From Tidjanibacter sp. (GTDB lineage: Bacteria; Bacteroidota; Bacteroidia; Bacteroidales; Rikenellaceae), in NCBI GenBank assembly GCA_017466345.1, contig JAFTUI010000023.1, positions 1 through 64,000 of the forward strand: DNA of 64,000 bases. The letters are read 5' to 3'. Each line of letters begins with the position of its first letter. The first letter of the stretch is position 1. Made by a program: the position numbers and the translations under genes. Shown here piece after piece: positions 1 to 64,000 of this stretch. A model generated the notes under the pieces. The model searched no databases. It saw only the letters and a program-made list of their open reading frames with translations, and had not been told where the DNA came from.

Positions 1-6
1 CAGGCG

Positions 7-60
7 GATCACCGGAACGAAGGGATGACTTTGGTCATCCCTTTTTTCGTTTCGGTGATC
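7..60 (+). terminator. Intrinsic terminator of a gene left of the window
   Basis: A 10-bp perfect stem (AAGGGATGAC at 20-29, GTCATCCCTT at 34-43) with a TTTG loop is followed by a T run. It sits inside a second pairing of GATCACCG (7-14) with CGGTGATC (53-60). The T run marks plus-strand termination, so a plus-strand gene or RNA probably ends just left of base 1. Confidence 0.75.
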
Positions 61-163
61 AGTATTTACATTCCCCCTACATCCCCCTTTTCGTAGGGGA
101 GGAACTTCTTTACAGACCTCTCCCCCGCTTTGCGGACCCTCCCCTAACTTAGGGGAGGGATAT
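61..163. repeat. GC-rich palindromic module patch, copy A
   Basis: Three short hairpin modules lie side by side. The first is a CCCCCTTTTCGTAGGGGAGG-type hairpin, the second is CTCCCCCGCTTTGCGGA-like, and the third is a perfect 11-bp stem CCCTCCCCTAA/TTAGGGGAGGG (137-159). The same modules occur in another order at 46853-46980, and one of them at 40822-40846. No protein coding is supported here. Confidence 0.7.
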
Positions 164-171
164 TAGGGAGG

Positions 172-313
172 ATAAGGAGATTAAAGTCATTAAAGCCCTT
201 AAAGCCCTTAAACTCCTTAAATTCCTTAAATTCCCATAAGCCCTATATGCCTTATACGCCACATACGCCCTATAAGCCTTAGGACTATTGACGTTAGACG
301 TTAGACGTTGGAC
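172..313 (+). repeat. Composite 9-bp/7-bp repeat, copy 1
   Basis: Bases 172-278 are a degenerate 9-bp tandem array, moving from ATTAAAGCC-like units to CTATAAGCC/CTATACGCC-like units. A fixed core TTAGGACTATTGAC (279-292) follows, then GTTAGAC heptads (two exact, one GTTGGAC). The same order is seen at 4987-5100, 46974-47090, 54813-54890, 61467-61527 and, inverted, 55660-55725. A minus-strand ORF across it (AY and LR repeats) is only the 9-bp period read in frame. Confidence 0.85.
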
Positions 314-363
314 CCTAATCCCCAGCGAGTGGGTTTTGTGAGGCGAGTAGTAGGCGCACAAGA

Positions 364-408
364 AAACCACCTCCGAAGTTTACTTTGGCGTAAATGAGGA
401 GGTGGTTT
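364..408 (-). repeat. Hairpin with conserved GTTTACT...CGTAAA loop, copy 1
   Basis: The stem is AAACCACCTC (364-373) with GAGGTGGTTT (399-408). The inner part contains GTTTACT...GCGTAAATGA, itself able to pair (TTTAC/GTAAA). Two further copies (488-535 and 47134-47177) keep the inner sequence but have different, still paired outer stems. All lie downstream of minus-strand genes, so they may act as terminators. Confidence 0.7.
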
Positions 409-487
409 ATCGCAGTGCAACGACCTAATCGCCCACAAGGCACACTCGCAGTGAGTGTATATCGTGCCACAGATGCAAGGCTTACGA

Positions 488-535
488 AAAAATCTCTCCC
501 GCAGTTTACTAAACGTAAATGAGGGAGAGATTTTT
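488..535 (-). terminator. Hairpin with conserved loop, copy 2; likely terminator of the NagB/PIG-L operon
   Basis: A perfect 13-bp stem (AAAAATCTCTCCC 488-500 and GGGAGAGATTTTT 523-535) encloses GCAGTTTACTAAACGTAAATGA-like inner sequence. Read on the minus strand it ends in a T run, which suits an intrinsic terminator 42 bases past the NagB/PIG-L stop. Between the two hairpins (409-487) I see only a small palindrome, CACTCGCAGTGAGTG. Confidence 0.65.
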
Positions 536-576
536 GAGTATAACGCAGCAGATGTGGTGCGAGATACGCTCGCAGT

Positions 577-2523
577 CTATCGCTGTTTCACGAATACCTC
601 TATGGCCTGATACTCTGCCATACCGAGGTTGTCGTAGAGTTTTGCGGTATTCTGGGTGCGCTCCTCAGCCCTCTGCCAAAACTCGCGTTTGTCGGCACCA
701 GGGAAGGGTACGATGTCCTTCTGCGAGAGGTGGCGGTAGATGGCGTGGCGTTTGGCGATAATCTCCTCGGGACTCAGGGGCACAGCCATATCTACCATAC
801 CCAAGTTCCACTCCTGCCAAGCACCCCTATACAGCCAGATGTGGCACTCCTTGTTCCACTCCTCGTCTTTGGTGCGCTCCACAGCCTCAAAGACCGCCTC
901 GGTGCATAGTCGGTGTGTACCGTGGGGGTCGGTCAAATCGCCCGCAACGTATATCTGGTGGGGCTTAACCTTGCGCAACAACTCGATGACAATAGCAATG
1001 TCGGCATCGGTCAGCTCGCCCTTCTTGATACCGCCCGTCTCGTAGAAGGGCAGATTGAGGAAGTGGCAGTTGGTGCGGTCGTTAAGGCCCAGCGAGCGGC
1101 AGGCGGCCTTCGCCTCGGCACGCCTAATAGCGCCCTTAATATCCAACAAAACTCGTGGTTCGGGCTGACCTTTCTGTTTGTTTTTGATAATCTCCGTAAC
1201 CTCATCGTAACGGTCGCCATAGCCCATCTCCATAGCGGTATCGATGTGTTGCAACACCACATCGTCATAGACCGCCACATTGCCCGATGTTTCGTAGGCA
1301 ACGTGCACATCGTGTCCGTGTTTGATAAGGCGGTGGAATGTGCCACCCATAGAGATAACATCATCGTCTGGGTGGGGCGAGAAGATTATAACCCTCTTGG
1401 GGAAGGGGGTGGAGCTGACGGGGCGTGTTGTGTCGTCAGCATTGGGCTTACCACCGGGCCAGCCTGTGATGGTATGTTGCAGGTCGTTGAAGACGTCAAT
1501 GTTGATTTGGTCATACGAGCCCTTCTCTTCGAGCAGTTCGCCGAGCGAGTTCTGCACATAGTCCTCGTTGGTAAGTTTGAGGATAGGTTTGCCCACTCTC
1601 TCGCAGAGCCATACCACAGCCCTACGCACACACTTAGGTGTCCAATTACACGAGCCCACCAACCAGGGAGTCTGGCGGCGTGTGAGTGTCGAGGCGGCAT
1701 TTTCGTCCGTAAAGACCGTGATATTGGGGTGTGTTTGGAGTAGCGAGGCGGGAATTTTGCTCGTAGGCTCGCCCTCAACAATGGCCTTAACAGCATTGGA
1801 TTTATCCTCGCCCCACGCCATCAGCAATATCTGCTTTGCCTTCATAACGGTACTAATGCCGAGTGTAATACCCATACGAGGGGTGTTACCATCGCCGAAG
1901 AAGAGGCTTGTGAGCACTGTGCGGGTGTTGTGCGAGAGTTTCACCATACGGGTTTTGCTATTGACATTAACATCCACATCGTTGAAGCCAACTTGTCCCT
2001 GCTCGCCCACGCCCATAACCATCAGGTCTACCTCCGAGGCTGCCTTGTCGTATGCCAAGCAGTAGGTTTTCAGACTATCCTTGTCGAGGTCGGTGCTGAT
2101 GAGGTGCACATTTTCGGGCAGGATGTCGATGTGGTCGATAAGCTCTGAGTGTATGCTGTAATTGCGGCTCTGCTGCTCTTTGGCGGTAATGGGATAGAAC
2201 TCATCGAGCGAGTATACCGACACTCGGCGGAAGCTTACCTCGCCACGCCTATTGCGTGCGGCGAGTTCGCGGTAGAGCCCCACGGGAGTACGTCCCGTAG
2301 CCAAACCGAGCACAAATGTCTTATCCTCAATACCGTAGTCATCGTTCGCACTCTGCGTGAAGTCGTTGATGGCAGCGACAATCCTATCTGCCACCTCCCT
2401 GACAGCCTCCACATCCGTAGGGAAGACCTTAGTTGGTATCTTCTCGAAGCGGTGGATGATGTCGTATGGAGTTTCGTCTTCGCGTAGGTAGTTGCTGTCC
2501 GGAAGCAAAATTTTCGTATTCAT
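577..2523 (-). CDS. NagB-like / PIG-L deacetylase fusion protein
   Basis: This 648-residue protein has an N-terminal glucosamine-6-phosphate deaminase (NagB) fold at about residues 25-290 and a C-terminal PIG-L/LmbE deacetylase domain at about 375-645. The PIG-L zinc motif is intact (SPHPDDDV, H384-D388; DPHGTHRLC further on). The NagB segment is odd: the E. coli catalytic segment NDGHIAFNE (D141, H143, E148) is here EQGQVGFND at 174-182, so all three catalytic positions are changed, although LDEF (106-109, D72 region) is kept. Such fusions are common in Bacteroidota and usually annotated as glucosamine-6-phosphate deaminase. I expect deacetylase activity on an amino sugar but doubt ordinary deaminase activity. 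It is last in the operon 6845-577, 33 bases after the GHL10-like gene. Confidence 0.85.
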   Translation of the reverse strand: MNTKILLPDSNYLREDETPYDIIHRFEKIPTKVFPTDVEAVREVADRIVAAINDFTQSANDDYGIEDKTFVLGLATGRTPVGLYRELAARNRRGEVSFRRVSVYSLDEFYPITAKEQQSRNYSIHSELIDHIDILPENVHLISTDLDKDSLKTYCLAYDKAASEVDLMVMGVGEQGQVGFNDVDVNVNSKTRMVKLSHNTRTVLTSLFFGDGNTPRMGITLGISTVMKAKQILLMAWGEDKSNAVKAIVEGEPTSKIPASLLQTHPNITVFTDENAASTLTRRQTPWLVGSCNWTPKCVRRAVVWLCERVGKPILKLTNEDYVQNSLGELLEEKGSYDQINIDVFNDLQHTITGWPGGKPNADDTTRPVSSTPFPKRVIIFSPHPDDDVISMGGTFHRLIKHGHDVHVAYETSGNVAVYDDVVLQHIDTAMEMGYGDRYDEVTEIIKNKQKGQPEPRVLLDIKGAIRRAEAKAACRSLGLNDRTNCHFLNLPFYETGGIKKGELTDADIAIVIELLRKVKPHQIYVAGDLTDPHGTHRLCTEAVFEAVERTKDEEWNKECHIWLYRGAWQEWNLGMVDMAVPLSPEEIIAKRHAIYRHLSQKDIVPFPGADKREFWQRAEERTQNTAKLYDNLGMAEYQAIEVFVKQR

Positions 2524-2556
2524 ATCTCTGAGTTTATTATAGTTGCAATGTTTTTC

Positions 2557-3867
2557 TTATTCGGCTCTCTCGATGGCGAGTCTAAGGGTGTCCCACCAAT
2601 TGTGGTTTACGATGTGGCATAGGTCGAAGAGCATCATACCGCCCGAGCAACTCTCGATAGCCTGAGTAACGGCACGTCCGAAGCGCTCCTCATCGTGCAT
2701 ATACTGCTCCACATAGATAGAGCCCACAACGGGCACCACGCCACAGGTAATCTGCTCTGCGAGTTCGGCACCGCCCTCCACACAGTACCAATACTCGCGC
2801 GAGGTGGCATCCATACCATCCTCGCCACGCATACCGAGCGCAGTCAGCTGGTCGTCCATCTCTTGTTTGGTTATGGGGGTGTAGTAGAGTCCGGTCATAT
2901 AGACATCCAAGAGGTCGGCATAGCCCGTCTTGTAGTAGTTCTCGGTTGCCCAATCGAAGTACTCTGCGGGGTTGTATTTCTCGCTTGCCCAATTCACTCC
3001 CATATAGTAGTAGGTGGGATACCACGCACCTGTATAGTCGCCGAGTATGAGGTTGGGATTGATAGCTTTGAGTCGCTCGTGAGCCTCCTCCACGAAACTC
3101 TTAATCACGTTTGCACGATACTCCAACCACTCTTTGAAATACCTCTCGGGTTTGTGCTGCCACTTGCCCTCTTCGTCCTCATACCACGTCAGGATGTCGG
3201 CGGGCTTGGGAGTCTCGGCGAGTCCTGCATAGGCTGCGAAATCGGCAAGCGAGAGGGGGCTGAAATCTGCCCAGATGTCGTTGTAGCGTACTCGGTCAAA
3301 AATCAGACCGTCAATGGTGGGATACTTACGCGCAAACTCCTCCAAGATGGATATCTGATACTCCCTCACTTCGGGGTTTGCGGGATTTACCATACCGTTG
3401 TATGTGAAGTCCATTTGGCTTACGGGCAGGAGTTGGTTGTGCCACCAGCCAATGGTCTGCCACTCTGGGTGCTCGTTGTAGATGATACCACGCTTCACGA
3501 AGTTGTGACCGCCCGCAAAGACGTTGAGCGAAGCAAAGCAGCCGAGTCCATACTTACGACAAGCAGCCTCCACCTCGGCGAGCATATCGTAGTCGAGGGG
3601 TCGCTCCACACCGTCCCACTCGCCCATATAGGGTGCGATGTCGCTCTTGTAGAGCACCTCGCCCATAATGCTTTTCACATCTGCCACCACGTCCGTAAAA
3701 CCGAGGTCTTTGATGCGAGCCATATAGTAGTCGATGCTGTCGGGCGTAGAAAGACGCTCGAAGTTAGCCTCGCAGTCGAGCCACATATAGAGCCTTTTGT
3801 CGGGGGTTTTGCTGCTGCACCCTGCGAATACCACGAGCGCGAGGGCAATGTAGAGTAGTTTTTTCAT
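2557..3867 (-). CDS. GHL10-like (COG1649-type) glycoside hydrolase lipoprotein
   Basis: The signal peptide ends in VFAGC, a lipobox. The rest is a TIM-barrel-like protein of the family-10-like/alpha-amylase-like group: RLYMWLDCEANFERL near the start, then GFTDVVADVKSIMGEVLY, NPANPEVREYQ, and DGLIFDRVRYND, whose acidic residues sit where COG1649 hydrolases have catalytic acids. It is paralogous to the 13805-15283 gene (IDAAANFEDY, DGIILDRCRYDD). E. coli DigH of the GHL10 group cuts peptide-free peptidoglycan strands; whether this one does so is unknown. It acts outside the cytoplasm and is probably on the cell surface or outer membrane. It lies between the NAGPA-like gene (43 bases upstream) and NagB/PIG-L. 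Substrate not recognised. Confidence 0.75.
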   Translation of the reverse strand: MKKLLYIALALVVFAGCSSKTPDKRLYMWLDCEANFERLSTPDSIDYYMARIKDLGFTDVVADVKSIMGEVLYKSDIAPYMGEWDGVERPLDYDMLAEVEAACRKYGLGCFASLNVFAGGHNFVKRGIIYNEHPEWQTIGWWHNQLLPVSQMDFTYNGMVNPANPEVREYQISILEEFARKYPTIDGLIFDRVRYNDIWADFSPLSLADFAAYAGLAETPKPADILTWYEDEEGKWQHKPERYFKEWLEYRANVIKSFVEEAHERLKAINPNLILGDYTGAWYPTYYYMGVNWASEKYNPAEYFDWATENYYKTGYADLLDVYMTGLYYTPITKQEMDDQLTALGMRGEDGMDATSREYWYCVEGGAELAEQITCGVVPVVGSIYVEQYMHDEERFGRAVTQAIESCSGGMMLFDLCHIVNHNWWDTLRLAIERAE

Positions 3868-3909
3868 AGTGTCTTTTTTGTGTGTCGTGTATGTATTGTA
3901 TATTTTCTT

Positions 3910-4959
3910 TTATTCCTGCATCGAAATCACTATGGCAGTAGGCACTCGCCTTTCGGAGCCATCGGAGGGGCTGTTGAGAGGTGCGCCATCCTTGCCGACC
4001 ATCACCGAAGAGCCACCGCCATCTAAGTTTACAGCATACACTGCACCCAACCCTTTCAGCAAATCTGCCACTTCGGGGAGTGTGTAGCCATAACTACCGT
4101 TCATCTTGCGCCCATCGCACACAAAGAGGATTATCTTGCCGTCCTCGGTGTAGCCTATGGCTGTGCGTGGCTGACAGGAGAGCGCGGCGGTGCCACCACT
4201 GTGGAGCACCTCTTTGTAGTAGTTGCTCTCGGCGACATTCCTGCCATTATTGAGCAACATAGGACCGCCACCGATAGCCTCCTCGGGCTCCCAGAGTGTG
4301 CCACCCGAAGAACTGTGGGGTGTGCTTGTGAAGACACCCACCTTCTCGTTGTTGCCCTTTGCTGAGGAGAATGAGTAGGGGCGGTTGTCGTCATCGGGAC
4401 AGCAATATACCCAAGTAGCCTCCATACGACCGTCAGCGTGCACACCGAAGGCTGCCCTTATGGGGCAGGCGGTGTAACTCTTACCCTCGTATGTGGGCCA
4501 AGTGTATTGTGCGGCTATGCTTTTTACCTCGCCACCCGATATGAGTAGGCTGAGCGACTTGCCATCCCAAAAGTAACCGCCATTTGTTGCCAATAGTGGA
4601 GTGCCCCCCTCAAAGGAGGCGAATATGTTGGAAGGTGTATCGTCATTTTCGACATACACCGCGTTGAATTTCAGTTTTGGGTTTTTCTGAGTGTCCACAA
4701 TGGCATAATAGCCCGAGCAGTAGTCCTCAGAATCCTCCTCGTAGTAGTTCTTGAAGTAGTAGACCTTCATACCCTCGGGATAACCCTCTTGTGCCACAAG
4801 TTCGTTGCGTCCCTCGGGCTCAGGCTCAGGCTCAGGCTCGGGTTTAGGCTCGGGTTGCTCGGGTGTGTTGGGTTGATTGTCCTCGGGAGCAGGATTGCAA
4901 GCCTCCCCGAATGACACACATAGGCTCAAAGCCGCTACTATTAGGAAGATACGTTTCAT
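3910..4959 (-). CDS. NAGPA-like phosphodiester glycosidase (DUF2233), exported
   Basis: This 349-residue protein has a signal peptide and a possible, weak lipobox (FGEAC). A Pro-Glu-rich linker with PEPEPE repeats (about 35-50) follows. The rest matches the phosphodiester glycosidase / NAGPA domain: LLATNGGYFWDG, RTAIGYTEDGKIILFVCDGR, and AVNLDGGGSSVMV near the C terminus, the last being the family hallmark. Family members cut a sugar-1-phosphodiester, as human uncovering enzyme does with GlcNAc-1-P. In this locus a GlcNAc- or similar sugar-phosphodiester decoration of a glycan, or a teichoic-acid-like polymer, is a fair guess. It heads the compact run to NagB/PIG-L. A repeat (4987-5100) separates it from the BACON lipoprotein upstream. 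Confidence 0.8.
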   Translation of the reverse strand: MKRIFLIVAALSLCVSFGEACNPAPEDNQPNTPEQPEPKPEPEPEPEPEGRNELVAQEGYPEGMKVYYFKNYYEEDSEDYCSGYYAIVDTQKNPKLKFNAVYVENDDTPSNIFASFEGGTPLLATNGGYFWDGKSLSLLISGGEVKSIAAQYTWPTYEGKSYTACPIRAAFGVHADGRMEATWVYCCPDDDNRPYSFSSAKGNNEKVGVFTSTPHSSSGGTLWEPEEAIGGGPMLLNNGRNVAESNYYKEVLHSGGTAALSCQPRTAIGYTEDGKIILFVCDGRKMNGSYGYTLPEVADLLKGLGAVYAVNLDGGGSSVMVGKDGAPLNSPSDGSERRVPTAIVISMQE

Positions 4960-4986
4960 TGTTTGGTTGAAAGTTGATTATATTTG

Positions 4987-5100
4987 AGTTACAGGGGTTG
5001 CAGGGGTTGCAGGGAATTCCTATATGCCCTATACGCCCTATACGCCCTATAAGCCTTAGGACTATTGACGTTAGACGTTAGACGTTAGACGTTAGACGTT
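4987..5100 (+). repeat. Composite 9-bp/7-bp repeat, copy 2
   Basis: GTTGCAGGG-like 9-mers (from about 4987) change into CTATACGCC/CTATAAGCC 9-mers. The core TTAGGACTATTGAC is at 5056-5069, followed by four exact GTTAGAC heptads plus GTT up to 5100, the longest heptad array of the six copies. The repeat lies in the gap between the BACON lipoprotein and the NAGPA-like gene and is probably transcribed antisense to its arrangement. The rest of 4960-5183 shows no gene. Confidence 0.85.
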
Positions 5101-5183
5101 AAAAGAGTGGGCAAGGCAGTTGCCTGCCCTGCCCATCTCAGCGATATTCCAAACTTTTCGGATTACTCCGTCAAGCGAGTGAA

Positions 5184-6845
5184 TTACAATGCAATGAAGT
5201 AAGCTGCCAAGTTAGCACCAGTGTTGTCAAAGCAGTAGAAGTTCAAACCACCCTCAACAGCCTCCAAGCAAACGTCAGTGGTCCAGCCACCCAAGACAGC
5301 AACAGGCTCATCCTCGCCCTCTACCTCTTTGTAGATAGCAGGACTGAACGAGTACTCAGCGATGCGATTGATAGCAGTACCCTCTACACTGTAAACGTAT
5401 GCGTAAGAGCCACCATACATACCTGCACCCGAAACAGCTGCATACGATACACCATCAACAGCAAGCATCTCAATAGCATTTGCAAGAGTGTTGGAGTTTG
5501 CGTCACCATTAGCATCGAATACAACGGGAACGATAGGAGTACAAGCCTTAGTTGCACCGTCAACGAGGTTGATCTCATTGCCCGAGTAGCACGACATCAT
5601 AACAGCACCGTCAGCAACGGTAGTGCCAAGAGGAGCAAATGCGGGGAAGTTGTTGGGAGCATCAATCCAGTAGTTACCAATCCAGCAACCAGTGAAACCA
5701 GTTACATTGAAATTCTGCCTTGCACCTGCTACACCATCAACGATATCCCAAGCGTTTACAGCATTCGAACCATAGGAATAACCCTCAACGGGAACCCATA
5801 CAGTTGCATCGTCAGTAATATTACCACGAACGCCAAGGTTAGCACCCATATTACGAGGAGGATTGTCATAAGGCTCGTTTACATTGAAAGCTTTAACAGC
5901 CTCGGTAGCACCAGGTGCCAAATAGTAAACAGAGAAGTAAACCTCCCAACTCCATACTTTACCACCATTGCGAACACGGTTACACATAACGAGGTTACCA
6001 GCGTCATCAGTAGTAACATAGTAGGGTACGAAGCCACCAGTTACGAGCTCGCCCTCAACAGCACCAGTCTCTTTGTTTACGAGTTTGGGCATTGTGCCAT
6101 CACCTGCACAAACAACAAGTTTGCCATCCCAAAGAGCAATCGAAACAACGCCACCACAATCAGCATCACCACAAGCGGGAGTAATAGTATTTACCTGAGG
6201 AACAATAGTGGTCGAGTCAACTTTGAAAATAGCACCAGACTGAGAAATAGTTACATCATATACAAAGCCACCCTCTGCCTCAACGGTAATAGTTGCAACG
6301 CGGTCAGCACCGGTGGTGTTCTTAGCAACCTCAACAACAACCTCGGTGGTGGTGAGAGCCTTGGTACCCTCAGCAACAACAGCCCAATCAGAGTCCGAAG
6401 TAACGGTGAACTCAATGTTGTGGTTTACGGGGAATTTAACCTCGCCACCCTCGTAACCGATGGTGAGAGCCAAAGTCTCCTCCTCGCCGATTTTCACCTC
6501 GTCTACCTGCGCCTGGTTAACAGCGATCTCTACGTTCTTGTCGCCAGCGGTGATGGTAACTTTACCAGCACGAGCATCGTAAGTGGTGTTCTCAGTAACC
6601 TTGATAGTCAGCTCAATAGCGGCACCTGCAACGCCCGAAGCGGGCTCAACGTTGATCCACTCTGCATCGTCAGCAGCGGTCCAAGCAGCGTTGGTAGTGA
6701 AAGCAACAACCTTGGTAGCTGCAGCAGTCGAAAGGTTCAATGTTGCATTAGCTGCGTCATCGAGAGCAAGTGTTGTCTCGGGCACAGGCTCCTCGCAAGC
6801 GAAAAGCATTGCTGCAACAGCAAAAATTGCGAAAAATTTTTTCAT
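5184..6845 (-). CDS. BACON-domain surface lipoprotein
   Basis: The signal peptide ends in AMLFAC and is followed directly by acidic residues (EEPVPE), resembling a Bacteroidota surface-export signal. Two BACON-type repeats lie at about residues 30-120 (AAWTAADDAEWINVEPASG...VNQAQ) and 125-210 (SDSDWAVVAEG...ISQSG). BACON domains are Ig-like and often bind carbohydrate or mucin. The C-terminal 340 residues resemble the C-terminal half of the 15312-17126 lipoprotein (both have DDAGNL(V/L)(M/I)CN and a blocked-propeller-like pattern), so the two are probably functional counterparts in glycan binding. It is first in the left operon, with its own promoter at 6937-6944. The enzyme activity, if any, is unknown. 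Confidence 0.75.
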   Translation of the reverse strand: MKKFFAIFAVAAMLFACEEPVPETTLALDDAANATLNLSTAAATKVVAFTTNAAWTAADDAEWINVEPASGVAGAAIELTIKVTENTTYDARAGKVTITAGDKNVEIAVNQAQVDEVKIGEEETLALTIGYEGGEVKFPVNHNIEFTVTSDSDWAVVAEGTKALTTTEVVVEVAKNTTGADRVATITVEAEGGFVYDVTISQSGAIFKVDSTTIVPQVNTITPACGDADCGGVVSIALWDGKLVVCAGDGTMPKLVNKETGAVEGELVTGGFVPYYVTTDDAGNLVMCNRVRNGGKVWSWEVYFSVYYLAPGATEAVKAFNVNEPYDNPPRNMGANLGVRGNITDDATVWVPVEGYSYGSNAVNAWDIVDGVAGARQNFNVTGFTGCWIGNYWIDAPNNFPAFAPLGTTVADGAVMMSCYSGNEINLVDGATKACTPIVPVVFDANGDANSNTLANAIEMLAVDGVSYAAVSGAGMYGGSYAYVYSVEGTAINRIAEYSFSPAIYKEVEGEDEPVAVLGGWTTDVCLEAVEGGLNFYCFDNTGANLAAYFIAL

Positions 6846-6907
6846 AGTAAATAGATGTTTTGGTTTGTAAAAAAATGGTTTTGTTTGTGTTTCTATTTAG
6901 TTAGCAA

Positions 6908-6944
6908 CGTGCACCACAAGTGCACGTAATGCATTTCAAAAGTA
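6908..6944 (-). promoter_or_regulatory. Promoter and leader hairpin of the BACON lipoprotein operon
   Basis: On the minus strand a TACTTTTG box (6937-6944) matches TAnnTTTG. Just downstream, CGTGCAC/GTGCACG (6908-6926) can form a 7-bp hairpin with a 5-base loop at the very start of a roughly 85-base leader. The rest of 6945-7125 is AT-rich and shows no gene. Confidence 0.6.
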
Positions 6945-7125
6945 ACAATCCTAAAAATCAAAACAAAATTAAATGGATTAAAAATACATCTTTTATTAAA
7001 TTATTTTTATTTTGGCAGAGCACAACATTGACAATCAGCAACTTACCAAAACAAAAAACCGAATAGAATTACTAAAATCTTTTCTATCCAAAATATCACA
7101 AATGGTGCTTAATTAATAAAACAAT

Positions 7126-7911
7126 TTATTTATTGCGAGATTTTTCCACTCGGCGTACCACCCACGCCCCAAGTTCGTAGAGCAGCCAAATGGGCAGAGC
7201 AACAAGCAGAAGAGTGAACGGATCGCCCGAAGGAGTGATAACTGCCGACACCACAAGCGCAACAACAACAGCATAGCGGCGGACTGCAATCATAGAGCGG
7301 TGGTGGAGCACCCCAAGTCGGGCAAGCAGTGCACAAACAACGGGTATCTCGAAAAGCGCACCCATAACCGCAGTCATACCAAGCAGGGTGGAGATATACG
7401 ATTCGAGAGCAATCATATTGGGCACCGCACTACTAACCTGGTAGCCCGCCAAAAAGCGAAACGTGAAGGGAAAGATGACAAAGTAGTTGAGTGCGCATCC
7501 CAAAAGAAACATCACATAGCCCCCAACAACATAGCGGCGGGTATGGCGGCGTTCGTGGTCGTAGAGTGCAGGAGAAATAAACTCAAAGAGCGAGTAGATA
7601 ACATAGGGCAACGCAAGCAGCAAACCCACATAGAGCGCAACTCGCAGGTGGGTTGTGAATTGTGCCGCAAGCCCCGTATTGATGAGTTGGACAATATCGC
7701 CACCCTCGGCAGGCAGTGGTGCCAAGCCGAGGCGTTCCATAAGGCGGTAGGTCAGAAAGTCGCCCTGAGAGGGTGCCAGCACCACATCGAAGAGCAGCCC
7801 CTTAAAGCCAAAGGCCACCGCAGTAAACACCACCACGACAGCCCCAATGCGCAACAAATTCCCCTTTAACTCTTCGAGGTGCGCCCAAAAACTCTTCGCA
7901 TTGTCGGACAT
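7126..7911 (-). CDS. tatC: Sec-independent protein translocase TatC
   Basis: The protein is 261 residues, the usual TatC length, with six hydrophobic segments. It opens with MSDNAKSFWAHLEELKGNLLRIG, the typical HLEEL start, and contains the conserved FLFG-like loop region (FISPALYDHERR) and periplasmic-loop pattern before TM5-TM6. TatC is the inner-membrane receptor for folded proteins bearing twin-arginine signals. It follows tatA by 32 bases in the same operon. One Tat substrate is visible in this window, the DUF4434 protein at 24794-25888. No tatB is present, as is usual in Bacteroidota. Confidence 0.95.
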   Translation of the reverse strand: MSDNAKSFWAHLEELKGNLLRIGAVVVVFTAVAFGFKGLLFDVVLAPSQGDFLTYRLMERLGLAPLPAEGGDIVQLINTGLAAQFTTHLRVALYVGLLLALPYVIYSLFEFISPALYDHERRHTRRYVVGGYVMFLLGCALNYFVIFPFTFRFLAGYQVSSAVPNMIALESYISTLLGMTAVMGALFEIPVVCALLARLGVLHHRSMIAVRRYAVVVALVVSAVITPSGDPFTLLLVALPIWLLYELGAWVVRRVEKSRNK

Positions 7912-7943
7912 CTTCTCTCTCGGAAAGAGGTTACCACACAGCG

Positions 7944-8150
7944 TTAGTTATTATCCTTCTCTACCTCGTCCTTAATCTTCTGAGCCTCCTCCTTAGCCTC
8001 GTTCATACCCTCCTTGAAGGAGCGCACGCCCTTGCCCAAGCCACGCATCAGTTCGGGAATCTTCTTTCCGCCAAAAAGAAGCAATATAATCAGCGCAATA
8101 AGCACAATCTCGCCCGCGCCTACGCTTCCAAGAAACAGCATCTTTGCCAT
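7944..8150 (-). CDS. tatA: Twin-arginine translocase subunit TatA/E
   Basis: This 68-residue protein has one N-terminal membrane helix ([15 protein letters not shown]), the [16 protein letters not shown] hinge and amphipathic helix of TatA, and a charged tail ([14 protein letters not shown]). It forms the pore-like element that works with TatC. A second methionine at residue 4 ([12 protein letters not shown]) is an alternative start. The probable promoter (8347-8354) is about 190 bases upstream, with a MITE-like element between it and the gene. Confidence 0.95.
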
Positions 8151-8177
8151 ACCGCTTTGTGTGTTTAGTTATTAATT

Positions 8178-8342
8178 AAGAAACTGTTTTGAACTTGTTT
8201 ATGAAATTATTTTGTAGCTGTTTTGTGACTATTTTTTCTGTTGATTTGAGGCGCATAGTGGTTCCTATGTAACGAAAATCAACTGGGAAAAGAGTCCAAA
8301 ACAGAACAAAAGAGTGAAATAAATAAATTCAAAACAGTTTCT
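8178..8342. mobile_element. MITE-like long inverted-repeat element in the tatA leader
   Basis: The outer ends are perfect inverted repeats (AGAAACTGTTTTGAA at 8180-8194 and its complement at 8327-8341). Imperfect pairing continues inward for about 70 bases per arm, up to TGTTGATTT / AAAATCAACT. The direct flanks are TAA on both sides of GAAACTG...CAGTTTC, consistent with a 3-bp target duplication as made by some IS5-type elements. There is no transposase inside. It could instead be a regulatory hairpin, but its symmetry and flanks favour a miniature element. Confidence 0.6.
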
Positions 8343-8346
8343 AAGG

Positions 8347-8354
8347 CAAAGATA
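8347..8354 (-). promoter_or_regulatory. Probable -7 box for tatA-tatC
   Basis: CAAAGATA on the plus strand reads TATCTTTG on the minus strand, matching TAnnTTTG. Transcription would start near 8340 and run through the MITE-like element before reaching tatA. The remaining gap 8355-8439 shows no gene. Confidence 0.5.
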
Positions 8355-8439
8355 GTACTTTTTTTGGAGAATAATCAATCGGGGGCATATTTTAGGTCGC
8401 TTTTAGAGGGTAAAATTTCGTTTTCCTACAACAAATTGC

Positions 8440-8447
8440 TACCTTTG
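8440..8447 (+). promoter_or_regulatory. Promoter -7 box of the hexosaminidase gene
   Basis: TACCTTTG matches the Bacteroidota TAnnTTTG box. It places the transcript start near 8454, so the GTG at 8449 cannot be a start codon and the ATG at 8476 is the likely one. Confidence 0.65.
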
Positions 8448-8475
8448 TGTGGCTATAAACGAAATCCAAACCATT

Positions 8476-10839
8476 ATGAAACAAACAATACTTCAAAAAC
8501 TGCTCTGCGGAGCAGTGGCAGCACTCACACTGGCGGGCTGCACCCCACGTCAAAGCGCATCGGTAAGCAACTACGATGTCATACCTCAGCCTCAGCAGGT
8601 TACGCTCATTGCTGAGCAGGCACCCTTTGTACTCGACAAGGCTACTCAGGTCTTCTATGCACCCGAAGTGGAGCCAAGGGATGCGGAGTTCTTGGTGGAG
8701 TACATCGCCGAGTCTACATCCATACGTCTCTCCCACCCCACCCCTCTCGGCACCGTCAGCGAGGAGTCCTCGGAGCCCGCAATAGTGCTCAGTATTGAGG
8801 AGAACGCCTCGCAGCCCGAAGGTTACACCCTTAGCGTAGGCAGCAGTGGTGTGCGCATCGTGGGCGGCTCGGCAGATGGTCTATTCTATGGTATTCAGAC
8901 TCTGCGCAAGGCGTTGCCCGTTGGCAAATTTGGCTCGGTGGAACTTTCAGCAGTGGAGATTGCAGACTCGCCCCGTTTTGGCTACCGAGGTATGCATCTC
9001 GACATCGCACGTCACTTCCAAGACATCGACTTTGTCAAAAAGTACATAGACCTACTCGCACTGCACAACATCAACACCTTCCATTGGCACTTGGTAGATG
9101 ACCAGGGTTGGAGGGTAGAGATAAAGAAGTACCCCCTGCTGACCTCAATCAGCACCACACGCAAAGAGACCGTCATTGGTCGCAACAGCGGTGTGTGGGA
9201 TGGCAAGCCCTACGGCAAAGGGATGTATTACACACAAGAGGAGTTGCGCGAAGTGGTGGCCTACGCTGCCGAGCGACACATCAACATCATCCCCGAGATT
9301 GATATGCCTGGTCATATGGTAGCAGTACTCGCTGCCTATCCCGAACTCGGCTGTACGGGCGGTCCATACGATGTGTGGACTATTTGGGGCGTTTCGGAGG
9401 ACCTGCTCTGTGCAGGCAACGACAAGACCATAGAGTTCTGCAAGGACATCTTGGATGAGATTGTGGACATATTCCCCTACGAATACATCCACATTGGTGG
9501 TGACGAGTGTCCCAAAGTGCGCTGGGAGGCTTGTCCCAAATGCCAGGCTCGCATCGCTGCCGAAGGACTCCACAACACCACCGCAAAGTCGCCCGAAGAG
9601 GCTCTGCAAGGTTGGTTTATGCGACAAATGAGCGACCATCTGGCAACCTACGGCAAGAGCGTAGTAGCGTGGGATGAGGTGCTCGATGGCGACAACATAG
9701 GCGACAATATGGTCATTATGTCGTGGCGAGGCGAGGTTGGTGGCATAAAGGCTGCCAAGCAGAAGACTCCCGCCATAATGGTACCCAACAATGTCCTCTA
9801 CTTCGACTACTACCAAACCAAAGAGGTCGACAGGGAGCCCTTCGCAATTGGTGGCTACAACCCCATAGAAAAAGTCTACGCCTACGACCCCACAGCCAAC
9901 ATCCCCGCCGAATATCAGCAATATATCATAGGTGTGCAAGCCAACATCTGGACGGAGTATATCCACACCTCCGACCACGTTGAGCATATGGCTCTGCCCC
10001 GTATGTCGGCACTCGCAGAGGTGCAGTGGAGCAATCCCGAGCAGAAAGACTACGAGCGTTTCCTCTGTCGCCTGCAACCTATGCTCGATCTTTACAGGGC
10101 TTTGGACTACAACTACGCTCCCTACGTCTTGGATGTGGTGGCAGACCTGCAACCCGCCGAGGGCGAGCGAGCACTGAGGGCAACGCTCTCCACCCTCGAT
10201 GGCGCACCTATCTACTACACTTTGGATGGCACTGCACCCACTGCAAAGTCGGAACGCTACACCTCCGAGGGCGTTACAATCAGCAATTCGAGCATACTCT
10301 CTGCCTCGGCATTACGCCACGGACGTATGAGTCAGCCTATGGAGGTGGAGGTGGAATTCTCTCGCTCAACGCTCTGTCCCATAACACTCCTTACCCATCC
10401 TGCTCCCAACTACACATTTGGCGGAGCGACTACGCTTGTAGACGGTATGGTGGGTAACAAAAACTACCGTACAGGTCGCTGGCTCGGCTTCTACGACACC
10501 CCTTGTGTTGCCATCATAGACCTCGTGGAGCCACAGCAGACCAGCCAAGTGAAGTTCAACGTCTGTGTAAACAAAGATGATGGTTGTATGGATGCTCGCG
10601 GTGTGAAGGTGTGGCTCTCAAACGACAACAACGAGTGGCAGTTGGTAGCCAGCGAGGAGTATGCACCAATGACTCTCGAAGATGACCACGGACTCTATCA
10701 TCACACCATCGGTTACGAGCCCACCGAGGCTCGTTACATAAAGGTGGAGATTGCCTGCGAGCACAGCATACCCGCTTGGCACGCATTCTTCCCCGGAGCA
10801 CCGGGCTTCCTCTTCGTAGATGAGATTGCGGTGGAGTAA
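8476..10839 (+). CDS. GH20 beta-N-acetylhexosaminidase lipoprotein
   Basis: From ATG 8476 the protein is 787 residues, with a lipobox LAGC (C22). A GH20b-like domain (about 35-165) precedes the GH20 barrel: RGMHLDIARHF, FHWHLVDDQGWR, IIPEIDMPGH, and HIGGDECPKVRW with the catalytic Asp343-Glu344 pair. After the barrel come a chitobiase-C-like/Fn3 segment (about 570-630, LDGTAPTAKSERY) and a discoidin-like F5/8 domain at the end. It removes terminal beta-GlcNAc or GalNAc outside the cytoplasm. Its own promoter (8440) makes it a separate unit facing the NagX gene, with a shared terminator between them. It is the only classical glycosidase in the locus. Confidence 0.93.
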   Translation: MKQTILQKLLCGAVAALTLAGCTPRQSASVSNYDVIPQPQQVTLIAEQAPFVLDKATQVFYAPEVEPRDAEFLVEYIAESTSIRLSHPTPLGTVSEESSEPAIVLSIEENASQPEGYTLSVGSSGVRIVGGSADGLFYGIQTLRKALPVGKFGSVELSAVEIADSPRFGYRGMHLDIARHFQDIDFVKKYIDLLALHNINTFHWHLVDDQGWRVEIKKYPLLTSISTTRKETVIGRNSGVWDGKPYGKGMYYTQEELREVVAYAAERHINIIPEIDMPGHMVAVLAAYPELGCTGGPYDVWTIWGVSEDLLCAGNDKTIEFCKDILDEIVDIFPYEYIHIGGDECPKVRWEACPKCQARIAAEGLHNTTAKSPEEALQGWFMRQMSDHLATYGKSVVAWDEVLDGDNIGDNMVIMSWRGEVGGIKAAKQKTPAIMVPNNVLYFDYYQTKEVDREPFAIGGYNPIEKVYAYDPTANIPAEYQQYIIGVQANIWTEYIHTSDHVEHMALPRMSALAEVQWSNPEQKDYERFLCRLQPMLDLYRALDYNYAPYVLDVVADLQPAEGERALRATLSTLDGAPIYYTLDGTAPTAKSERYTSEGVTISNSSILSASALRHGRMSQPMEVEVEFSRSTLCPITLLTHPAPNYTFGGATTLVDGMVGNKNYRTGRWLGFYDTPCVAIIDLVEPQQTSQVKFNVCVNKDDGCMDARGVKVWLSNDNNEWQLVASEEYAPMTLEDDHGLYHHTIGYEPTEARYIKVEIACEHSIPAWHAFFPGAPGFLFVDEIAVE

Positions 10840-10860
10840 CCTCGCAACAATATCGGTACA

Positions 10861-10899
10861 AAAAAATCGGGATTTCAACTATTGAAATCCCGATTTTTT
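10861..10899. terminator. Bidirectional terminator, hexosaminidase / NagX-like
   Basis: A perfect 18-bp stem (10861-10878 with 10882-10899) and a CTA loop has six A and six T at its ends, so it can end transcription from both converging genes. Confidence 0.9.
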
Positions 10900-10911
10900 A
10901 TGCCGTTTTGT

Positions 10912-12342
10912 TTATGTTCGCCAGAACCATTTTAGGCGTGTGGTCAGCATTGTTATCAATACCGTCAGTGCCGTCAGCACCACTCCGTGCAGTGCTCCCA
11001 ACCAAGGCGAGCCATAAAGGGGAGCGAGCAAAGCCACACCTCCCGTAATGTTAAGCAACGGATAGACCAACAAGTCACACGCAACGTATGCCACCATAGG
11101 GTTTTGTCCGCTCTGCCACAAGAAAGCCGTAGCCTTACGGCAGCCGAAGTAGTCCACCGTTACGCTCAGTGCCACAAGTGCCGACACAGCCAAGCCTGCC
11201 GTAGTAAAGAGGTAGCCGAGTGTTGCGGGGTCTTTCTTAACGCCTCCCTGCAAGGGCTCTGCCATAATTCCCAACGCAAGCAATACAGCCGCAATCAGTG
11301 TCAGCCTACGCCACAGAGTACCCATAGAGCCGTCTATCCTACTTGCAGCCACCCACATCACAAGCAGCGATGCCGTGGCCACAACAGCCCAAAGGGCTAT
11401 CTCGTGATTTTGCACCGTGCCAAGCGTACCGACAACAAGTGCCACAGCTGCCACAGCCAAGAGGGTTGCCCAGCGGTGGTTTTTGTCGTTATGTGAGGTT
11501 TGGTTTTCGGCACTCTTCATTGACTCTCGCAACATCTCCCCCGCCTCTATTGCAGGTAGCAGAATGAGCAGGTAGCGCATATAGTCAAATCTCAGCAGCC
11601 ACCACAAGGGCGAGTAGTGCAATGCGCTCTGAGCCCACGAGCCCTCCACATCGCCACCTATCACCAATAGTGCAAGCATACCAAAGAGCACCATACGCAC
11701 CCAGCGTCCCCTACCTTGCAAACACTTTGCCGAAGTAGCCACATAGACCACACCTGCAAAGAGAGCCACATTGGAGAGGATGAGGATGATGATATTGCTA
11801 AAATCGGGCGAGAAGGTACGCCCACCTGCATAGGAGGTAGTGAGCAGCATAGCCACTGCCACACCGTATGCCGCAACCTTTATAGCCACACGCCCCCACA
11901 TTGGCACCCTCTCGAAGCGCATAAACATCGGAAAGAGCACAGCAAATGCGCCCATAGCCAGTAGCCAACTGCGCAAATCCTGAGGTGCGGAGAGGACATA
12001 GGGGTAGAAGTGTTGGATAAAAATGGCAAAAAAGGCGAGTTGCAGCCACCTAAGCACCACATCCAAAACAACACGCCACACTCTCTCGCCACGCTCCAAG
12101 CGCGAGCCCAACGAAAAGGGCAGTGCCGCACCCATAGCGAACAAGAAGAAGGGGAAGACCAAATCCACCCACGTCAGACCCGAGATTTCGGGCATATAGG
12201 CGTGAGTTGGGGGTGGTGTTTGGGCGTGGTACATCCATTCGGGAAGTATACCTGCCACCACCGTAGCCGAGAGCACCATTGTAATTATGGCGTAGCCCCT
12301 CAGCGCATCTAATGCGTATGCTCTTTGGCGTGTAGGTTTCAT
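10912..12342 (-). CDS. NagX-like membrane acyltransferase (DUF5009/HGSNAT-related)
   Basis: The protein has about 476 residues from ATG 12342; a TTG five codons upstream is unlikely. It begins RQRAYALDALRGYAIITMV, the start typical of the acyltransferase-3-like/HGSNAT group, and has WVDLVFPFFLFAMGAALPFSLG and about 10-12 membrane helices. Human HGSNAT transfers acetyl across the membrane to glucosamine in heparan sulfate; bacterial NagX is found in GlcNAc-use loci. Here it ends the main operon, 24 bases after the phosphoesterase. It probably acetylates or transports an amino sugar at the inner membrane, but that is inferred from context. Confidence 0.8.
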   Translation of the reverse strand: MKPTRQRAYALDALRGYAIITMVLSATVVAGILPEWMYHAQTPPPTHAYMPEISGLTWVDLVFPFFLFAMGAALPFSLGSRLERGERVWRVVLDVVLRWLQLAFFAIFIQHFYPYVLSAPQDLRSWLLAMGAFAVLFPMFMRFERVPMWGRVAIKVAAYGVAVAMLLTTSYAGGRTFSPDFSNIIILILSNVALFAGVVYVATSAKCLQGRGRWVRMVLFGMLALLVIGGDVEGSWAQSALHYSPLWWLLRFDYMRYLLILLPAIEAGEMLRESMKSAENQTSHNDKNHRWATLLAVAAVALVVGTLGTVQNHEIALWAVVATASLLVMWVAASRIDGSMGTLWRRLTLIAAVLLALGIMAEPLQGGVKKDPATLGYLFTTAGLAVSALVALSVTVDYFGCRKATAFLWQSGQNPMVAYVACDLLVYPLLNITGGVALLAPLYGSPWLGALHGVVLTALTVLITMLTTRLKWFWRT

Positions 12343-12366
12343 AATTGTCACTCGCAAAACAGTTTC

Positions 12367-13803
12367 TTATTCCAATTCGGCGGTATAGGTGCGACCGAAG
12401 CGGTCGGTTGCCCTAACCTCCAACTTAGCATTGGGATTTTGGGGCTCAGCACAGAAGAGGTGCGAAGTGGGCACAGGGGAGATCCACGAATAGACCACCT
12501 TCTCCTTGTCGGAGCAGAGTTCGTATGCCGCCCTATCGTGCCCCTCGAAGCGAGTCATATCGGCAGTTTTCACACCGTCTTCGTAGAGTTCCACACTCCA
12601 CGCGCTATCCCAATTCCACACATTTGCCACCACCGCTGCGGGTTGGTCGCTCTTGCTACCTGGTTTATAGGCTCGCAGTTGGTACTCCTTGTCGTAGCCC
12701 GAGGATTTGTAGTACCAACTAACATCGGTACCATCCACCTCGTAGACACCATATCCCATAGGGGTTCCGTCTAAGCAGATGTCGCCCCTCCACCAAGTGC
12801 CACACACCGAGCCCGTATTGTGTTCCATAGGACCCTCTGCGTGTTCGATATTGAGGTTGAAGTGCATATGTCCAGAGATGATATGGCTCTTTGGGTACTC
12901 TTTCAGGAGGTTGAAGAGTGCTCCGGCATTCATCGTCTGGTCGGCAAGCGCATAGCCCGTATACTCGAAGGGCACCTGATTGGGTGTGAGTCGTGCAGGA
13001 ATATGCTGAACGATAACGACCAGCGCATCTTTGGGCACATAGCTCAAATCGCGCTCCAACCACTCCAACAGAGCCTCCGTATAGTATCCCATATAGAAAT
13101 ACTCCCTACCAACATAGAAATTGTTGTTCAGGAAGACGTAGTGCGCCTTACCCCTATTCATTGAGTAGTAGTTGGGGGCAAATATCTTCTCGAAGGTCTT
13201 GTAGGAGGTCTCGAAGCACTTACCGTGGTAGTCCATATCGTGGTTGCCAAGTATGCGCCAAACGGGAATGCCTGCGCCATCGGCAACCTCCAAATAGAAG
13301 GGATAGAGCCACGGAGAGTCGCCCACAATATCGCCACAATCCACGCTAAACGAGTCGCCACTCACGCTCTCGGCAAGTTGTCGCATATCCTCAGCAATGG
13401 TGGCATAGCGTGCAATGTCCTCTTTGGAGGTTACCTGCACGTCTGCCGTAGCAAAGAAGGTGTGTTTGGTGTCGTCATTGGGGTTTCGGGTAAGTGTGAA
13501 GTTATACTCCCTCACAGCCTCATCCACAGGCAGAAAGAATTGGGGGATACTTCCCTTGTTCTCCACCAAGTAGCCCGCAGGGGTGGAGATGTAGATGTGG
13601 CGAGCACGCCCATCCAACTCCATAGTGTAGTTGCCCTCGCTGTCGGTCTGGGCAAAGTTGTAACCATCGGTCACCACCACACCCTCTATGCCCGCACCCT
13701 CTGCCGAGCGCACCGAGCCACCCACAATAGCCGCAAAGCCCACCATAAGGGAGCTCGCAATCATCGCCACAGTGAGCACAATCACTTTAATAGATTGTTT
13801 CAT
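12367..13803 (-). CDS. Calcineurin-type metallophosphoesterase with N-terminal Ig-like domain
   Basis: A signal peptide (to about residue 25, no lipobox) is followed by a carboxypeptidase-regulatory-like domain (IVGGSVRSAEGAGIEGVVVTDGYNFAQT DSEGNY region) and a calcineurin fold: FFATADVQV, VDCGDIVGDS, ILGNHDMDYHG, VVIVQHIPA, and HIISGHMHFN. The metal-binding D/GD/GNHD/H/GHMH set is complete. A C-terminal beta domain (from about 360) matches the calcineurin-like C-terminal extension. It should hydrolyse a phosphomonoester or phosphodiester outside the cytoplasm. Its stop and the start of the preceding GHL10-like gene's stop are nearly abutting (1 base), showing tight operon coupling. A phosphate-bearing glycan would explain both this enzyme and the NAGPA-like one. 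Confidence 0.85.
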   Translation of the reverse strand: MKQSIKVIVLTVAMIASSLMVGFAAIVGGSVRSAEGAGIEGVVVTDGYNFAQTDSEGNYTMELDGRARHIYISTPAGYLVENKGSIPQFFLPVDEAVREYNFTLTRNPNDDTKHTFFATADVQVTSKEDIARYATIAEDMRQLAESVSGDSFSVDCGDIVGDSPWLYPFYLEVADGAGIPVWRILGNHDMDYHGKCFETSYKTFEKIFAPNYYSMNRGKAHYVFLNNNFYVGREYFYMGYYTEALLEWLERDLSYVPKDALVVIVQHIPARLTPNQVPFEYTGYALADQTMNAGALFNLLKEYPKSHIISGHMHFNLNIEHAEGPMEHNTGSVCGTWWRGDICLDGTPMGYGVYEVDGTDVSWYYKSSGYDKEYQLRAYKPGSKSDQPAAVVANVWNWDSAWSVELYEDGVKTADMTRFEGHDRAAYELCSDKEKVVYSWISPVPTSHLFCAEPQNPNAKLEVRATDRFGRTYTAELE

Positions 13804-13804
13804 A

Positions 13805-15283
13805 CTACTTGTTAGCCTTTATGTAGTTGTCGATACCTTTTTTCAGGGCATTCCAATAGTTATACATCTTGACGTGAATCAAGTCGAAGCAGAAGTAGCC
13901 ATCGCAAGCGTTGATAGCCGCATCGACAGTCTGTGTAACCTGGGCGGACTTGCCACCATCGGGCCAACCGGTTGGGTTGCCAATGTCGGGACCACCTGCC
14001 ACCAAGCAATCGCCCATAACCTTCTCGTGAGCCAACTTGCAGAAGCCCTGCACGCTCCACTCGCCGGCACCATAGATGCTCGAAGTGGAGGCATAGGCAC
14101 CAATCAGCAGCACATCCAAGTGGTCGGCGTAGCCGTAGTCCTTATAGCCCAGCGTAGCCCAAGGATAGTGGCTGCTTACGGCATAGTTTGGCGAAGCCCA
14201 GTTAACGCCCATATCGTAGTAGCTCGAATACCAACCACCAACGTAGGCACCAAACGAAATATCGGAGTTCACGCTCCTTACTGCCGCCTCAGCCTCAACG
14301 ATGAAGTCGTGGATGGTCTTGGCGCGGAATTCGAGCCACATCTTGAAGTGCTTACCCTGAGTGTAGGTCCACTTATTCTCTTCGTTGAGCGATGCGGTCA
14401 GAATGTCGCCGGGGAAGTTCTCCACCTCGGAGCCGATATACTCCTCGAATTTCTGGCGCGAGATGTCCGAAAAGTCGCAGTACATATCATCGTAGCGGCA
14501 ACGGTCGAGGATGATACCGTCCAAATCCTCGTAGGCTGCCAAATCTTTGAGCAGGTTGCACAAGAACTCCACCACCTCGTCATTGGCAGGATTGAGGAAC
14601 TTGGTACCGTATGCCGAGAGGTCCATCATACTCTGCATACCTGTGGGAGTATTGAGGACAGTTACCCAATCGTGCTTGCTACTATCGCGATAGACCATAC
14701 CCTGCGCCTCCAAACCATAGAGACTATCGTTACCACAAGCCATAGTGTTGAAACCTGCGTGCACCTTCAAACCAACCTCGTGACCAGCGTCAATAAAGGC
14801 TTGCAGGTAGTCCCACGTTGCGGTGCGCTCCTCCCAATGAAGACCGCCACTCCACGAGGAGAGTTTTTTGACTTGCTCGATGTGGGTAGTTTGGAAAAGC
14901 ACATCGCCCATTGTGGGGCGAATGTCCACAATGATGTCGGTAAAGCCTGTCTCGGCAACCCTTGCCAAGTCGGCAGCAATCTGCTCTTGGTCGTTGGCGT
15001 AGTCCTCGAAGTTGGCAGCTGCATCTATCCACAAGAAACGAGGTTTGAGATCTGCGGGATCTACGGGGGTATCCGTATTGTCGCCATCATCGGGATTTTC
15101 GGTGTTGCCACCACCGGGATTCTCGGTGTTGCCACCCTCATCGGGGTTTTCGGTGTTACCGCCACCCGAACCTTCGCCCCACTCCCATTCGGGAACATAG
15201 GGCTCCTCTTCGGTGCAGGAGGTGGTTGCAAACGCAACCACTCCCACAGCCAAAAGCATCAGTATCGTTTTGTTGAACTTCAT
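13805..15283 (-). CDS. GHL10-like glycoside hydrolase lipoprotein with GGNTENP linker
   Basis: The start is ATG 15283 (MKFNKTILML), since upstream codons overlap the previous gene. The signal ends at TTSC. A low-complexity linker at about residues 35-70 repeats GGNTENP units and spaces the catalytic domain from the membrane. The domain (RFLWIDAAANFEDY, GFTDIIVDIRPTMGDVLF, LNPANDEVVEF, DGIILDRCRYDD) is paralogous to the 2557-3867 protein. Likely a surface or periplasmic glycan-cutting enzyme. It lies 28 bases after the surface-lipoprotein gene in the SusC/D operon. The pair of paralogs in one locus suggests two linkages or two steps on the same substrate. Confidence 0.78.
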   Translation of the reverse strand: MKFNKTILMLLAVGVVAFATTSCTEEEPYVPEWEWGEGSGGGNTENPDEGGNTENPGGGNTENPDDGDNTDTPVDPADLKPRFLWIDAAANFEDYANDQEQIAADLARVAETGFTDIIVDIRPTMGDVLFQTTHIEQVKKLSSWSGGLHWEERTATWDYLQAFIDAGHEVGLKVHAGFNTMACGNDSLYGLEAQGMVYRDSSKHDWVTVLNTPTGMQSMMDLSAYGTKFLNPANDEVVEFLCNLLKDLAAYEDLDGIILDRCRYDDMYCDFSDISRQKFEEYIGSEVENFPGDILTASLNEENKWTYTQGKHFKMWLEFRAKTIHDFIVEAEAAVRSVNSDISFGAYVGGWYSSYYDMGVNWASPNYAVSSHYPWATLGYKDYGYADHLDVLLIGAYASTSSIYGAGEWSVQGFCKLAHEKVMGDCLVAGGPDIGNPTGWPDGGKSAQVTQTVDAAINACDGYFCFDLIHVKMYNYWNALKKGIDNYIKANK

Positions 15284-15311
15284 ACTTTTCTTTGATTTGT
15301 CAATCTTACAA

Positions 15312-17126
15312 TTATTCGCCTTCGGTGCCACTCTCAGCGCCCTCGGAGCCTTCGCCCTCGGCACCCTCTTCCTCCTCTACGGTGTCATCGATACAGTCTA
15401 CCTGGTATGCAACAATCCAACGGTTGTTGTTGTCGATACAATACAGGTGCATATAGTAGCCATCGGTCGAAGGTACGAGGATAACATCGCCCGTAGGAGC
15501 CACGCCACCACCTGTGCCACCACCTTGCTTAAAGAAAGAGTCGGGCTCAACGTGAATTTTCAGTGCAGCAGTATCGTCTAATGAACCACTCATACCTGCC
15601 AAAGTGGTCATATCGTAGAGGTAGATGTGGGAGAATACCGCCCAATCAGGCCAAGCTCCCGCAGTATATAGTGCCACATAACGAGCGTTATTGAAGTGTT
15701 TTGCACTTATCGAACGGTTGATAGGTGGGTTCTCTCCAAGCGTAGTGTATGCGCCCAACAACTGCGAACAAGTAAAGGTTGTGCCATCCACAAGGTAGAG
15801 AATATTCTCGTCATAGACGCTCAACAGCAAACCATCCTCAATTCTTGTACCCAGAGGAGTGAATGCCAAAGGCGCGTTGCTAGGAAACCACCAATAATAC
15901 GCACCCCACTTCACAGGACCTACAAATCCAGTAATTGCCTGAATAGCAGGTTCGCTCACTACACCCTCGGTAATGTGCCAATAGATGATGTTGTTCTGAC
16001 CACCAACCCCTTCGACGCCCCAGAAGGGAGCCACGATGAGTGCATTGCCATCAACATCGCCCTGCATCTTGATTGCGCCACCGAGAGGATAGCCCGTGGT
16101 GTTGTCGTAGGAGAGGAGCAACTCGGGAGTAGCATCAATATCGGAGGTGCGCCAGATGCAGAAGGTTGCGTCTGTGTTGTTGCAGATGAGCAGGTTGCCC
16201 GCGTCATCGTTGCAAACATAGCCAGCCTCAACACCGCCCGAAAGCGTCATTGTCTTCTCCACCTTACCTGTGGTCTTGTTCAGCAAGAGGGGTGCATCGC
16301 CATTACCGGGGCATACTACCAAGTAGTCGTCAAGCACTGCGAGCGACTGGTTGTTGGTCTCAACGCAAGGAATACCGATTCCCTCCATCTCCAAGCACCA
16401 CAACTCTTCCTCGCTACCGGCAGCATAGCCATAAGGCACCTTCTTAGGAGTATTGTTCTGTGAAACAACAGTGTATGTCTGGGTGGTGCCATCGTGTGCG
16501 GTAACCACAATCTCTTTGAGGGTAGTGAGGTCCACACTCTCTAAGCCATCGAGCGAGCAAGTGGCGTGGGGCGAAAGGTCATACTTCACCGTGCACGCGC
16601 CAATCAGAGGCTCGGTAGCATCGGTATAGGAGATGTTGATGACCTTATTCTCCTTATCAAGAATGGTAATCAACTGAGAGCCTTCAACCTTAACACTCAA
16701 CGACACAATCTCTTTGTGCGAGAGTTTACGAATTTCGCCACGGATGACAATGTTGTGCTGCTCGCCACGACCATCGGTATAGAGAAACTCGTTCCTCTTT
16801 GTGAGGTCGAGCACTACCAAACCGGGCTCCAAGAAGCAGTTGTAGTCCATAGAAGCCTCAACACGCATCTGGGTAATATCGGTAATCTGGTCGTTGCTAG
16901 TCTCTGGGAAATAGTATGGGATAGGAATTACAATATCCTCTTCGAGCGAGGTTACATCGGTAGTAAATTTTGCCAATGCGTTTGTAGACAACGGACCTTT
17001 CAGGAAGGTGGCAGTCACGCTGTGAATACCAATAGATGTGGTCGTAGGAGGCACCTCGTAGGGTTCCTGGCACGCCACCATAGCCATTGCCACAAATGCT
17101 ACTAAAAGTTTTATATTCGTCTTCAT
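15312..17126 (-). CDS. SusE-position surface lipoprotein, DUF5018-like
   Basis: The signal ends in AMVAC (lipobox). Residues 20-270 hold beta-sandwich-like repeats, with internal phrases seen in DUF5018 proteins (VKVEGSQLITILDKENKVINISY, TLKEIVVTAHDGTTQTYTVV). From about 270 to 580 the sequence resembles the C-terminal half of the BACON lipoprotein (GYVCNDDAGNLLICNN versus YYVTTDDAGNLVMCNR). The last 22 residues are almost only Glu, Gly and Ser, an unusual acidic tail. It follows SusD by 39 bases, the place of glycan-binding SusE/F-type proteins. I infer surface glycan binding; the family name is from memory and not certain. Confidence 0.7.
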   Translation of the reverse strand: MKTNIKLLVAFVAMAMVACQEPYEVPPTTTSIGIHSVTATFLKGPLSTNALAKFTTDVTSLEEDIVIPIPYYFPETSNDQITDITQMRVEASMDYNCFLEPGLVVLDLTKRNEFLYTDGRGEQHNIVIRGEIRKLSHKEIVSLSVKVEGSQLITILDKENKVINISYTDATEPLIGACTVKYDLSPHATCSLDGLESVDLTTLKEIVVTAHDGTTQTYTVVSQNNTPKKVPYGYAAGSEEELWCLEMEGIGIPCVETNNQSLAVLDDYLVVCPGNGDAPLLLNKTTGKVEKTMTLSGGVEAGYVCNDDAGNLLICNNTDATFCIWRTSDIDATPELLLSYDNTTGYPLGGAIKMQGDVDGNALIVAPFWGVEGVGGQNNIIYWHITEGVVSEPAIQAITGFVGPVKWGAYYWWFPSNAPLAFTPLGTRIEDGLLLSVYDENILYLVDGTTFTCSQLLGAYTTLGENPPINRSISAKHFNNARYVALYTAGAWPDWAVFSHIYLYDMTTLAGMSGSLDDTAALKIHVEPDSFFKQGGGTGGGVAPTGDVILVPSTDGYYMHLYCIDNNNRWIVAYQVDCIDDTVEEEEGAEGEGSEGAESGTEGE

Positions 17127-17165
17127 TGTTCTTTCTCTTTATGCGTAATAATCACATACTTATAA

Positions 17166-18842
17166 TTATCTCATCCATTCATCGTATTGGTGGTCTATTG
17201 CACCATTACCATCCAACTCGTCCTGTGGCAGGGGCACACGGTAGAGTTTTTCGGGATAGTAGCGGTCCTGACCATCGCAATCGATGTAGGTGTAGGTATA
17301 GGATGCGCCATTCTTATCAACCCTCAGACCGTGTACGCGGTAGTTCGAGAATGCCTCGTGCGATTTCTTCAAGCGGCGCATATCCCAATAGTACTGACCT
17401 TCGTATGCCAACTCTACCTTACGCTCGCGGTAGATGGCCTCTTTGAGATCTTCCAATTTGAGATTGAGATCTTTCAATCCTACACGCCTACGCACTTCGT
17501 TGAGTTTACTGGCAGCATCTTTCTGCAAGGTGTTGTCACTGGTCTTTGCAGCTGCCTCGGCATAGTTCAGAAGCACCTCGGCATAGCGAATAGCAATCCA
17601 AGGCTGGGTGCTGCGCGAATAAGCCGTAAGGTCGTGGTTCTCGTCTACCAACTTGCGGAGGAAGTAGCCCGTAACGGTCTTACCCTCGTTTTTGTCTTTC
17701 ATTCGCCACTCCATATAGCCATCTGCGCCATCCTCATAGGGCTCGATGGTGCGACCTTTCCACTGGCTACCGTTGTAGAGGATAGTAGCAGCGAAGCGGG
17801 GCTCCAACTGGTCAAAGGGAGGAGTCTCCCTCACAGACTCGCCAAGTTTGTGCCAAGCACTCCAATCGGGGTAGGTAGCCTTGCCACCAGCCAACTCGTA
17901 ACTCTCGACCATCTCCTGGGTGGGGTTGCCAAGTGCGCCAAGCACGCGACCGGGGTCGCCACCGGGTGTGAAGTTGTCATCGAAGTTGTGGGTCTGACCC
18001 TCGCGGTTGTACTCATACTCCAAGATGGACTCGGTGTTGCCCTGTGCTCGGGTTTTGCTCCAAGCAGTTGCGTAATCCTCTGTAAGAGAGAAATTGTTGG
18101 AGTCGATAACCCTTTTTGCAGCCTTAGCAGCAACATCCCAGCGCTCGGCATAGAGCATAGCCCTCGAAAGCAGTGCATCGGCAGCCTCTTTGCTCACGCG
18201 CGAGCCCGCAGCGGTGATGCTGGGCAGATTTTCGGATGCGTACAATAGATCGTCTTCGACCATATCCCAGCCCTCCTTCTCGGAGCTGAGAGGCATATCC
18301 TTTTTGATCGCCTGCATATCGTAGTCGTAGATGATAATCTCTTTGTAGCGTTTCATCAGCTCGAAGTAGATCCATCCGCGGAAGAAGCGCACCTCGGCGG
18401 TGTATTTGTTCCACTGCTCTTCGGTAAAGTTATCCTTATACTCGTGGAGATTGCTAAGAGCCTGGTTGAGCGAGGTCATCTTGCCATAGCACCACGACCA
18501 GTTGCCCAAATAGGTGCTGACAAAACTTGCATCAGAAGCCTCCATATATGCCATCTGGTTTGCGAAATACATATGAGGCATTAGTGAAGTGGAGCCATAT
18601 TTGAGGATGTCGGTCATACCCTCCGAAAGACCTACTGCGGTCTGAGCAGTATCGAACTGTCCCAGAGCGTCAATAATGTGGTAGAAGCTATTGATGTTCA
18701 ATTCGGCATATTCTGGATTGCCCCACACGAGTTTGTCCGATACGGAGCCGGTAGGTGTGGTATCGAGGAAGCTATCCCAATCGGAGCAGCCCACCAACGA
18801 TGCACCCAGCAGCACCAAAGCTAATTTCATATATCTTTTCAT
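17166..18842 (-). CDS. SusD/RagB-family nutrient-binding lipoprotein
   Basis: The 558-residue protein has lipobox LVGC followed by SDWDSFLDTTPTGSVSDKLVW, the typical SusD N terminus, TPR-like helices in the middle, and the C-terminal signature RERKVELAYEGQYYWDMRRLK and YPEKLYRVPLPQDELDGNGAIDQ-like end. It forms the lid of the SusC transporter and binds the glycan at the cell surface. It follows SusC by 54 bases. Confidence 0.95.
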   Translation of the reverse strand: MKRYMKLALVLLGASLVGCSDWDSFLDTTPTGSVSDKLVWGNPEYAELNINSFYHIIDALGQFDTAQTAVGLSEGMTDILKYGSTSLMPHMYFANQMAYMEASDASFVSTYLGNWSWCYGKMTSLNQALSNLHEYKDNFTEEQWNKYTAEVRFFRGWIYFELMKRYKEIIIYDYDMQAIKKDMPLSSEKEGWDMVEDDLLYASENLPSITAAGSRVSKEAADALLSRAMLYAERWDVAAKAAKRVIDSNNFSLTEDYATAWSKTRAQGNTESILEYEYNREGQTHNFDDNFTPGGDPGRVLGALGNPTQEMVESYELAGGKATYPDWSAWHKLGESVRETPPFDQLEPRFAATILYNGSQWKGRTIEPYEDGADGYMEWRMKDKNEGKTVTGYFLRKLVDENHDLTAYSRSTQPWIAIRYAEVLLNYAEAAAKTSDNTLQKDAASKLNEVRRRVGLKDLNLKLEDLKEAIYRERKVELAYEGQYYWDMRRLKKSHEAFSNYRVHGLRVDKNGASYTYTYIDCDGQDRYYPEKLYRVPLPQDELDGNGAIDHQYDEWMR

Positions 18843-18896
18843 AGTCGTATCTATATCTTAGTTTGTTTTGTGTGTTGAAATCTTCTCTTTGTGCGA

Positions 18897-21800
18897 TTAG
18901 AATGTGATCGAGATACCACCCATAACGGTCCTCTGCTGTGGGTAGTAACCATTGTTTACACCAGGCGACTCGGGGTCGATACCCTCTGGCAAACCGCTCA
19001 AAGTAAAGAGGTTTGCACCCTCAACATAGAGCCTTACGTTGCCAATACCCATACGCTCGCAAGCCTGCTTCGAGAGGGTGTAGCCCAACTGCATAGATTT
19101 CACACGCATATACTTACCATCCCTAAACCAGAAGGTCGAAGCCAAACCATTATTGTTGGTAGGAGAGTTCAGAGTCAGACGGGGATAGGTACCATTTGGA
19201 TTGTCAGGACGCCAAGCATTCTCTGCCAAGTAGACGGGAGTATTACCACCCTCCTTGAAGGTCTCGGTAAAGATGGTGTTATCATCATTACCGTTGTAGT
19301 AAGTACCGGTAAGCGATATATCGAACAACGCAGCACCGGTAATCAGTGTCGAGAAGTCGAAGTTGCGCCACGACATCGAGATATTCAGACCAGCAGTGAT
19401 TTTGGGTCGGTTGCTACGACCGGTAAATGCCTTATCCTCGTTGTCCACTTTACCATTACCCGAGAGGTCTACATACTTAATATCGCCAACGCGAGGACGC
19501 TGACCAAAGGGCCAAGGCGAGTTGTCAATATCCTCCTCGCTCTGGTAGAGTCCGTCAGCTACCCAACCGAGCAATGCGCCCAACTCCTGACCTGCTAAGC
19601 ACTGGTAATCGGGGGTATCTGCCTTGTCGGTATACTTAATCCAACGCGAGTATGCGTAGGTGAGGTTGAGAGCTACGTTATAGTGCAGAGCATTCTTGCC
19701 CTCGCCAATTTTGTTCGCGTGAGTAATAACAGCCTCAATACCGCGGCTATCCTGCTCGCCAAAGTTCTCATATACGGGGTAGTAGCCACCCATCGAAGGG
19801 GGATATGCGCCACCCATATAGGTCAGCATATCGTAGGTGTGGGTGTAGAACAAGTCCAACTCCATACCCAGCAAGCCAGCCCACAACGAGAAGTCCATAC
19901 CCACGTTGAAGGAGCGTGTACGAGCCCAAGTGAGGTTGAGGTTTGCGATGGAGGTAACAGCCAGAGTGTTGTAGCGGTTGCCGCCCAGATAGACGGGCGT
20001 ACCCTGACCATACTGGTTCAAGAAACCATAGGGGCTTACGTTATCAACACCTACTTCGCCTGCCGAGAGCCTAAATTTCAAGTTAGAGAGCCACTCGTCA
20101 GTGCCCATCATAAATTCCTCCTCGCTCACGCGCCAACCGAGCGACACTGCGGGGAACAGACCCCAGCGTTTGCCATCTACGTTACCCGCAAACTTGTAAC
20201 TACCATCGTAGCGTGCGGAGGCTTCGAGCATATACTTGTCGGCATAGGCGTAGCGCAAGCGACCAACGAAGCCCATCTGGCGAGTAAGTTCGCTATAACC
20301 GCTAATAGGGCTATCCGAGGGAGTTGCCTGACCAAGTTCGGGAAGTTCGATAAAGGGCAGGTCTTTTCCATAGGCTGCCAACTGGCGACCCCTATACTGC
20401 CTCATCTCGCCCACAACCATTACATCCAAGTCGTGGTCCTCGCCAATTTTGGTAACATACTGCACCTGAGCATTACCCAGCAGCGAAGTGCCGCTATAAA
20501 TACCCTCAGCAAGAGTGTTGTAGGTATTACCACGCACATCCACCATCTTGGTATAGTTCAACTTAGTGGAGCCATCGGTAGGCAGCGAAGCGTGCATCAC
20601 ATAGAAGGGAGTAGCAAGGATTTTGCTAATCGAGTAGCCGTGGTCATACGAACCTGCAACACGAGCGGTCAGACCTTTCAGAGCAGACGACTTATACTCC
20701 AACTCGATGTTGGTCTGCACCTCGTAGCCATCGTTGCGATTGTAACCACTCTGCTCCACAGCAGCGATAGGCGACACATAGTTTACATTATAGGTAACAG
20801 CCGTAGGAAGTCCCTGATAGGTCTTGGGCAGATAGGGGTGCATAGCCACCGTCTGCAAAGCCACATTCATCCAAGTGCCATCGCTCGAAGTACCACCCGA
20901 AGAGAAGCCGGGGTTGTTTTTCTTATCGGTACCACCCGCAACAGTCAGTTTCAGCGTCAAGTTATCGGTCACCTGCGAGTTGATATTTGCACGGAGGTTA
21001 TATTTCTCGTAAGTGTATGCCGAGATGTTACCGTGCTGATTGAGGTAGCCTATCGAAGCAAAGTATTTCACTTTTTCGTTACCGCCCGAGGTGGAGAGGT
21101 TGTGTTTGGTGTTCACACCCACGCCAAACACCTCGTCAACCCAGTTCGTATTGCCCCAACCATCCGAGTCATCACCATTGGTCATCAGAGCCACCTGCTC
21201 GGCAGTGAAGAGGGGGGTATTACCATCCATCTCACGAGCCTTGTTGTAGTACCAAGCAAACTGCTCGGCATTGAGGAACTCGGGGAAGTTAGCATTCATC
21301 GACACACCAACCGAGCCTGTGTAGTTCAACTCTGTCTTACCCTCCTTACCGCTCTTGGTTGTAACGATAATCACACCACCGGCACTATTAAGACCATAGA
21401 CCGAAGCCGCAGCAGCATCTTTCAGTACCGAGATGCTTGCAATATCGTTGGGGTTGATGTCGTCCAACTTACGAGGCACGCCATCGACAATGTAGGTCAC
21501 ACCATAGTAGGAGCCACGCACCGTAAGCGATGCGCCATCCATACCAGGCTCACCAGACTCCTGAACGGAGGCAATACCTGCAATACGACCACCAAGCATA
21601 CTCGACACGTTGGTAGTAGGTGCCTTCTGCAACTCATCGCCATCAATGGAGGAGATGGAGGCGGTAAGGCTCTCCTTGCGCTGCACGCCATAGCCCACAA
21701 CGACCACATCTTCGAGCACATCCGCCTCGGTCTGCATCACTACGTCAATGAAGCTACGACCGGCAACAACCTCCGTGTGGTCCTTCATACCGAGATACTG

Positions 21801-22040
21801 GAAGACAAGTTTAGGATTTTTCACATCGGCAGGAATAGTCAAATGGTAGCTACCCAAGTAGTCGGTGGAGTTGCCGATGGTGGTTCCATCTACCACAACC
21901 GTAGCACCAATGACCGGGTCGCCTGCCTCATCTTTCACAACACCCCTGACGTGCATCTGCGCCATCAGCGAAGTTGCAGTAAGCAGCATCAACGACAGCA
22001 TCGTCAATCTACTTACAAATGATTTGGTAAAAAATTTCAT
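18897..22040 (-). CDS. SusC/RagA TonB-dependent transporter
   Basis: This 1047-residue protein has a signal peptide, a carboxypeptidase-like CarbopepD_reg domain (about 28-110, VRGVVKDEAGDPVIGATVVV), the SusC motif VVVVGYGVQRKESLTASIS, and a plug with SVLKDAAAASVYGLNSAGGVIIVTTK. A 22-strand barrel ends in an aromatic residue (ISITF). It imports the bound oligosaccharide into the periplasm with TonB-ExbBD energy. No anti-sigma-interacting N-terminal extension is seen, so regulation probably rests on the ROK protein instead of an ECF sigma pair. Confidence 0.96.
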   Translation of the reverse strand: MKFFTKSFVSRLTMLSLMLLTATSLMAQMHVRGVVKDEAGDPVIGATVVVDGTTIGNSTDYLGSYHLTIPADVKNPKLVFQYLGMKDHTEVVAGRSFIDVVMQTEADVLEDVVVVGYGVQRKESLTASISSIDGDELQKAPTTNVSSMLGGRIAGIASVQESGEPGMDGASLTVRGSYYGVTYIVDGVPRKLDDINPNDIASISVLKDAAAASVYGLNSAGGVIIVTTKSGKEGKTELNYTGSVGVSMNANFPEFLNAEQFAWYYNKAREMDGNTPLFTAEQVALMTNGDDSDGWGNTNWVDEVFGVGVNTKHNLSTSGGNEKVKYFASIGYLNQHGNISAYTYEKYNLRANINSQVTDNLTLKLTVAGGTDKKNNPGFSSGGTSSDGTWMNVALQTVAMHPYLPKTYQGLPTAVTYNVNYVSPIAAVEQSGYNRNDGYEVQTNIELEYKSSALKGLTARVAGSYDHGYSISKILATPFYVMHASLPTDGSTKLNYTKMVDVRGNTYNTLAEGIYSGTSLLGNAQVQYVTKIGEDHDLDVMVVGEMRQYRGRQLAAYGKDLPFIELPELGQATPSDSPISGYSELTRQMGFVGRLRYAYADKYMLEASARYDGSYKFAGNVDGKRWGLFPAVSLGWRVSEEEFMMGTDEWLSNLKFRLSAGEVGVDNVSPYGFLNQYGQGTPVYLGGNRYNTLAVTSIANLNLTWARTRSFNVGMDFSLWAGLLGMELDLFYTHTYDMLTYMGGAYPPSMGGYYPVYENFGEQDSRGIEAVITHANKIGEGKNALHYNVALNLTYAYSRWIKYTDKADTPDYQCLAGQELGALLGWVADGLYQSEEDIDNSPWPFGQRPRVGDIKYVDLSGNGKVDNEDKAFTGRSNRPKITAGLNISMSWRNFDFSTLITGAALFDISLTGTYYNGNDDNTIFTETFKEGGNTPVYLAENAWRPDNPNGTYPRLTLNSPTNNNGLASTFWFRDGKYMRVKSMQLGYTLSKQACERMGIGNVRLYVEGANLFTLSGLPEGIDPESPGVNNGYYPQQRTVMGGISITF

Positions 22041-22124
22041 ACATTAATACATTTAGTTAATTATATATATTGTTTTGTTCTCTCTATCTTCTCTTGCAAC
22101 AGTGAGCACCTCTCGCGCCAGCGG

Positions 22125-23306
22125 CTATTTCGAGAGGATACCCTCAATCATCTCGGAAGCCTCGATGAGCATACGGGGAACGTGGAAGGGACCTTTGAAG
22201 ATGTTGCCCTTGGCAGGCTGTGCCACGCTACCGTCACGATGCAGGTAGCCATACCACTCGCCCTGCTCCCTATCCTTCAAGTGTGCGTATGCCCACTCGT
22301 GAGCCATACGGAACCTCTCCAAGTAGCTCTCATCACCCGTAGCCTCGTAGCAGTAGAGCGAAGCGATGATAGCCTCGCACTGGGGCCACCAGAACTTCAT
22401 ATCCTGCGAATAGTCCTGTGGTGGGAAGCCCTTGCAGTCGCGGAAGTTGATGATACCTCCGAACTCCTCGTCCCAGCCCCACGACCAAGCCCAATTGTAG
22501 ATCTTCAAGCCGATGCGGGTGAGTCTTTCGTCCCAGCCCCTACGTTTTGCCTCGGCAAGGATGAACCAAGCAGTCTCGATGCAGTGACCGGGGTTGATGG
22601 TACGACCGGCGCAGGTGTCTATCAGTTCGCCCTCGGGTCCCACAAGTTCCAGCACGGTCTTATACTCCTCGTTCATCAGATACTTCTCTATCTCGTTGAT
22701 AGACTGGTCAATCTGCTCGTCAAGTTCGGGAGCATCCACAACCTCTTTCAGCACAGCTGCCACATTGATGAGAATCATAGTGATGGAGTGTCCCCTACCC
22801 TGCACGGTAGTCTTAGGCTCCAAGAAGCCGGGGGTGGAGAGCATACGTTTCATACTCCTAAACACCTCCAAAGCCTTCTCGGCATAACTCCTATCGCCCG
22901 TAGCCTTTGCATACTCCGCCATAGCGATTGCTGCAAAGCTCTCCGAGAACACATAGCGGCGTTTCTGCACAGGAGCACCCTCGGCAGTTACGGTAAAGAA
23001 CATATGACCATCGGTGTCAATGCAGTGTTTCTCTATGAAATCGATGGCACTCTTAGAGGCTTCGAGCCACTCAGGGCGTTTTTCGATGCGGTTGTAGGCG
23101 GCGGCAGCAGTCCAGCCCCAGCGACCCTGGAACCACACAGATTTGGTGGTGTCCATAAGCGTTCCGTCCCTATCTACGCAGGTGTAGATACCGCCATTTA
23201 CCCTATCGACACCGTTCTTCATCCAGAAGGGCATCACATCCGAGCACAACTCCTGGCGATACTGCTCTGCGCACTCCTTCAAGTATTGTTTGTTATTGTC
23301 TGTCAT
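22125..23306 (-). CDS. AGE-family N-acylglucosamine 2-epimerase
   Basis: The start is taken at ATG 23306 (MTDNNKQYL), 20 bases after the MFS stop; upstream codons would overlap the MFS gene. The 393-residue length fits the AGE/cellobiose-epimerase family. Motifs: GGIYTCVDRDGTL, WFQGRWGWT, the histidine motif INPGHCIETAW and the C-terminal KGPFHVPRML, both with catalytic His. It probably interconverts GlcNAc and ManNAc or another 2-acylamino sugar in the cytoplasm. In sialic-acid loci of Bacteroidota such an epimerase sits beside an MFS carrier and SusC/D, as here, but no sialate lyase is in this window. Confidence 0.88.
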   Translation of the reverse strand: MTDNNKQYLKECAEQYRQELCSDVMPFWMKNGVDRVNGGIYTCVDRDGTLMDTTKSVWFQGRWGWTAAAAYNRIEKRPEWLEASKSAIDFIEKHCIDTDGHMFFTVTAEGAPVQKRRYVFSESFAAIAMAEYAKATGDRSYAEKALEVFRSMKRMLSTPGFLEPKTTVQGRGHSITMILINVAAVLKEVVDAPELDEQIDQSINEIEKYLMNEEYKTVLELVGPEGELIDTCAGRTINPGHCIETAWFILAEAKRRGWDERLTRIGLKIYNWAWSWGWDEEFGGIINFRDCKGFPPQDYSQDMKFWWPQCEAIIASLYCYEATGDESYLERFRMAHEWAYAHLKDREQGEWYGYLHRDGSVAQPAKGNIFKGPFHVPRMLIEASEMIEGILSK

Positions 23307-23325
23307 AGTTGTCAGCATATATTGT

Positions 23326-24768
23326 TTAGTGTTTTTTCTTCCTATCTTGGCTATTCCAATACTCCTCAATCTCCTCCAACGAGCGACCCGTAGTCTCGGG
23401 CACCAGTCGCCACATAATAAGTATATAAGGTATACACATCAGTGCGAAGATGAAGAATGTTCCCGATTGGCTCCAACCGAGCAGTACGGGAGTGAGTTGA
23501 CCTATGAGGTAGGTACCAATCCAAAGAGCAAAGCCTGCAATACTCATAGCCCTACCACGCACGCTGTTGGGATACATCTCACTCAGCAGTACAAAGACGA
23601 TAGCCGAAATGGAGATGGCACAGCAGAAGACGTATGCCAAGAAGAAGGTAAGCATAAAGCCGTTGCCAAGTCCCAGCAATGCGCCCCATTGGAAGTACAC
23701 AGCGATACATACAAGGCACAATATCATACCCGACACGCCCCAATAGATGAGTTGTTTTCGTCCCACCTTATCGATGATGAAGACTGCCAAGATGGTGGTA
23801 ACCATATTGACCACGCCCACTAGCACAGTGGAGAACATTGGGTTGTCGAAGCCCGCCTCGGAGAAAATCTTGGGACCATAGTAGAGCACAGCATTAACGC
23901 CCATAAACTGTCCCAAAATAGCAATGGCACTACCGATGAGCACAGCCTTGAAGATGCCAGGTTTGAGAATATCGCGCCAGCTACCCTTCTTCTCGCCACC
24001 CATCGACTCCTCTGTGGTGGCAATCTCTGCCTTAACCTCCTCTTCGGTGCGGTAAATCCTGCCATAGACACGAGCAGCCTCGGAGAGTTTCTTATTAACA
24101 ACCAACCACTTGGGACTCTCGGGAATGAAGAATATAATCACAAAGAAGAGCAGCGCAGGCAGGGTTTCGCTACCCAGCATACCGCGCCAAGCCTCCGAGT
24201 TGAACATCCTTTGCCACAGAGTGAGTTCGTTTGCCGAGGCAACCAATTCGGGATTGATACCCGAGTCGATAACCCAGTTTGCCAAATATGCAAGCAGAAA
24301 GCCCACCGTAACTGCCAGCTGGTAGAGCGACACAAGCGTTCCGCGCACCTTTGCAGGCGACACCTCCGAAATGTAGATAGGCGACACGATGGATACAATA
24401 CCAATACCCACGCCGCCAATGATGCGGTATGCCACCAGCCAATCGAAGTTGCCACATACGGCACAACCCGCAGCAGAGATAGTAAACAATGCTGCCGCAA
24501 TGAGCATTGTAAGTTTACGACCAAGTTTGTCGCTCATAGCACCTGCCACTGCCACACCGCAGATGGAGCCTATCAGAGCACAGCCAACATACCAACCCTC
24601 ACGCATATCCGAGAGGGCAAATTGGCTTTTGACCATCTCGGTAGTACCCGAGATTACAGCCGTATCGTAGCCGAAGAGTATGCCGCCCAATGCCGCAACA
24701 ATGGTCATAAAGACGACATAACCCATATTCATACTATTGTTCATACTTTTATTCATACTCTTATTCAT
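23326..24768 (-). CDS. Sugar-porter MFS transporter
   Basis: Twelve membrane segments and the sugar-porter signatures are present: DKLGRKLTM, SPIYISEVSPAKVRGTLVS, PESPKWLV and VPETTGRSLEEIEEYW. It should carry a monosaccharide across the inner membrane with protons. The N terminus is odd: MNKS MNKS MNNS MNMG comes from a 12-bp tandem repeat (24732-24768) that offers four in-frame ATGs, so start choice is uncertain and repeat number could change. The gene lies between the DUF4434 protein and the AGE epimerase, which suggests an N-acetylhexosamine as cargo. Confidence 0.9.
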   Translation of the reverse strand: MNKSMNKSMNNSMNMGYVVFMTIVAALGGILFGYDTAVISGTTEMVKSQFALSDMREGWYVGCALIGSICGVAVAGAMSDKLGRKLTMLIAAALFTISAAGCAVCGNFDWLVAYRIIGGVGIGIVSIVSPIYISEVSPAKVRGTLVSLYQLAVTVGFLLAYLANWVIDSGINPELVASANELTLWQRMFNSEAWRGMLGSETLPALLFFVIIFFIPESPKWLVVNKKLSEAARVYGRIYRTEEEVKAEIATTEESMGGEKKGSWRDILKPGIFKAVLIGSAIAILGQFMGVNAVLYYGPKIFSEAGFDNPMFSTVLVGVVNMVTTILAVFIIDKVGRKQLIYWGVSGMILCLVCIAVYFQWGALLGLGNGFMLTFFLAYVFCCAISISAIVFVLLSEMYPNSVRGRAMSIAGFALWIGTYLIGQLTPVLLGWSQSGTFFIFALMCIPYILIMWRLVPETTGRSLEEIEEYWNSQDRKKKH

Positions 24769-24793
24769 TGTACTTGCCTTAGAACTCCAATCC

Positions 24794-25888
24794 TTACTTT
24801 ATCTTGAAGTACTCTTTGTAGCGGTTGTAGAGGTGCCCTGCTTGGAGATAGGATGATTGGGGCGAAAGGAAGTGTGAGAACTCAAAGGTAATCGCCTTGT
24901 CGTAGCCTGCACGCTTGGCTGCTTCGAGTTTCATACGCAGTTTGTCGAACTTGATGGGCAAGAATTTGATGGGCATATCCCTGTCGAAGGTCTCGGCATT
25001 GGTCCAGCACTTCATACCATAGCGGTCGGCAAGTTTTTTGTTTACCTCAAAGAAGGCATCGAGTTCGTGGTAGTCGATGTGACCGTCTTGGAATGCGCAA
25101 GCGTCCACAACATCGTGGATACCATCGAAAATCTCGTTCCACTCCCTTTCGTGCTCTGCCACCGACACAGCGTTCTCGTTTGTGAGTTTGTTGGTACCCA
25201 TAATAGCCTTTTTGCCATCAATCCAAGGAGAGATGAAGGTAGGCAGACCACCCGACACATCCTTACACTGCTTACCCATTGCGTGGAAAGCACCTATGGC
25301 ACCTTTGGTCTGACGGCTAATCTCGCCACTTATGTACCAGCCACCAAAACTCTCGTAGTGACCATACCTCTGCCATACCTCGTCAATGACATATTTGTTG
25401 TCCTCAATCTCCCAACTCAAATCGCCCGTATCCCAATAACGTCCCGAGTCGTAGAGACCAAAGTAGAACTTCATACCATATTTTTGAGCCAAACGCAAAA
25501 ACATATCCACCAAATCCACCGAAGGCATATAGCAGCCCTTGCCGAGCAGATATTTCGAGGGGTAGGTGATAAATTTGCGATAGCCCGAGCGAATCATAAT
25601 CACGGTGTCAATACCGATAGCCTTCATATTGGCAAAGTCGGCGTCCCACTCCTTCTCGCCCCAGTTCTGGTGGGGAATATCGTGAGATATTTCATCGAGG
25701 AAAGTACCCGTAATGGGAAGACCTGCGGCAGGGGGCACAATAAGTCCGCCCTCCGACTCCTTCCACATAGGCGAAGAGAGCATCTCGTCCACCCTCTCGG
25801 CACCCTGCACCAGCTCGTGTGGCACAATAGCCGCAGCACCTAATGCGGCTGTGGTTTTCAGAAAATCGCGTCTTGTAAATTCTTTCAT
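24794..25888 (-). CDS. Tat-exported DUF4434-like TIM-barrel protein
   Basis: From ATG 25888 the protein is 364 residues. It begins MKEFTRRDFLKTTAALGAAA, a clear twin-arginine signal (RRDFLK, hydrophobic stretch, AxA region). The mature part has PITGTFLDEISHDIPHQNW, GIDTVIMIRSGYRKFITYP, KFYFGLYDSGRYWD and GGWYISGEIS, a pattern of DUF4434 proteins, which are predicted glycoside-hydrolase-like barrels. Activity is not established. It is the first gene of the main operon after the promoter at 26024. Tat export suggests it folds, perhaps with a cofactor, in the cytoplasm. The tatA-tatC operon lies 17 kb away inside the same locus. Confidence 0.8.
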   Translation of the reverse strand: MKEFTRRDFLKTTAALGAAAIVPHELVQGAERVDEMLSSPMWKESEGGLIVPPAAGLPITGTFLDEISHDIPHQNWGEKEWDADFANMKAIGIDTVIMIRSGYRKFITYPSKYLLGKGCYMPSVDLVDMFLRLAQKYGMKFYFGLYDSGRYWDTGDLSWEIEDNKYVIDEVWQRYGHYESFGGWYISGEISRQTKGAIGAFHAMGKQCKDVSGGLPTFISPWIDGKKAIMGTNKLTNENAVSVAEHEREWNEIFDGIHDVVDACAFQDGHIDYHELDAFFEVNKKLADRYGMKCWTNAETFDRDMPIKFLPIKFDKLRMKLEAAKRAGYDKAITFEFSHFLSPQSSYLQAGHLYNRYKEYFKIK

Positions 25889-26023
25889 TGGTTTCTTTTG
25901 CTTAGCAGTTATTATCTCTTTCTTCAACTTATTTTTCCCGCAAATCCATCTCACACACACCCTTTTAGGGTGAGGCAAGACAAGGGTGCATTACGACACA
26001 ATTTCGCACAATAATACACAATA

Positions 26024-26031
26024 CAAAAATA
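26024..26031 (-). promoter_or_regulatory. Promoter -7 box of the main glycan operon
   Basis: CAAAAATA on the plus strand reads TATTTTTG on the minus strand. It would drive the nine-gene operon from the DUF4434 gene to the NagX-like gene, with a leader of about 130 bases. No other good box is seen between the operon genes. Confidence 0.55.
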
Positions 26032-26141
26032 TAATTTATCCGTTAATTAAACAAAGAATAAATTGACAAAACGATTAATTTATTTTTATTTCGCACCTTA
26101 TCAAAACAATGTATTAATTTACAAACACTTAACAACAACTT

Positions 26142-26166
26142 AACAATCTATAATTCATAAATTGTT
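26142..26166. promoter_or_regulatory. Candidate operator palindrome for the ROK regulator
   Basis: A 25-bp imperfect palindrome starts AACAAT and ends ATTGTT, with 10 of 12 pairs matching around base 26154. It lies between the two divergent promoters (26024-26031 minus, 26211-26218 plus) in a 390-bp AT-rich gap. No gene is seen in that gap. Confidence 0.4.
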
Positions 26167-26210
26167 TTATAAATAAACCAAACCAATTAGCAAATAATAA
26201 AGAAATTGTT

Positions 26211-26218
26211 TAATTTTG
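26211..26218 (+). promoter_or_regulatory. Promoter -7 box of the ROK regulator gene
   Basis: TAATTTTG matches TAnnTTTG and lies 62 bases before the ROK ATG at 26281. The -33 region is weak. Confidence 0.55.
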
Positions 26219-26280
26219 TGGGCAGAAACAGCCAAAACTACCAATTGGCTAACATTTACCCCTAAACACCTTGTTTTACT

Positions 26281-27504
26281 ATGCTAAACCACAATCTATT
26301 GCACTACGAAGTTCCCACCACAGAGGCTGAGATTATCAAGGATGCCATACTGCGCCACTGCATCTACGAGGGCAATCAGATGATACCTCAAATGGCTGCT
26401 GCGCTCGGTTATAGCGTTCCGACCGTTGCCAAATATGTAGGCGAGTTGCTGAATGAAAAATTTTTCATAGAGTGCGGCAAAATGGACTCTCATAGGGGGC
26501 GCAAGCCCATCATCTATGGCGTAAATCCTTCGGCTTGCTACTTTGTGGGCGTGGATATTGCCCGTTTTGCCCTCAACATTGGGCTTATGAACATTGTGGG
26601 CGAGATGGTCTTTGAGAGCACCATAGACGACTTCCATTTCGAGAACACACCTGCCACTCTCGACAAGGTGCATCAGTGCATAATGGAGTTTTTGACACAG
26701 TCGGGCGTGGATGTCGAGAGGGTTGGATTGGTAAATATAAACATCTCTGGGCGAGTGAATTCCGACACCGGCGAGAGTTACAGCATATTCAACTTTGAGG
26801 AGAATGACGAGCCCTTAGCCACCATACTGAGCGAGAAGATTGGGCTGCCGGTGCGCATCGAGAACGACTCTCGTGCGATGACCTTTGGCGACCTCTCGAT
26901 GGGCAATGCTCGTGGCTATCGCAACGCTCTTTTCGTCAATGCAAGTTGGGGTTTGGGCTTGGGGATTATTGTGGGTGGCGAGCTCTACTACGGACGTCAC
27001 GGATATTCGGGCGAAATAGGGCATATCAACGTCTACGACAACGAGATAATGTGTCACTGCGGCAAGAAAGGGTGTTTGGAAACCGAGGTGTCGGGCTTTG
27101 CCATCCACCGCAAACTCCTTGAACGCATACGTCAGGGGCAGACCTCGGTGCTCTCGCCTCGCGTGGCAAGCGGACAGCCCATCTCCACACGCGACATTGT
27201 CCGCGCTGCAACCAACAACGAAGATCCGCTGTGTATAGAGCTGATAGAGCAGACTGGTGCCGAACTTGGACGCCAGCTCGCCAACCTGATAAACATCTTC
27301 AACCCCGAGGCTGTGATTGTGGGTGGTGTGTTGGCGCTGGCAGATGAGTATTTTGTCAACCCCATACGCTCGGCAATTCGCAAGTACTCGCTCAAACTGA
27401 TGTGTAAGGATGTGGAGGTTGTGGTGTCTGCCAACCCTCTGAAAGCCGGAATGATAGGTGCGTGTATGATTGCCCGCCAGACCTTCTTCCCCAAGAGTCG
27501 TTAG
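26281..27504 (+). CDS. ROK-family transcriptional regulator (NagC/Mlc-like)
   Basis: The 407-residue protein has an N-terminal winged helix (about 15-75, AEIIKDAILRHCIYEGNQM...VPTVAKYVGELLNEKFF) and a ROK sugar-binding domain. Seen are IENDSRAMTFGDL, WGLGLGIIVGGELYYGRHGYSGEIGHI and the zinc motif CHCGKKGCLETE. The kinase phosphate motif DxGxT is replaced (VDIARFAL), as expected for a regulator and not a kinase. It is divergent from the main operon across a shared AT-rich region with a candidate operator, so it probably represses the operon until an amino sugar or its phosphate binds. Confidence 0.92.
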   Translation: MLNHNLLHYEVPTTEAEIIKDAILRHCIYEGNQMIPQMAAALGYSVPTVAKYVGELLNEKFFIECGKMDSHRGRKPIIYGVNPSACYFVGVDIARFALNIGLMNIVGEMVFESTIDDFHFENTPATLDKVHQCIMEFLTQSGVDVERVGLVNINISGRVNSDTGESYSIFNFEENDEPLATILSEKIGLPVRIENDSRAMTFGDLSMGNARGYRNALFVNASWGLGLGIIVGGELYYGRHGYSGEIGHINVYDNEIMCHCGKKGCLETEVSGFAIHRKLLERIRQGQTSVLSPRVASGQPISTRDIVRAATNNEDPLCIELIEQTGAELGRQLANLINIFNPEAVIVGGVLALADEYFVNPIRSAIRKYSLKLMCKDVEVVVSANPLKAGMIGACMIARQTFFPKSR

Positions 27505-27523
27505 GGAGTGAGCAAGGGACAAT

Positions 27524-27560
27524 AAGAAAATGGCAACCTTTTTGGGGTTGCCATTTTCTT
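27524..27560. terminator. Bidirectional terminator, ROK / SGNH esterase
   Basis: A perfect 15-bp stem AAGAAAATGGCAACC (27524-27538) with GGTTGCCATTTTCTT (27546-27560) lies between two converging genes and marks the right border of the glycan locus. Confidence 0.9.
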
Positions 27561-27576
27561 GTTTTGTTTGGCGCGG

Positions 27577-28680
27577 CTACATATCTGGGCGCACCTGCCA
27601 GCCCGTGATGGTCGAGACGTAGGGGATGAGCATCATAGCCATCTTCTGTTGTCCCACGCGATTGGGGTGTTCCGAGGCTCCGAGTTCGCTTGGGCGGGCA
27701 AAAGCCTCAGGCAGAATACAAGCAAAGTGCAGATTTTCGCCGCCCTGGGCAATGCGCCACACATACTCGAAGGTGGGCTCGAAAACATAGCTCGACACGC
27801 ACAAGATGGGCGTCTGCTCTCCGTGGGCAGCCCTCACCTGAGCTATCATCTTGGCATAGCCCTCTGCGTACTGCTCATACGAGGGCCAAGGCTTAGTAGA
27901 GAAGTCGTTGGTACCAAGGAAGATAACCACCAAGTCGGGGGTGTAGGCTCGCTGGCTGAAATCGTAGTTGCGGCTACTATCTGCCTCATCGAAGAGCAAG
28001 CCATAGCGTTGCTGCATCGTATAGTCCGAGGTGGTCTTCTCATCGCCATAGTTGCGCACCATACCCTGTCCGGAGTGCGCCACAAGGTTGTAGTCGGCAT
28101 CGAAGTAGCGGGCAATGTAGCAGCCGTATGCCAAGTTGCAATTCTGAGTCTCGGCGGTGTAGGGCTCCGAGCCACTTGCCGAGTCGGTACCATAACCCGC
28201 AGTCAGCGAGTCGCCAATGAACTCAATGTGTCGTTTGCGAGGCTCCAACTGCTCCTTAGCCAACTCGCCCTCAGCCTCAAACGAATAGACGATCGTAAGA
28301 CCATTGAAACCCTCGGTGCGGCGTTGCAGGCGGATGTGATATGTTCCGCTCTCGCCCTCAAAGAGCACCACACGCTGAGGCTCCTTGCCCTCGGTCTTCA
28401 CTATGGCGTGCTGACGACCGTCCACAATCACGTTGAAGTAATTGAGCCCGCTATCCGAAGCTACCATTGTCAATTTGGAGCCCACAAGCACCATATCGGC
28501 GTATGTGCCGCTCCAATCGAAGCGCACCTCGCCCTCGGTGGTCGCATCCACGCGCCCCACCCAACGCACCTGCTCGGCATCTGCACGATAGACTCTCTGG
28601 GCAACCTCTGCTCCACTCACTTGCGCCACAATACCCATCAGCACCGCCAGCGCAATCATTACTCTCCTTTTGTTCATCAT
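27577..28680 (-). CDS. SGNH/GDSL esterase, CE2-like, exported
   Basis: The 367-residue protein has a signal peptide (MIALAVLMGIVAQVSG) and an N-terminal jelly-roll domain (about 30-140) followed by an SGNH hydrolase. Motifs: FIGDSLTAGYG (catalytic Ser), LGTNDFSTKP (oxyanion Asn) and ASEHPNRVGQQ (catalytic His, with Glu where Asp is usual). This two-domain layout is that of carbohydrate esterase family 2, which deacetylates xylan, mannan or other glycans. CE2 enzymes often work with a Ser-His pair without Asp. The start may be 28680 or 28677 (MM). It follows uvrA by 35 bases but faces the ROK gene, so it may belong functionally to the glycan locus. Confidence 0.85.
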   Translation of the reverse strand: MMNKRRVMIALAVLMGIVAQVSGAEVAQRVYRADAEQVRWVGRVDATTEGEVRFDWSGTYADMVLVGSKLTMVASDSGLNYFNVIVDGRQHAIVKTEGKEPQRVVLFEGESGTYHIRLQRRTEGFNGLTIVYSFEAEGELAKEQLEPRKRHIEFIGDSLTAGYGTDSASGSEPYTAETQNCNLAYGCYIARYFDADYNLVAHSGQGMVRNYGDEKTTSDYTMQQRYGLLFDEADSSRNYDFSQRAYTPDLVVIFLGTNDFSTKPWPSYEQYAEGYAKMIAQVRAAHGEQTPILCVSSYVFEPTFEYVWRIAQGGENLHFACILPEAFARPSELGASEHPNRVGQQKMAMMLIPYVSTITGWQVRPDM

Positions 28681-28715
28681 TTATCTTAGTTTGTTAATTG
28701 TATTATTCCATATAA

Positions 28716-31532
28716 TTATAGCACCTCGGCAAGGAAGCGACCGGTGTGACTATGGGGGTTGGTGGCGACCTCTTCGGGAGTGCCCTCGGCAACAATGCAA
28801 CCGCCCGCCTTGCCCCCCTCAGGACCCATATCAATAATCCAGTCAGCGCACTTTATAACGTCTAAGTTGTGTTCGATGATAATGACACTATTGCCCCTAT
28901 CGACAAGTTTGCGGAAGACCGCCAGCAGTTGGCGAATATCCTCGAAGTGGAGTCCCGTGGTGGGCTCATCGAAGATATAGAGGGCGTGTCCCGTATCCCT
29001 GCCCGCAAGTTCCGAGGCGAGTTTTATCCTCTGGCTCTCGCCACCCGACAGTGTGGTGCAGCTCTGACCGAGTTTCAGATAGCCCAAGCCAACCTCCTGA
29101 ATAGCCCTTAGTTTGGTGTATATTTTTGGTACAGGCTCGAAGAACTCCACAGCCTGGTTGATGGTCATACTCAGCACCTCATCTATATTCTTGCCCTTAT
29201 ACTTCACTTCGAGTGTCTCGCGGTTGTAGCGGTGACCGCCACAAGCCTTGCAAGTGACATAGACATCGGGCAGAAAGTTCATCTCTATGGTCTGCACACC
29301 TGCACCCTTGCACTCCTCACATCTGCCACCCTTCACGTTGAAGGAAAATCTGCCCGCACCATAGCCCCTAACTTGTGCATCGGGGGTTTTCTCGAAGAGT
29401 TTGCGGATGTCGGCAAAGACGTTGGAGTAGGTTGCAGGGTTGCTCCTCGGGGTGCGACCTATGGGGCTTTGGTCCACCACCACGAGTTTATCTATATTCT
29501 CCACGCCCTCGATACTATCAAACGGTAGTGCTTGGTCGAAGGAGCGGTAGAGGGTGCGACTTAGGTAGGGGCGCAGGGTTTCGCCAATGAGTGACGACTT
29601 GCCGCTGCCGCTAACACCCGTCACGCACACCATCATCCCCAGAGGAATTCTTGCGTCCACATTTTTCAGGTTGTTACCCTTTGCGCCTTTTATTACGATG
29701 TGTTTCCCATTGCCTTTGGAGCGCACATCGGGGATTTCTATGGTACGCCTACCCGACAGGTAGTCTGCTGTGAGCGAGGAGGAGCGCACAATATCCTCAA
29801 AAGTGCCCTCAGCCACCACTTCGCCACCCTTGCGTCCCGCCAGAGGTCCCATATCGACAATCCAATCTGCCGAGCGCATCATCTCCTCATCGTGCTCCAC
29901 AACAATAACGCTATTACCCTCATCACGAAGGTTTTTCAGCGAGCCAATGAGTCGGCGATTGTCCCTTTGGTGCAGACCAATGCTCGGCTCATCGAGGATG
30001 TAGAGGACATTGACGAGTTTGGAGCCCACCTGCGTTGCGAGCCTTATGCGCTGGCTCTCGCCACCCGACAGCGAGCGCGAGGGGCGCGAAAGGGAGAGGT
30101 AACCCAACCCTACATCGCACAAAAAGCCCAACCTTTCGCCAATCTCTTTGAGTATCTCGCGGGCTATGGTTCGCTCCTTGGAGGTCATCTCTTCGGGTAC
30201 CGAGGCTATCCAACTGCGAAGTTCCTCAATGCTCATTTCGCTAACCTCGGCAATGTTCTTGCCCCCGATGCGGAAGTAGAGTGCGTCACTTTTGAGCCTC
30301 GTTCCGCCACACACACTACACGGCTTGTGTTCTATGAATTGTCCGAGCCACTTGGCACCCGCACCGCGAGTTCCATCCTCGGTATTGCTCTCTATGAAGT
30401 GCGAAATACCCTGCCAAGCAATCATCCTCACCCCACTTGTCCCGTAGAGGTTGTGGACGGGTACGGGCTCGGCATCGCCATTGATGATTGCCGAGAGAGC
30501 CTCCTCGGAGAGAGTGCCTACGGGGTCGTTAATCGTAAAGTCGTAGCGGTGCCCCAGTGCCCCCATAACGCTCAAAAACCAACTCGTGCGCAACTTAGCA
30601 AGTGGGGCAATGCCTCCCTCGGCAATGCTGAGGTTGCCATTGGGCAGGAGTTTTTCCCTATCGAAAACCGCCTCTTCGCCCAAACCACCGCAGTGGGGGC
30701 AGGCTCCTTGCGGGGAGTTGAACGAGAAGGTGTAGGGCGCAGGCTCATCGAACGAGGCGCCCGTTGTGGGGCACATCAGATGGCGCGAATAGTAGCGTGC
30801 AGTATCGCTATTGTAGTCATAGACAAGCGAGGTGCCTTTACCCTGTCGCATAGCCTCTCGGAGGCTCTTTGCAAGGCGTTCTCTACCGCTCTCGCCCACC
30901 AATAGGCGGTCTATGACGAGTTCGATGGTGTGGGTTTTGTAGCGATCGAGTTTCATACCCGAGGTCATCTCCACCACCTTGCCATCTATGCGGGCATGCA
31001 GGTATCCACGCCTTATGAAGCCCTCGAAGAGTTCGCGGTAGTGTCCCTTGCGCCCCTTCACTACGGGTGCCAGAAGGGCTATCTTGTGCCCCGCAAAGTT
31101 CTCCTCAATGAGTGCCACGATTTTTTCATCGGTGTAGTGCACCATCTCCTCTCCCGTGTATGGAGAGTAGGCTCGCGAGGCACGAGCGTAGAGCAAGCGC
31201 AGAAAGTCGTTAATCTCCGTTACGGTACCCACCGTAGAACGAGGATTTTTGTTTGTTGTCTTCTGCTCTATGGCAACTACGGGGCTTAGTCCCTCTATCT
31301 TATCCACATCCGGACGTTCCATAGTGCCCACAAATTGGCGAGCATAGGAGGAGAGAGTCTCCATATAGCGTCTTTGTCCCTCGGCATAGATGGTGTCGAA
31401 GGCGAGCGAGGACTTGCCACTACCCGACAAGCCCGTAACAACCACAAGGCTGTTGCGAGGTATTTCGAGGCTGACGTTTTTCAGGTTATTAACCCTCGCG
31501 CCCGTAATTACTATTTTGTCCTGTTCGCTCAT
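28716..31532 (-). CDS. uvrA: Excinuclease ABC subunit A
   Basis: The 938-residue protein has two ABC ATPase modules ([13 protein letters not shown] and [13 protein letters not shown] Walker A; two [24 protein letters not shown] signatures), zinc modules ([21 protein letters not shown]) and the UvrB-binding region. It recognises bulky DNA damage with UvrB and hands over to UvrC, whose gene is at 36965. Its ATG overlaps the stop of the nitrilase gene by four bases. Confidence 0.98.
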
Positions 31533-32290
31533 TTGATTTCAATTTTGTCGGCATCCTGCCAAGCCCTGAATTTCTCTCTGTATGCGGCTATCTGCTCGGG
31601 GGCAATATCTACCACCTTACAGCACTCCTCCTCGCCACACGAAGCAACCATCTCGCCAAAGTAGTTGTAGGCTGCCGAGTGTCCACAGTGGGGAGTCCCT
31701 TTGGGGTCGCAACCTATGCGATTGACGCCCACCACCCAAGCCTGATTTTCGATGGCTCGTGCGGGAAGGAGTTTATCCCACGCCCCTATGCGGCTCGTTG
31801 CCCACGCAGCCGAATAGAGCAACAAATCCACCTCGCCCGCAAGGTAACTCCACGCCGCAAAGCGTAGGTCGTAGCAGACAAGTGGCAAAATCTTCACACC
31901 TCGCCACTCAACAATAATTCGCTCCTTGCCCGCTGCGAAGTGCTTATCCTCGCCCGCAAAGGTGAATAGGTGGTGTTTGTCGTAGTGGAAGTGGCTACCA
32001 TCGGGCAGGCAGACATACATACGATTGTAGTATGCTCCTCGCTCCTCGACGGCAATGGTTCCTACCACCGCACAATCCTTCTCGGCTGCCACCTTTTGCA
32101 TCCACCCCAGCGTCTTGCTATTCGTTGCCGGCTCGGCAATAGCCTCGGCATCTATGCGGTAGCCTGTGGCGAACATCTCGGGGAGCAGTGCCAAGTCACA
32201 CTCCACCCCGCCCAGCAGTCGCTCGGCAGTGGCGAGGTTCTCTTCTCTGTGTTCCGCAAGAGTATCGAATTGAAGGAGGGCTACTTTCAT
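31529..32290 (-). CDS. Nitrilase-family amidohydrolase (YafV/omega-amidase-like)
   Basis: From ATG 32290 the protein is 253 residues. The Glu-Lys-Cys triad is visible: [10 protein letters not shown] (Glu), YDKHHLFTF (Lys) and [11 protein letters not shown] (Cys). The length and CYDLRF motif fit omega-amidase-like members that hydrolyse alpha-ketoglutaramate. It is the first gene of a unit with uvrA. The minus-strand promoter is at 32311-32318, giving a leader of only about 15 bases, so upstream in-frame codons are not used. Confidence 0.88.
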
Positions 32291-32309
32291 ATTTTTGATA
32301 AATTGTTTT

Positions 32310-32349
32310 GCAAAAATAGCGATTTCTCGCGACAAAGCCCTATTTTTGC
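32310..32349. promoter_or_regulatory. Divergent promoters, nitrilase-uvrA / cvfB
   Basis: The minus-strand -7 box is CAAAAATA (32311-32318) and the plus-strand box TATTTTTG (32341-32348). Each is part of a 10-bp perfect inverted repeat, GCAAAAATAG (32310-32319) and its complement (32340-32349). Confidence 0.65.
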
Positions 32350-32390
32350 GAAAAATTAATAGGTCGTAGAACAACACAAATCAACTTTTT

Positions 32391-33227
32391 ATGCTCAGCG
32401 CAGGAGAATATCAAACACTCAGAATTAGTCGCATTGCCGAGCCCGGCATCTACCTCTCCGATGAGGAGGGTGGCGAGGTACTGCTCCCCAATCGCTATGT
32501 GTCGCTTGCCGACAAGGTGGGCGAGGTGGTGGAGGTGTTTGTCTACCACGACTCCGAGAACCGCCTTATTGCCACACGCGAAAAACCCTTTGCGACCATC
32601 GGCGAGGTGGCAGTTTTGGAGGCTGTGGATAGGAATGCACACGGTGTGTTCCTTGCGTGGGGCATCACTGCCAAAGACCTTTTCTTGCCCAATAGGAATG
32701 TTCCCTTCGAGGTGCAGATGGGTAGTCGCTATCCCGTCTATCTCTATCGTGACGAACTTACGGGCAGGGTTGTGGCTACGACCAAGCTCAACAAATACAT
32801 CTCCAATGCCGAGATTACGGTGCGCTCTCGCGAGCAGGTCGATATTGTGGTGGTAAGGCGTATGGAGATGGGCTACCGAGTGGTTATCAACAATCGCCAC
32901 TGGGGAATGATTTACAACGACCAAATCTTCTCTCCCATAAAGGTGGGTGACAAGATGACCGCCTATGTTCATCGCATCAGCGAAGATGGACGAATAGATG
33001 TTATGCTCCAACAAGAGGGGCGCCAGGCGAGGGAGGATGCAACCACAAAACTCCTCTCGCTTTTGGAGAAGAGTGGCGGTAGGTTGCCCCTTACGGACAA
33101 CTCCTCGCCCGAGGATATTGCAGCCGCTACGGGGCTGAGTAAGAAGAGTTTCAAGAGGGCTGTGGGTGCGCTCTACAAGGAGAGGCGCATAACACTCTCG
33201 GAGGATGGTATAACGCTTAACAGGTAA
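32391..33227 (+). CDS. CvfB-like S1-type RNA-binding protein
   Basis: This 278-residue protein shows three S1-like segments (IYLSDEEGGEVLLPNRYV, GVFLAWGITAKDLFLPNRN, GYRVVINNRHWGMIYNDQIF) and a C-terminal winged-helix-like part (TDNSSPEDIAAATGLSKKSFKRAVGALYKERRI), the layout of the CvfB/YitL family. It probably binds RNA or nucleic acid in the cytoplasm. Its stop overlaps the next start by one base (TAATG). Confidence 0.88.
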   Translation: MLSAGEYQTLRISRIAEPGIYLSDEEGGEVLLPNRYVSLADKVGEVVEVFVYHDSENRLIATREKPFATIGEVAVLEAVDRNAHGVFLAWGITAKDLFLPNRNVPFEVQMGSRYPVYLYRDELTGRVVATTKLNKYISNAEITVRSREQVDIVVVRRMEMGYRVVINNRHWGMIYNDQIFSPIKVGDKMTAYVHRISEDGRIDVMLQQEGRQAREDATTKLLSLLEKSGGRLPLTDNSSPEDIAAATGLSKKSFKRAVGALYKERRITLSEDGITLNR

Positions 33228-34003
33228 TGAAAGGAGTTCCACAAACTGCCGAAAGGGTGTCGCAGCGTGACGCATCGGACAACTATGTCTTCCAACGCTC
33301 GCTGCTGGCATACCTCTATGCTGCCGAGAGGGTGCAGGGCAAGGTGCTCGAAATAGGTACGGGCAGTGGCTATGGTGTGGAGATTATTGCGCCCCACGCC
33401 GAGAGGTTTGTGACCATAGACAAACACGCCCCCGCCGAGGAACTCTTGGAGGGCTACCCCAATGTGGAGTTCCGCCAAATGTGCGTACCCCCTTTGGAGG
33501 GCATAGAGAGCGAGAGTGTCGATTGTGTCATCTCGTTTCAGGTCATCGAACACATAAAACGCGACAAGGAGTTTGTACGCGAGGTGCATAGGGTGCTGAG
33601 GAAGGGCGGAGTCTTTATTGTTTCGACTCCCAACCGCCCGATGTCGCTCACGCGCAACCCCTGGCACGTTAGGGAGTACTCGCCAGAGGAGTTCTCCGCC
33701 CTGTTTGATGGGGAGTTTGAAAGCGTTGAGGCTCTGGGCGTTGAGGGCAACGAGAAGGTGTGGGAATACTACGAGAAAAACCGCCAGGGCGTGGAGCGTA
33801 TCACTCGCTTCGACCCCCTGGATTTCCAACATCGCCTGCCCCGCTGGGTGCTGAGAATACCCTACGACCTGCTCAACCGCCTCAACCGCCGCCGACTGCT
33901 CAGAAAGAATAACGACCTTACGGTGGGCATAACCACCTCCGACTATGCGGTCGTTCCCGTCCACGAGAGGTGCTTCGACCTGCTCTACATAGCAAAAAAA
34001 TAG
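33227..34003 (+). CDS. Class I SAM-dependent methyltransferase
   Basis: The 258-residue protein has motif I VLEIGTGSGYGVEI, an acidic end of beta-2 (FVTIDKHA), and VDCVISFQVIEHI then REVHRVLRKGGVFIVSTPN, typical of methyltransferase_11/UbiE-like enzymes. Substrate unknown. It is translationally coupled to the CvfB-like gene. Its last codons run into the terminator. Confidence 0.85.
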   Translation: MKGVPQTAERVSQRDASDNYVFQRSLLAYLYAAERVQGKVLEIGTGSGYGVEIIAPHAERFVTIDKHAPAEELLEGYPNVEFRQMCVPPLEGIESESVDCVISFQVIEHIKRDKEFVREVHRVLRKGGVFIVSTPNRPMSLTRNPWHVREYSPEEFSALFDGEFESVEALGVEGNEKVWEYYEKNRQGVERITRFDPLDFQHRLPRWVLRIPYDLLNRLNRRRLLRKNNDLTVGITTSDYAVVPVHERCFDLLYIAKK

Positions 34004-34028
34004 CAACCCGATCTTGGGTTGCTATTTT
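33997..34028. terminator. Bidirectional terminator, methyltransferase / NifX-like
   Basis: AAAATAGCAACCC (33997-34009) pairs with GGGTTGCTATTTT (34016-34028). It overlaps the stop codon of the plus-strand gene and ends in a T run. Confidence 0.85.
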
Positions 34029-34045
34029 CTTTTAGCGAAAGGGTA

Positions 34046-34393
34046 CTAATGGCAGTCGTGGTGGTCGCACGAGAGCCCAGAGTCGAAGACAAAGCCCATA
34101 AGGTAGGTCTTGATGAGCACCTCGATGTCGCCCTGGCAACCCCTAACAACCCTAATACCTGCCGCCGAGAGTTTATTTTTCGCTCCCTCGCCCATATTGC
34201 CCGCAAGCATAACCTCAACGCCCATCTCGGCGAGTGTAGAGGCGATGTTGCTCTTGCAGCCACACCCTTGTGGCGAGGCTAAGGTTTCAGTTGCCATAAT
34301 GGTCTTATCCTCAATAGTATAGATGGTGTAGTGGTCGCAGTGACCGAAGTGGTCATCCACCCTACCCTCTCGTGTCGGAATTGCAATTTTCAT
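34046..34393 (-). CDS. NifX/NifB-C-like Fe-Mo cluster-binding domain protein
   Basis: The 115-residue protein is a single dinitrogenase-cofactor-type domain: MKIAIPTREGRVDDHFGHC, then GCGCKSNIASTLAEMGVEVMLAGNMG and a His/Cys-rich tail DSGLSCDHHDCH. Such small proteins bind iron-sulfur or Fe-Mo clusters and occur in bacteria without nitrogenase, where the role is unclear. The start is 4 bases past the nspC stop. Confidence 0.85.
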   Translation of the reverse strand: MKIAIPTREGRVDDHFGHCDHYTIYTIEDKTIMATETLASPQGCGCKSNIASTLAEMGVEVMLAGNMGEGAKNKLSAAGIRVVRGCQGDIEVLIKTYLMGFVFDSGLSCDHHDCH

Positions 34394-34396
34394 AAC

Positions 34397-35527
34397 TTAT
34401 CCCATTCTAAATTTGTAATCTTCATAGCCAAACTTTCGGACAATCTCCACCGTACCATCTGTATGGCAGATGGCAATCGAGGGGTGCGATACACCATTGA
34501 ACATTGTGGTCTTGACCATAGTGTAGTGTATCATATCCTCAAAGACGAGTCTGTCGCCCACCTGTGGCTCCCTATCGAAAGCCCAATGACCTACCCAATC
34601 GCCCGCAAGGCAGCTATTGCCGCCCACGCGCCACCTCTTCTCGCCCTCCTCGGGGTCGTGTGCGCCCACAATGGCGGGTTTGTAGGGCATCTCCAAGCAA
34701 TCGGGCATATGGCAAGCAAAGGAGACATTCGCAACAAGCGTATTCTCGCCACCACCCACAACAATATCCTCCACCGTAGCCACCAGCTTACCCGTGCGCC
34801 AAGTGAAGGCACTGCCCGGTTCGAGGATAACCCTCAGATTGGGGTGACGCTCGCGGAAACCCCTCAGAGTATCAATCAGCAGGTCAACATTATAGCCTTC
34901 GCGTGTCATAAGATGACCGCCACCCATATTGAACCACTTGATTTTGTCCAGCAGGTGTCCGAACTTGCGCTCCACAACCTCCAAAGTAGCCACCAAGTCC
35001 TCCGCCTGCGACTCACACAGCGAGTGGAAGTGCAGTCCCTCGATGCCCTCGGGCAGTTCGGGGAGCAGTTCAGCCCTAATACCCAGGCGGCTGGCAGGCG
35101 ATGCGGGGTTGTAAAGGTCGGTTTCGACAGTGGAGTACTCGTGGTTGATGCGCAGACCGCACGATATGCCCCTCAGCAGAGCCCTCTGGCGGTAGCGTTC
35201 CCACTGTCCGAGCGAGTTGAAGGTTATGTGGTCGCTATACTCCATAATCTCCTCCCACTCACTCTCGGAGTAGACGGGGGCGTAGGTATGAGCCCTTGCG
35301 CCATACTCCTCGAAGACCAAACGAGCCTCTGCAAGCGAACTTGCCGTAGCACCATCGGAGTGTTCCCTAAGAATGGGGAAGATGCTCCACATTGCCGAGG
35401 CTTTAAGCGCAACGATAATCTCCACGCCCGCCTCACGCCTCACACGGTCAATGACCGCCATATTTTTCAGTAACTCCGCCTCCTCCAAAACATAGCAGGG
35501 TGACGGAACGGTGTTGTAATAGTTCAT
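34397..35527 (-). CDS. nspC: Carboxynorspermidine decarboxylase
   Basis: This 376-residue fold-III PLP enzyme begins MNYYNTVPSPCYVLEEAEL and has the PLP lysine in IVALKASAMW. Other motifs are GLRINHEYSTVETDLYNP, GLHFHSLCESQAEDL, FNMGGGHLMTREGY, VILEPGSAFTWRTG and SCLAGDWVGHWAFDREPQVGD, all typical of NspC. It decarboxylates carboxyspermidine/carboxynorspermidine to spermidine/norspermidine. Its partner synthase is at 35697-36887 and agmatinase at 45315-46358. Confidence 0.95.
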   Translation of the reverse strand: MNYYNTVPSPCYVLEEAELLKNMAVIDRVRREAGVEIIVALKASAMWSIFPILREHSDGATASSLAEARLVFEEYGARAHTYAPVYSESEWEEIMEYSDHITFNSLGQWERYRQRALLRGISCGLRINHEYSTVETDLYNPASPASRLGIRAELLPELPEGIEGLHFHSLCESQAEDLVATLEVVERKFGHLLDKIKWFNMGGGHLMTREGYNVDLLIDTLRGFRERHPNLRVILEPGSAFTWRTGKLVATVEDIVVGGGENTLVANVSFACHMPDCLEMPYKPAIVGAHDPEEGEKRWRVGGNSCLAGDWVGHWAFDREPQVGDRLVFEDMIHYTMVKTTMFNGVSHPSIAICHTDGTVEIVRKFGYEDYKFRMG

Positions 35528-35696
35528 ATTATTTACAATTGAAAATGGAAAATTGAAAATTGAAAATTATGGAATACCCTGTGGGTATGAATTTTATCTC
35601 TGCGCCGTAGGCGCACCTTAATTATCCATTGTCAATTTTCAATTGTCAATTCTCTAAACAAGTACATCTCGCAGAAAATCTGCGAGATGTACTTGA
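35528..35696. repeat. AT-rich inverted tracts with two small hairpins
   Basis: AAAATTG-type tandem units (35537-35570) are answered by CAATTTT-type units (about 35629-35653). Between them lie hairpins ATACCC/GGGTAT (35574-35588) and TGCGCC/GGCGCA (35601-35615). The second hairpin recurs at 60108-60122, again beside AATTGAAA tracts. At the right end a 16-bp stem (35660-35675 with 35679-35694) follows the stop of the minus-strand synthase gene and may terminate it. No gene is seen. Confidence 0.7.
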
Positions 35697-36887
35697 TTAG
35701 AGTTCGAGGTCCACATCGTGCAGTTCAACCCAAGGCAAACCCTGAGGACCGAGTTCGGCAAGGAATGGATCGGGATCGAACTCCTCTACGTTATGAACAC
35801 CGGGCTTAACCCACAGACCTTTGGCAAACATCGCTGCACCGAGAGCCGCAGGAACACCTGTGGTGTAACTTACAGCCTGAGTGCCTGTCTCCTTATAGGC
35901 GGCAGCGTGGTCGCAGTTGTTGTAGATATAGTATGTCTTCTCTTTGCCATCTTTGATACCGCGGATACGGCAACCAATCGAGGTCTCACCGTGGTAGTTC
36001 TCGCCGAGGGTTTTGGGATCGGGAAGTACGGCTTTGAGGAATTGGATGGGCACAATCTCCATACCATTGTACATAATGGGGTCGATGCGAGCCATACCAA
36101 TATCCTGAATTACACGCAGATGAGTGAGATACTCCTGACCGAAGGTCATCCAGAAGCGTGCACGCTTGATGGTGGGATAGTTAATCACAAGGCTCTCCAA
36201 CTCCTCGTGGTACAAGAGGTAACTCTCGCGAGGACCAATGTTGGGGTAGTTGAGCGTCTTGTGTATTTCGAGCGAGCCGGTGGTTACCCACTCGCCATTC
36301 TCCCAATAGCGACCGTTCTGGGTAATCTCTCGGATGTTAATCTCGGGGTTGAAGTTGGTGGCAAAAGCCTTACCGTGGTTACCTGCGTTGCAGTCTACGA
36401 TGTCGAGGTAGTGAATCTCGTCAAAGTGGTGCTTAGCAGCATAGGCGGTAAAGATTGCCGACACACCGGGGTCGAAACCGCAACCGAGAATGGCAGTAAG
36501 ACCTGCCTTCTCGAAACGCTCACGATATGCCCACTGCCACGAATACTCAAAGTGAGCCTCATCGAGGGGCTCGTAGTTGGCTGTATCGAGATAGTTCACA
36601 CCGCACTCCAAGCAGGCGTCCATAATGGTCAAATCCTGATAGGGAAGAGCCACATTGATAACAATATCGGGCTTAAAGGCACGCATAACGCGGCAGATGT
36701 CTGCCACATTGTCGGCATCTACCTGCTCGGTTTTGATGCGGTCGCCACCAATGGCGGCAGCAATCTGGTCGCATTTACTCTTGGTGCGGCTCGCCAGCAT
36801 AACGTCCGTAAATACGGGATTGGCAGCCACTTTGTGTGCAACAACGGTACCTACACCGCCTGCACCAATGATGAGTACTCTACACAT
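35697..36887 (-). CDS. Carboxynorspermidine synthase (saccharopine-dehydrogenase-like)
   Basis: The 396-residue protein has an N-terminal Rossmann fold (VLIIGAGGVGTVVAHKVA) and the saccharopine dehydrogenase layout. CGFDPGVSAIFTAYAAKHHFDEIHYLDIVDCNAGNHG and the C-terminal TGVPAALGAAMFAKGLW are typical of carboxynorspermidine dehydrogenase. It condenses putrescine or diaminopropane with aspartate semialdehyde using NADPH. It has its own -7 box at 36953-36960 (TATCTTTG on the minus strand). Confidence 0.93.
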   Translation of the reverse strand: MCRVLIIGAGGVGTVVAHKVAANPVFTDVMLASRTKSKCDQIAAAIGGDRIKTEQVDADNVADICRVMRAFKPDIVINVALPYQDLTIMDACLECGVNYLDTANYEPLDEAHFEYSWQWAYRERFEKAGLTAILGCGFDPGVSAIFTAYAAKHHFDEIHYLDIVDCNAGNHGKAFATNFNPEINIREITQNGRYWENGEWVTTGSLEIHKTLNYPNIGPRESYLLYHEELESLVINYPTIKRARFWMTFGQEYLTHLRVIQDIGMARIDPIMYNGMEIVPIQFLKAVLPDPKTLGENYHGETSIGCRIRGIKDGKEKTYYIYNNCDHAAAYKETGTQAVSYTTGVPAALGAAMFAKGLWVKPGVHNVEEFDPDPFLAELGPQGLPWVELHDVDLEL

Positions 36888-36952
36888 AGCAATAGTATTC
36901 GTTTAAGAGGTTTATATTTTGTATTTTGTTTGTCTGCAATTTTAGCAACATA

Positions 36953-36960
36953 CAAAGATA
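36953..36960 (-). promoter_or_regulatory. Promoter -7 box of the carboxynorspermidine synthase gene
   Basis: CAAAGATA on the plus strand matches TAnnTTTG read on the minus strand and lies 66 bases before the ATG. Confidence 0.55.
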
Positions 36961-36964
36961 GTAA

Positions 36965-38779
36965 TTATTTCCGAAAATAGGCGTAGATTTTATTGGCTTT
37001 TGATTTGCCCACCACATTTTCCAACTCCGAAAGTGTGGCACGAGCAACGCCCGCAACGCTACCAAACTTGCCCAAAAGCGCATCGGCAGTGGTCTTTCCA
37101 ATGCCCTCGATGCGGGTTAGTTCGGTCACTGTGAAGGCTGCCGAGCGTTTGTTGCGGTGGAAGGTAATGCCAAAGCGGTGTGCCTCGTCCCTAATGTGGC
37201 GCACAACTTTCAGCGGTTCGCCATTTCTATCCAAATTGTAGGGCAGCGGGTCGCCAGGGAAGTATATCTCCTCCAACCTCTCCGCCAAGCCTACAATGGG
37301 CACCTTGTCGTAAATCCCCAACTCCTGCAATACAGCCACAGCCGAAGAGAGTTGTCCCTTGCCGCCATCCACAACAATAAGGTCGGGCAACTCGCCACCC
37401 TCGCTGAGCACTCTCTTATAGCGTCTTGCGATAATCTCCCTCATAGTGGCAAAGTCATCGGGACCCACCACAGTCTTGACATTGAAGTGGCGATACTCCT
37501 TGCGCGAGGGTTTGCCATCACGAAAGACCACACACGCTGCAACGGGGAATTGTCCCTGAATGTTGGAGTTGTCGAAGCACTCTATGTGTCGCGGCTCGTG
37601 GTCGAGGTGCAGTTCTCTCATAAGCGAAGCCATAAGACGCTCGGTGTGCCTCTCGGGGTTCTTAATCTCCATATTTTTGAGCCTCTCGGCACGGAACATC
37701 ACTGCACCTTTGCGGGCAAACTCCAAAAGGGATAATTTGTCGCCCCTCTGGGGTACGGTAAACTTCACCCCCTCGAACTCCCCTTCGGGCACTACGGGCA
37801 CTATAACCTCCTTTGCCAACCTTCCCTCGGCAACCTCGGGCACCATTTGTCGTATGGCATAGGCGAGGATTGTTGCCCTGTCGCTCTCGGCACCTACCGA
37901 AAGGAGTGCTGTGCGCGAGGCGATGACCACTCCGCGCGACACCCTCACAAACGAGCAGTAAGCCTCCAACTCCTCAGCAAGGATATAAAAGACATCCACA
38001 TCGCCCAGCGTGGGGCTGACAATCACACTCTTAGCCTCGTATTTGGCGAGTGCTTCGAGGCGCGATTTGTAGAGCGATGCCTTCTCGAAATTGAGCACCG
38101 AAGCGGCAGCCTGCATCTGCTCGGTAAGATACTCTCGGGTAGGTCGCACATCGCCCCTGAGGTGTTTGCGTACAAGTTCGACCATCTTGCCATACTCCTC
38201 CTCGCTATGCCTACCCTCGCACACACCGGCACAGTTGCCAATGTGATACTCCAAGCATACTCTATATTTCCCCTTGGCTATCTGCTCGGGTGCAAGGTTG
38301 AGTGCACAGGTACGGATTTGATATATCTCCCTAAGGCTTTCGAGCATAGCCCTCTGTGCCACCACCGATGAGTAGGGACCATAGTATTGCGACCCGTCCT
38401 TAATCATTCGGCGCGTAGACTCCACCCTCGGGAACGGCTCGTTGCGCACCACAATCCAGGGGTAGGTTTTGTCGTCTTTGAGCAGTATGTTGTAGCGTGG
38501 TTTGAGGGTCTTGATGAGGGAGTTCTCCAAGAGCAGTGCATCGTGTTCCGAGGGGGTGTCTATGTGCTTAATTTCCACCACCTTCGACACCAATACTTTG
38601 ACCTTTGCACTGTGCTTTTTGGAGTCCACAAAATAGGAGCCTACCCTACGGCGCAAATTGACCGCCTTACCGACATAGATAACCTTGCCCGAGGAGTCCA
38701 AAAATTGGTAGACTCCCGAGGTTGTGGGTAGCAGCGAAACCTGCTCTTTGAGTTGCTCTATGTAGCGGTTATTTATCAT
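36965..38779 (-). CDS. uvrC: Excinuclease ABC subunit C
   Basis: The start is ATG 38779 (MINNRYIEQL), giving 604 residues. The N-terminal GIY-YIG nuclease (SGVYQFLDSSGKVIYVGKAVNLRRRV), a UVR-type helix pair, the RNase-H-like C-terminal nuclease (HIECFDNSNIQG, DLIVVDGGKGQLS) and the final HhH pair (LTRIEGIGKTTADALLGKFGS) are all present. It makes both incisions in nucleotide excision repair. Confidence 0.97.
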   Translation of the reverse strand: MINNRYIEQLKEQVSLLPTTSGVYQFLDSSGKVIYVGKAVNLRRRVGSYFVDSKKHSAKVKVLVSKVVEIKHIDTPSEHDALLLENSLIKTLKPRYNILLKDDKTYPWIVVRNEPFPRVESTRRMIKDGSQYYGPYSSVVAQRAMLESLREIYQIRTCALNLAPEQIAKGKYRVCLEYHIGNCAGVCEGRHSEEEYGKMVELVRKHLRGDVRPTREYLTEQMQAAASVLNFEKASLYKSRLEALAKYEAKSVIVSPTLGDVDVFYILAEELEAYCSFVRVSRGVVIASRTALLSVGAESDRATILAYAIRQMVPEVAEGRLAKEVIVPVVPEGEFEGVKFTVPQRGDKLSLLEFARKGAVMFRAERLKNMEIKNPERHTERLMASLMRELHLDHEPRHIECFDNSNIQGQFPVAACVVFRDGKPSRKEYRHFNVKTVVGPDDFATMREIIARRYKRVLSEGGELPDLIVVDGGKGQLSSAVAVLQELGIYDKVPIVGLAERLEEIYFPGDPLPYNLDRNGEPLKVVRHIRDEAHRFGITFHRNKRSAAFTVTELTRIEGIGKTTADALLGKFGSVAGVARATLSELENVVGKSKANKIYAYFRK

Positions 38780-38860
38780 TCCAAACTGACTTCTATGGGC
38801 ACTTTGCGCACATCGCACTACAAATTAACGACTTTTTGTTGAAATTACGAAAAATTACTC

Positions 38861-38868
38861 TATTTTTG
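38861..38868 (+). promoter_or_regulatory. Promoter -7 box of the acyltransferase fusion gene
   Basis: TATTTTTG, with TTTG at 38834-38837 upstream, places the transcript start near 38875. The first usable start is then ATG 38935. Confidence 0.6.
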
Positions 38869-38934
38869 TGGTTTATTAGTGCATTTCCGTTCTACGAACA
38901 GAAACGAGTGCAAAAGGGAGAAACAGAATTTTTT

Positions 38935-40728
38935 ATGAGTATCAAACTACTTAACACCAAGGAATTTATGTTTGGTCACAAGGGCTTCTTTGTCCGCATT
39001 GTGGCTAAATTTATTCTGTGGGCATTTGGTGGAAATAAGGCAAACAAGGCTTACGAAGAGATTATGAGTCAGCCCGACCAGAGCCTTAGTACCATCTTGC
39101 GAGTGATTGGCGTCAGCACCGATGTTGACCAAAAGAGCATCTCAAACATTCCTGCAAGCGGACCGGCAATTATCATCTGCAACCACCCAACGGGCATTGT
39201 GGATGGTATCATTATGCTACACACCATCACACAAGTGCGCCAAGATGTGAAAGTCTTGGGCAACTTCCTGCTGAATCGTGTGGAGCCCATCACCCCCTAC
39301 CTTTTCCCCGTAAATCCCTTTGAGGAGAAGCAGGGAGGCTCTTTGGCGGGTTTGAAATTGGGTCTAAAACACCTCAGCGAGGGAGGCTGTCTGCTGCTCT
39401 GCCCTGCGGGCGAGGTATCGACTTGGCGTGGCGGCTGGGGCAAGAAGTATGTGAGCGACAAGGAGTGGCACTCCTCAGCACTGAAACTGATGCGCAAGAG
39501 TGGTGCAACAATCACTCCCGCTTGGATTAGCGCACACAACAGCACCCTCTTCCACCTTCTGGGCAAAATCCACCCACGCCTGCGCACCGCAATGCTATTG
39601 AGGGAGATTTTCAATAAGAAGGGGCAGACTATTCCCATCGTCATCGGTTCGTCACTCCCCTCCTCGCGCCTTAGCGAGATTGAGAGTTTGAAGGACTATA
39701 ACCATTACCTCCGTGCTACGGTAGATTACCTGAGGGATTGCCGCGAGAAGCCTGTGCGCTCACTCGAAGATATAGCCAAAGAGCAGGGCGATATGAGCGA
39801 CATCATACCCGCCATAGACAAAGAGGTCTTGCGCAGGGAGGTGGAGGCACTCGCTCCCGAGCGCAAACTCTTCGACCACGGCGACCACTTTGCCGTATAT
39901 CTTGCTCCTTCGTCAGAGATTCCAAATATGATGCAGGAGATAGGTCGTATGCGCGAGATTACCTTCCGCAGCATTGGCGAGGGCTCTATGAAGAGTGTAG
40001 ACATCGACCAATACGACTCCTACTATCGCCAACTCTTCATCTGGGACAAGGACGCCTCGGCACTCGTAGGAGCCTACCGTATGGGCTTCGGTGGCGAGAT
40101 TATGGATAAGTATGGCTTGGATGGCTTCTATACTCACTCGCTCTTCCGCTATGATAGCGAGTTGGAGGGAGTGTTGCGCAGGTCGCTCGAACTCGGCAGG
40201 TCGTTTATCTCGGCTGACTACCAGCGCAAGCCCACCTCACTCCTGATGCTTTGGAGGGGTATCTTCCACACCCTGCTTACCAATAGCGACTACCGCTATA
40301 TGATTGGTCCTGTGACCATTTCTGGCGAGTTCCAACGCTCTTCGAAGACCATCATTATGGAGTGGCTCAAAGCGAAACACTACAACCACGATATTGCCTC
40401 GCGCGTTCATCCCCGTACGGGTGCTGAGGGTATTGACGCTCCTATTGACGCCTCGCTGATGGAGGGTGTGAGCAATATCGCCCTTATTGATAAAATTGTG
40501 TGCGACATCGAGAAGGACGAGAGGGCTATCCCCGTACTTGTCAAAAAATACCTCCAACTCGGCAGTCAGGTTGTGGGCTTCAACGTGGACCACGACTTCT
40601 GCGATGCTCTGGATGCCCTGATGCTTCTCGACTTGGAGCAGGTGCCCGAGAATAAGTTGCAGATGCTTGTCAAGGAGGTCAACGAGGCGGTTGTTGCCCA
40701 ACGCTTTGCCAAAACTGAGGAGCAGTAA
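38935..40728 (+). CDS. PlsC-GNAT fusion acyltransferase (OlsF/GlsF-like lipid synthase)
   Basis: From ATG 38935 the protein is 597 residues. The N-terminal half is a lysophospholipid-type acyltransferase (CNHPTGIVDG at about 83-91; CPAGEVSTWRGG). The C-terminal half, from about 300, is an OlsB-like GNAT domain (MREITFRSIGEGSMKSVDIDQYD region, LELGRSFISADYQ, LLMLWRGI). Bifunctional proteins with these two parts make ornithine lipid (OlsF) or glycine lipid (GlsF-type) by N-acylating an amino acid and then O-acylating the product. In Bacteroides the two steps are split between GlsB and GlsA. The amino acid used here cannot be told from sequence. Confidence 0.85.
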   Translation: MSIKLLNTKEFMFGHKGFFVRIVAKFILWAFGGNKANKAYEEIMSQPDQSLSTILRVIGVSTDVDQKSISNIPASGPAIIICNHPTGIVDGIIMLHTITQVRQDVKVLGNFLLNRVEPITPYLFPVNPFEEKQGGSLAGLKLGLKHLSEGGCLLLCPAGEVSTWRGGWGKKYVSDKEWHSSALKLMRKSGATITPAWISAHNSTLFHLLGKIHPRLRTAMLLREIFNKKGQTIPIVIGSSLPSSRLSEIESLKDYNHYLRATVDYLRDCREKPVRSLEDIAKEQGDMSDIIPAIDKEVLRREVEALAPERKLFDHGDHFAVYLAPSSEIPNMMQEIGRMREITFRSIGEGSMKSVDIDQYDSYYRQLFIWDKDASALVGAYRMGFGGEIMDKYGLDGFYTHSLFRYDSELEGVLRRSLELGRSFISADYQRKPTSLLMLWRGIFHTLLTNSDYRYMIGPVTISGEFQRSSKTIIMEWLKAKHYNHDIASRVHPRTGAEGIDAPIDASLMEGVSNIALIDKIVCDIEKDERAIPVLVKKYLQLGSQVVGFNVDHDFCDALDALMLLDLEQVPENKLQMLVKEVNEAVVAQRFAKTEEQ

Positions 40729-40754
40729 TCGCGTTTTCTCGCCTTACCACTTAT

Positions 40755-40792
40755 AATAAATGGCTGACCCCACCCGAGGTCAGCCATTTATT
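40755..40792. terminator. Terminator after the acyltransferase fusion
   Basis: AATAAATGGCTGACC (40755-40769) pairs perfectly with GGTCAGCCATTTATT (40778-40792). Confidence 0.8.
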
Positions 40793-40794
40793 GT

Positions 40795-41040
40795 CTAAGG
40801 GGCAACTTTCCAACGACCACATCCCTCCCCTAACTCAGGGGAGGGAATAAACAATGAGCGGTCGCCACCAAGCGACCGCACCAAAATTTTCGCAAGAGCA
40901 CGCTCATATGATACTTTTATACTGCCCGTAGCCCACGAGAGGAAGGTTATCTTCACAGCATTGAGCCTCGCCCCTTCCTCTGCCTTTGTGGGGGCGATGA
41001 GTACAATGAGTGCGAATGCGACAAGAATAATGCGTTTCAT
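40795..41040 (-). pseudogene. Truncated outer-membrane-protein gene fused to palindromic repeat
   Basis: From ATG 41040 the reading frame gives a signal peptide (MKRIILVAFALIVLIAPTKA) and a start typical of a small beta-barrel protein (LNAVKITFLSWATGSIKVSYERAL). Then it passes into sequence made of dispersed palindromes: GCGGTCGC/GCGACCGC at 40858-40879 and TCCCTCCCCT/AGGGGAGGGA at 40822-40846. The end SPELGEGCGRWKVAP is repeat-derived. I take it as the 5' remnant of a larger gene whose 3' part was lost or replaced. An 81-residue real protein is possible but less likely. Confidence 0.55.
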
Positions 41041-41059
41041 ACTATTCAATTTGTTGGGT

Positions 41060-41095
41060 AAAAAAATAGCGTGGGCACCTTTCGGGTACCCACGC
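41060..41095 (-). terminator. Terminator of the TPR protein gene
   Basis: On the minus strand GCGTGGGTACC and GGTGCCCACGC (41069-41095, one G-U pair) form an 11-bp stem followed by a seven-T run. Confidence 0.9.
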
Positions 41096-41114
41096 CATCT
41101 ATCTTTGAGTTTCG

Positions 41115-42092
41115 CTATTTTGCAGCCTCTTTCTCGGCTTTGATGAATGCCACGAGTTCGGCAGCACGAGCCTTTGCGGGTTCGAGTTTGTCGCCTGCGG
41201 TTACCAAGTTGTAGTTATCAACTGCGAGTTGGTTCTCGTTTTTGCTATCGTAAGCCACTGCCAAGAGGTAGTAAACATCACTCTGCTGCTCGGGGGTGGT
41301 CATCACTGCACCTGCAAGCTCGCTCCAAGCGATTACATTGTCCCAATCCTGCATCTCGGCTGCCTTCTGCAAGCGGTACATCTGGTTGGTAGCGTTCATA
41401 GGATCGGCAGCGATGAGGGTTTCGAGAGTTGCATAAGCAGCCTCTTTGTTGGCAGCAGCAAACTCTTCCTGAGCCTTCACCAAGAGGTAGTTGGAGAGTT
41501 CAGCTTTTGCTTTTGCTGCGGGCTCGGCAAATTTGCTGTGGCGTTTCTCCAATGCGATAACATCGGTATAAACCTTCACGCCATTCTCAAAATCCTTCAA
41601 CTCGCAGTAGCTGGTAGCCAAGTAGAGTGCCAACTCGGTATCCTGAGGGTTAGCCTCGTAACCTTTTGCGAAGACCTCAACAGCAGCAGCATAGTCTTTG
41701 CTATTGTAGGACTTAGCACCCAGCATCTTATACACTTTCGAGATTGCAGCTTTGGCATTACGCGAAGTCTTGGAGTCGTTGTAGAGCATAGCCACCTCGT
41801 CTGCCTTAGCGAGGTCTACCAAAGCAGCCTCAGGGTCGGTATTAACTTTCGACAAACCGATACGGAAGTAGCAGTTGGGGATGAGTTTCTGAGCCTTCTC
41901 TGCCATCTCGAAGTTATCGGCATTGTATGCAGCTTCGAGGGTTGCTTCGAGGGCAACAACTGCCTCAGCGTAGTTCTTGGCATTTACCAAGCCTGCTGCT
42001 TTATTCCAAAGGGTTGTAACATCGTCCTGTGCGAAGGTTGCGGTACTTGCCACAAGTGCTGCGAGAGCAACGATAAGCGATTTGATTTTCAT
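41115..42092 (-). CDS. Exported tetratricopeptide-repeat protein
   Basis: This 325-residue protein has a cleavable signal peptide (to TFAQ) and about five TPR-like helix pairs (AAGLVNAKNYAEAVVALEATLEAA, YNSKDYAAAVEVFAKGYEANPQD, LATSYCELKDFENGVKVYTDVIALE). It is rich in Ala and Glu. Such periplasmic TPR proteins scaffold other proteins; no specific role can be read. A -7 box lies at 42158-42165. Confidence 0.85.
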   Translation of the reverse strand: MKIKSLIVALAALVASTATFAQDDVTTLWNKAAGLVNAKNYAEAVVALEATLEAAYNADNFEMAEKAQKLIPNCYFRIGLSKVNTDPEAALVDLAKADEVAMLYNDSKTSRNAKAAISKVYKMLGAKSYNSKDYAAAVEVFAKGYEANPQDTELALYLATSYCELKDFENGVKVYTDVIALEKRHSKFAEPAAKAKAELSNYLLVKAQEEFAAANKEAAYATLETLIAADPMNATNQMYRLQKAAEMQDWDNVIAWSELAGAVMTTPEQQSDVYYLLAVAYDSKNENQLAVDNYNLVTAGDKLEPAKARAAELVAFIKAEKEAAK

Positions 42093-42157
42093 TGTTTCTA
42101 TGAAGTTTATGTGTTAGTTATTTTGTTTGTTCCTAAATACAACGGATTAACACCCCA

Positions 42158-42165
42158 CAAAAGTA
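42158..42165 (-). promoter_or_regulatory. Promoter -7 box of the TPR protein gene
   Basis: CAAAAGTA on the plus strand is TACTTTTG on the minus strand, 66 bases before the ATG. Confidence 0.55.
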
Positions 42166-42189
42166 TAAATTCCTACGAGGAAAACAAAC

Positions 42190-42639
42190 TTACCTACGCA
42201 GTTTTTTGAAAAAATCCTCCATCAGTGCCCTACACTCCTCCTCCATAAAGCCCGCAGTAACCTCCGTCTTGGGGTGCAAAATTTTGTTCGAGTAGGTAGA
42301 ATAGCCCTTCTTGGGGTCGGCAGTTCCATAGACCACGCGCCCTATTTGGCTCCACGCCAACGCCCCCGCACACATCACACAAGGCTCCACCGTAACGTAG
42401 AGCGTACATTCGGGCAAGTATTTACTGCCGAGCGCACTCGCTGCCGCAGTGATAGCCTGCATCTCGGCGTGGGCTGTGGCATCGCCCAGAGCCTCCACCC
42501 TATTGTGCCCCTTGCCGACTATCCTATCGCCACAAACAACTACCGCCCCGATGGGTATTTCGCCCTCCGAAGCCGCCTCGCGAGCCTCTCTGAGTGCCGC
42601 CTGCATAAAAAAATGCTCCATTGTGTACTCCATTTCCAT
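42190..42639 (-). CDS. tadA: tRNA-specific adenosine-34 deaminase
   Basis: Starting at ATG 42639 (alternatives 42633 and 42621), the protein is about 149 residues. Zinc and catalytic motifs are TAHAEMQAI (HAE) and VEPCVMCAGAL (PCxxC). GKGHNRVEALGDATAHAE is typical of TadA, which converts adenosine to inosine at the wobble position of tRNA-Arg. The -7 box at 42675-42682 rules out the long N-terminal extension. Confidence 0.93.
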   Translation of the reverse strand: MEMEYTMEHFFMQAALREAREAASEGEIPIGAVVVCGDRIVGKGHNRVEALGDATAHAEMQAITAAASALGSKYLPECTLYVTVEPCVMCAGALAWSQIGRVVYGTADPKKGYSTYSNKILHPKTEVTAGFMEEECRALMEDFFKKLRR

Positions 42640-42648
42640 CTTTTTCGC

Positions 42649-42682
42649 TATCTTTGACAGATTTTCCGATAGCGCAAAAATA
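42649..42682. promoter_or_regulatory. Face-to-face promoters, tadA and aspS
   Basis: A plus-strand -7 box TATCTTTG (42649-42656) points to aspS and a minus-strand box CAAAAATA (42675-42682) points to tadA. The predicted starts (near 42662 and 42669) cross, so the two transcripts overlap by a few bases and the polymerases would meet head on. Confidence 0.55.
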
Positions 42683-42711
42683 CGAAAATAAATAAATACT
42701 AACAACAGACT

Positions 42712-44463
42712 ATGTATAGAACACACACTTGCGGCGAACTTCGCCTTGCAAACCTCTCCCAGGAGGTAACCCTTGCAGGTTGGGTACAGCGAGTACGCAA
42801 CTTGGGCGGTATGACTTTCATCGACCTTCGTGACCGTTACGGCATCACTCAACTTGTTGTAGATGACTCGTGCTCGGCAGAGGTCAAAGAGGCAGCCTCC
42901 TCGCTCGGACGCGAATTTGTCATTCAGGCAAAAGGTCGCGTTTTGGAGCGTTCAAGCAAAAACAATAAGATTCCCACAGGCGAGATTGAAATTGCAGTAT
43001 CCGCACTGAACATCCTCAACGCTGCCGACACTCCTCCCTTTACCATCGAGGACAACACCGATGGTGGCGATGACCTTCGTATGCGCTACCGCTACCTCGA
43101 CCTGAGGCGTAACCCCCTGAAAGAGGCTCTTATGCTTCGCCACCGTATGGCACAGGTTACCCGCAACTTCCTATCGGGCGAGAACTTTATGGAGATTGAG
43201 ACTCCCTATATGATCAACTCCACCCCCGAGGGCGCACGCGACTTCCTTGTGCCTTCGAGGCTCAACCCCGGCAAGTTCTACGCTCTGCCACAATCGCCCC
43301 AGACCTTCAAGCAGCTGCTGATGGTGGCTGGCTACGACCGTTACTTCCAGATTGTACGTTGCTTCCGCGATGAGGACCTCAGGGCCGACCGTCAGCCTGA
43401 GTTCACACAGATAGACTGCGAGATGTCGTTTGTGGAGCAAGAGGATGTTCTGAACATCTTTGAGAGGTTTGCTAAAACCCTCTTCAAAGAGGTTCTTGGC
43501 GTAGAGTTCGACTACTCGTTCCCCCGTATGTCGTGGCACGAGGCTATGGAGAAATATGGCTCCGACAAACCCGACCTTCGTTTCGGTATGGAGTTCAACA
43601 ACATTACCGAGGATGTCAAGGGCAAAGATTTCGTAGTTTTCGATTCGGCAGAGTATGTAGGTGCTATTGTGGCTGAGGGCTGCGCAGGCTACACCCGCAA
43701 GCAAATTGATCAGCTCACCGACTTCGTAAAACGCCCTCAGGTGGGTGCCAAAGGCTTGGTATGGATTAGATTGGACGAAAACGGCATCAAGTCAAGCATC
43801 GACAAGTTCTACACCCCCGAAGAGCTCTCGGCCATTGCCACCAAGTGCGGTGCTAAGAGTGGCGATCTGATCCTCATCCTTGCAGGCGATAGGAAGCACA
43901 CCCTCGCGGCACTCAACGTGCTCCGTTTGGAGATGGGCGACCGCCTCGGTCTGCGCGATCCCAAGAAGTTTGCTCCCCTCTGGGTTGTGGACTTCCCCTT
44001 GTTGGAGTGGGACGAGGAGACACAGCGTTTCTACGCTATGCACCACCCCTTCACTTCGCCCAAGCCCGAAGATATTGAGTATATGGACAGCGATCCGGGC
44101 AGGGTGCGTGCCAATGCCTACGACTTCTGCTGCAACGGCGTAGAGGTCGGCGGTGGCTCGGTGCGTATTTTCGACAGCGCATTGCAGCAAAAGATGTTCA
44201 AGTTGCTCGGTTTCACTCCCGAGCAGGCAGAGGCTCAGTTTGGCTTCCTGATGAACGCCTTTAAGTTTGGCGCACCTCCCCACGCAGGTATCGCCTTTGG
44301 TTTCGATAGGTTCTGCTCGCTCTTTGGCGGCTCCGACTCCATCCGCGACTACATCGCCTTCCCCAAGAACAACCAGGGACGCGATGTTATGGTGGACTCG
44401 CCTACCACCATCGACCCCGCACAACTTGTGGACTTGAAGATTAAACTCGTAGAGGAAGAGTAG
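42712..44463 (+). CDS. aspS: Aspartyl-tRNA synthetase
   Basis: The 583-residue class II synthetase has an N-terminal OB-fold anticodon domain ([26 protein letters not shown]), motif 2 ([18 protein letters not shown]), the bacterial GAD insertion (about 285-420) and motif 3 ([15 protein letters not shown]). It charges tRNA-Asp. It is monocistronic, with a strong terminator after it. Confidence 0.97.
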
Positions 44464-44490
44464 TCACACTCTCCTCTACGCACCATACAA

Positions 44491-44529
44491 GAAGCCCGAC
44501 AAACTCGTGAAGTTTGTCGGGCTTCGTTT
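44491..44529 (+). terminator. Terminator of aspS
   Basis: GAAGCCCGACAAACT (44491-44505) pairs perfectly with 44511-44525 and is followed by GTTTTAT. Confidence 0.9.
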
Positions 44530-44547
44530 TATCTATAGCCTCTCGGA

Positions 44548-45246
44548 CTATTTAGCCTCGGTCTCGGTGGGGATAACCTCTATGAGTTCAACAGTGAAGG
44601 TAATAGCGTTGTTGGGACCGATAGCGCCATCGCGAGTACCACGAACACCGTATGCAAGGTTTGCGGGGATCCAGAGTTTAATCTCGCCACCCTCGCCAAC
44701 GAGTTTCATACCCTCGCTCCAACCTTTGATAACCTGGTTGAGTGCGAACTGTGCGGTGTCACCACGCTCATACGAAGAGTCAAACACCTTACCCTCGCGA
44801 GTCTTACCCTCGTACATAACCCTCACTTTGTCGGTATCCAAAGTGGCTTTCTTCTCTGCGTTACCCTCGCGTACAATCTGGTACAACAGACCGCTCTCGG
44901 TCTTCTGAACACCCTCCTGCTTCTCAATCTCGGCAAGGTAGGCATTCGAATTAGCAAGAGCCTTCTGGGGGTTAACAACGTTCATATAGTTGCGCAAGAA
45001 TGCGAAAGCCTCCTGCTGCTCAATAGCCACATCCTCGTTCAGAGCATCCTCAACACCCTGATAGAAGAGATCCATATTCATCTCGTCTTCAAGCGAGTTT
45101 ACAAGTCTTTTGAGCGACATACCAAAGTCGGTACCCAATGCATACGAAAGGGTATCAACATCGTTCTTCATTGCGCGCGAACCACCACACGAGGTCATCG
45201 AAACTACTGCCAGAGCAGCAACAGCGATAGTAAGAATTTTTTTCAT
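44548..45246 (-). CDS. FKBP-type peptidyl-prolyl isomerase lipoprotein (Mip/FkpA-like)
   Basis: The signal ends in MTSC (lipobox). An N-terminal helical dimerisation part (about 30-110, DTLSYALGTDFGMSLKRL) is followed by an FKBP domain (VRVMYEGKTREGKVFDSSYERG, VIKGWSEGMKLVGEGGEIKLWIPANLAYG, IGPNNAITFTVELIEV). It helps fold periplasmic or outer-membrane proteins. The -7 box is at 45301-45308, so it has its own promoter downstream of agmatinase. Confidence 0.93.
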   Translation of the reverse strand: MKKILTIAVAALAVVSMTSCGGSRAMKNDVDTLSYALGTDFGMSLKRLVNSLEDEMNMDLFYQGVEDALNEDVAIEQQEAFAFLRNYMNVVNPQKALANSNAYLAEIEKQEGVQKTESGLLYQIVREGNAEKKATLDTDKVRVMYEGKTREGKVFDSSYERGDTAQFALNQVIKGWSEGMKLVGEGGEIKLWIPANLAYGVRGTRDGAIGPNNAITFTVELIEVIPTETEAK

Positions 45247-45300
45247 AGTCTTTTTGTACTTTTATTGTTTATTTAATGTTTGTTTTTTCGTTTGCGACCG

Positions 45301-45308
45301 CAAATATA
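45301..45308 (-). promoter_or_regulatory. Promoter -7 box of the FKBP gene
   Basis: CAAATATA on the plus strand is TATATTTG on the minus strand, 55 bases before the ATG. Confidence 0.55.
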
Positions 45309-45314
45309 ACTCAA

Positions 45315-46358
45315 TTAATTGGATTTTAGTATCAAGCCGCACAATTTATAGAGTATTCGAGCACCTACATTGGCATCCCACTCATCATCCTCGCCGCGAG
45401 GAGCAACCTCCACAAGATCGAAACCGACAATCTTCCTTCCGCTCCTCACTACACTATCGAGCAGATAGACCGCCTGGTGGAACGACAAACCGCCCGCAAC
45501 AGGTGTTCCCGTACCCGGACACAACTCGGCACTTAGTCCGTCAATATCGAAGCTGACATAGACCTCTTGGGGTAGTTCTTCCACAATCCTCTGGCACTGT
45601 TCCGCCCACGAAGTACCCTCAAATCTTGCGGCGGCGAGCATCCAATCGTCAAACTGCACAACCCTACCGTTGGAGTTCCTCACAAGTGCCACCTCGTCAT
45701 CGCAGTAGTCCCTGACGCCCACCTGCACAATTTTACTAACCGACTCCACCTCGTGCAACACATTGTACATTATCGAGGCGTGCGAATAGCGAAAGCCCTC
45801 GTATGCCTCCCTGAGGTCGGCGTGGGCGTCAATATGCAAAACACCCATACCATTGTGGCGTTCGCCCAAAGCCTTGATAAAGCCCAGAGGAGTGCTATGG
45901 TCGCCACCCACAAGACCTACCAACTTGCCCCTATCGAGCCACGCGGAGGTCTGCTCATAGACCTTGCAGTTCATCTCTGCCGAGCCACTATTAACCCTCG
46001 CCCTACGGGTGGGAACCATCTCCCTCTCGAAGAGCGTTCCGCCCTCCTCCAAGTACTTAATGACCTTCTTGGCATCGCTCCTCAGCAGTGAGTCCATATC
46101 CTGCAACGAGTAGTCGATGGGCGCAGTAGCAATACCCTTCTTCCACTCATCGGGACTCACGGGGTCGTAGAAATCGAGCTGCACCGAAGCACCAATAATC
46201 GCATCGGGAGCGTAACTCTGACCGCCACCATACGATGCCGTAACACCCCAGGGTACCGACACCAACACAAGAGCCGACTCCTCGGTCGTGAAAGGCATTC
46301 CAAAATAGTTACCATTATTACACCCCACATCCGAAGGGTTATACTCTTTTTTATCCAT
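45315..46358 (-). CDS. speB: Agmatinase / ureohydrolase family
   Basis: From ATG 46358 (MDKKEYNPSDVG) the protein is 347 residues. Manganese motifs are VGGDHSTPLG, HIDAHADLREAYEG and SFDIDGLSAELCPGTGTPVAGG. It most likely turns agmatine into putrescine and urea, feeding the nspC spermidine route in this window. Formiminoglutamase or arginase activity is an alternative. The -7 box is at 46411-46418. Confidence 0.85.
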   Translation of the reverse strand: MDKKEYNPSDVGCNNGNYFGMPFTTEESALVLVSVPWGVTASYGGGQSYAPDAIIGASVQLDFYDPVSPDEWKKGIATAPIDYSLQDMDSLLRSDAKKVIKYLEEGGTLFEREMVPTRRARVNSGSAEMNCKVYEQTSAWLDRGKLVGLVGGDHSTPLGFIKALGERHNGMGVLHIDAHADLREAYEGFRYSHASIMYNVLHEVESVSKIVQVGVRDYCDDEVALVRNSNGRVVQFDDWMLAAARFEGTSWAEQCQRIVEELPQEVYVSFDIDGLSAELCPGTGTPVAGGLSFHQAVYLLDSVVRSGRKIVGFDLVEVAPRGEDDEWDANVGARILYKLCGLILKSN

Positions 46359-46410
46359 AGTTTTTCTCTTTTTTACGGGCGACACAAGTGTCACTCCCCA
46401 AACTTTATCA

Positions 46411-46418
46411 CAAATATA
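46411..46418 (-). promoter_or_regulatory. Promoter -7 box of the agmatinase gene
   Basis: CAAATATA on the plus strand is TATATTTG on the minus strand, 53 bases before the ATG. Confidence 0.55.
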
Positions 46419-46439
46419 ATCTCTTTTTTCGGGAAAAAC

Positions 46440-46470
46440 TTTGGAAACTAAAAAATTTTTACTACTTTTG
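46440..46470 (+). promoter_or_regulatory. Consensus promoter of an orphan transcript
   Basis: TTTG (46440-46443), a 19-base spacer and TACTTTTG (46463-46470) match the Bacteroidota -33/-7 consensus. No downstream ORF of note uses it; a terminator follows 93 bases after the box. Confidence 0.65.
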
Positions 46471-46476
46471 TTCCAC

Positions 46477-46600
46477 GAAGCAATGGTTGGCGCAAAGTTT
46501 AACCACTGAGCGCAAATAGTTGTTTTAGTGATTCTTTCATAATCAGTATTTTAAGTTGGGGGGTTTGGGATACCGTGAGGTATCCCAAACTTTTTCTTTT
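46477..46600 (+). ncRNA. Candidate small RNA, about 120 nt
   Basis: The unit runs from the predicted start after the consensus promoter (46440-46470) to a textbook terminator: GTTTGGGATACC (46563-46574), loop GTGA, perfect complement (46579-46590), then TTTTTCTTTT. The only reading frame starting with ATG near the 5' end encodes eight codons (46483-46509), so it is either a leader peptide or chance. It does not look like tRNA, tmRNA or 5S. It lies between agmatinase and a repeat-rich gap. Confidence 0.55.
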
Positions 46601-46787
46601 ATTCGTATATTGTGGCGATTACTGCGTTGCACTCAATTTTTGATTGCTCATTTGCCAAAGCAAACTCCGCATCAAAAATTTTCGTGCGCCTTGTACTCGC
46701 CTCAATCTACGAATAAAATACTCCGGTGGTGTCTTCTGGTTTGGCACAAAATTTCCTCCACGATATGGCTTTTCTATGGTTGTATGT

Positions 46788-46852
46788 AGGTTAAGGTCAT
46801 TAAAGTCATTAATCTCCTATATGCCCTATAAGCCCTATACGCCTTAGACAAA
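46788..46852 (+). repeat. Partial composite repeat, 9-bp array without the core
   Basis: GTCATTAAA-type and CTATAAGCC/CTATACGCC-type 9-mers end in CCTTAGAC, as if the core segment between TTAG and the last heptad AC had been deleted. The region 46601-46787 holds no supported gene. Confidence 0.65.
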
Positions 46853-46980
46853 AACAGACCTCTCCCGCCCTTCGGGCACCCTCCCTACTCGGCGGGGACG
46901 CCGAGCGCAATTTCGACCACCCCTCCTAACCTCCCCTTTCGTAGGGGAGGAACTACTCTAACTTAGGGAAGGGTTACAAG
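46853..46980. repeat. GC-rich palindromic module patch, copy B
   Basis: The same modules as at 61-163 recur in another order: ACAGACCTCTCCCGCCCTTC (cf. ACAGACCTCTCCCCC), CCTCCCCTTTCGTAGGGGAGG, and CTAACTTAGGG. An extra hairpin CTCGGC/GCCGAG is present. No coding is supported. Confidence 0.7.
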
Positions 46981-47090
46981 GGTTACAAGGGTTACAGGGA
47001 GTCTTTCCTTGTGACCCCTGCTATCCCTGTTACCCTTGTTATCCCTGCTATCCCTGCAACTCTTAGGACTATTGACGTTAGACGTTAGAC
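46974..47090 (+). repeat. Composite 9-bp/7-bp repeat, copy 3
   Basis: GGTTACAAG 9-mers, then CTGCTATCC/CTGTTACCC 9-mers, lead into TTAGGACTATTGAC (47063-47076) and two GTTAGAC heptads. Confidence 0.85.
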
Positions 47091-47115
47091 CCAAAAAACG
47101 CATAGAACGGAGGGA

Positions 47116-47197
47116 TTTTTGTGCCAAAAGAAGGAGCGGGCTCCGAAGTTTACTTAGCGTAAACGAGGAGTCCGCTCTCTGAATTTTGGTGCAAAAA
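47116..47197 (-). repeat. Hairpin with conserved loop, copy 3; likely terminator
   Basis: GAGCGGGCTCC (47134-47144) pairs with GGAGTCCGCTC (47167-47177) around GAAGTTTACTTAGCGTAAAC. An outer pairing of TTTTTGTGCCAAAA (47116-47129) with 47184-47197 extends it. It lies 20 bases past the stop of the minus-strand nucleotidyltransferase. Confidence 0.65.
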
Positions 47198-47217
47198 GCA
47201 CCCGTTATATGAGTTTT

Positions 47218-48135
47218 TTACCAAAGGTTGGAAGGATACTCACCCGCCTCAACCAACGCATTGATTTTCGCTACCACATCGGGTTTATCCTCTTTGTAGG
47301 TAACACCAAACCACTGCGAGTTGCAGGTGAGAACCCTCATCGTAGCAGTGCCCGAACCGATAAGGTGATTCACTGCCATAGGGATGAAAAACTCGCTTTT
47401 GAGGTTGGTCATATTCTCCTCTTTGGAGAGGAACTCCACGAAGAGGCGGTCGCTATGTGTGAAGTAGTCGGGTGTGAAGCCAAACATATTCATAGACACC
47501 GTAGTATTCTCGTCAATCTCCTGCTCCGAGCCCTCGTTGTCGTAGATAACCCTACCATCTGCGAGTCGTTTGATGCCCAGACGCTCGGTCATACCTGCAA
47601 GATTACCCTCTGCGTCTACCATACACTCGCCCCTCGATACGGTACCGAAGTCGCTCAGTGTGTTGCAGAGTTTATAGCCCACCATACAGTATTTACCATC
47701 TGCCTCTGCGGGGAGCGAGTTGAGATACTCTGCCATAGTGCGGAAAGCATCATAACCGTAGAAGTCGTCAGCATTGATAACCGCAAAGGGGGTATTGATA
47801 ACCTCGGCACCCATCATAATTGCGTGGTTGGTGCCCCAGGGCTTAACCCTCTCGGCGGGTACCGAGAAACCTTCGGGGAGTTTGTGGAGCTCTTGATAGA
47901 CGAAATCCACCTCTATTTTGCCACCAAAGCGCGAAGCAGGGAAAGCCGCCTTGAAAGTGTCGGCAAAAGCCTCTCGGATGACAAAAACAACCTTGCCAAA
48001 ACCTGCGCGCGCAGCGTCATAGATAGAGTAGTCGATGATGGCCTCTCCCGAAGGACCTACGCCGTCCATCTGTTTGAGTGAACCGTAGCGCGAAGCCATA
48101 CCAGCCGCGAGCACAAGGAGTGTTGGTTTGCTCAT
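47218..48135 (-). CDS. Sugar-phosphate nucleotidyltransferase-like protein
   Basis: This 305-residue protein starts PTLLVLAAGMASRYGSLKQMDGVGPSGE, a nucleotide-binding N terminus of NTP-transferase type, then VINADDFYGYDAF with the metal-binding Asp pair. Such stand-alone proteins are common in Bacteroidota and resemble GalU/RmlA-type enzymes that make NDP-sugars. The exact sugar is unknown. It lies 33 bases after the OmpH-like gene and is probably co-transcribed. Confidence 0.85.
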   Translation of the reverse strand: MSKPTLLVLAAGMASRYGSLKQMDGVGPSGEAIIDYSIYDAARAGFGKVVFVIREAFADTFKAAFPASRFGGKIEVDFVYQELHKLPEGFSVPAERVKPWGTNHAIMMGAEVINTPFAVINADDFYGYDAFRTMAEYLNSLPAEADGKYCMVGYKLCNTLSDFGTVSRGECMVDAEGNLAGMTERLGIKRLADGRVIYDNEGSEQEIDENTTVSMNMFGFTPDYFTHSDRLFVEFLSKEENMTNLKSEFFIPMAVNHLIGSGTATMRVLTCNSQWFGVTYKEDKPDVVAKINALVEAGEYPSNLW

Positions 48136-48168
48136 AGTTCTATTTTTGATAGTGTGTGGTATGTGAAT

Positions 48169-48786
48169 TTATTTCTTGTATGCAGCGTTCAGAGCCTCAA
48201 CAATCTCGGCTGTGATGTTCAGCGCGGGGTTGGCGTTGATGACGGGACCGCCGGTTGTGGTGCTCGACAGAACGATGTCGTAGCGGAGGTCGGCGTTGAG
48301 TTTTGCTACATACTCATAGACGTTGTTTACAATCTGGTTGTTGATAACCATCTCCTCTTCGGCGAGTTCGTTGCCCACCTTCTGAGCCTCCTGCTGGTGC
48401 TTGTTGATGCGCTCCTGGATTTTTACCTCCTCGGCTTGGAGTTTCTGCATCTCGGTCTCGGCATTGGCACGAGTGATAAGCACTTTATTCACTTTGTCCT
48501 GCAACTCCACAACCTTGTTTTGGAGTTTGGTGTAGTCCTTCTGGATGGCGTTCTCAGTGGCGGTGAGTTTCTTGGTGGCTGCATCGTATTTAGCCTGGAA
48601 CTCAGCCTGTTTGTCCTTTGCGAAATTGTACTCTGCAACTACCTGGTCAATGTAGAAGTAGGCGATTTTGCCTGTTGTCTGAGCGGCAGCCTCTGCGCCC
48701 TCGGTAGCGGTTGCGGTGTTGTTCTGGTTGTTGCAGGCGGTCATACCAAGAGAGAGCACTGCAACGGCAATCAAAAGTTTTTTCAT
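48169..48786 (-). CDS. OmpH/Skp-like coiled-coil lipoprotein
   Basis: From ATG 48786 the protein is 205 residues with lipobox GMTAC. After a short linker come an OmpH-like strand (KIAYFYIDQVVAEYNFAKDKQAEF) and a long coiled coil (about 65-155) full of Lys/Glu/Gln, then the C-terminal strand. Skp-type proteins hold outer-membrane proteins in the periplasm; this one would be membrane-anchored. The -7 box is at 48841-48848 (TATATTTG on the minus strand). Confidence 0.82.
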   Translation of the reverse strand: MKKLLIAVAVLSLGMTACNNQNNTATATEGAEAAAQTTGKIAYFYIDQVVAEYNFAKDKQAEFQAKYDAATKKLTATENAIQKDYTKLQNKVVELQDKVNKVLITRANAETEMQKLQAEEVKIQERINKHQQEAQKVGNELAEEEMVINNQIVNNVYEYVAKLNADLRYDIVLSSTTTGGPVINANPALNITAEIVEALNAAYKK

Positions 48787-48840
48787 AGAATTTGTATTGT
48801 TTTTGTTTTTTGAATTCAACTAAAAATCCCTAACGAGTGG

Positions 48841-48848
48841 CAAATATA
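48841..48848 (-). promoter_or_regulatory. Promoter -7 box of the OmpH-like gene
   Basis: CAAATATA on the plus strand reads TATATTTG on the minus strand, 55 bases before the ATG. Confidence 0.5.
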
Positions 48849-48944
48849 ATAACAAATTAACAAAAACCACCCATTCCCTGCCCCTAAAAACAACCAAAGG
48901 GAGCAATTAGCCCCCTTTGTGTCGTTTTTGCCACACTCCGCTCT

Positions 48945-49460
48945 CTACTCGTAGAGTGCCATTATCTCATCGTAGTCCTCTTGGGTAAAGGTGTAGACGT
49001 GGTCTGTGTAACCAAGCATATGTGCGAGTTCCGAAGACTTTGACACCTCCCAATTCTGCCAATCGCGCACATCACAACCGATTACATTTCCCGTAAAAGT
49101 ATGACAAACACCATTAGGAAATTCGAAAGACATAATCAGGATGTTCTCTATCGAGTATGTTCGTGGCGAATACAACCCCGAATAATAATAGTATTCATTT
49201 TTCGGTTTCTCCTCTCGCGGAATAGATATGTGAGAAAGAGCGTTAGGTTCAACCGCTGCAACCAGCGTTTGTTCTACATACAACTCATCATTCTCGTTTG
49301 TGTCCATCCAATCCAAAATCACATTGAACTCGTGGGGTGTTTTATTATCAATAGACCATCGTCCGCTAAACTCATAGTATACTTCATCCTCCCCACCGCA
49401 ACTACTAAACAACAATACAAATAATAGCGCAACACCAAAATAAAGTTTATTCGTTTTCAT
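48945..49460 (-). CDS. Small lipoprotein, tandem family member 1
   Basis: This 171-residue protein has lipobox FSSC followed by GGEDE, suggesting surface export. The body (HEFNVILDW, GVCHTFTGNVIGCDVRDWQNW) is homologous in layout to the next two genes: a strand with H(E/S)(F), a hydrophobic strand, HTF.G, a DxRxxxxW segment and the end TFTQEDYDEIMALYE. The base composition is AT-rich compared with neighbours. Unlike the other two copies, nothing homologous follows its TAG stop. Function unknown. Confidence 0.75.
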   Translation of the reverse strand: MKTNKLYFGVALLFVLLFSSCGGEDEVYYEFSGRWSIDNKTPHEFNVILDWMDTNENDELYVEQTLVAAVEPNALSHISIPREEKPKNEYYYYSGLYSPRTYSIENILIMSFEFPNGVCHTFTGNVIGCDVRDWQNWEVSKSSELAHMLGYTDHVYTFTQEDYDEIMALYE

Positions 49461-49547
49461 AATCCATCTATTTTATTACGGTAAACCATTTATACATATA
49501 TTTGAAATATAATCAACCAAAGAGTCTATCATTGAGTCAGTTACGCC

Positions 49548-50021
49548 CTACTCGTAGAGTGCCATAATGCATTCGTAGTCCTCATCGGTAAAGGTGTAGG
49601 TATATGTGTTATAAGTGGCTCCATCGTTCACGCTTACTGCCCCTTCTCTCTTACACGACCAACTATCCAAACTCCTAAAATCATTCACTATAAAATCTCC
49701 CTCAAATGTGTGTTGCACCCCATTTTCAAACACAAAAGTAAAAGTAAGGATCTCCATACAAACAGGATTCACACCTTCGTTTTCATAAGTCATAGGCACC
49801 CACTCATTCACTTGATTAGGCAATATGCTCGCTTGGGAGGGCACATCTCGCAATTTTAAGAGTTCATCATCCTGTAATGTAGTACCCGTCCAAATCTCAA
49901 ACGAGTGCGAAGATTGATTATCTACCACATTGCACCCATATTGGAAATAGTTAACATCACAACCACAAAACAATGTGGACACAAAAATGATTGCTGACAA
50001 AAGAAATCTATCGTATCTCAT
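49548..50021 (-). CDS. Small lipoprotein, tandem family member 2
   Basis: This 157-residue protein has lipobox LFCGC. It shares SHSFEIW, GVQHTFEGDFIVNDFRSLDSW and the end YTYTFTDEDYECIMALYE with member 3. The last about 50 bases are almost identical to member 3, whereas the bodies are AT-rich and diverged. After the TAG stop the same frame continues as GVTDSMIDSLVDY, homologous to the sequence past the stop of member 3. Function unknown. Confidence 0.75.
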   Translation of the reverse strand: MRYDRFLLSAIIFVSTLFCGCDVNYFQYGCNVVDNQSSHSFEIWTGTTLQDDELLKLRDVPSQASILPNQVNEWVPMTYENEGVNPVCMEILTFTFVFENGVQHTFEGDFIVNDFRSLDSWSCKREGAVSVNDGATYNTYTYTFTDEDYECIMALYE

Positions 50022-50099
50022 AATTACAGGTATTTATTATTCGGGTTTATAAGCATTATAGAAATTGATCAACTCATCAATCATTGCGTCAGTAACAGC

Positions 50100-50564
50100 C
50101 TACTCATAGAGTGCCATAATGCATTCGTAGTCCTCATCGGTAAAGGTGTAGGTATATTTATTGTAACCTGTCCCATTGGCATCTTCTGCAATTACCTTTT
50201 GCCAACTATTTGCATCACGAAAATCGTGTTCAATCATTTCTCCCGAAAAGGTGTGCTTTACGCCACTTCTGGAAAACACAAATGTGAACGTGAAATTTTC
50301 ATCAGTGCATACGTTCTCTCTTATTCGAGGAGAGTGGGATATCCAAGTATTGTCCATCAGCGGATAGATTCTTGTTCCCATAGGAATTTCTGAATCTCCT
50401 AATCTATGACTATATTCTGGTGTTGATTCTACATACACCAAAAAAACCTCCTCGCTCTCATTATTGATGTGATATGCAGAGTAGGGATCTGGGTGTTGTA
50501 TTTGTTGGCAGCTTGACGCTATAAATGCCAATAGTGTCGTTATCAAAATTGTAATTCGTTTCAT
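50100..50564 (-). CDS. Small lipoprotein, tandem family member 3
   Basis: This 154-residue protein has lipobox ASSC. It carries GVKHTFSGEMIEHDFRDANSW and the same C terminus as member 2. Past the TAG the frame reads AVTDAMIDELINFYNAYKPE and then TAA (50037-50039), so a longer form of 175 residues would arise if the TAG were read through. It is the first of the three, with a -7 box at 50603-50610. Function unknown. Confidence 0.75.
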   Translation of the reverse strand: MKRITILITTLLAFIASSCQQIQHPDPYSAYHINNESEEVFLVYVESTPEYSHRLGDSEIPMGTRIYPLMDNTWISHSPRIRENVCTDENFTFTFVFSRSGVKHTFSGEMIEHDFRDANSWQKVIAEDANGTGYNKYTYTFTDEDYECIMALYE

Positions 50565-50602
50565 AATTCATCGGTTTTTGGGGAAACTAAGATTTATCGT
50601 TA

Positions 50603-50610
50603 CAAATGTA
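50603..50610 (-). promoter_or_regulatory. Promoter -7 box of the tandem lipoprotein genes
   Basis: CAAATGTA on the plus strand is TACATTTG on the minus strand, 39 bases before the ATG of member 3. Confidence 0.5.
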
Positions 50611-50745
50611 ACATTAATGCGATAAAAATCCAAGCAATAACAACCACTAATAACAAAATGGCACTGAAATTTTTACATTAACGATTTCTACACATTTTCG
50701 ACAAAGAAATATGCTTTGTTTGACTTGTTTCTCGACTCTTTTTAT

Positions 50746-50753
50746 TAACTTTG
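50746..50753 (+). promoter_or_regulatory. Promoter -7 box of ruvA operon
   Basis: TAACTTTG with TTG about 18 bases upstream. It overlaps the first in-frame TTG (50751), so ruvA must start later, at ATG 50793. Confidence 0.6.
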
Positions 50754-50792
50754 TACGATAAAACGCACATAAATTTTGAAACTTCCAAGATT

Positions 50793-51395
50793 ATGTTTGA
50801 CTATTTGAGAGGCTTATTGGCAGAACTGACTCCCACCTACGCAGTTGTGGAGTGCGGAGGAGTAGGATATATCGTTACCATTTCGCTCCAAACCTACACG
50901 CAGTTGGAGGGCAGAGAGGAGGCTATGGTATATGTTCATCACGTTGTGCGCGAGGATGCCGAGATACTCTACGGTTTTGCCGACCGTGCCGAGAGGGACG
51001 TATTCCGTCTGCTGATTGGCGTCTCGGGCGTGGGCGGTGGTACGGCACGAATGATTCTTTCGACCTACACCCCCTCGGAGCTCTCGAACATCATCACCTC
51101 CGAGAATGCTGTACTGCTCAAAAACGTCAAGGGTTTGGGACTGAAAACGGCTCAGAAAATCATCGTAGAGATTAAGGACAAGATGGTGGGTATTGAGGGT
51201 AGCAGCAAGGTGGCTCAGAAGGAGATTTTGGGCAATATGTCTGCCGGCTCGGAGAACTACTCGGAGGCGTTGCAGGCACTGACGATGCTCGGCTTTGGCA
51301 AGGCAGCCTCCGAAAAGGTGCTGCGCAAGGTGCTCAAAGAGAATCCCACAGCCGAAGTGGAGGCTCTCATTCGCCTTTCGCTCAAACAGTTGTAG
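50793..51395 (+). CDS. ruvA: Holliday junction branch migration protein RuvA
   Basis: From ATG 50793 the protein is 200 residues: MFDYLRGLLAELTPTYAVVECGGVGY (OB fold), two HhH motifs (LLIGVSGVGGGTARMIL and LLKNVKGLGLKTAQKIIVEIKDK) and a C-terminal RuvB-contacting domain (EALQALTMLGFGKAASEKVL). It targets the RuvB motor to four-way junctions. It opens a plus-strand run reaching lolD. Confidence 0.97.
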   Translation: MFDYLRGLLAELTPTYAVVECGGVGYIVTISLQTYTQLEGREEAMVYVHHVVREDAEILYGFADRAERDVFRLLIGVSGVGGGTARMILSTYTPSELSNIITSENAVLLKNVKGLGLKTAQKIIVEIKDKMVGIEGSSKVAQKEILGNMSAGSENYSEALQALTMLGFGKAASEKVLRKVLKENPTAEVEALIRLSLKQL

Positions 51396-51424
51396 TGACA
51401 AATCAGAAAAACACACATATAGAG

Positions 51425-51835
51425 ATGACACGCAAGATACTCGACAAGGGCAAGACACTCTTTGGCAACCTCAAAAGACGCATCACGCCCGCCTTTTTGG
51501 TAACGCTCGCCTTGGCACTGATTTTTTGGTACAGCGGTAAGTTGCAATATACCTACACTGCCGAGGTGCCCGTGAGTGTGGTTATTGATGGCGAACGCCA
51601 CCGAGTGACGTGTGTAGTGGAGGGTACGGGTCACAACATCCTCTCGGCTCGCTACTTCAAGCGCAAGACAATAAAGGTGCGCCGAGGCGATGTGGAGCTT
51701 ATACCCATCGAGGGAGTTTCGGACACTTACAGCGTCTCCTCGTCCTCGTTGCAGCACCTTATCTCGGTGCGCAACCCCAGCCTCAAAGTACTGTCGGTAA
51801 GCCAAATGCCCTACATACATCTTACGACCGACTAA
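51425..51835 (+). CDS. YbbR-like membrane-anchored protein
   Basis: This 136-residue protein has one N-terminal membrane helix (AFLVTLALALIFWYSGKL) and an outer beta domain (YTAEVPVSVVIDG...ARYFKRKTIKVRRGDVELIPIEGVSDTY) resembling one or two YbbR repeats. YbbR proteins are linked in other phyla with the c-di-AMP cyclase, but here the neighbour is coaE, an arrangement usual in Bacteroidota. ATG 51425 has a short AGAG upstream; a GTG at 51395 overlapping the ruvA stop is an alternative start. Confidence 0.75.
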   Translation: MTRKILDKGKTLFGNLKRRITPAFLVTLALALIFWYSGKLQYTYTAEVPVSVVIDGERHRVTCVVEGTGHNILSARYFKRKTIKVRRGDVELIPIEGVSDTYSVSSSSLQHLISVRNPSLKVLSVSQMPYIHLTTD

Positions 51836-51847
51836 CGCTCTGAGATT

Positions 51848-52429
51848 ATGAAGAGGGTGGCAATCACGGGAGGTATTGGAAGTGGCAAGAGTACGGTTTG
51901 CAGGGCTCTTGCGGCTCTTTCGGGCGCGCCCATCTACGACTCCGACAGCAGGGCAAAGGAGATTATGGCTACCCACCCCGATGTGCGCCAAGAACTCATA
52001 GAGCTCTTTGGCGAGGAGGTTTTTGCCGAGGGTGTGCTCAATCGTGCGTTTATCTCTTCGCGAGTATTTGGCAACCAAGCGATGCTCCAAAGGCTCAACG
52101 CCATTGTTCACCCGCGCGTGGTGGCAGACTTTGAGCAGTGGGCAGAGAGCCAGTGTAGCCGCTATGTGATATTGGAGAGCGCATTGCTCTTCACTTCGCC
52201 ACTTGTGGGACACTACGACCTGGCAGTGGTAGTGGATGCACCTTTGGAGATGCGTGTGGAGCGTTGCGTGAGGCGTGACGGGGCAACACCCGAAGAGGTG
52301 CGCCGCCGCATCGGGAGTCAGATGAGTGCCGAGCAGATGCGCCAGAGGGCAGACATTGTGGTGGAGGCAGATGGCAGAGATTTGCGCCCCGCAGTGGAGG
52401 AGATAGACCGAATAATAAGCACAAAGTAA
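51848..52429 (+). CDS. coaE: Dephospho-CoA kinase
   Basis: The 193-residue protein has the P-loop AITGGIGSGKSTVCRAL, IYDSDSRAKEIM, and HPRVVADFEQW, standard for CoaE. It makes the last step of coenzyme A synthesis. Its stop overlaps the folP start by one base. Confidence 0.97.
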   Translation: MKRVAITGGIGSGKSTVCRALAALSGAPIYDSDSRAKEIMATHPDVRQELIELFGEEVFAEGVLNRAFISSRVFGNQAMLQRLNAIVHPRVVADFEQWAESQCSRYVILESALLFTSPLVGHYDLAVVVDAPLEMRVERCVRRDGATPEEVRRRIGSQMSAEQMRQRADIVVEADGRDLRPAVEEIDRIISTK

Positions 52430-53238
52430 TGAAGTACCCTACCCCATATCGCAAAGTGATGTCTATACTGAACGTCACCCCCGACTCGTTCTATGCCGCA
52501 AGTCGCAACCAGAGCGAGGAGGCTATACGCCAAAGCGTGGAGCGTATGTTGGTAGAGGGTGCTGATATTATAGACATTGGTGGCTACTCCGCCCGACCGG
52601 GGGCTACGGATGTCCCCACCGAAGAGGAGGTCGCAAGGGTGCTTGCAGGTGTGCGTATAGCAAGGGAGGTGGCACCCAATATAACCATTTCGATAGACAC
52701 TTTCCGTAGCGAGGTCGCCGAAGCGGTGCTCTCGCAGTATGAGAACATAATTATAAACGATGTGACGGCTGGCGAGCGTGACGGGCGTATGGCGGAGGTT
52801 GTCGCCAAGTGGGATGCTCCGATGGTGGTTATGCACTCGCGCGGCACACCCCAGACTATGCAGTCGCTCACACACTATACGGACGTTGTGGAGGAGGTCA
52901 GGGACTACCTCGCAAGGCGTGCCGAGTGGCTCACTGCCAAGGGCGTGAGGGAGATAATCCTCGACCCCGGTATAGGCTTCGCCAAGACCGAGGAGCAGAA
53001 CTTTGCACTCCTTGCGGGCTTGGAGCGTATAGCCTCTCTCGGCTACCCCGTTTTGGCGGGTATTTCGCGCAAGAGTTTTATGTGCCGCACACTCTCCATC
53101 GCCCCATCGGAGGCTCTCGAAGCGACCACAGCCCTCCATTGGGCGTGCTTGGAGCGCGGAGCAGCCATATTGCGTGTGCACGACACCCTCGCTGCACGAC
53201 AGACCATCCGACTTTACGAAAAACTCTACCGACTATGA
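52429..53238 (+). CDS. folP: Dihydropteroate synthase
   Basis: This 269-residue TIM barrel has MSILNVTPDSFYAASRN, GADIIDIGGYSARPGA, SIDTFRSEVAEAVL, IINDVTAG, VVMHSRGTPQTMQ and the C-terminal ILRVHDTLAARQTIRL. It joins p-aminobenzoate to the pterin in folate synthesis and is the sulfonamide target. It overlaps the lolD-like start by four bases (ATGA). Confidence 0.97.
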   Translation: MKYPTPYRKVMSILNVTPDSFYAASRNQSEEAIRQSVERMLVEGADIIDIGGYSARPGATDVPTEEEVARVLAGVRIAREVAPNITISIDTFRSEVAEAVLSQYENIIINDVTAGERDGRMAEVVAKWDAPMVVMHSRGTPQTMQSLTHYTDVVEEVRDYLARRAEWLTAKGVREIILDPGIGFAKTEEQNFALLAGLERIASLGYPVLAGISRKSFMCRTLSIAPSEALEATTALHWACLERGAAILRVHDTLAARQTIRLYEKLYRL

Positions 53239-53903
53239 AACAACAAATCATAACTATCGAAAATCTCCACAAACACTACGGCTCCTTCGAGGTGCTCAGG
53301 GGTGTGTCACTCTCTATCGCCGAGGGCGAGGTTGTGGCTATTGTGGGACCAAGCGGTGCTGGTAAGACCACCCTGCTGCACGTTATGGGCGCACTCTCGG
53401 AGTTCGATGGCGGCTCAGTAGTGGTCGATGGCGTGGATGTGGGCTCTCTTACGGGCGATGCAGCAGCCGACTTCCGCTCGCAGAAGGTGGGCTTGGTCTT
53501 CCAATTTCACCACCTGCTACCCGAATTTACCGCCTTGGAGAATGTATGCCTACCAGCCTATATTGCAGGGCGCGACAAGGCAGAGGTCTTGCAGAGGGCG
53601 AAAGAGTTGCTCGCCATTGTGGGGCTCTCGGAACGCACGGAGCACAAACCCGCCGAGCTATCGGGTGGCGAGCAGCAACGTGTGGCTATTGCTCGTGCGC
53701 TTATCAACTCGCCCCGCATACTACTTGCCGACGAGCCTTCGGGCAACCTCGACACGACTAACCGCAACGAGATTCACAACCTCTTCTTCGAGTTGAGAGA
53801 AAAGTTGGGACTTACGGTGGTGGTAGTCACCCACGATGACTCGCTCGCCGAGATGAGCGACAGAAAACTAACCATAGTGGATGGAGAATTGACGAAAAAA
53901 TGA
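53235..53903 (+). CDS. LolD/MacB-type ABC transporter ATPase
   Basis: The start ATG 53235 gives 222 residues. Walker A is [13 protein letters not shown], the signature [15 protein letters not shown] and Walker [13 protein letters not shown]. It is of the LolCDE/MacB/FtsE class, acting with a MacB-type permease not in this window. LolD, in lipoprotein release, is likely. The last codons (ELTKK) lie inside the 96-bp inverted-repeat copy. Confidence 0.88.
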
Positions 53904-53978
53904 TTTTTTCGTCTAAAATGCTCACGCTCGGCATATAAAACAAGTTTTCTCTGCCCTCGCTTAATCGCATTTGCGAGA
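53884..53978. repeat. 96-bp inverted repeat, left copy
   Basis: This stretch is repeated as its reverse complement at 55819-55914 with only about four differences. It contains a GAAAAAA/TTTTTTC palindrome and a CTCGC...GCGAG hairpin. It begins inside the 3' end of the lolD-like gene. The two copies bracket the TIGR02757 and trmN6 genes. Confidence 0.9.
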
Positions 53979-54001
53979 GTTGAGAGTTTTCCGAAGTAAT
54001 T

Positions 54002-54020
54002 TTGAATTTTGAATTTTGAA
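54002..54020. repeat. TTTTGAA tandem tract supplying a start codon
   Basis: Three TTTTGAA-type units end in the TTG that starts the next gene. The complementary tract (TTCAAAA units) lies at 54783-54812, right after that gene. Confidence 0.7.
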
Positions 54021-54780
54021 CCCTGAATTAAAAGAGCTGCTCGAAGAGTTGTGGCTACGCTACGACAATCCCGATTTTATCGAGCCCGACCCCATATCCA
54101 TACCCCACTCGTTCTCTTCGCAAAAGGATTGCGAGGTGAGTGGCTTTTTGGCTGCCACCATCGCGTGGGGCAACCGCAAGGCAATAGTCAAGAGTGCCAA
54201 TCGTATGATGGACTACTTGGACCGCCGCCCCTACGATTTTATCGTGGGTGCATCGGAGGGCGAGATGGAGGCACTGAGGGGTTACGTTCACCGCACCTTC
54301 AATGGCGAGGACCTGGTGTGCTTTGTGGAGGCTCTGAGGCGCATCTGTCGCACCTATGGCTCGCTTGGCGAGTGGTTTGAGGGTGCTTGGGAGCGCACGG
54401 GCGATATGCGCAAGGTGCTTGCTGAGTTCCGCCACGAGTTTTTCGACTTCCCACACCCCCTAAGGAGCGAGAAACACCTCTCGTCAATCGCCAAAGGGGC
54501 GGCTTGCAAAAGGCTCAATATGTACCTCAGGTGGATGGTGCGCCAAGACTCTCACGGGGTTGATTTTGGCTTTTGGAAACGTATTCCCGCCTCGGCACTC
54601 TACCTGCCTTTGGACCTCCATTCGGGCAACATCTCGCGCGAATTGGGCATCCTCACACGCCGTCAGAACGACTGGAAGGCTGTGGAGGAGGTAATGACGC
54701 ACCTCAGGGAGGCAGACCCCACCGACCCCGTAAAGTACGACTACGCACTCTTTGGCGTGGGCATAAACAAAGGGTTGTAA
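54016..54780 (+). CDS. TIGR02757/DUF2400-family protein
   Basis: This 254-residue protein has the whole family pattern: LLEELWLRYDNPDFIEPDPISIPHSFS at the N terminus, then DCEVSGFLAATIAWGNRKAIVKSANRMMDYLD, KGAACKRLNMYLRWMVRQDSHGVDFGFWK and PLDLHSGNISRELGIL. Only a TTG can start it at the expected place, and that TTG is part of a tandem repeat (54002-54020). The biochemical role is unknown; part of the sequence recalls HhH-GPD glycosylases. Confidence 0.85.
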   Translation: MNPELKELLEELWLRYDNPDFIEPDPISIPHSFSSQKDCEVSGFLAATIAWGNRKAIVKSANRMMDYLDRRPYDFIVGASEGEMEALRGYVHRTFNGEDLVCFVEALRRICRTYGSLGEWFEGAWERTGDMRKVLAEFRHEFFDFPHPLRSEKHLSSIAKGAACKRLNMYLRWMVRQDSHGVDFGFWKRIPASALYLPLDLHSGNISRELGILTRRQNDWKAVEEVMTHLREADPTDPVKYDYALFGVGINKGL

Positions 54781-54782
54781 AT

Positions 54783-54890
54783 GCAAAATTCAAAATTCAA
54801 AATTCAAAATTGATAATTCCCATATCTCTCATAACTCCCATTTTCCCCATTAGCCTTAGGACTATTGACGTTAGACGTTAGACGTTAGAC
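54783..54890 (+). repeat. TTCAAAA tract and composite 9-bp/7-bp repeat, copy 4
   Basis: TTCAAAA-type units (54783-54812) are followed by irregular TCCCATATC-like 9-mers, the core TTAGGACTATTGAC (54856-54869) and three GTTAGAC heptads, ending 11 bases before the trmN6 ATG. Confidence 0.8.
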
Positions 54891-54901
54891 AAGAAAAGAA
54901 T

Positions 54902-55615
54902 ATGTCACGCGACTTTACATTCAAGAGATTTTCCGTCAGCCAGATGCGCTCGGCGATGAAGGTAGGCACCGATGGGGTGCTGCTGGGGGCGTGGGCACGC
55001 ATTTCGCCCGAACACAGGCGCATACTCGATGTGGGTACGGGAACGGGGCTTATTGCACTTATGGCGGCACAGCGCACCGAGGCGTGGGGTGCCGAGGTGG
55101 TGGCTGTGGAGATAGACGCCCCGAGTGCCGAGGACGCAAGGGAGAACTTCTCACGCTCCGAGTGGGCTGAGAGGTTGTCGCTTGTGGAGTGTGCTGTGCA
55201 GGAGTTCTGCCCCGATGAGAAGTTCGATCATATAATCTCCAACCCGCCCTACTTTGTGGATTCGCTACTATCGCCCGATGCCTCGCGCACTGCGGCACGA
55301 CATACCACCTCGCTCAGTTTTGATGAGTTGGCTCGCTCGGCGGCACGGCTGCTAAACCCTAAGGGGGCACTGAGCCTTGTATTACCCTACGATGCGGTGG
55401 GCGATATTACTCTTGCGGCTGCTCGTGCAGGACTGTTCCTTGTACGCAGAGAGGATGTTAGGAGCAAACAAACCTCTGCCCCCTTGCGCTCACTCTTGGA
55501 GTTCGGCTTCGAGCCACGCCCCACAGAGCGCACCGCCCTTACGATACATATCAGCGGTGGCGACTACTCCGAGGAGTACCGCACCCTCACAAAGGATTTC
55601 TATCTAAAATTTTAG
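54902..55615 (+). CDS. trmN6: tRNA1(Val) adenine-37 N6-methyltransferase
   Basis: This 237-residue protein starts FTFKRFSVSQMRSAMKVGTDGVLLGAW, a pattern typical of TrmN6, then ILDVGTGTGLIALM (SAM motif), VVAVEIDAPS and the N6-adenine motif ISNPPYFVDSL. It methylates A37 of tRNA-Val. It ends in a strong palindromic terminator. Confidence 0.93.
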   Translation: MSRDFTFKRFSVSQMRSAMKVGTDGVLLGAWARISPEHRRILDVGTGTGLIALMAAQRTEAWGAEVVAVEIDAPSAEDARENFSRSEWAERLSLVECAVQEFCPDEKFDHIISNPPYFVDSLLSPDASRTAARHTTSLSFDELARSAARLLNPKGALSLVLPYDAVGDITLAAARAGLFLVRREDVRSKQTSAPLRSLLEFGFEPRPTERTALTIHISGGDYSEEYRTLTKDFYLKF

Positions 55616-55650
55616 AGAGTGTTTGAAATTCAAACACTCTCTAAAATTTT
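55606..55650. terminator. Terminator of trmN6
   Basis: A 22-bp nearly perfect palindrome centred at 55628 includes the stop codon and ends in AAAATTTT. Confidence 0.85.
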
Positions 55651-55659
55651 AGGTCAAAC

Positions 55660-55725
55660 GTCTAACGTCAATAGTCCTAAGGCTTATAAGGATTATAAGA
55701 CTTATAGGACTTATGGGAGTGATGA
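55660..55725 (-). repeat. Composite 9-bp/7-bp repeat, copy 5, inverted
   Basis: On the minus strand, CTTATAAG-type 9-mers (55681-55725) lead to TTAGGACTATTGAC and a single GTTAGAC (55660-55680). Order is the same as in the other copies, only inverted. From 55726 to 55818 there is a CGGGTAT/ATACCCG hairpin (about 55764-55786) and CAATTTT units; no gene. Confidence 0.8.
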
Positions 55726-55818
55726 GATATTTATCTCATTTATCCCATCCGCTCAAACCTCACGGGTATCTTTTTTAATACCCGAGAGTAGGTGGGCTTT
55801 CAATTTTCAATTTTCAAT

Positions 55819-55914
55819 TCTCGCAAATGCGATTAAGCGAGGGCAGAGAGAACTTGTTTTCTATGCCGAGCGTGAGCATTTTAGACGAAAAAATCATTTT
55901 TTTCGTCAATTCTC
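55819..55914. repeat. 96-bp inverted repeat, right copy
   Basis: It is the reverse complement of 53884-53978. It abuts the 3' end of the minus-strand phosphoesterase gene, just as the left copy abuts the lolD-like 3' end. Confidence 0.9.
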
Positions 55915-55919
55915 AATTC

Positions 55920-56414
55920 TCAATGCCTCTGTCGTTCCCAGACTTCGAGGTCTTTGGGGGTGCCGTCTTCGAGGGTAAAGCGCACAGCAGTGCGCACCGA
56001 GTGGAAGCCATTGCAGCCCGCCGCTCCGGGGTTGATGTTGAGCACCCCAAGACGTTTGTCGTAGCCCACACGCAGTATATGGCTATGACCGCAGACAAAA
56101 ATCGTGGGGCGCAAGGAGCAAATCTTGGCATACACCTCGCGCACATAGCGACCGCCATAGAAGCCTATATGTGTCATAAGGATGCGGGCACCCTCCCGCT
56201 CGAAGCACTGCCATTCGGGATAGGTAAGCCTCATTCGGTAGTCGTCAATGTTTCCATAGACCGCCACCACACTCTTGCCGAGCGAGCGCAAAGCCTCGGC
56301 GCACTCCTCACTACCAATATCGCCCGCACACCACACCTCATCGACCTCCGAGAGAAACTCCCTCAGCGGCGCATCCAAAGTGCCGTGCAGGTCGGATATG
56401 ATTCCTATACGCAA
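55920..56414 (-). CDS. YfcE/MJ0936-type metallophosphoesterase
   Basis: This 164-residue protein has the complete small-calcineurin motif set: IGIISDLHGT, CAGDIGSEE, VYGNIDDY, LMTHIGFYGG and VCGHSHILRV. It should be a phosphodiesterase of unknown physiological target. It is last in a unit with DUF3127 and AlkA-Ogt; the stop is formed at the edge of repeat sequence. Confidence 0.88.
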   Translation of the reverse strand: MRIGIISDLHGTLDAPLREFLSEVDEVWCAGDIGSEECAEALRSLGKSVVAVYGNIDDYRMRLTYPEWQCFEREGARILMTHIGFYGGRYVREVYAKICSLRPTIFVCGHSHILRVGYDKRLGVLNINPGAAGCNGFHSVRTAVRFTLEDGTPKDLEVWERQRH

Positions 56415-56432
56415 AATTTTGAACTCAAAAAT

Positions 56433-56792
56433 TTAGAAAGGCATATCATCTATGGGCATACCCGAGTACGAGGGTTCCTCGGTGGGCATAGGGGGCATAT
56501 CGGCTATGGGAGCGGGAGCCTCAGGCTGTTTGCGGGCGAGTTTCCAAGCCCTCGCTTCGGTGTACCATCTGCCATTATACTCCCTCGATTCGAGGTTGAT
56601 AGCAACCTCAACTTGTTCGCCAGGGGTGAGTGCCGCAGCCTCCTGAGCCTTATCGCCCCAAAAACCTACGCACAACTTGCGGTTGAACTCATCGGGCAAC
56701 TCAAAAACCACCTCCTGTTTTGTCCACTCTCCACGAGCACTTGTGCCCTTAACTACGGGCAACACTTTGTAAACTAATCCAACAAATTCCAT
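56433..56792 (-). CDS. DUF3127 protein
   Basis: From ATG 56792 the protein is 119 residues. MEFVGLVYKVLPVVKGTSARGEWTKQEVVFELPDEF is the DUF3127 N terminus, with an OB-like fold (CVGFWGDKAQEA, VEVAINLESREYNGRWYTEARAWKL) and a Pro/Met-rich acidic tail ending DDMPF, like single-strand DNA-binding proteins. A nucleic-acid role is inferred from fold and tail only. Confidence 0.85.
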   Translation of the reverse strand: MEFVGLVYKVLPVVKGTSARGEWTKQEVVFELPDEFNRKLCVGFWGDKAQEAAALTPGEQVEVAINLESREYNGRWYTEARAWKLARKQPEAPAPIADMPPMPTEEPSYSGMPIDDMPF

Positions 56793-56811
56793 CTCTCTAT
56801 TTTTGTGTTTA

Positions 56812-57966
56812 TTATTTAATAACTTTCTGTTTTTCCATTCCCACGAGCGATAGTTTCTTCTCCACGCCTGCGTTGTAGTTGCCCAGTGTGCCATCGGCGT
56901 GGATTACTCTATGGCAGGGAATGACTATCGCCACAGGGTTGGCACTCACAGCATTACCTACCGAGCGGTACGCCTTCGTATAGCCCGTAGCGGCAGCAAT
57001 GTCGGCATAGGACACTGTGATGCCACTTGGCACCCTCAGCACCTCGCGCCACACCTTACGCTCGAAGGGCGTACCCTCCAAGTAGAGCGTCAGTGAGCTC
57101 TCGCCCTTGCCCTCAATAATTTTTACCATAGCCTTATGCGAGGCCTCTACGCGCTCCTCCAAGCGGGCTCCACGCATCTCGGCACGCAGTTCGTCCAAAA
57201 CCTCCTCCCTCTCGTCAGCAAACGCCACACGACACACACCCTTAGCACTCGAAGCAATGAGCAACTCGCCATAGGAGGTCTTGTGGAATGAGTAGCATAT
57301 CCTCTTGTCCTTCATACGCTGGAAGCCAAACGGACGGATGGTTATCTCGGTCTGTCGGCGAGGTAGAGAATTGCCGTATGCCCACAGGTAGAGCGAAGCC
57401 ACCGAGCAGTAGGGCGAAAAGAGTTTGCGGTAGTGCTCCATACGCTTGGGCGTTAGTTTGCGCTCGCCATAGAGGGTGGCGATGGCACGCCTCAGTATGA
57501 GGTCGCCCGAAGAGAGGATGTTCTCCCTGCCAAGCGAGAACATCAGGAGCATTTCGGCACTCCACACCCCCACTCCATCGAGTTGTATGAGTTTGCGAAT
57601 AGCCTGCTTGTCGCTGAGACTACGGAGTTTATCTTCGCTAAACTCGCCATCGGCAAACCTCTCGGCGGCACCGACAATCCAGCGAGCCTTGCGAAGGGGT
57701 AGTCCCACACTTTGCAGTCCCTCCTCGCCCAGCGCAACAATAGCCTCAGGTGTAACCTCTCCCGCACTCCTCACAATGCGTTCATAGGTGCGCTCAGCAA
57801 CCGAGGTGGCAATCTGCTGGCTTACGATATTTCTCACGAGTGTAGGAAAGAGTGGCAAATCGGTTTGGCGCTCGATATAGCCAAAACGCTCCACGAGTTG
57901 AGCCATACGCTGGTCGGCAGCAGCCAAATGCTGCACTTTGTCGATAAATGGAAATAGTGAGTTCAT
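56812..57966 (-). CDS. AlkA-like DNA glycosylase fused to O6-methylguanine methyltransferase
   Basis: From ATG 57966 the protein is 384 residues. Residues 1 to about 205 form an HhH-GPD 3-methyladenine glycosylase (NIVSQQIATSVAERTYERI, IQLDGVGVWSAEMLLMF, SSGDLILRRAI with catalytic Asp). From about 220 on it is an Ogt/MGMT domain (SYADIAAATGYTKAYRSVGNAVSANPVAIVIPCHRVI) with the acceptor Cys in PCHRV. Both alkylation-repair activities should thus be in one polypeptide. It shares a palindromic divergent promoter with the M23 gene. Confidence 0.93.
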   Translation of the reverse strand: MNSLFPFIDKVQHLAAADQRMAQLVERFGYIERQTDLPLFPTLVRNIVSQQIATSVAERTYERIVRSAGEVTPEAIVALGEEGLQSVGLPLRKARWIVGAAERFADGEFSEDKLRSLSDKQAIRKLIQLDGVGVWSAEMLLMFSLGRENILSSGDLILRRAIATLYGERKLTPKRMEHYRKLFSPYCSVASLYLWAYGNSLPRRQTEITIRPFGFQRMKDKRICYSFHKTSYGELLIASSAKGVCRVAFADEREEVLDELRAEMRGARLEERVEASHKAMVKIIEGKGESSLTLYLEGTPFERKVWREVLRVPSGITVSYADIAAATGYTKAYRSVGNAVSANPVAIVIPCHRVIHADGTLGNYNAGVEKKLSLVGMEKQKVIK

Positions 57967-57990
57967 AGCCCCAAGCGAGTTAGTTACCAC

Positions 57991-58041
57991 ACAAAGGTAG
58001 TAATTTTCGGTTGAAATTCAATCGAAAATTACTACCTTTGT
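57991..58041. promoter_or_regulatory. 51-bp palindromic divergent promoter
   Basis: The minus box CAAAGGTA (57992-57999) and plus box TACCTTTG (58033-58040) lie in 19-bp perfect inverted arms. The central TTGAAATTCAA (58011-58021) supplies the -33 TTG of both directions, each 19 bases from its -7 box. Only one of 25 pairs is mismatched (58010/58022). Confidence 0.75.
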
Positions 58042-58067
58042 TGAGTTATTAGAAACCTTAGCAAAGA

Positions 58068-58928
58068 ATGGCAAACGGAAACATTAGATATATGCTCCGA
58101 AACCTCGGCAAACGTCATCGCATAAGCATTACGGACGAGGCTGGCAAAGAGGTGTGGTACTCCTATTCGACTGCCTTGCGTGCAGTGCTCTATGGCTTGT
58201 TGGTGGCTTTGGTGCTCTTCGTGGCTTCGCTCTTAGTGGCAGCCTACACCAAAGTGCTCGACATTGTCCCTGGCTATGATGGTATAACCTCGCGCGAGAA
58301 GATGATCGAGAACATTATACGCCTCGACTCGCTCGAAAGGGAACTTGGCTATATGCAGGTCTATGCCGAAAATGTAGCTCAGATTATGGAGGGACGCTCG
58401 CCCGTTGTGAGGGCTCTTGCACCCACCTCAGAGGAGAAGATTACCTCCAACAAAGAGGTCATCGCTCCCTCCTCGCTCGACTCCTTGCTAAGGGCTGAGT
58501 TGGAGGGCACAGGGCGTTATGGGCTCAACACTCGCCCCGAACGTCAGAAGATTACCAATGCCGAGATTTTGCGCCCCGTAGAGGCTCAGGTGGTGGAGCA
58601 CTTCTCGCCCGCATCGGGTCGCTATGGTACAAGGCTCGCTGTGGAGAATATCCAGCAGGTGTGCGCTGTGCAGGATGGTACGGTGGTACTCACAACCCTC
58701 GAACCCGAGGGCTACACCATCCAAATTCAGCACTCCTCCAACTTCCTCTCCACCTATCGCGGACTCGGACAAGCCCACAAGCAGCAGGGCGAGCGTGTGG
58801 AGGCTGGCGAGGCTATCGGCTCAACGTGGATGGAGGAGAGTGGCGACTCGCAAGCCACAGCAGAGATGGAAATACAGTTTTGGTTTGACGGCAATGCCGT
58901 AGACCCCGAAAATTATATCAGGTTTTAG
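58068..58928 (+). CDS. M23-like (LytM) membrane protein without catalytic residues
   Basis: This 286-residue protein has a short cytoplasmic start, one membrane helix (about 38-62, VLYGLLVALVLFVASLLVAA), a coiled stretch, and an M23 domain (about 170-286). In active M23 enzymes the zinc ligands lie in HxGxD and HxH; here these positions read GRYGTRLA and MEIQFWF, so His, Asp and both His are missing, though the fold pattern (AVQDGTVVLT, GYTIQIQHSS, VEAGEAIG, DPENYIRF) remains. It may regulate a true peptidoglycan hydrolase, as EnvC/NlpD do. It is 8 bases before dxr. Confidence 0.85.
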   Translation: MANGNIRYMLRNLGKRHRISITDEAGKEVWYSYSTALRAVLYGLLVALVLFVASLLVAAYTKVLDIVPGYDGITSREKMIENIIRLDSLERELGYMQVYAENVAQIMEGRSPVVRALAPTSEEKITSNKEVIAPSSLDSLLRAELEGTGRYGLNTRPERQKITNAEILRPVEAQVVEHFSPASGRYGTRLAVENIQQVCAVQDGTVVLTTLEPEGYTIQIQHSSNFLSTYRGLGQAHKQQGERVEAGEAIGSTWMEESGDSQATAEMEIQFWFDGNAVDPENYIRF

Positions 58929-58936
58929 GTTACACT

Positions 58937-60094
58937 ATGATTAGAAAACAAAGACTCGCACTACTCGGTTCTACGGGCTCCATAGGCACACAAACGCTCG
59001 ACATTGTGCGCCGCCGCCCCGAAGAGTTCGAGATTACAACCCTCACTGCGGGTTCCCGTTGGGAGAAACTCGTGGAGCAGGCACTCGAATTCAAGCCCGA
59101 CAGCGTGGTTATTGCCAATGAGAAACACTATAAGGCTGTAAGCGAAGCTCTTGCTTCGGAACCCATAAAGGTCTATGCAGGTAGCGATGCTCTCTCGCAG
59201 GTTGTTGCAGGTGGCGAGGTTGATACGGTTGTCAATGCCCTTGTGGGCTATGCGGGTATGTTGCCTTCGATAGCGGCAGTGAGGGCTTCCAAACGACTTG
59301 CGCTTGCCAACAAGGAGAGCCTTGTGGTGGCTGGCGAGCATATTATGCGCGAGGCGGCAGAGCGCAATGTACCCATCCTCCCCATCGACTCCGAGCACTC
59401 GGCAATCTTCCAATGCTTGGTGGGCGAAACCTCGCCCGTAAGGCGTGTTATCATCACCGCAAGTGGCGGACCATTCCTGCGTACTCCTGCCGAGAGGTTG
59501 GCAGACGTGACCGTTGAACAGGCTCTTGCCCACCCCAATTGGTCTATGGGCGCAAAGATTACCATCGACTCCTCAACTTTGGTCAACAAGGGTTTTGAGG
59601 TTATTGAGGCTAAGTGGCTCTTTGGCTTAAAGCCCGAGCAGATAGACGTTTTGGTTCATCCACAGAGCATTGTACACTCAATGGTGGAGTTCGATGACGG
59701 AGCCATCAAGGCGCAACTCGGCACCCCCGATATGCACCTACCCATTCAGTACGCTCTGCGTTTCCCCGAGCGTGGCGAGTTGGGCGAGGATAGGCTCTCC
59801 TTCGAGAAATTGGCAACGCTCACCTTCGAAAAACCCGACTTGGTGCGCTTTCCTCTCTTGCAGACCGCCTACGACTGCCTTCGCAAGGGTGGAAATAGTT
59901 GTTGCGTGATGAACGGCGCAAATGAGGTGGCTGTGGCTGCATTTTTACGCGGCGAGATAAAATATACCGACATTCAGCGCGTTATTATAGGGACTCTCGA
60001 AAGGGCGCAATTCGTTGCCGCTCCCTCGATTGAGGACTATGCAGCCTCCAACGAGGAGTCGCGCCGAATTGCCCACGAGATAATTCAAAATTGA
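58937..60094 (+). CDS. dxr: 1-deoxy-D-xylulose-5-phosphate reductoisomerase
   Basis: The 385-residue protein has LLGSTGSIGTQTLDIV (NADPH), NKESLVVAGEHI, PIDSEHSAIFQCL, ASGGPFLRT and HPNWSMGAKITIDSSTLVNKGFEVIEA, all DXR motifs. It makes MEP in isoprenoid synthesis. The last codons run into an AATTGAAA repeat. Confidence 0.97.
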   Translation: MIRKQRLALLGSTGSIGTQTLDIVRRRPEEFEITTLTAGSRWEKLVEQALEFKPDSVVIANEKHYKAVSEALASEPIKVYAGSDALSQVVAGGEVDTVVNALVGYAGMLPSIAAVRASKRLALANKESLVVAGEHIMREAAERNVPILPIDSEHSAIFQCLVGETSPVRRVIITASGGPFLRTPAERLADVTVEQALAHPNWSMGAKITIDSSTLVNKGFEVIEAKWLFGLKPEQIDVLVHPQSIVHSMVEFDDGAIKAQLGTPDMHLPIQYALRFPERGELGEDRLSFEKLATLTFEKPDLVRFPLLQTAYDCLRKGGNSCCVMNGANEVAVAAFLRGEIKYTDIQRVIIGTLERAQFVAAPSIEDYAASNEESRRIAHEIIQN

Positions 60095-60160
60095 AAATTG
60101 AAATTATTGCGCCGCAGGCGCACCATAACTCTCAATTCTCAACTCTTAACTCTCAATTCA
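60084..60160. repeat. AATTGAAA tracts and TGCGCC hairpin
   Basis: AATTGAAA-type units flank TGCGCC/GGCGCA (60108-60122), the same hairpin as at 35601-35615, followed by CAATTCT/CAACTCT units up to the rseP start. Confidence 0.7.
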
Positions 60161-60164
60161 GACT

Positions 60165-61466
60165 ATGGATGTAGTAATCAAGATATTGCAGTTCATCTGC
60201 TCGTTCACAATGCTGGTGTTGGTGCACGAGTTGGGACACCTGATGTTTGGTAAACTCTTTGGCGTGAGGGTCGAGGAGTTCCGCATATTCTTCGGCAAAC
60301 CTTGGATAAAGTGGCGCTGGGGCGAGACGGAGTACGGTATTGGTTGGTTGCCCTTTGGCGGCTACGCAAAACTTGCGGGTATGGTAGACGAGAGTATGGA
60401 CACCAAGAATCTCGCGAGCGAGCCTGAGCCCTGGGAGTTCCGCTCCAAACCAGCCTGGCAGAGGCTCATTATCATCCTGGGAGGTGTGATGATGAACGTA
60501 GTTATGGCTTTTGGCATCTATGTGGGCACGAGCCTTGCGTGGGGCGACAAATATATCTCCAACAGCGAAATGCCCTACGGCTATGTGTATAGCGACTACG
60601 CCAAGCAGTTGGGCTTCGAGGATGGCGACAAAATTATCTCCATCGGTGGCGAACCAATAGAGGACTATGCCAAAATATTCTCCGCGCTGCTCATTGAGAG
60701 CGACAAGACCACCATTGTGGAGCGCGATGGCGAGAAGGTAACCATCGAGATACCCGTGCAGAGTGTTATGGAACTCTCCGAGCAGACCGACTTCCTTGCA
60801 CCCCGAGTACCCTTCGAGGTGGCAAGCGTTGTGGAAAATATGGGTGCCGCAGCAGCAGACATAGAGGTTGGCGACAGAGTTATCGGTGTTGATGGCGAGC
60901 CTATGAGTTACTACGACCAGATAGCACCCGCACTTGCTGCCGCCAAGAGCGACTCGGTGATGCTTACCTTGCTGAGTGGTTGCTTGGCACGCGATGTTAT
61001 GGTGGCTGTCAATGCCGAGGGACAGATTGGTGTGGGACTCTCCTCGGAGAGTATTCCCGTCAAGACTCGCACCTACAACTTCTGGCAAGCCATACCTCGC
61101 GGTGGCGAGCGAGTTGTAGAGGAGATGGGCGACTATTGGAAACAGCTGAAAATGATTGTCCAGCCCAAGACAGAGATGTACAAGGCTCTGGGCGGTCCTA
61201 TCTCCATAGGCGGTATCTTCCCCAATGAGTGGAATTGGCAGAACTTCTGGAAGATTACGGCTCTGCTGTCGGTTATCTTGGCAGTTATGAACGTGCTGCC
61301 CATCCCCGCACTCGATGGTGGTCACGCACTGTTTATCCTCATTGAGATGATTACAGGTCGCCGCCCGAGCGACAAGGTCCTCATAGTTGCCCAAGCGATA
61401 GGTATGGGGCTGCTCTTCCTCTTGATGTTCTATGCGACTTTCAACGATATAGCAAGGTTATTCTAA
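60165..61466 (+). CDS. rseP: RIP site-2 metalloprotease RseP
   Basis: This 433-residue membrane protease has zinc motif VLVHELGHLMFGK in the first helix, a PDZ region (about 130-290; LGFEDGDKIISIGGEPIEDYAKI and a second copy VEVGDRVIGVDGEPM) and the C-terminal motif NVLPIPALDGGH. It cleaves membrane-bound anti-sigma factors or signal-peptide remnants. The dxr-rseP order is common in bacteria. Confidence 0.96.
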   Translation: MDVVIKILQFICSFTMLVLVHELGHLMFGKLFGVRVEEFRIFFGKPWIKWRWGETEYGIGWLPFGGYAKLAGMVDESMDTKNLASEPEPWEFRSKPAWQRLIIILGGVMMNVVMAFGIYVGTSLAWGDKYISNSEMPYGYVYSDYAKQLGFEDGDKIISIGGEPIEDYAKIFSALLIESDKTTIVERDGEKVTIEIPVQSVMELSEQTDFLAPRVPFEVASVVENMGAAAADIEVGDRVIGVDGEPMSYYDQIAPALAAAKSDSVMLTLLSGCLARDVMVAVNAEGQIGVGLSSESIPVKTRTYNFWQAIPRGGERVVEEMGDYWKQLKMIVQPKTEMYKALGGPISIGGIFPNEWNWQNFWKITALLSVILAVMNVLPIPALDGGHALFILIEMITGRRPSDKVLIVAQAIGMGLLFLLMFYATFNDIARLF

Positions 61467-61527
61467 GGAGATTAAGGACTTTAAGGGCATTAAAGCCCGT
61501 AAAGACTTAGGACTATTGACGTTAGAC
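61467..61527 (+). repeat. Composite 9-bp/7-bp repeat, copy 6
   Basis: ATTAAGGAC/TTTAAGGGC/ATTAAAGCC 9-mers begin directly after the rseP stop and lead to TTAGGACTATTGAC and one GTTAGAC (61507-61527). Confidence 0.85.
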
Positions 61528-61529
61528 AA

Positions 61530-61554
61530 AAAAAGAGGGCAATGCCCTCTTTTT
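61530..61554 (-). terminator. Terminator of the luxS-pfs-rpiB operon
   Basis: A 12-bp palindromic stem AAAAAGAGGGCA/TGCCCTCTTTTT abuts the rpiB stop; a long T run follows on the minus strand. Confidence 0.85.
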
Positions 61555-61992
61555 CTATTTCTCGTAGTTGCTGATTTTATCTATACGCCCGATGTGACGT
61601 CCGCCCTCGAACTCTGCCTCAAACCAAGCATCCACAATAGCCTTGCCCATCTCCAAGCCAATGAGTCTTGCGCCCATAGCCAAGACGTTGGCATCGTTGT
61701 GGTTGCGCGATAGGCGTGCCGAGAGTGGCTCTGAGCAGAGCGCACATCTTACACCCTTAACCTTGTTGGCAGCAATCGAAATGCCTATGCCGCTGCCGCA
61801 TATCACTACGCCCCTTTCGCACTCTCCCCGAGCCACAGCCTCGCCAACAGCGATACCATAGTCGGGATAGTCGGCTCTCTCGGTCGAGTAGCAACCCTTG
61901 TCCACTACTTCGTGACCTTTCTGGGCGAGATAGGCTTTAATCTCCTCTTTGAACGAAAATGCTGCGTGGTCGCAGCCGATAGCAATTTTCAT
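61555..61992 (-). CDS. rpiB: Ribose-5-phosphate isomerase B
   Basis: The 145-residue protein has MKIAIGCDHAAFSFKEEI, DYGIAVGEAVARGE, VICGSGIGISIAANKVKGVRCALC with the catalytic Cys, and RNHNDANVLAMG, standard for RpiB. It interconverts ribose- and ribulose-5-phosphate. It follows pfs by 20 bases. Confidence 0.96.
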   Translation of the reverse strand: MKIAIGCDHAAFSFKEEIKAYLAQKGHEVVDKGCYSTERADYPDYGIAVGEAVARGECERGVVICGSGIGISIAANKVKGVRCALCSEPLSARLSRNHNDANVLAMGARLIGLEMGKAIVDAWFEAEFEGGRHIGRIDKISNYEK

Positions 61993-62012
61993 ATTCGGTG
62001 TCCGTTTTTAGG

Positions 62013-62606
62013 TTATAGTTTTTCGAGTATTTCCACAAAGGCTGTGAAGTCGGTATGCTCCGTCACGAACTTCTCGAACGAGTCGGCATCGCACCCCTTC
62101 TCGGGCGTGTCGCTAACCATCTTCATAACGAGTGCCGGCACACCCCTTTGGGCCGCAATCTGACACACTGCCGTAGCCTCCATATCGAACAGTGCACAAG
62201 GAGTGCCGAAACGCTCCTTTATCTCCTCAATCATCTCTTTGCCCACAAAGCTGTCGCCCGTATAGATTGTTGCATCGTCAGTGCCAAGCAGTGGGTAGGG
62301 GTCGGTAAGGAAACTAACGCCATCCAACCCCTCGGGAACGTGCGCATCGTGGTAGCGGGCTGCCGAAGGGCACACCACATCGCCCGTAGAGAACTCCTTG
62401 CTGGCTGCGGCATAGCCCACAACTGCCACAAGGTCAAACCTCTCCTCGTCCATTGCAAGGGCTGTGGCGGCTGCGGCATATACCTTACCTACATAGCCTC
62501 GGCGGATGGTGTAGGCGTTAAGGAGTGGATTGGGATAGTTATTCAGTGCGGCGAGCATATTCTCCCTCTCGGACGCCATAGGGGTTATGATAAGTATGTT
62601 TTTCAT
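62013..62606 (-). CDS. 5'-methylthioadenosine / S-adenosylhomocysteine nucleosidase-like
   Basis: This 197-residue protein is a purine-nucleoside-phosphorylase-fold nucleosidase: MKNILIITPMASERENML, VAVVGYAAASKEFSTGDVV, ALFDMEATAVCQIA and VMKMVSDTPEKG (the Asp that acts on N7). Its place beside luxS points to Pfs, which frees adenine from S-adenosylhomocysteine. It is shorter than typical Pfs (about 230), so a futalosine hydrolase or related enzyme is possible. Confidence 0.8.
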   Translation of the reverse strand: MKNILIITPMASERENMLAALNNYPNPLLNAYTIRRGYVGKVYAAAATALAMDEERFDLVAVVGYAAASKEFSTGDVVCPSAARYHDAHVPEGLDGVSFLTDPYPLLGTDDATIYTGDSFVGKEMIEEIKERFGTPCALFDMEATAVCQIAAQRGVPALVMKMVSDTPEKGCDADSFEKFVTEHTDFTAFVEILEKL

Positions 62607-62615
62607 CGCTCCACT

Positions 62616-63080
62616 CTATTTGTTCAGTAACTGCTCCAAGAGGTCGCCATACTCCCTGAGGGCGGCGTTACTCTCCTCGATGTTGTAGAATTCGGGGTTG
62701 CCACACTGCACCACCGTCAGTCCGGGAACATCGGCGGCTGTTTTGAGGTCTGACTGTGTGCGACATACCTCCAACACAGCCTCCATAACCTTGCGCTGGG
62801 GCGTGAAACCCTTGACTACAAGATAGAAACCCGTCTTGCAACCCATAGGTGCAAAGGAGACGACCTTGTTGCCGAGCCTCTCACGCAGGTAGTGCGCCAT
62901 AAGGTGCTCGATGGTGTGTATAGCCTCAGGCGAGAGGTACTGCTTTTCGCGAGGTGCGCGGAAACGCATATCGTAGGAGTTTATGGGATAGAACCCAAGT
63001 GCGGTGTATTGCGAACGGAGGTAGAACCCGCGATCGAGTGTTGTGTGGTCCACCGCAAAAGATGCTACTTTTGACTTCAT
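62616..63080 (-). CDS. luxS: S-ribosylhomocysteine lyase (AI-2 synthase)
   Basis: This 154-residue protein has the metal motif HTIEHLMAHYLR, the catalytic Cys in MGCKTGFYLVV, and VVQCGNPEFYN with the further metal Cys. It turns S-ribosylhomocysteine into homocysteine and the AI-2 precursor. It opens the luxS-pfs-rpiB operon with a -7 box at 63108-63115 and a leader of about 20 bases. Confidence 0.95.
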   Translation of the reverse strand: MKSKVASFAVDHTTLDRGFYLRSQYTALGFYPINSYDMRFRAPREKQYLSPEAIHTIEHLMAHYLRERLGNKVVSFAPMGCKTGFYLVVKGFTPQRKVMEAVLEVCRTQSDLKTAADVPGLTVVQCGNPEFYNIEESNAALREYGDLLEQLLNK

Positions 63081-63107
63081 ATCTACTGATTATTATTTTT
63101 CAATCTT

Positions 63108-63115
63108 CAAAGGTA
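63108..63115 (-). promoter_or_regulatory. Promoter -7 box of luxS-pfs-rpiB
   Basis: CAAAGGTA on the plus strand is TACCTTTG on the minus strand. Confidence 0.6.
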
Positions 63116-63172
63116 CCAATTAAAATCCAAAGTTGAAAATTGATTTTTCTGTTACTTCGGTTTTGGCTTTCT

Positions 63173-63877
63173 CTATACCCCTGGCTCTCGTTGGCGAGCC
63201 TGCATCCTTGTCCAATTCACAAAACCGTAGAGGTCGTTGATGAGGAACATTGCAAAGCAGGCTATCATAGGCGCATAGGCAGGCTCCTTGATAGTCGCCA
63301 AAATCCACAACACTATAAGCACCACATCGTTTGCCGCATAACCCAGCGCATAGTAAGGACTGCGCAGGGCTGTGAGGTAGACCGCCACAAAGCTCGTAGT
63401 AACAGAAATGGTACTTACAAGGAGATTGGGAGTGGAGAGAGCCGCAAGGATGAAGTAGAAAATTGTGGTCACAAGCACCGTTAAAAGAGCCATCACGACC
63501 ACCTGCCCCGTCCTAACTCGTGCCACAGCCACCTCGGCACCATCTTCATAAGGGTGTCGTGCCCACTCTATGAGCGACACCACCGACATTGGCAGCGTCA
63601 TAAGGCAATAGGTTATAACCTCGCCCCAATACTCAAAGAAAAACGCCACAATGCCATAGAACACCGAAAAAACCACCGAGAGGATTTGACCAAGGAGCAT
63701 ACCTTTGGCAAGGAAAATGAGTGCAGTAACGCCCACAAGCGAGGTGGCGAGGTTGAACCAATCCTCCTCTGGCGCGAGCACAAACGATGCCACCACCACC
63801 GCCACAGAGGTCAGCCACAGCCCCCATTCAAAGCGGCTGAGCCTCCCGAAAGAGTGTTTAATACCTAAGTGTGTCAT
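63173..63877 (-). CDS. pnuC: PnuC-type nicotinamide riboside/vitamin transporter
   Basis: This 234-residue protein has seven or eight membrane segments and PnuC motifs: GILSVVFSVFYGIVAFFFEYWGE-like loop, PMSVVSLIEWARHP and the C-terminal NDLYGFVNWTRMQ. PnuC proteins move nicotinamide riboside by facilitated diffusion; relatives PnuT and PnuX carry thiamine or riboflavin. No riboswitch is visible upstream. It starts 7 bases past the CPBP gene stop. Confidence 0.85.
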   Translation of the reverse strand: MTHLGIKHSFGRLSRFEWGLWLTSVAVVVASFVLAPEEDWFNLATSLVGVTALIFLAKGMLLGQILSVVFSVFYGIVAFFFEYWGEVITYCLMTLPMSVVSLIEWARHPYEDGAEVAVARVRTGQVVVMALLTVLVTTIFYFILAALSTPNLLVSTISVTTSFVAVYLTALRSPYYALGYAANDVVLIVLWILATIKEPAYAPMIACFAMFLINDLYGFVNWTRMQARQREPGV

Positions 63878-63883
63878 ACCGCA

Positions 63884-64000
63884 TTAGATGGGAAATATGA
63901 TGAAAACCGCCACATCCCACACTGCGTGCGAGATGATGAGTGTCCAGATACGATTGGGAAAGAGTCTATAAAGCAGTCCCCACACACCGCCCGCAACGGC
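63884..64000 (-). CDS. CPBP/CAAX-type intramembrane protease, C-terminal fragment
   Basis: Only the last 38 residues lie in the window. They read GGVWGLLYRLFPNRIWTLII then SHAVWDVAVFIIFPI, where the His and Trp-Asp of the last CPBP motif are seen. The gene continues past base 64000. Confidence 0.7.
   Translation of the reverse strand, partial: AVAGGVWGLLYRLFPNRIWTLIISHAVWDVAVFIIFPI

Follow-up and report, generated by a model that had tools for sequence, protein, structure and literature searches.

A recurrent Bacteroidales amino-sugar PUL with paired GHL10 proteins and predicted phosphoester chemistry

We analysed a 64,000-nucleotide stretch of DNA (the window) from the gut bacterium Tidjanibacter sp., in which an earlier note had placed a large amino-sugar glycan locus at 577..27504. 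The locus reaches 28680 (Table 1). Its minus-strand genes form two groups, DUF4434-MFS-AGE-SusC-SusD-DUF5018-GHL10b-phosphoesterase-DUF5009 and BACON-NAGPA-GHL10a-NagB/PIG-L, accompanied by genes for a GH20 enzyme, a CE2-type esterase, a ROK regulator and the only TatC match of the genome. The arrangement is that of a PUL, which is marked by a SusC/SusD pair, a regulator and glycan enzymes encoded in the same direction: nine genes are co-directional, with gaps of at most 84 nt and a divergent ROK gene. All the families named beforehand are present, each over its Pfam cut-off, and the CE2/GDSL esterase is a member of the system although it lies beyond the range first assigned. Two DUF5018/BACON paralogues, tatA, tatC and this esterase were missing from the earlier list.

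Table 1. Features of the locus, in window coordinates
Feature	Position	Strand	Evidence
NagB + PIG-L fusion (glucosamine-6-phosphate deaminase-like)	577..2523	-	PF01182, PF02585; NF002557 843.5 bits (cut-off 384)
GHL10a: GHL10 + DUF4985, predicted lipoprotein glycoside hydrolase	2557..3867	-	PF02638, PF16373
NAGPA-like phosphodiester glycosidase (predicted)	3910..4959	-	PF09992 118 bits; PDB relatives include NAGPA entries
BACON + C-terminal DUF5018-like, probable surface glycan-binding protein	5184..6845	-	PF13004 over cut-off, PF16410 below cut-off
TatC	7126..7911	-	Sole TatC match of genome
TatA/B/E-type protein (tatA), 68 aa	7944..8150	-	PF02416 60.8 bits
GH20 beta-hexosaminidase; CHB_HEX_C, F5/8-type domains below cut-off	8449..10839	+	PF00728 385 bits
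DUF5009 membrane protein, NagX/HGSNAT-like (function inferred)	10912..12357	-	PF16401 215 bits
Calcineurin-like phosphoesterase	12367..13803	-	MetallophosN-Metallophos-MetallophosC, over Pfam cut-offs
GHL10b: GHL10 + DUF4985, predicted lipoprotein glycoside hydrolase	13805..15364	-	Over Pfam cut-offs
DUF5018 protein, probable surface glycan-binding protein	15312..17126	-	PF16410 275 bits
SusD	17166..18842	-	PF07980 170 bits
SusC TonB-dependent transporter	18897..22040	-	PF07715; TIGR04056 889 bits
AGE, N-acylglucosamine 2-epimerase type	22125..23369	-	PF07221; PDB AGE chains
Sugar-porter MFS transporter	23326..24768	-	PF00083 380 bits; TIGR00879 over cut-off
DUF4434, predicted Tat-exported	24794..25978	-	PF14488, PF10518 (TAT_signal); PDB 4h41, E 7e-196
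Divergent promoter region, DUF4434 group / ROK	25979..26280	.	TTTG-N-TAnnTTTG pattern
ROK regulator, NagC/Mlc/NanR type	26281..27504	+	PF00480
CE2/GDSL esterase	27577..28680	-	PF17996, PF13472

The first-start-codon ORFs of DUF4434 and GHL10b are probably overlong, and their translations suggest starts at MKEFTRRDFLK (about 25888) and MKFNKT (about 15283), respectively. The claimed paralogy of the two GHL10 proteins was borne out (31% identity over 430 aligned positions), and the BACON and DUF5018 proteins are also paralogues (30% identity over 339 positions). A Bacteroidetes-type promoter pattern lies upstream of the BACON gene, and the TTTG-N-TAnnTTTG pattern of the divergent region starts 77 nt ahead of DUF4434 as called. 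Across the window and the relatives L001-L006, the DUF4434-ROK interval retains AT-rich blocks, and a search of this interval in the same seven sequences found no ROK operator distinguishable from the promoter.

The PDB AGE chains 8bry, 6f04, 2gz6 and 1fp3 scored well above cellobiose epimerases against the AGE protein, placing it closer to AGE/RnBP; the top NCBIfam model, NF052547, gave 344 bits against a cut-off of 600. Assignment as a cellobiose epimerase or mannose isomerase was rejected, since the AGE/RnBP chains scored far higher. The transporter is a sugar porter by TIGR00879, and the sialate-symporter models fell far under their cut-offs (TIGR00891, 48 bits; cut-off 553). DUF4434 is very near PDB 4h41, presumably BT_0435, and an RR motif occurs in 91 of the 93 close-relative DUF4434 ORFs (84 of the 93 distinct). 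For the ROK regulator, Mlc and NagC were the top models, both under their cut-offs, and residues 1-88 precede the ROK match. BT0433, a ROK regulator of B. thetaiotaomicron, was named NanR (sialic acid; N-acetylglucosamine) by in silico prediction (PMC3878776), and the amino-sugar reading of our locus is in line with that prediction.

The sialic-acid (nan) loci of Bacteroidales have AGE, MFS, SusC/D, GH20 and ROK in common with this locus, but differ in a PF13088 sialidase and nanA, not found here, and in a sialate-type MFS, NanT, which is not the type of this locus. A profile search of the window's genome with PF13088, one sialidase family, returned 0 matches (control, 5/14), and a scan of 20 ORFs at 577-33311 showed no sialidase. 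The only nanA-model match in the genome resolved to dapA by NCBIfam (dapA 296.6 bits, cut-off 206; nanA 114 bits, cut-off 382), in agreement with the earlier claim that a sialic-acid lyase is lacking. These absences are not proof, because the genome is 95.6% complete; nevertheless, with PF13088 matchless and dapA the only nanA-type gene, sialic-acid catabolism was set aside as the main role in this genome. As had been noted, classical glycosidases are few: GH20 stands alone among the same 20 ORFs, which include none of the GH18, GH85, GH92 and GH2 enzymes of complex N-glycan PULs (endoglycosidase, GH92, GH2). Peptidoglycan-amidase and MurNAc-processing families are likewise missing from these ORFs, a point against peptidoglycan proper as the substrate.

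The GHL10 proteins had been likened to DigH, which we take to be a GHL10 protein. GHL10a and GHL10b both scored over the Pfam cut-off, and the GHL10 fold was checked for GHL10b. At the limits used, none of GHL10a, GHL10b and the phosphoesterase had a match by sequence in the PDB, so that folds were required to compare GHL10b and the phosphoesterase; the nearest folds of GHL10b were Cwp19 and PgaB. Cwp19 (GHL10, C. difficile) and the PgaB C-terminal domain share about 15% identity with the locus proteins, which differ in a DUF4985 extension and in not conserving the second active-site Asp. At the position matching Cwp19 Asp196 (the second Asp of the beta-4 motif), assigned by sequence rather than superposition, the 22 aligned GHL10 proteins have Arg (19) or Tyr (3) and never an acidic residue, so that catalysis is uncertain and the DigH analogy is limited to fold and family. 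Cwp19 is reported to be active on the wall (PMC5765458; PMC6016235) and DigH to cleave peptide-free wall glycan (PMC12288456).

The fold of the phosphoesterase resembles GpdQ. This does not prove a phosphodiester substrate, because phosphomonoesterases and cyclic-nucleotide esterases also adopt GpdQ-like folds. The NAGPA-like protein matches PF09992 positions 59-168 of 169, about the last two thirds; it has the C-terminal NLDGGGS part in common with the NAGPA/DUF2233 phosphodiester glycosidases (PDB 3ohg, 6pkg and others), whereas its N-terminal part has no profile match. In the survey, 18/20 NAGPA genes near DUF4985 start at profile position 58-62. Relatives carry GHL10-phosphoesterase, esterase-GHL10, esterase-NAGPA (SASA-NAGPA) and GH20-CE2 fusions, the last in four loci (L009, L014, L031 and L054), and their domain content would link backbone, phosphoester and O-acyl removal. 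In addition, a CE2/GDSL esterase gene adjoins ROK in L001-L004, various esterases, as separate genes or as domains, are found repeatedly in relatives, and a glycerophosphodiesterase (GDPD) lies within the operon of one relative, L079. Repeated co-location, the GHL10-phosphoesterase fusion, the GDPD and the GpdQ-like fold together make phosphoester chemistry a real part of the system, as the earlier note proposed.

Joint occurrence of these genes in other genomes is far above chance, and most of the locus families co-occur repeatedly across Bacteroidales; the set is widely shared and not a one-off. Within one genus, 29/157 genomes hold 33 GHL10-DUF4985 clusters, with the phosphoesterase near 26 and NAGPA near 19 of them. 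The DUF4434-MFS-AGE core is separable from the enzyme set: 23 of the 50 DUF4434 genomes surveyed are without DUF4985, and the genome G393 has GH89, GH3, GH109 and DUF4855 at this core in place of the GHL10 set. The 80 loci compared extend no farther than 10 kb from DUF4434, which makes an absence from them uninformative. ADP_ribosyl_GH, YceG, M24, SLBB, APH and another SusD type also occur near DUF4434 in relatives and were taken as unrelated neighbours.

Taken together, we hold with moderate confidence that this is a PUL for a HexNAc glycan bearing phosphodiesters and O-acyl esters, most likely a bacterial envelope polysaccharide. At the surface or in the periplasm, the GHL10 proteins would cleave the HexNAc backbone. 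O-acyl groups would be taken off by the esterase, and phosphodiesters would be opened by the phosphoesterase and by the NAGPA-like protein, which would act at GlcNAc-1-phosphate. Periplasmic trimming may fall to GH20 and DUF4434, DUF5009 may re-acetylate glucosamine using cytoplasmic acetyl-CoA, and the MFS would import GlcNAc and ManNAc. AGE would convert ManNAc to GlcNAc, NagB would supply fructose-6-phosphate, and ROK would repress until an amino sugar or its phosphate builds up. If the genome truly has no sialidase and lyase, the glycan itself would need to supply ManNAc.

A narrower proposal, which we make tentatively and judge possible rather than likely, is that the locus is dedicated to Gram-positive cell walls, targeting their glycan together with the teichoic-acid linkage region. 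The linkage unit consists of ManNAc-GlcNAc joined as GlcNAc-alpha-1-phosphate-6-MurNAc. AGE would handle its ManNAc, the NAGPA-like protein its phosphodiester to MurNAc, the GDPD or GpdQ-like phosphoesterase glycerol-phosphate, the GHL10 pair peptide-free wall glycan, the esterases O-acetyl or D-alanyl esters, and DUF5009 de-N-acetylated glucosamine. If this is true, a new class would join the nutrients of PULs: gut Bacteroidales would eat dead Gram-positive walls, with bacterial necromass as a nutrient, and DUF4434, DUF4985, DUF5018, MetallophosC and locus-type NAGPA proteins would gain candidate functions.

Alternatively, the operon might take in partly trimmed host N-glycans or mucin O-glycans, with the phosphoesterase and NAGPA-like protein handling rare groups such as the GlcNAc-1-phospho-6-mannose of lysosomal glycoproteins. 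In G393 a sialidase and GH20 adjoin the MFS/AGE end; in the genome G403 the neighbours there are GH20, a GH2-family gene and a sialidase-type gene that spans two ORFs. Such neighbours point to host glycans. The NanR prediction names sialic acid, and the sister-PUL SusC BT_0439 was reported from GOS and human-milk-oligosaccharide cultures (PMC5238430). However, the missing PF13088 match, the dapA identity of the nanA-type gene and the absence of GH18, GH85, GH92 and GH2 from the scanned ORFs weigh against a host glycan here, as do the compact operons of L075 and L078 (SusC/D, DUF5018, GHL10b, phosphoesterase, DUF4434 and MFS), the latter from an isolate whose label, nzgw135, suggests groundwater by name only; we regard this explanation as unlikely. 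Another candidate substrate, in place of cell wall, is a phosphoglycan with repeats of HexNAc-1-phosphate from the capsules or O-antigens of other bacteria. It would suit AGE, the NAGPA-like protein and the phosphoesterase (as ManNAc-1-P or GlcNAc-1-P polymers) and the recurrent esterases, but a purely phosphate-linked polymer offers the two GHL10 proteins no obvious bond, and this substrate seems improbable. Most doubtful is plain scavenging of GlcNAc and wall fragments, in which the NAGPA-like protein has another role and the phosphoesterase acts on nucleotides or sugar monophosphates: the Cwp19 and PgaB folds, the wall activities of Cwp19 and DigH and the general amino-sugar genes NagB/PIG-L and ROK would fit, but the GHL10-phosphoesterase and SASA-NAGPA fusions and the L079 GDPD would go unexplained.

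A literature search, judged by titles and abstract starts, found no characterised PUL with GHL10, NAGPA or MetallophosC among the matches listed, and no paper naming two of GHL10, DUF4985, DUF4434, DUF5018 and DUF5009. Such silence is weak evidence of novelty, because most subscription papers were outside the search. One paper names DUF5018 together with 'polysaccharide utilization'.

The preferred reading, a PUL for a phosphodiester- and O-acyl-bearing HexNAc glycan, can be set beside two known gene sets. The complete genome G433 (L102-L104) has nearly the whole set in a single operon (SusC 51% and SusD 49% identical), with GHL10a joined to a SASA domain, an AGE 37% identical to that of the window and likewise of AGE type, and, ahead of DUF4434, an FAD-oxidoreductase-type gene 70% identical to L108:1752-3629 (PF12831); its NAGPA is a different protein from PDB 3ohg. 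In B. thetaiotaomicron, BT0446-49 are annotated as DUF5009, family 10 GH, calcineurin-like phosphoesterase with a C-terminal domain and family 10 GH, and BT0451-54 as SusD, TonB receptor and sugar porter MFS (PMC10434189). Like BT0446-BT0454-type PULs, the locus combines SusC/D, DUF5018, paired GHL10-DUF4985 proteins, a MetallophosN/C phosphoesterase, DUF5009, AGE and MFS; the likeness to BT0446-BT0454 (with BT0433 NanR and BT0435-BT0443) was drawn via annotations and relatives rather than BT sequences. The locus differs in having two gene groups, in lacking the sialidase/GH2 neighbours and in the CE2 esterase and GH20 flanking its operon. BT0451-BT0461 have been classed as a PUL for N-glycans (PMC7531118), so that a homologous N-glycan locus, which the earlier note had named as the counter-case, exists in part; however, the enzymes that define it as such (sialidase, GH2 and further GH20) are absent from the window. 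Thus the amino-sugar PUL, the missing lyase and the phosphoester chemistry of the earlier interpretation stand, but not a DigH analogy beyond fold and family, nor a strictly new system, because the locus is a relative of BT0446-BT0454. Gut induction by unknown substrates has been reported for the BT0453-BT0449 and BT0439-BT0443 operons. B. thetaiotaomicron serves as a model for PULs, and the comparison, with its recurring core and activity-connecting fusions, gives this orphan PUL family a testable chemical prediction: a HexNAc backbone, a phosphodiester and an O-acyl ester.

ORF calling and Pfam scans bore out the gene list of the earlier note, which had read this stretch as a possible amino-sugar/phospho-glycan locus. 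Nine genes follow one another on the minus strand (DUF4434, MFS, AGE, SusC, SusD, DUF5018, GHL10b, the calcineurin-type phosphoesterase and DUF5009) with intergenic gaps of at most 84 nt, and the small overlaps in this run are an artefact of too-early start codons. The second minus-strand group comprises a BACON/DUF5018-like protein, the NAGPA-like protein (NAGPA), GHL10a, which like its paralogue GHL10b is a GHL10-DUF4985 protein, and NagB/PIG-L, separated by gaps of 224, 42 and 33 nt. When 350 nt upstream of 18 genes were searched for a Bacteroidetes-type promoter pattern, it was found for only two, DUF4434 and BACON, both the first genes of their groups. The tatC gene is the sole TatC match of the genome; the position of tatA/tatC (7126-8150) in a locus with a Tat substrate, DUF4434, may be functional or due to chance. 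NAGPA aligns to its profile from about position 58 only, as do 18 of the 20 NAGPA genes near DUF4985 in our genus survey, and because of this late start the locus-type NAGPA proteins look like a distinct subfamily with a different N-terminal half.

Positions of features in the window, its genome (G000) and related DUF4434 loci (L-numbers)
Feature	Position	Strand	Placement
NAGPA	3910-4959	minus	second group
tatC	7126-7911		between the two gene groups
tatA	7944-8150		between the two gene groups
GH20		plus	between the two gene groups
ROK regulator	26281-27504	plus	divergent from DUF4434
CE2/GDSL esterase	27577-28680		after ROK
Second DUF4434 paralogue	L007:12670-13761, L079:12623-13738, L098:9343-10416, L107:16917-17984		same locus as DUF4434
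PF12831 FAD-dependent oxidoreductase	L108:1752-3629, L042:8152-9870, L079:8098-9981		near DUF4434
GDPD-DUF4855 fusion	L038:19450-20811, L043:17796-19571		around DUF4434
GDPD-3-keto-disaccharide hydrolase fusion	L109:14657-16132		beside AGE-MFS-DUF4434
Split sialidase-type gene	L098:12381-13902		beside operon
Two SusD matches of equal score	G000:C19:111384-112064, G000:C27:10549-11229		

Among the best 80 of 586 confirmed DUF4434 matches, each locus reaching at most 10 kb either side, tblastn (E <= 1e-10) found MFS in 77, AGE in 49, SusC in 49 (including weak matches), ROK in 38, SusD in 31 and DUF5018 in 24. A GHL10 relative lay within reach in 29 of these 80 loci, accompanied by SusC (23), SusD (21), DUF5018 (20), ROK (18), AGE (16), the phosphoesterase (10), GH20 (7), the CE2 esterase (7), NAGPA (5) and DUF5009 (3). 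At E <= 1e-30, DUF4434 is scarce outside the genus of genome G393: even samples gave 50 of 158 genomes there, 12 of 251 in the family of G059 and 3 of 149 in the order (own genome included). We take the surveyed genus to be Bacteroides, since two members encode a DUF4434 that shares 100% identity with PDB 4h41 (BT_0435) across 322 residues.

Some DUF4434 loci carry further genes. The second DUF4434 paralogue matches the window's DUF4434 at 51-55% and also has a twin-arginine start, and one Bacteroides oleiciplenus contig (NZ_JH992943.1) holds two similar DUF4434 loci, L010 and L016, ~25 kb apart. The PF12831-type oxidoreductase of other Bacteroidales, absent among the window's scanned ORFs, falls into two clusters of ORFs, one present in 13 and the other in 7 of the same best 80 loci. 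Each of the two ORFs of the split sialidase-type gene (genome G403) corresponds to one end of an unbroken gene in G393.

Fusions link several of the enzymes. GHL10-DUF4985 and the phosphoesterase form a single polypeptide in L046 (by BLAST), L071 and L097 (by Pfam), and six survey genomes (G059, G222, G411, G512, G522 and G403, the source of L097) have DUF4985 and MetallophosC (phosphoesterase) matches in equal-length adjoining frames of 896-908 codons. A SASA esterase is fused to GHL10 in L103 and to NAGPA in L104. A single protein combines GH20 with the CE2 esterase in L009 (by Pfam), L014, L031 and L054; in the window the two are separate, ~17 kb apart, and bracket the operon. The order in L079 is SusD-DUF5018-GHL10b-X-320aa-GHL10a-FAD oxidoreductase-DUF4434-MFS-DUF4434, where X is a glycerophosphodiesterase (GDPD)-GDSL fusion, and the stretch of L079 examined contained no calcineurin-type match. 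The GDPD-DUF4855 fusions, in Alistipes loci with DUF4434-MFS-AGE, hint at the function of DUF4855 (BT0442 type). GDPD lay within 17 kb of DUF4434 in 6 of 150 among the survey matches listed, versus ~0.65 expected at a random position in an assumed 4.8 Mb genome.

In the genus survey (157 genomes for DUF4985, MetallophosC and NAGPA and 158 for DUF4434, combined), 69 DUF4985 genes from 29 genomes formed 33 clusters, 28 with at least two such genes. MetallophosC lay within 10 kb of 26 clusters, NAGPA within 10 kb of 19, and 24 clusters had a DUF4434 gene or the paralogue no more than 16 kb away; all three were near 13. DUF4434 was present in 27 of the 29 genomes, and Fisher tests against DUF4985, with the weakest rows dropped and species kinship ignored, gave 2e-14 for DUF4434, 5e-10 for MetallophosC and 4e-7 for NAGPA. 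Some findings speak against a tight link: 23 of 50 DUF4434 genomes lack DUF4985, and only 31 of 94 MetallophosC and 20 of 118 NAGPA genes counted lie within 12 kb of it, the rest elsewhere. In G393, a close relative, DUF4434-MFS-AGE is instead accompanied by GH89, GH3, GH109 and DUF4855. Among 14 control genomes, DUF4985 and MetallophosC matched in one, Bacteroides ihuae, and NAGPA in six.

We read the window's locus as an amino-sugar polysaccharide utilization locus (PUL), with recurring, partly fused enzymes predicted to act on backbone, phosphoesters and O-acyl groups. AGE is present in the window's genome, whereas the searched sialidase family and nanA were not found, which suggests that ManNAc derives from the polymer itself. 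Host N-glycan remains the main rival substrate, because sialidase and GH20 genes neighbour the relatives' loci in Bacteroides; a purely host-glycan substrate is, however, weakened by compact versions in L075, L078 and L079, as labels suggest groundwater for L078 (nzgw135) and a sludge digester for L079 (Gw_SlDig). We therefore lean slightly towards bacterial envelope material, and its specific form as the wall teichoic acid linkage is doubtful.

The window's assembly (1.82 Mb, 30 contigs, 95.6% complete) has eight SusD-family (PF07980) matches, two of identical score, possibly a duplicated contig piece of the MAG. Its six best named DUF4434 relatives come from Tidjanibacter MAGs recovered from water deer, yak and goat (rectum, colon or caecum), so the bacterium is probably a gut inhabitant related to them.

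In the excerpts of the literature drawn on here, annotations matching the window's locus are given (PMC10434189), BT0451-BT0461 is termed an N-glycan PUL, crediting Briliute 2019 (PMC7531118), and BT0456, BT0459 and BT0460 are N-glycan GH20 enzymes (PMC10154615). BT0433 is a predicted NanR, for sialic acid and N-acetylglucosamine (PMC3878776), the SusC BT_0439 was detected in GOS and milk-oligosaccharide cultures (PMC5238430), and DigH hydrolyses peptide-free wall glycan (PMC12288456); for loci of this kind, these excerpts contain no characterisation of the GHL10, NAGPA or phosphoesterase proteins. A gene set near-identical to the window's, but in one operon, is found in the complete genome G433.
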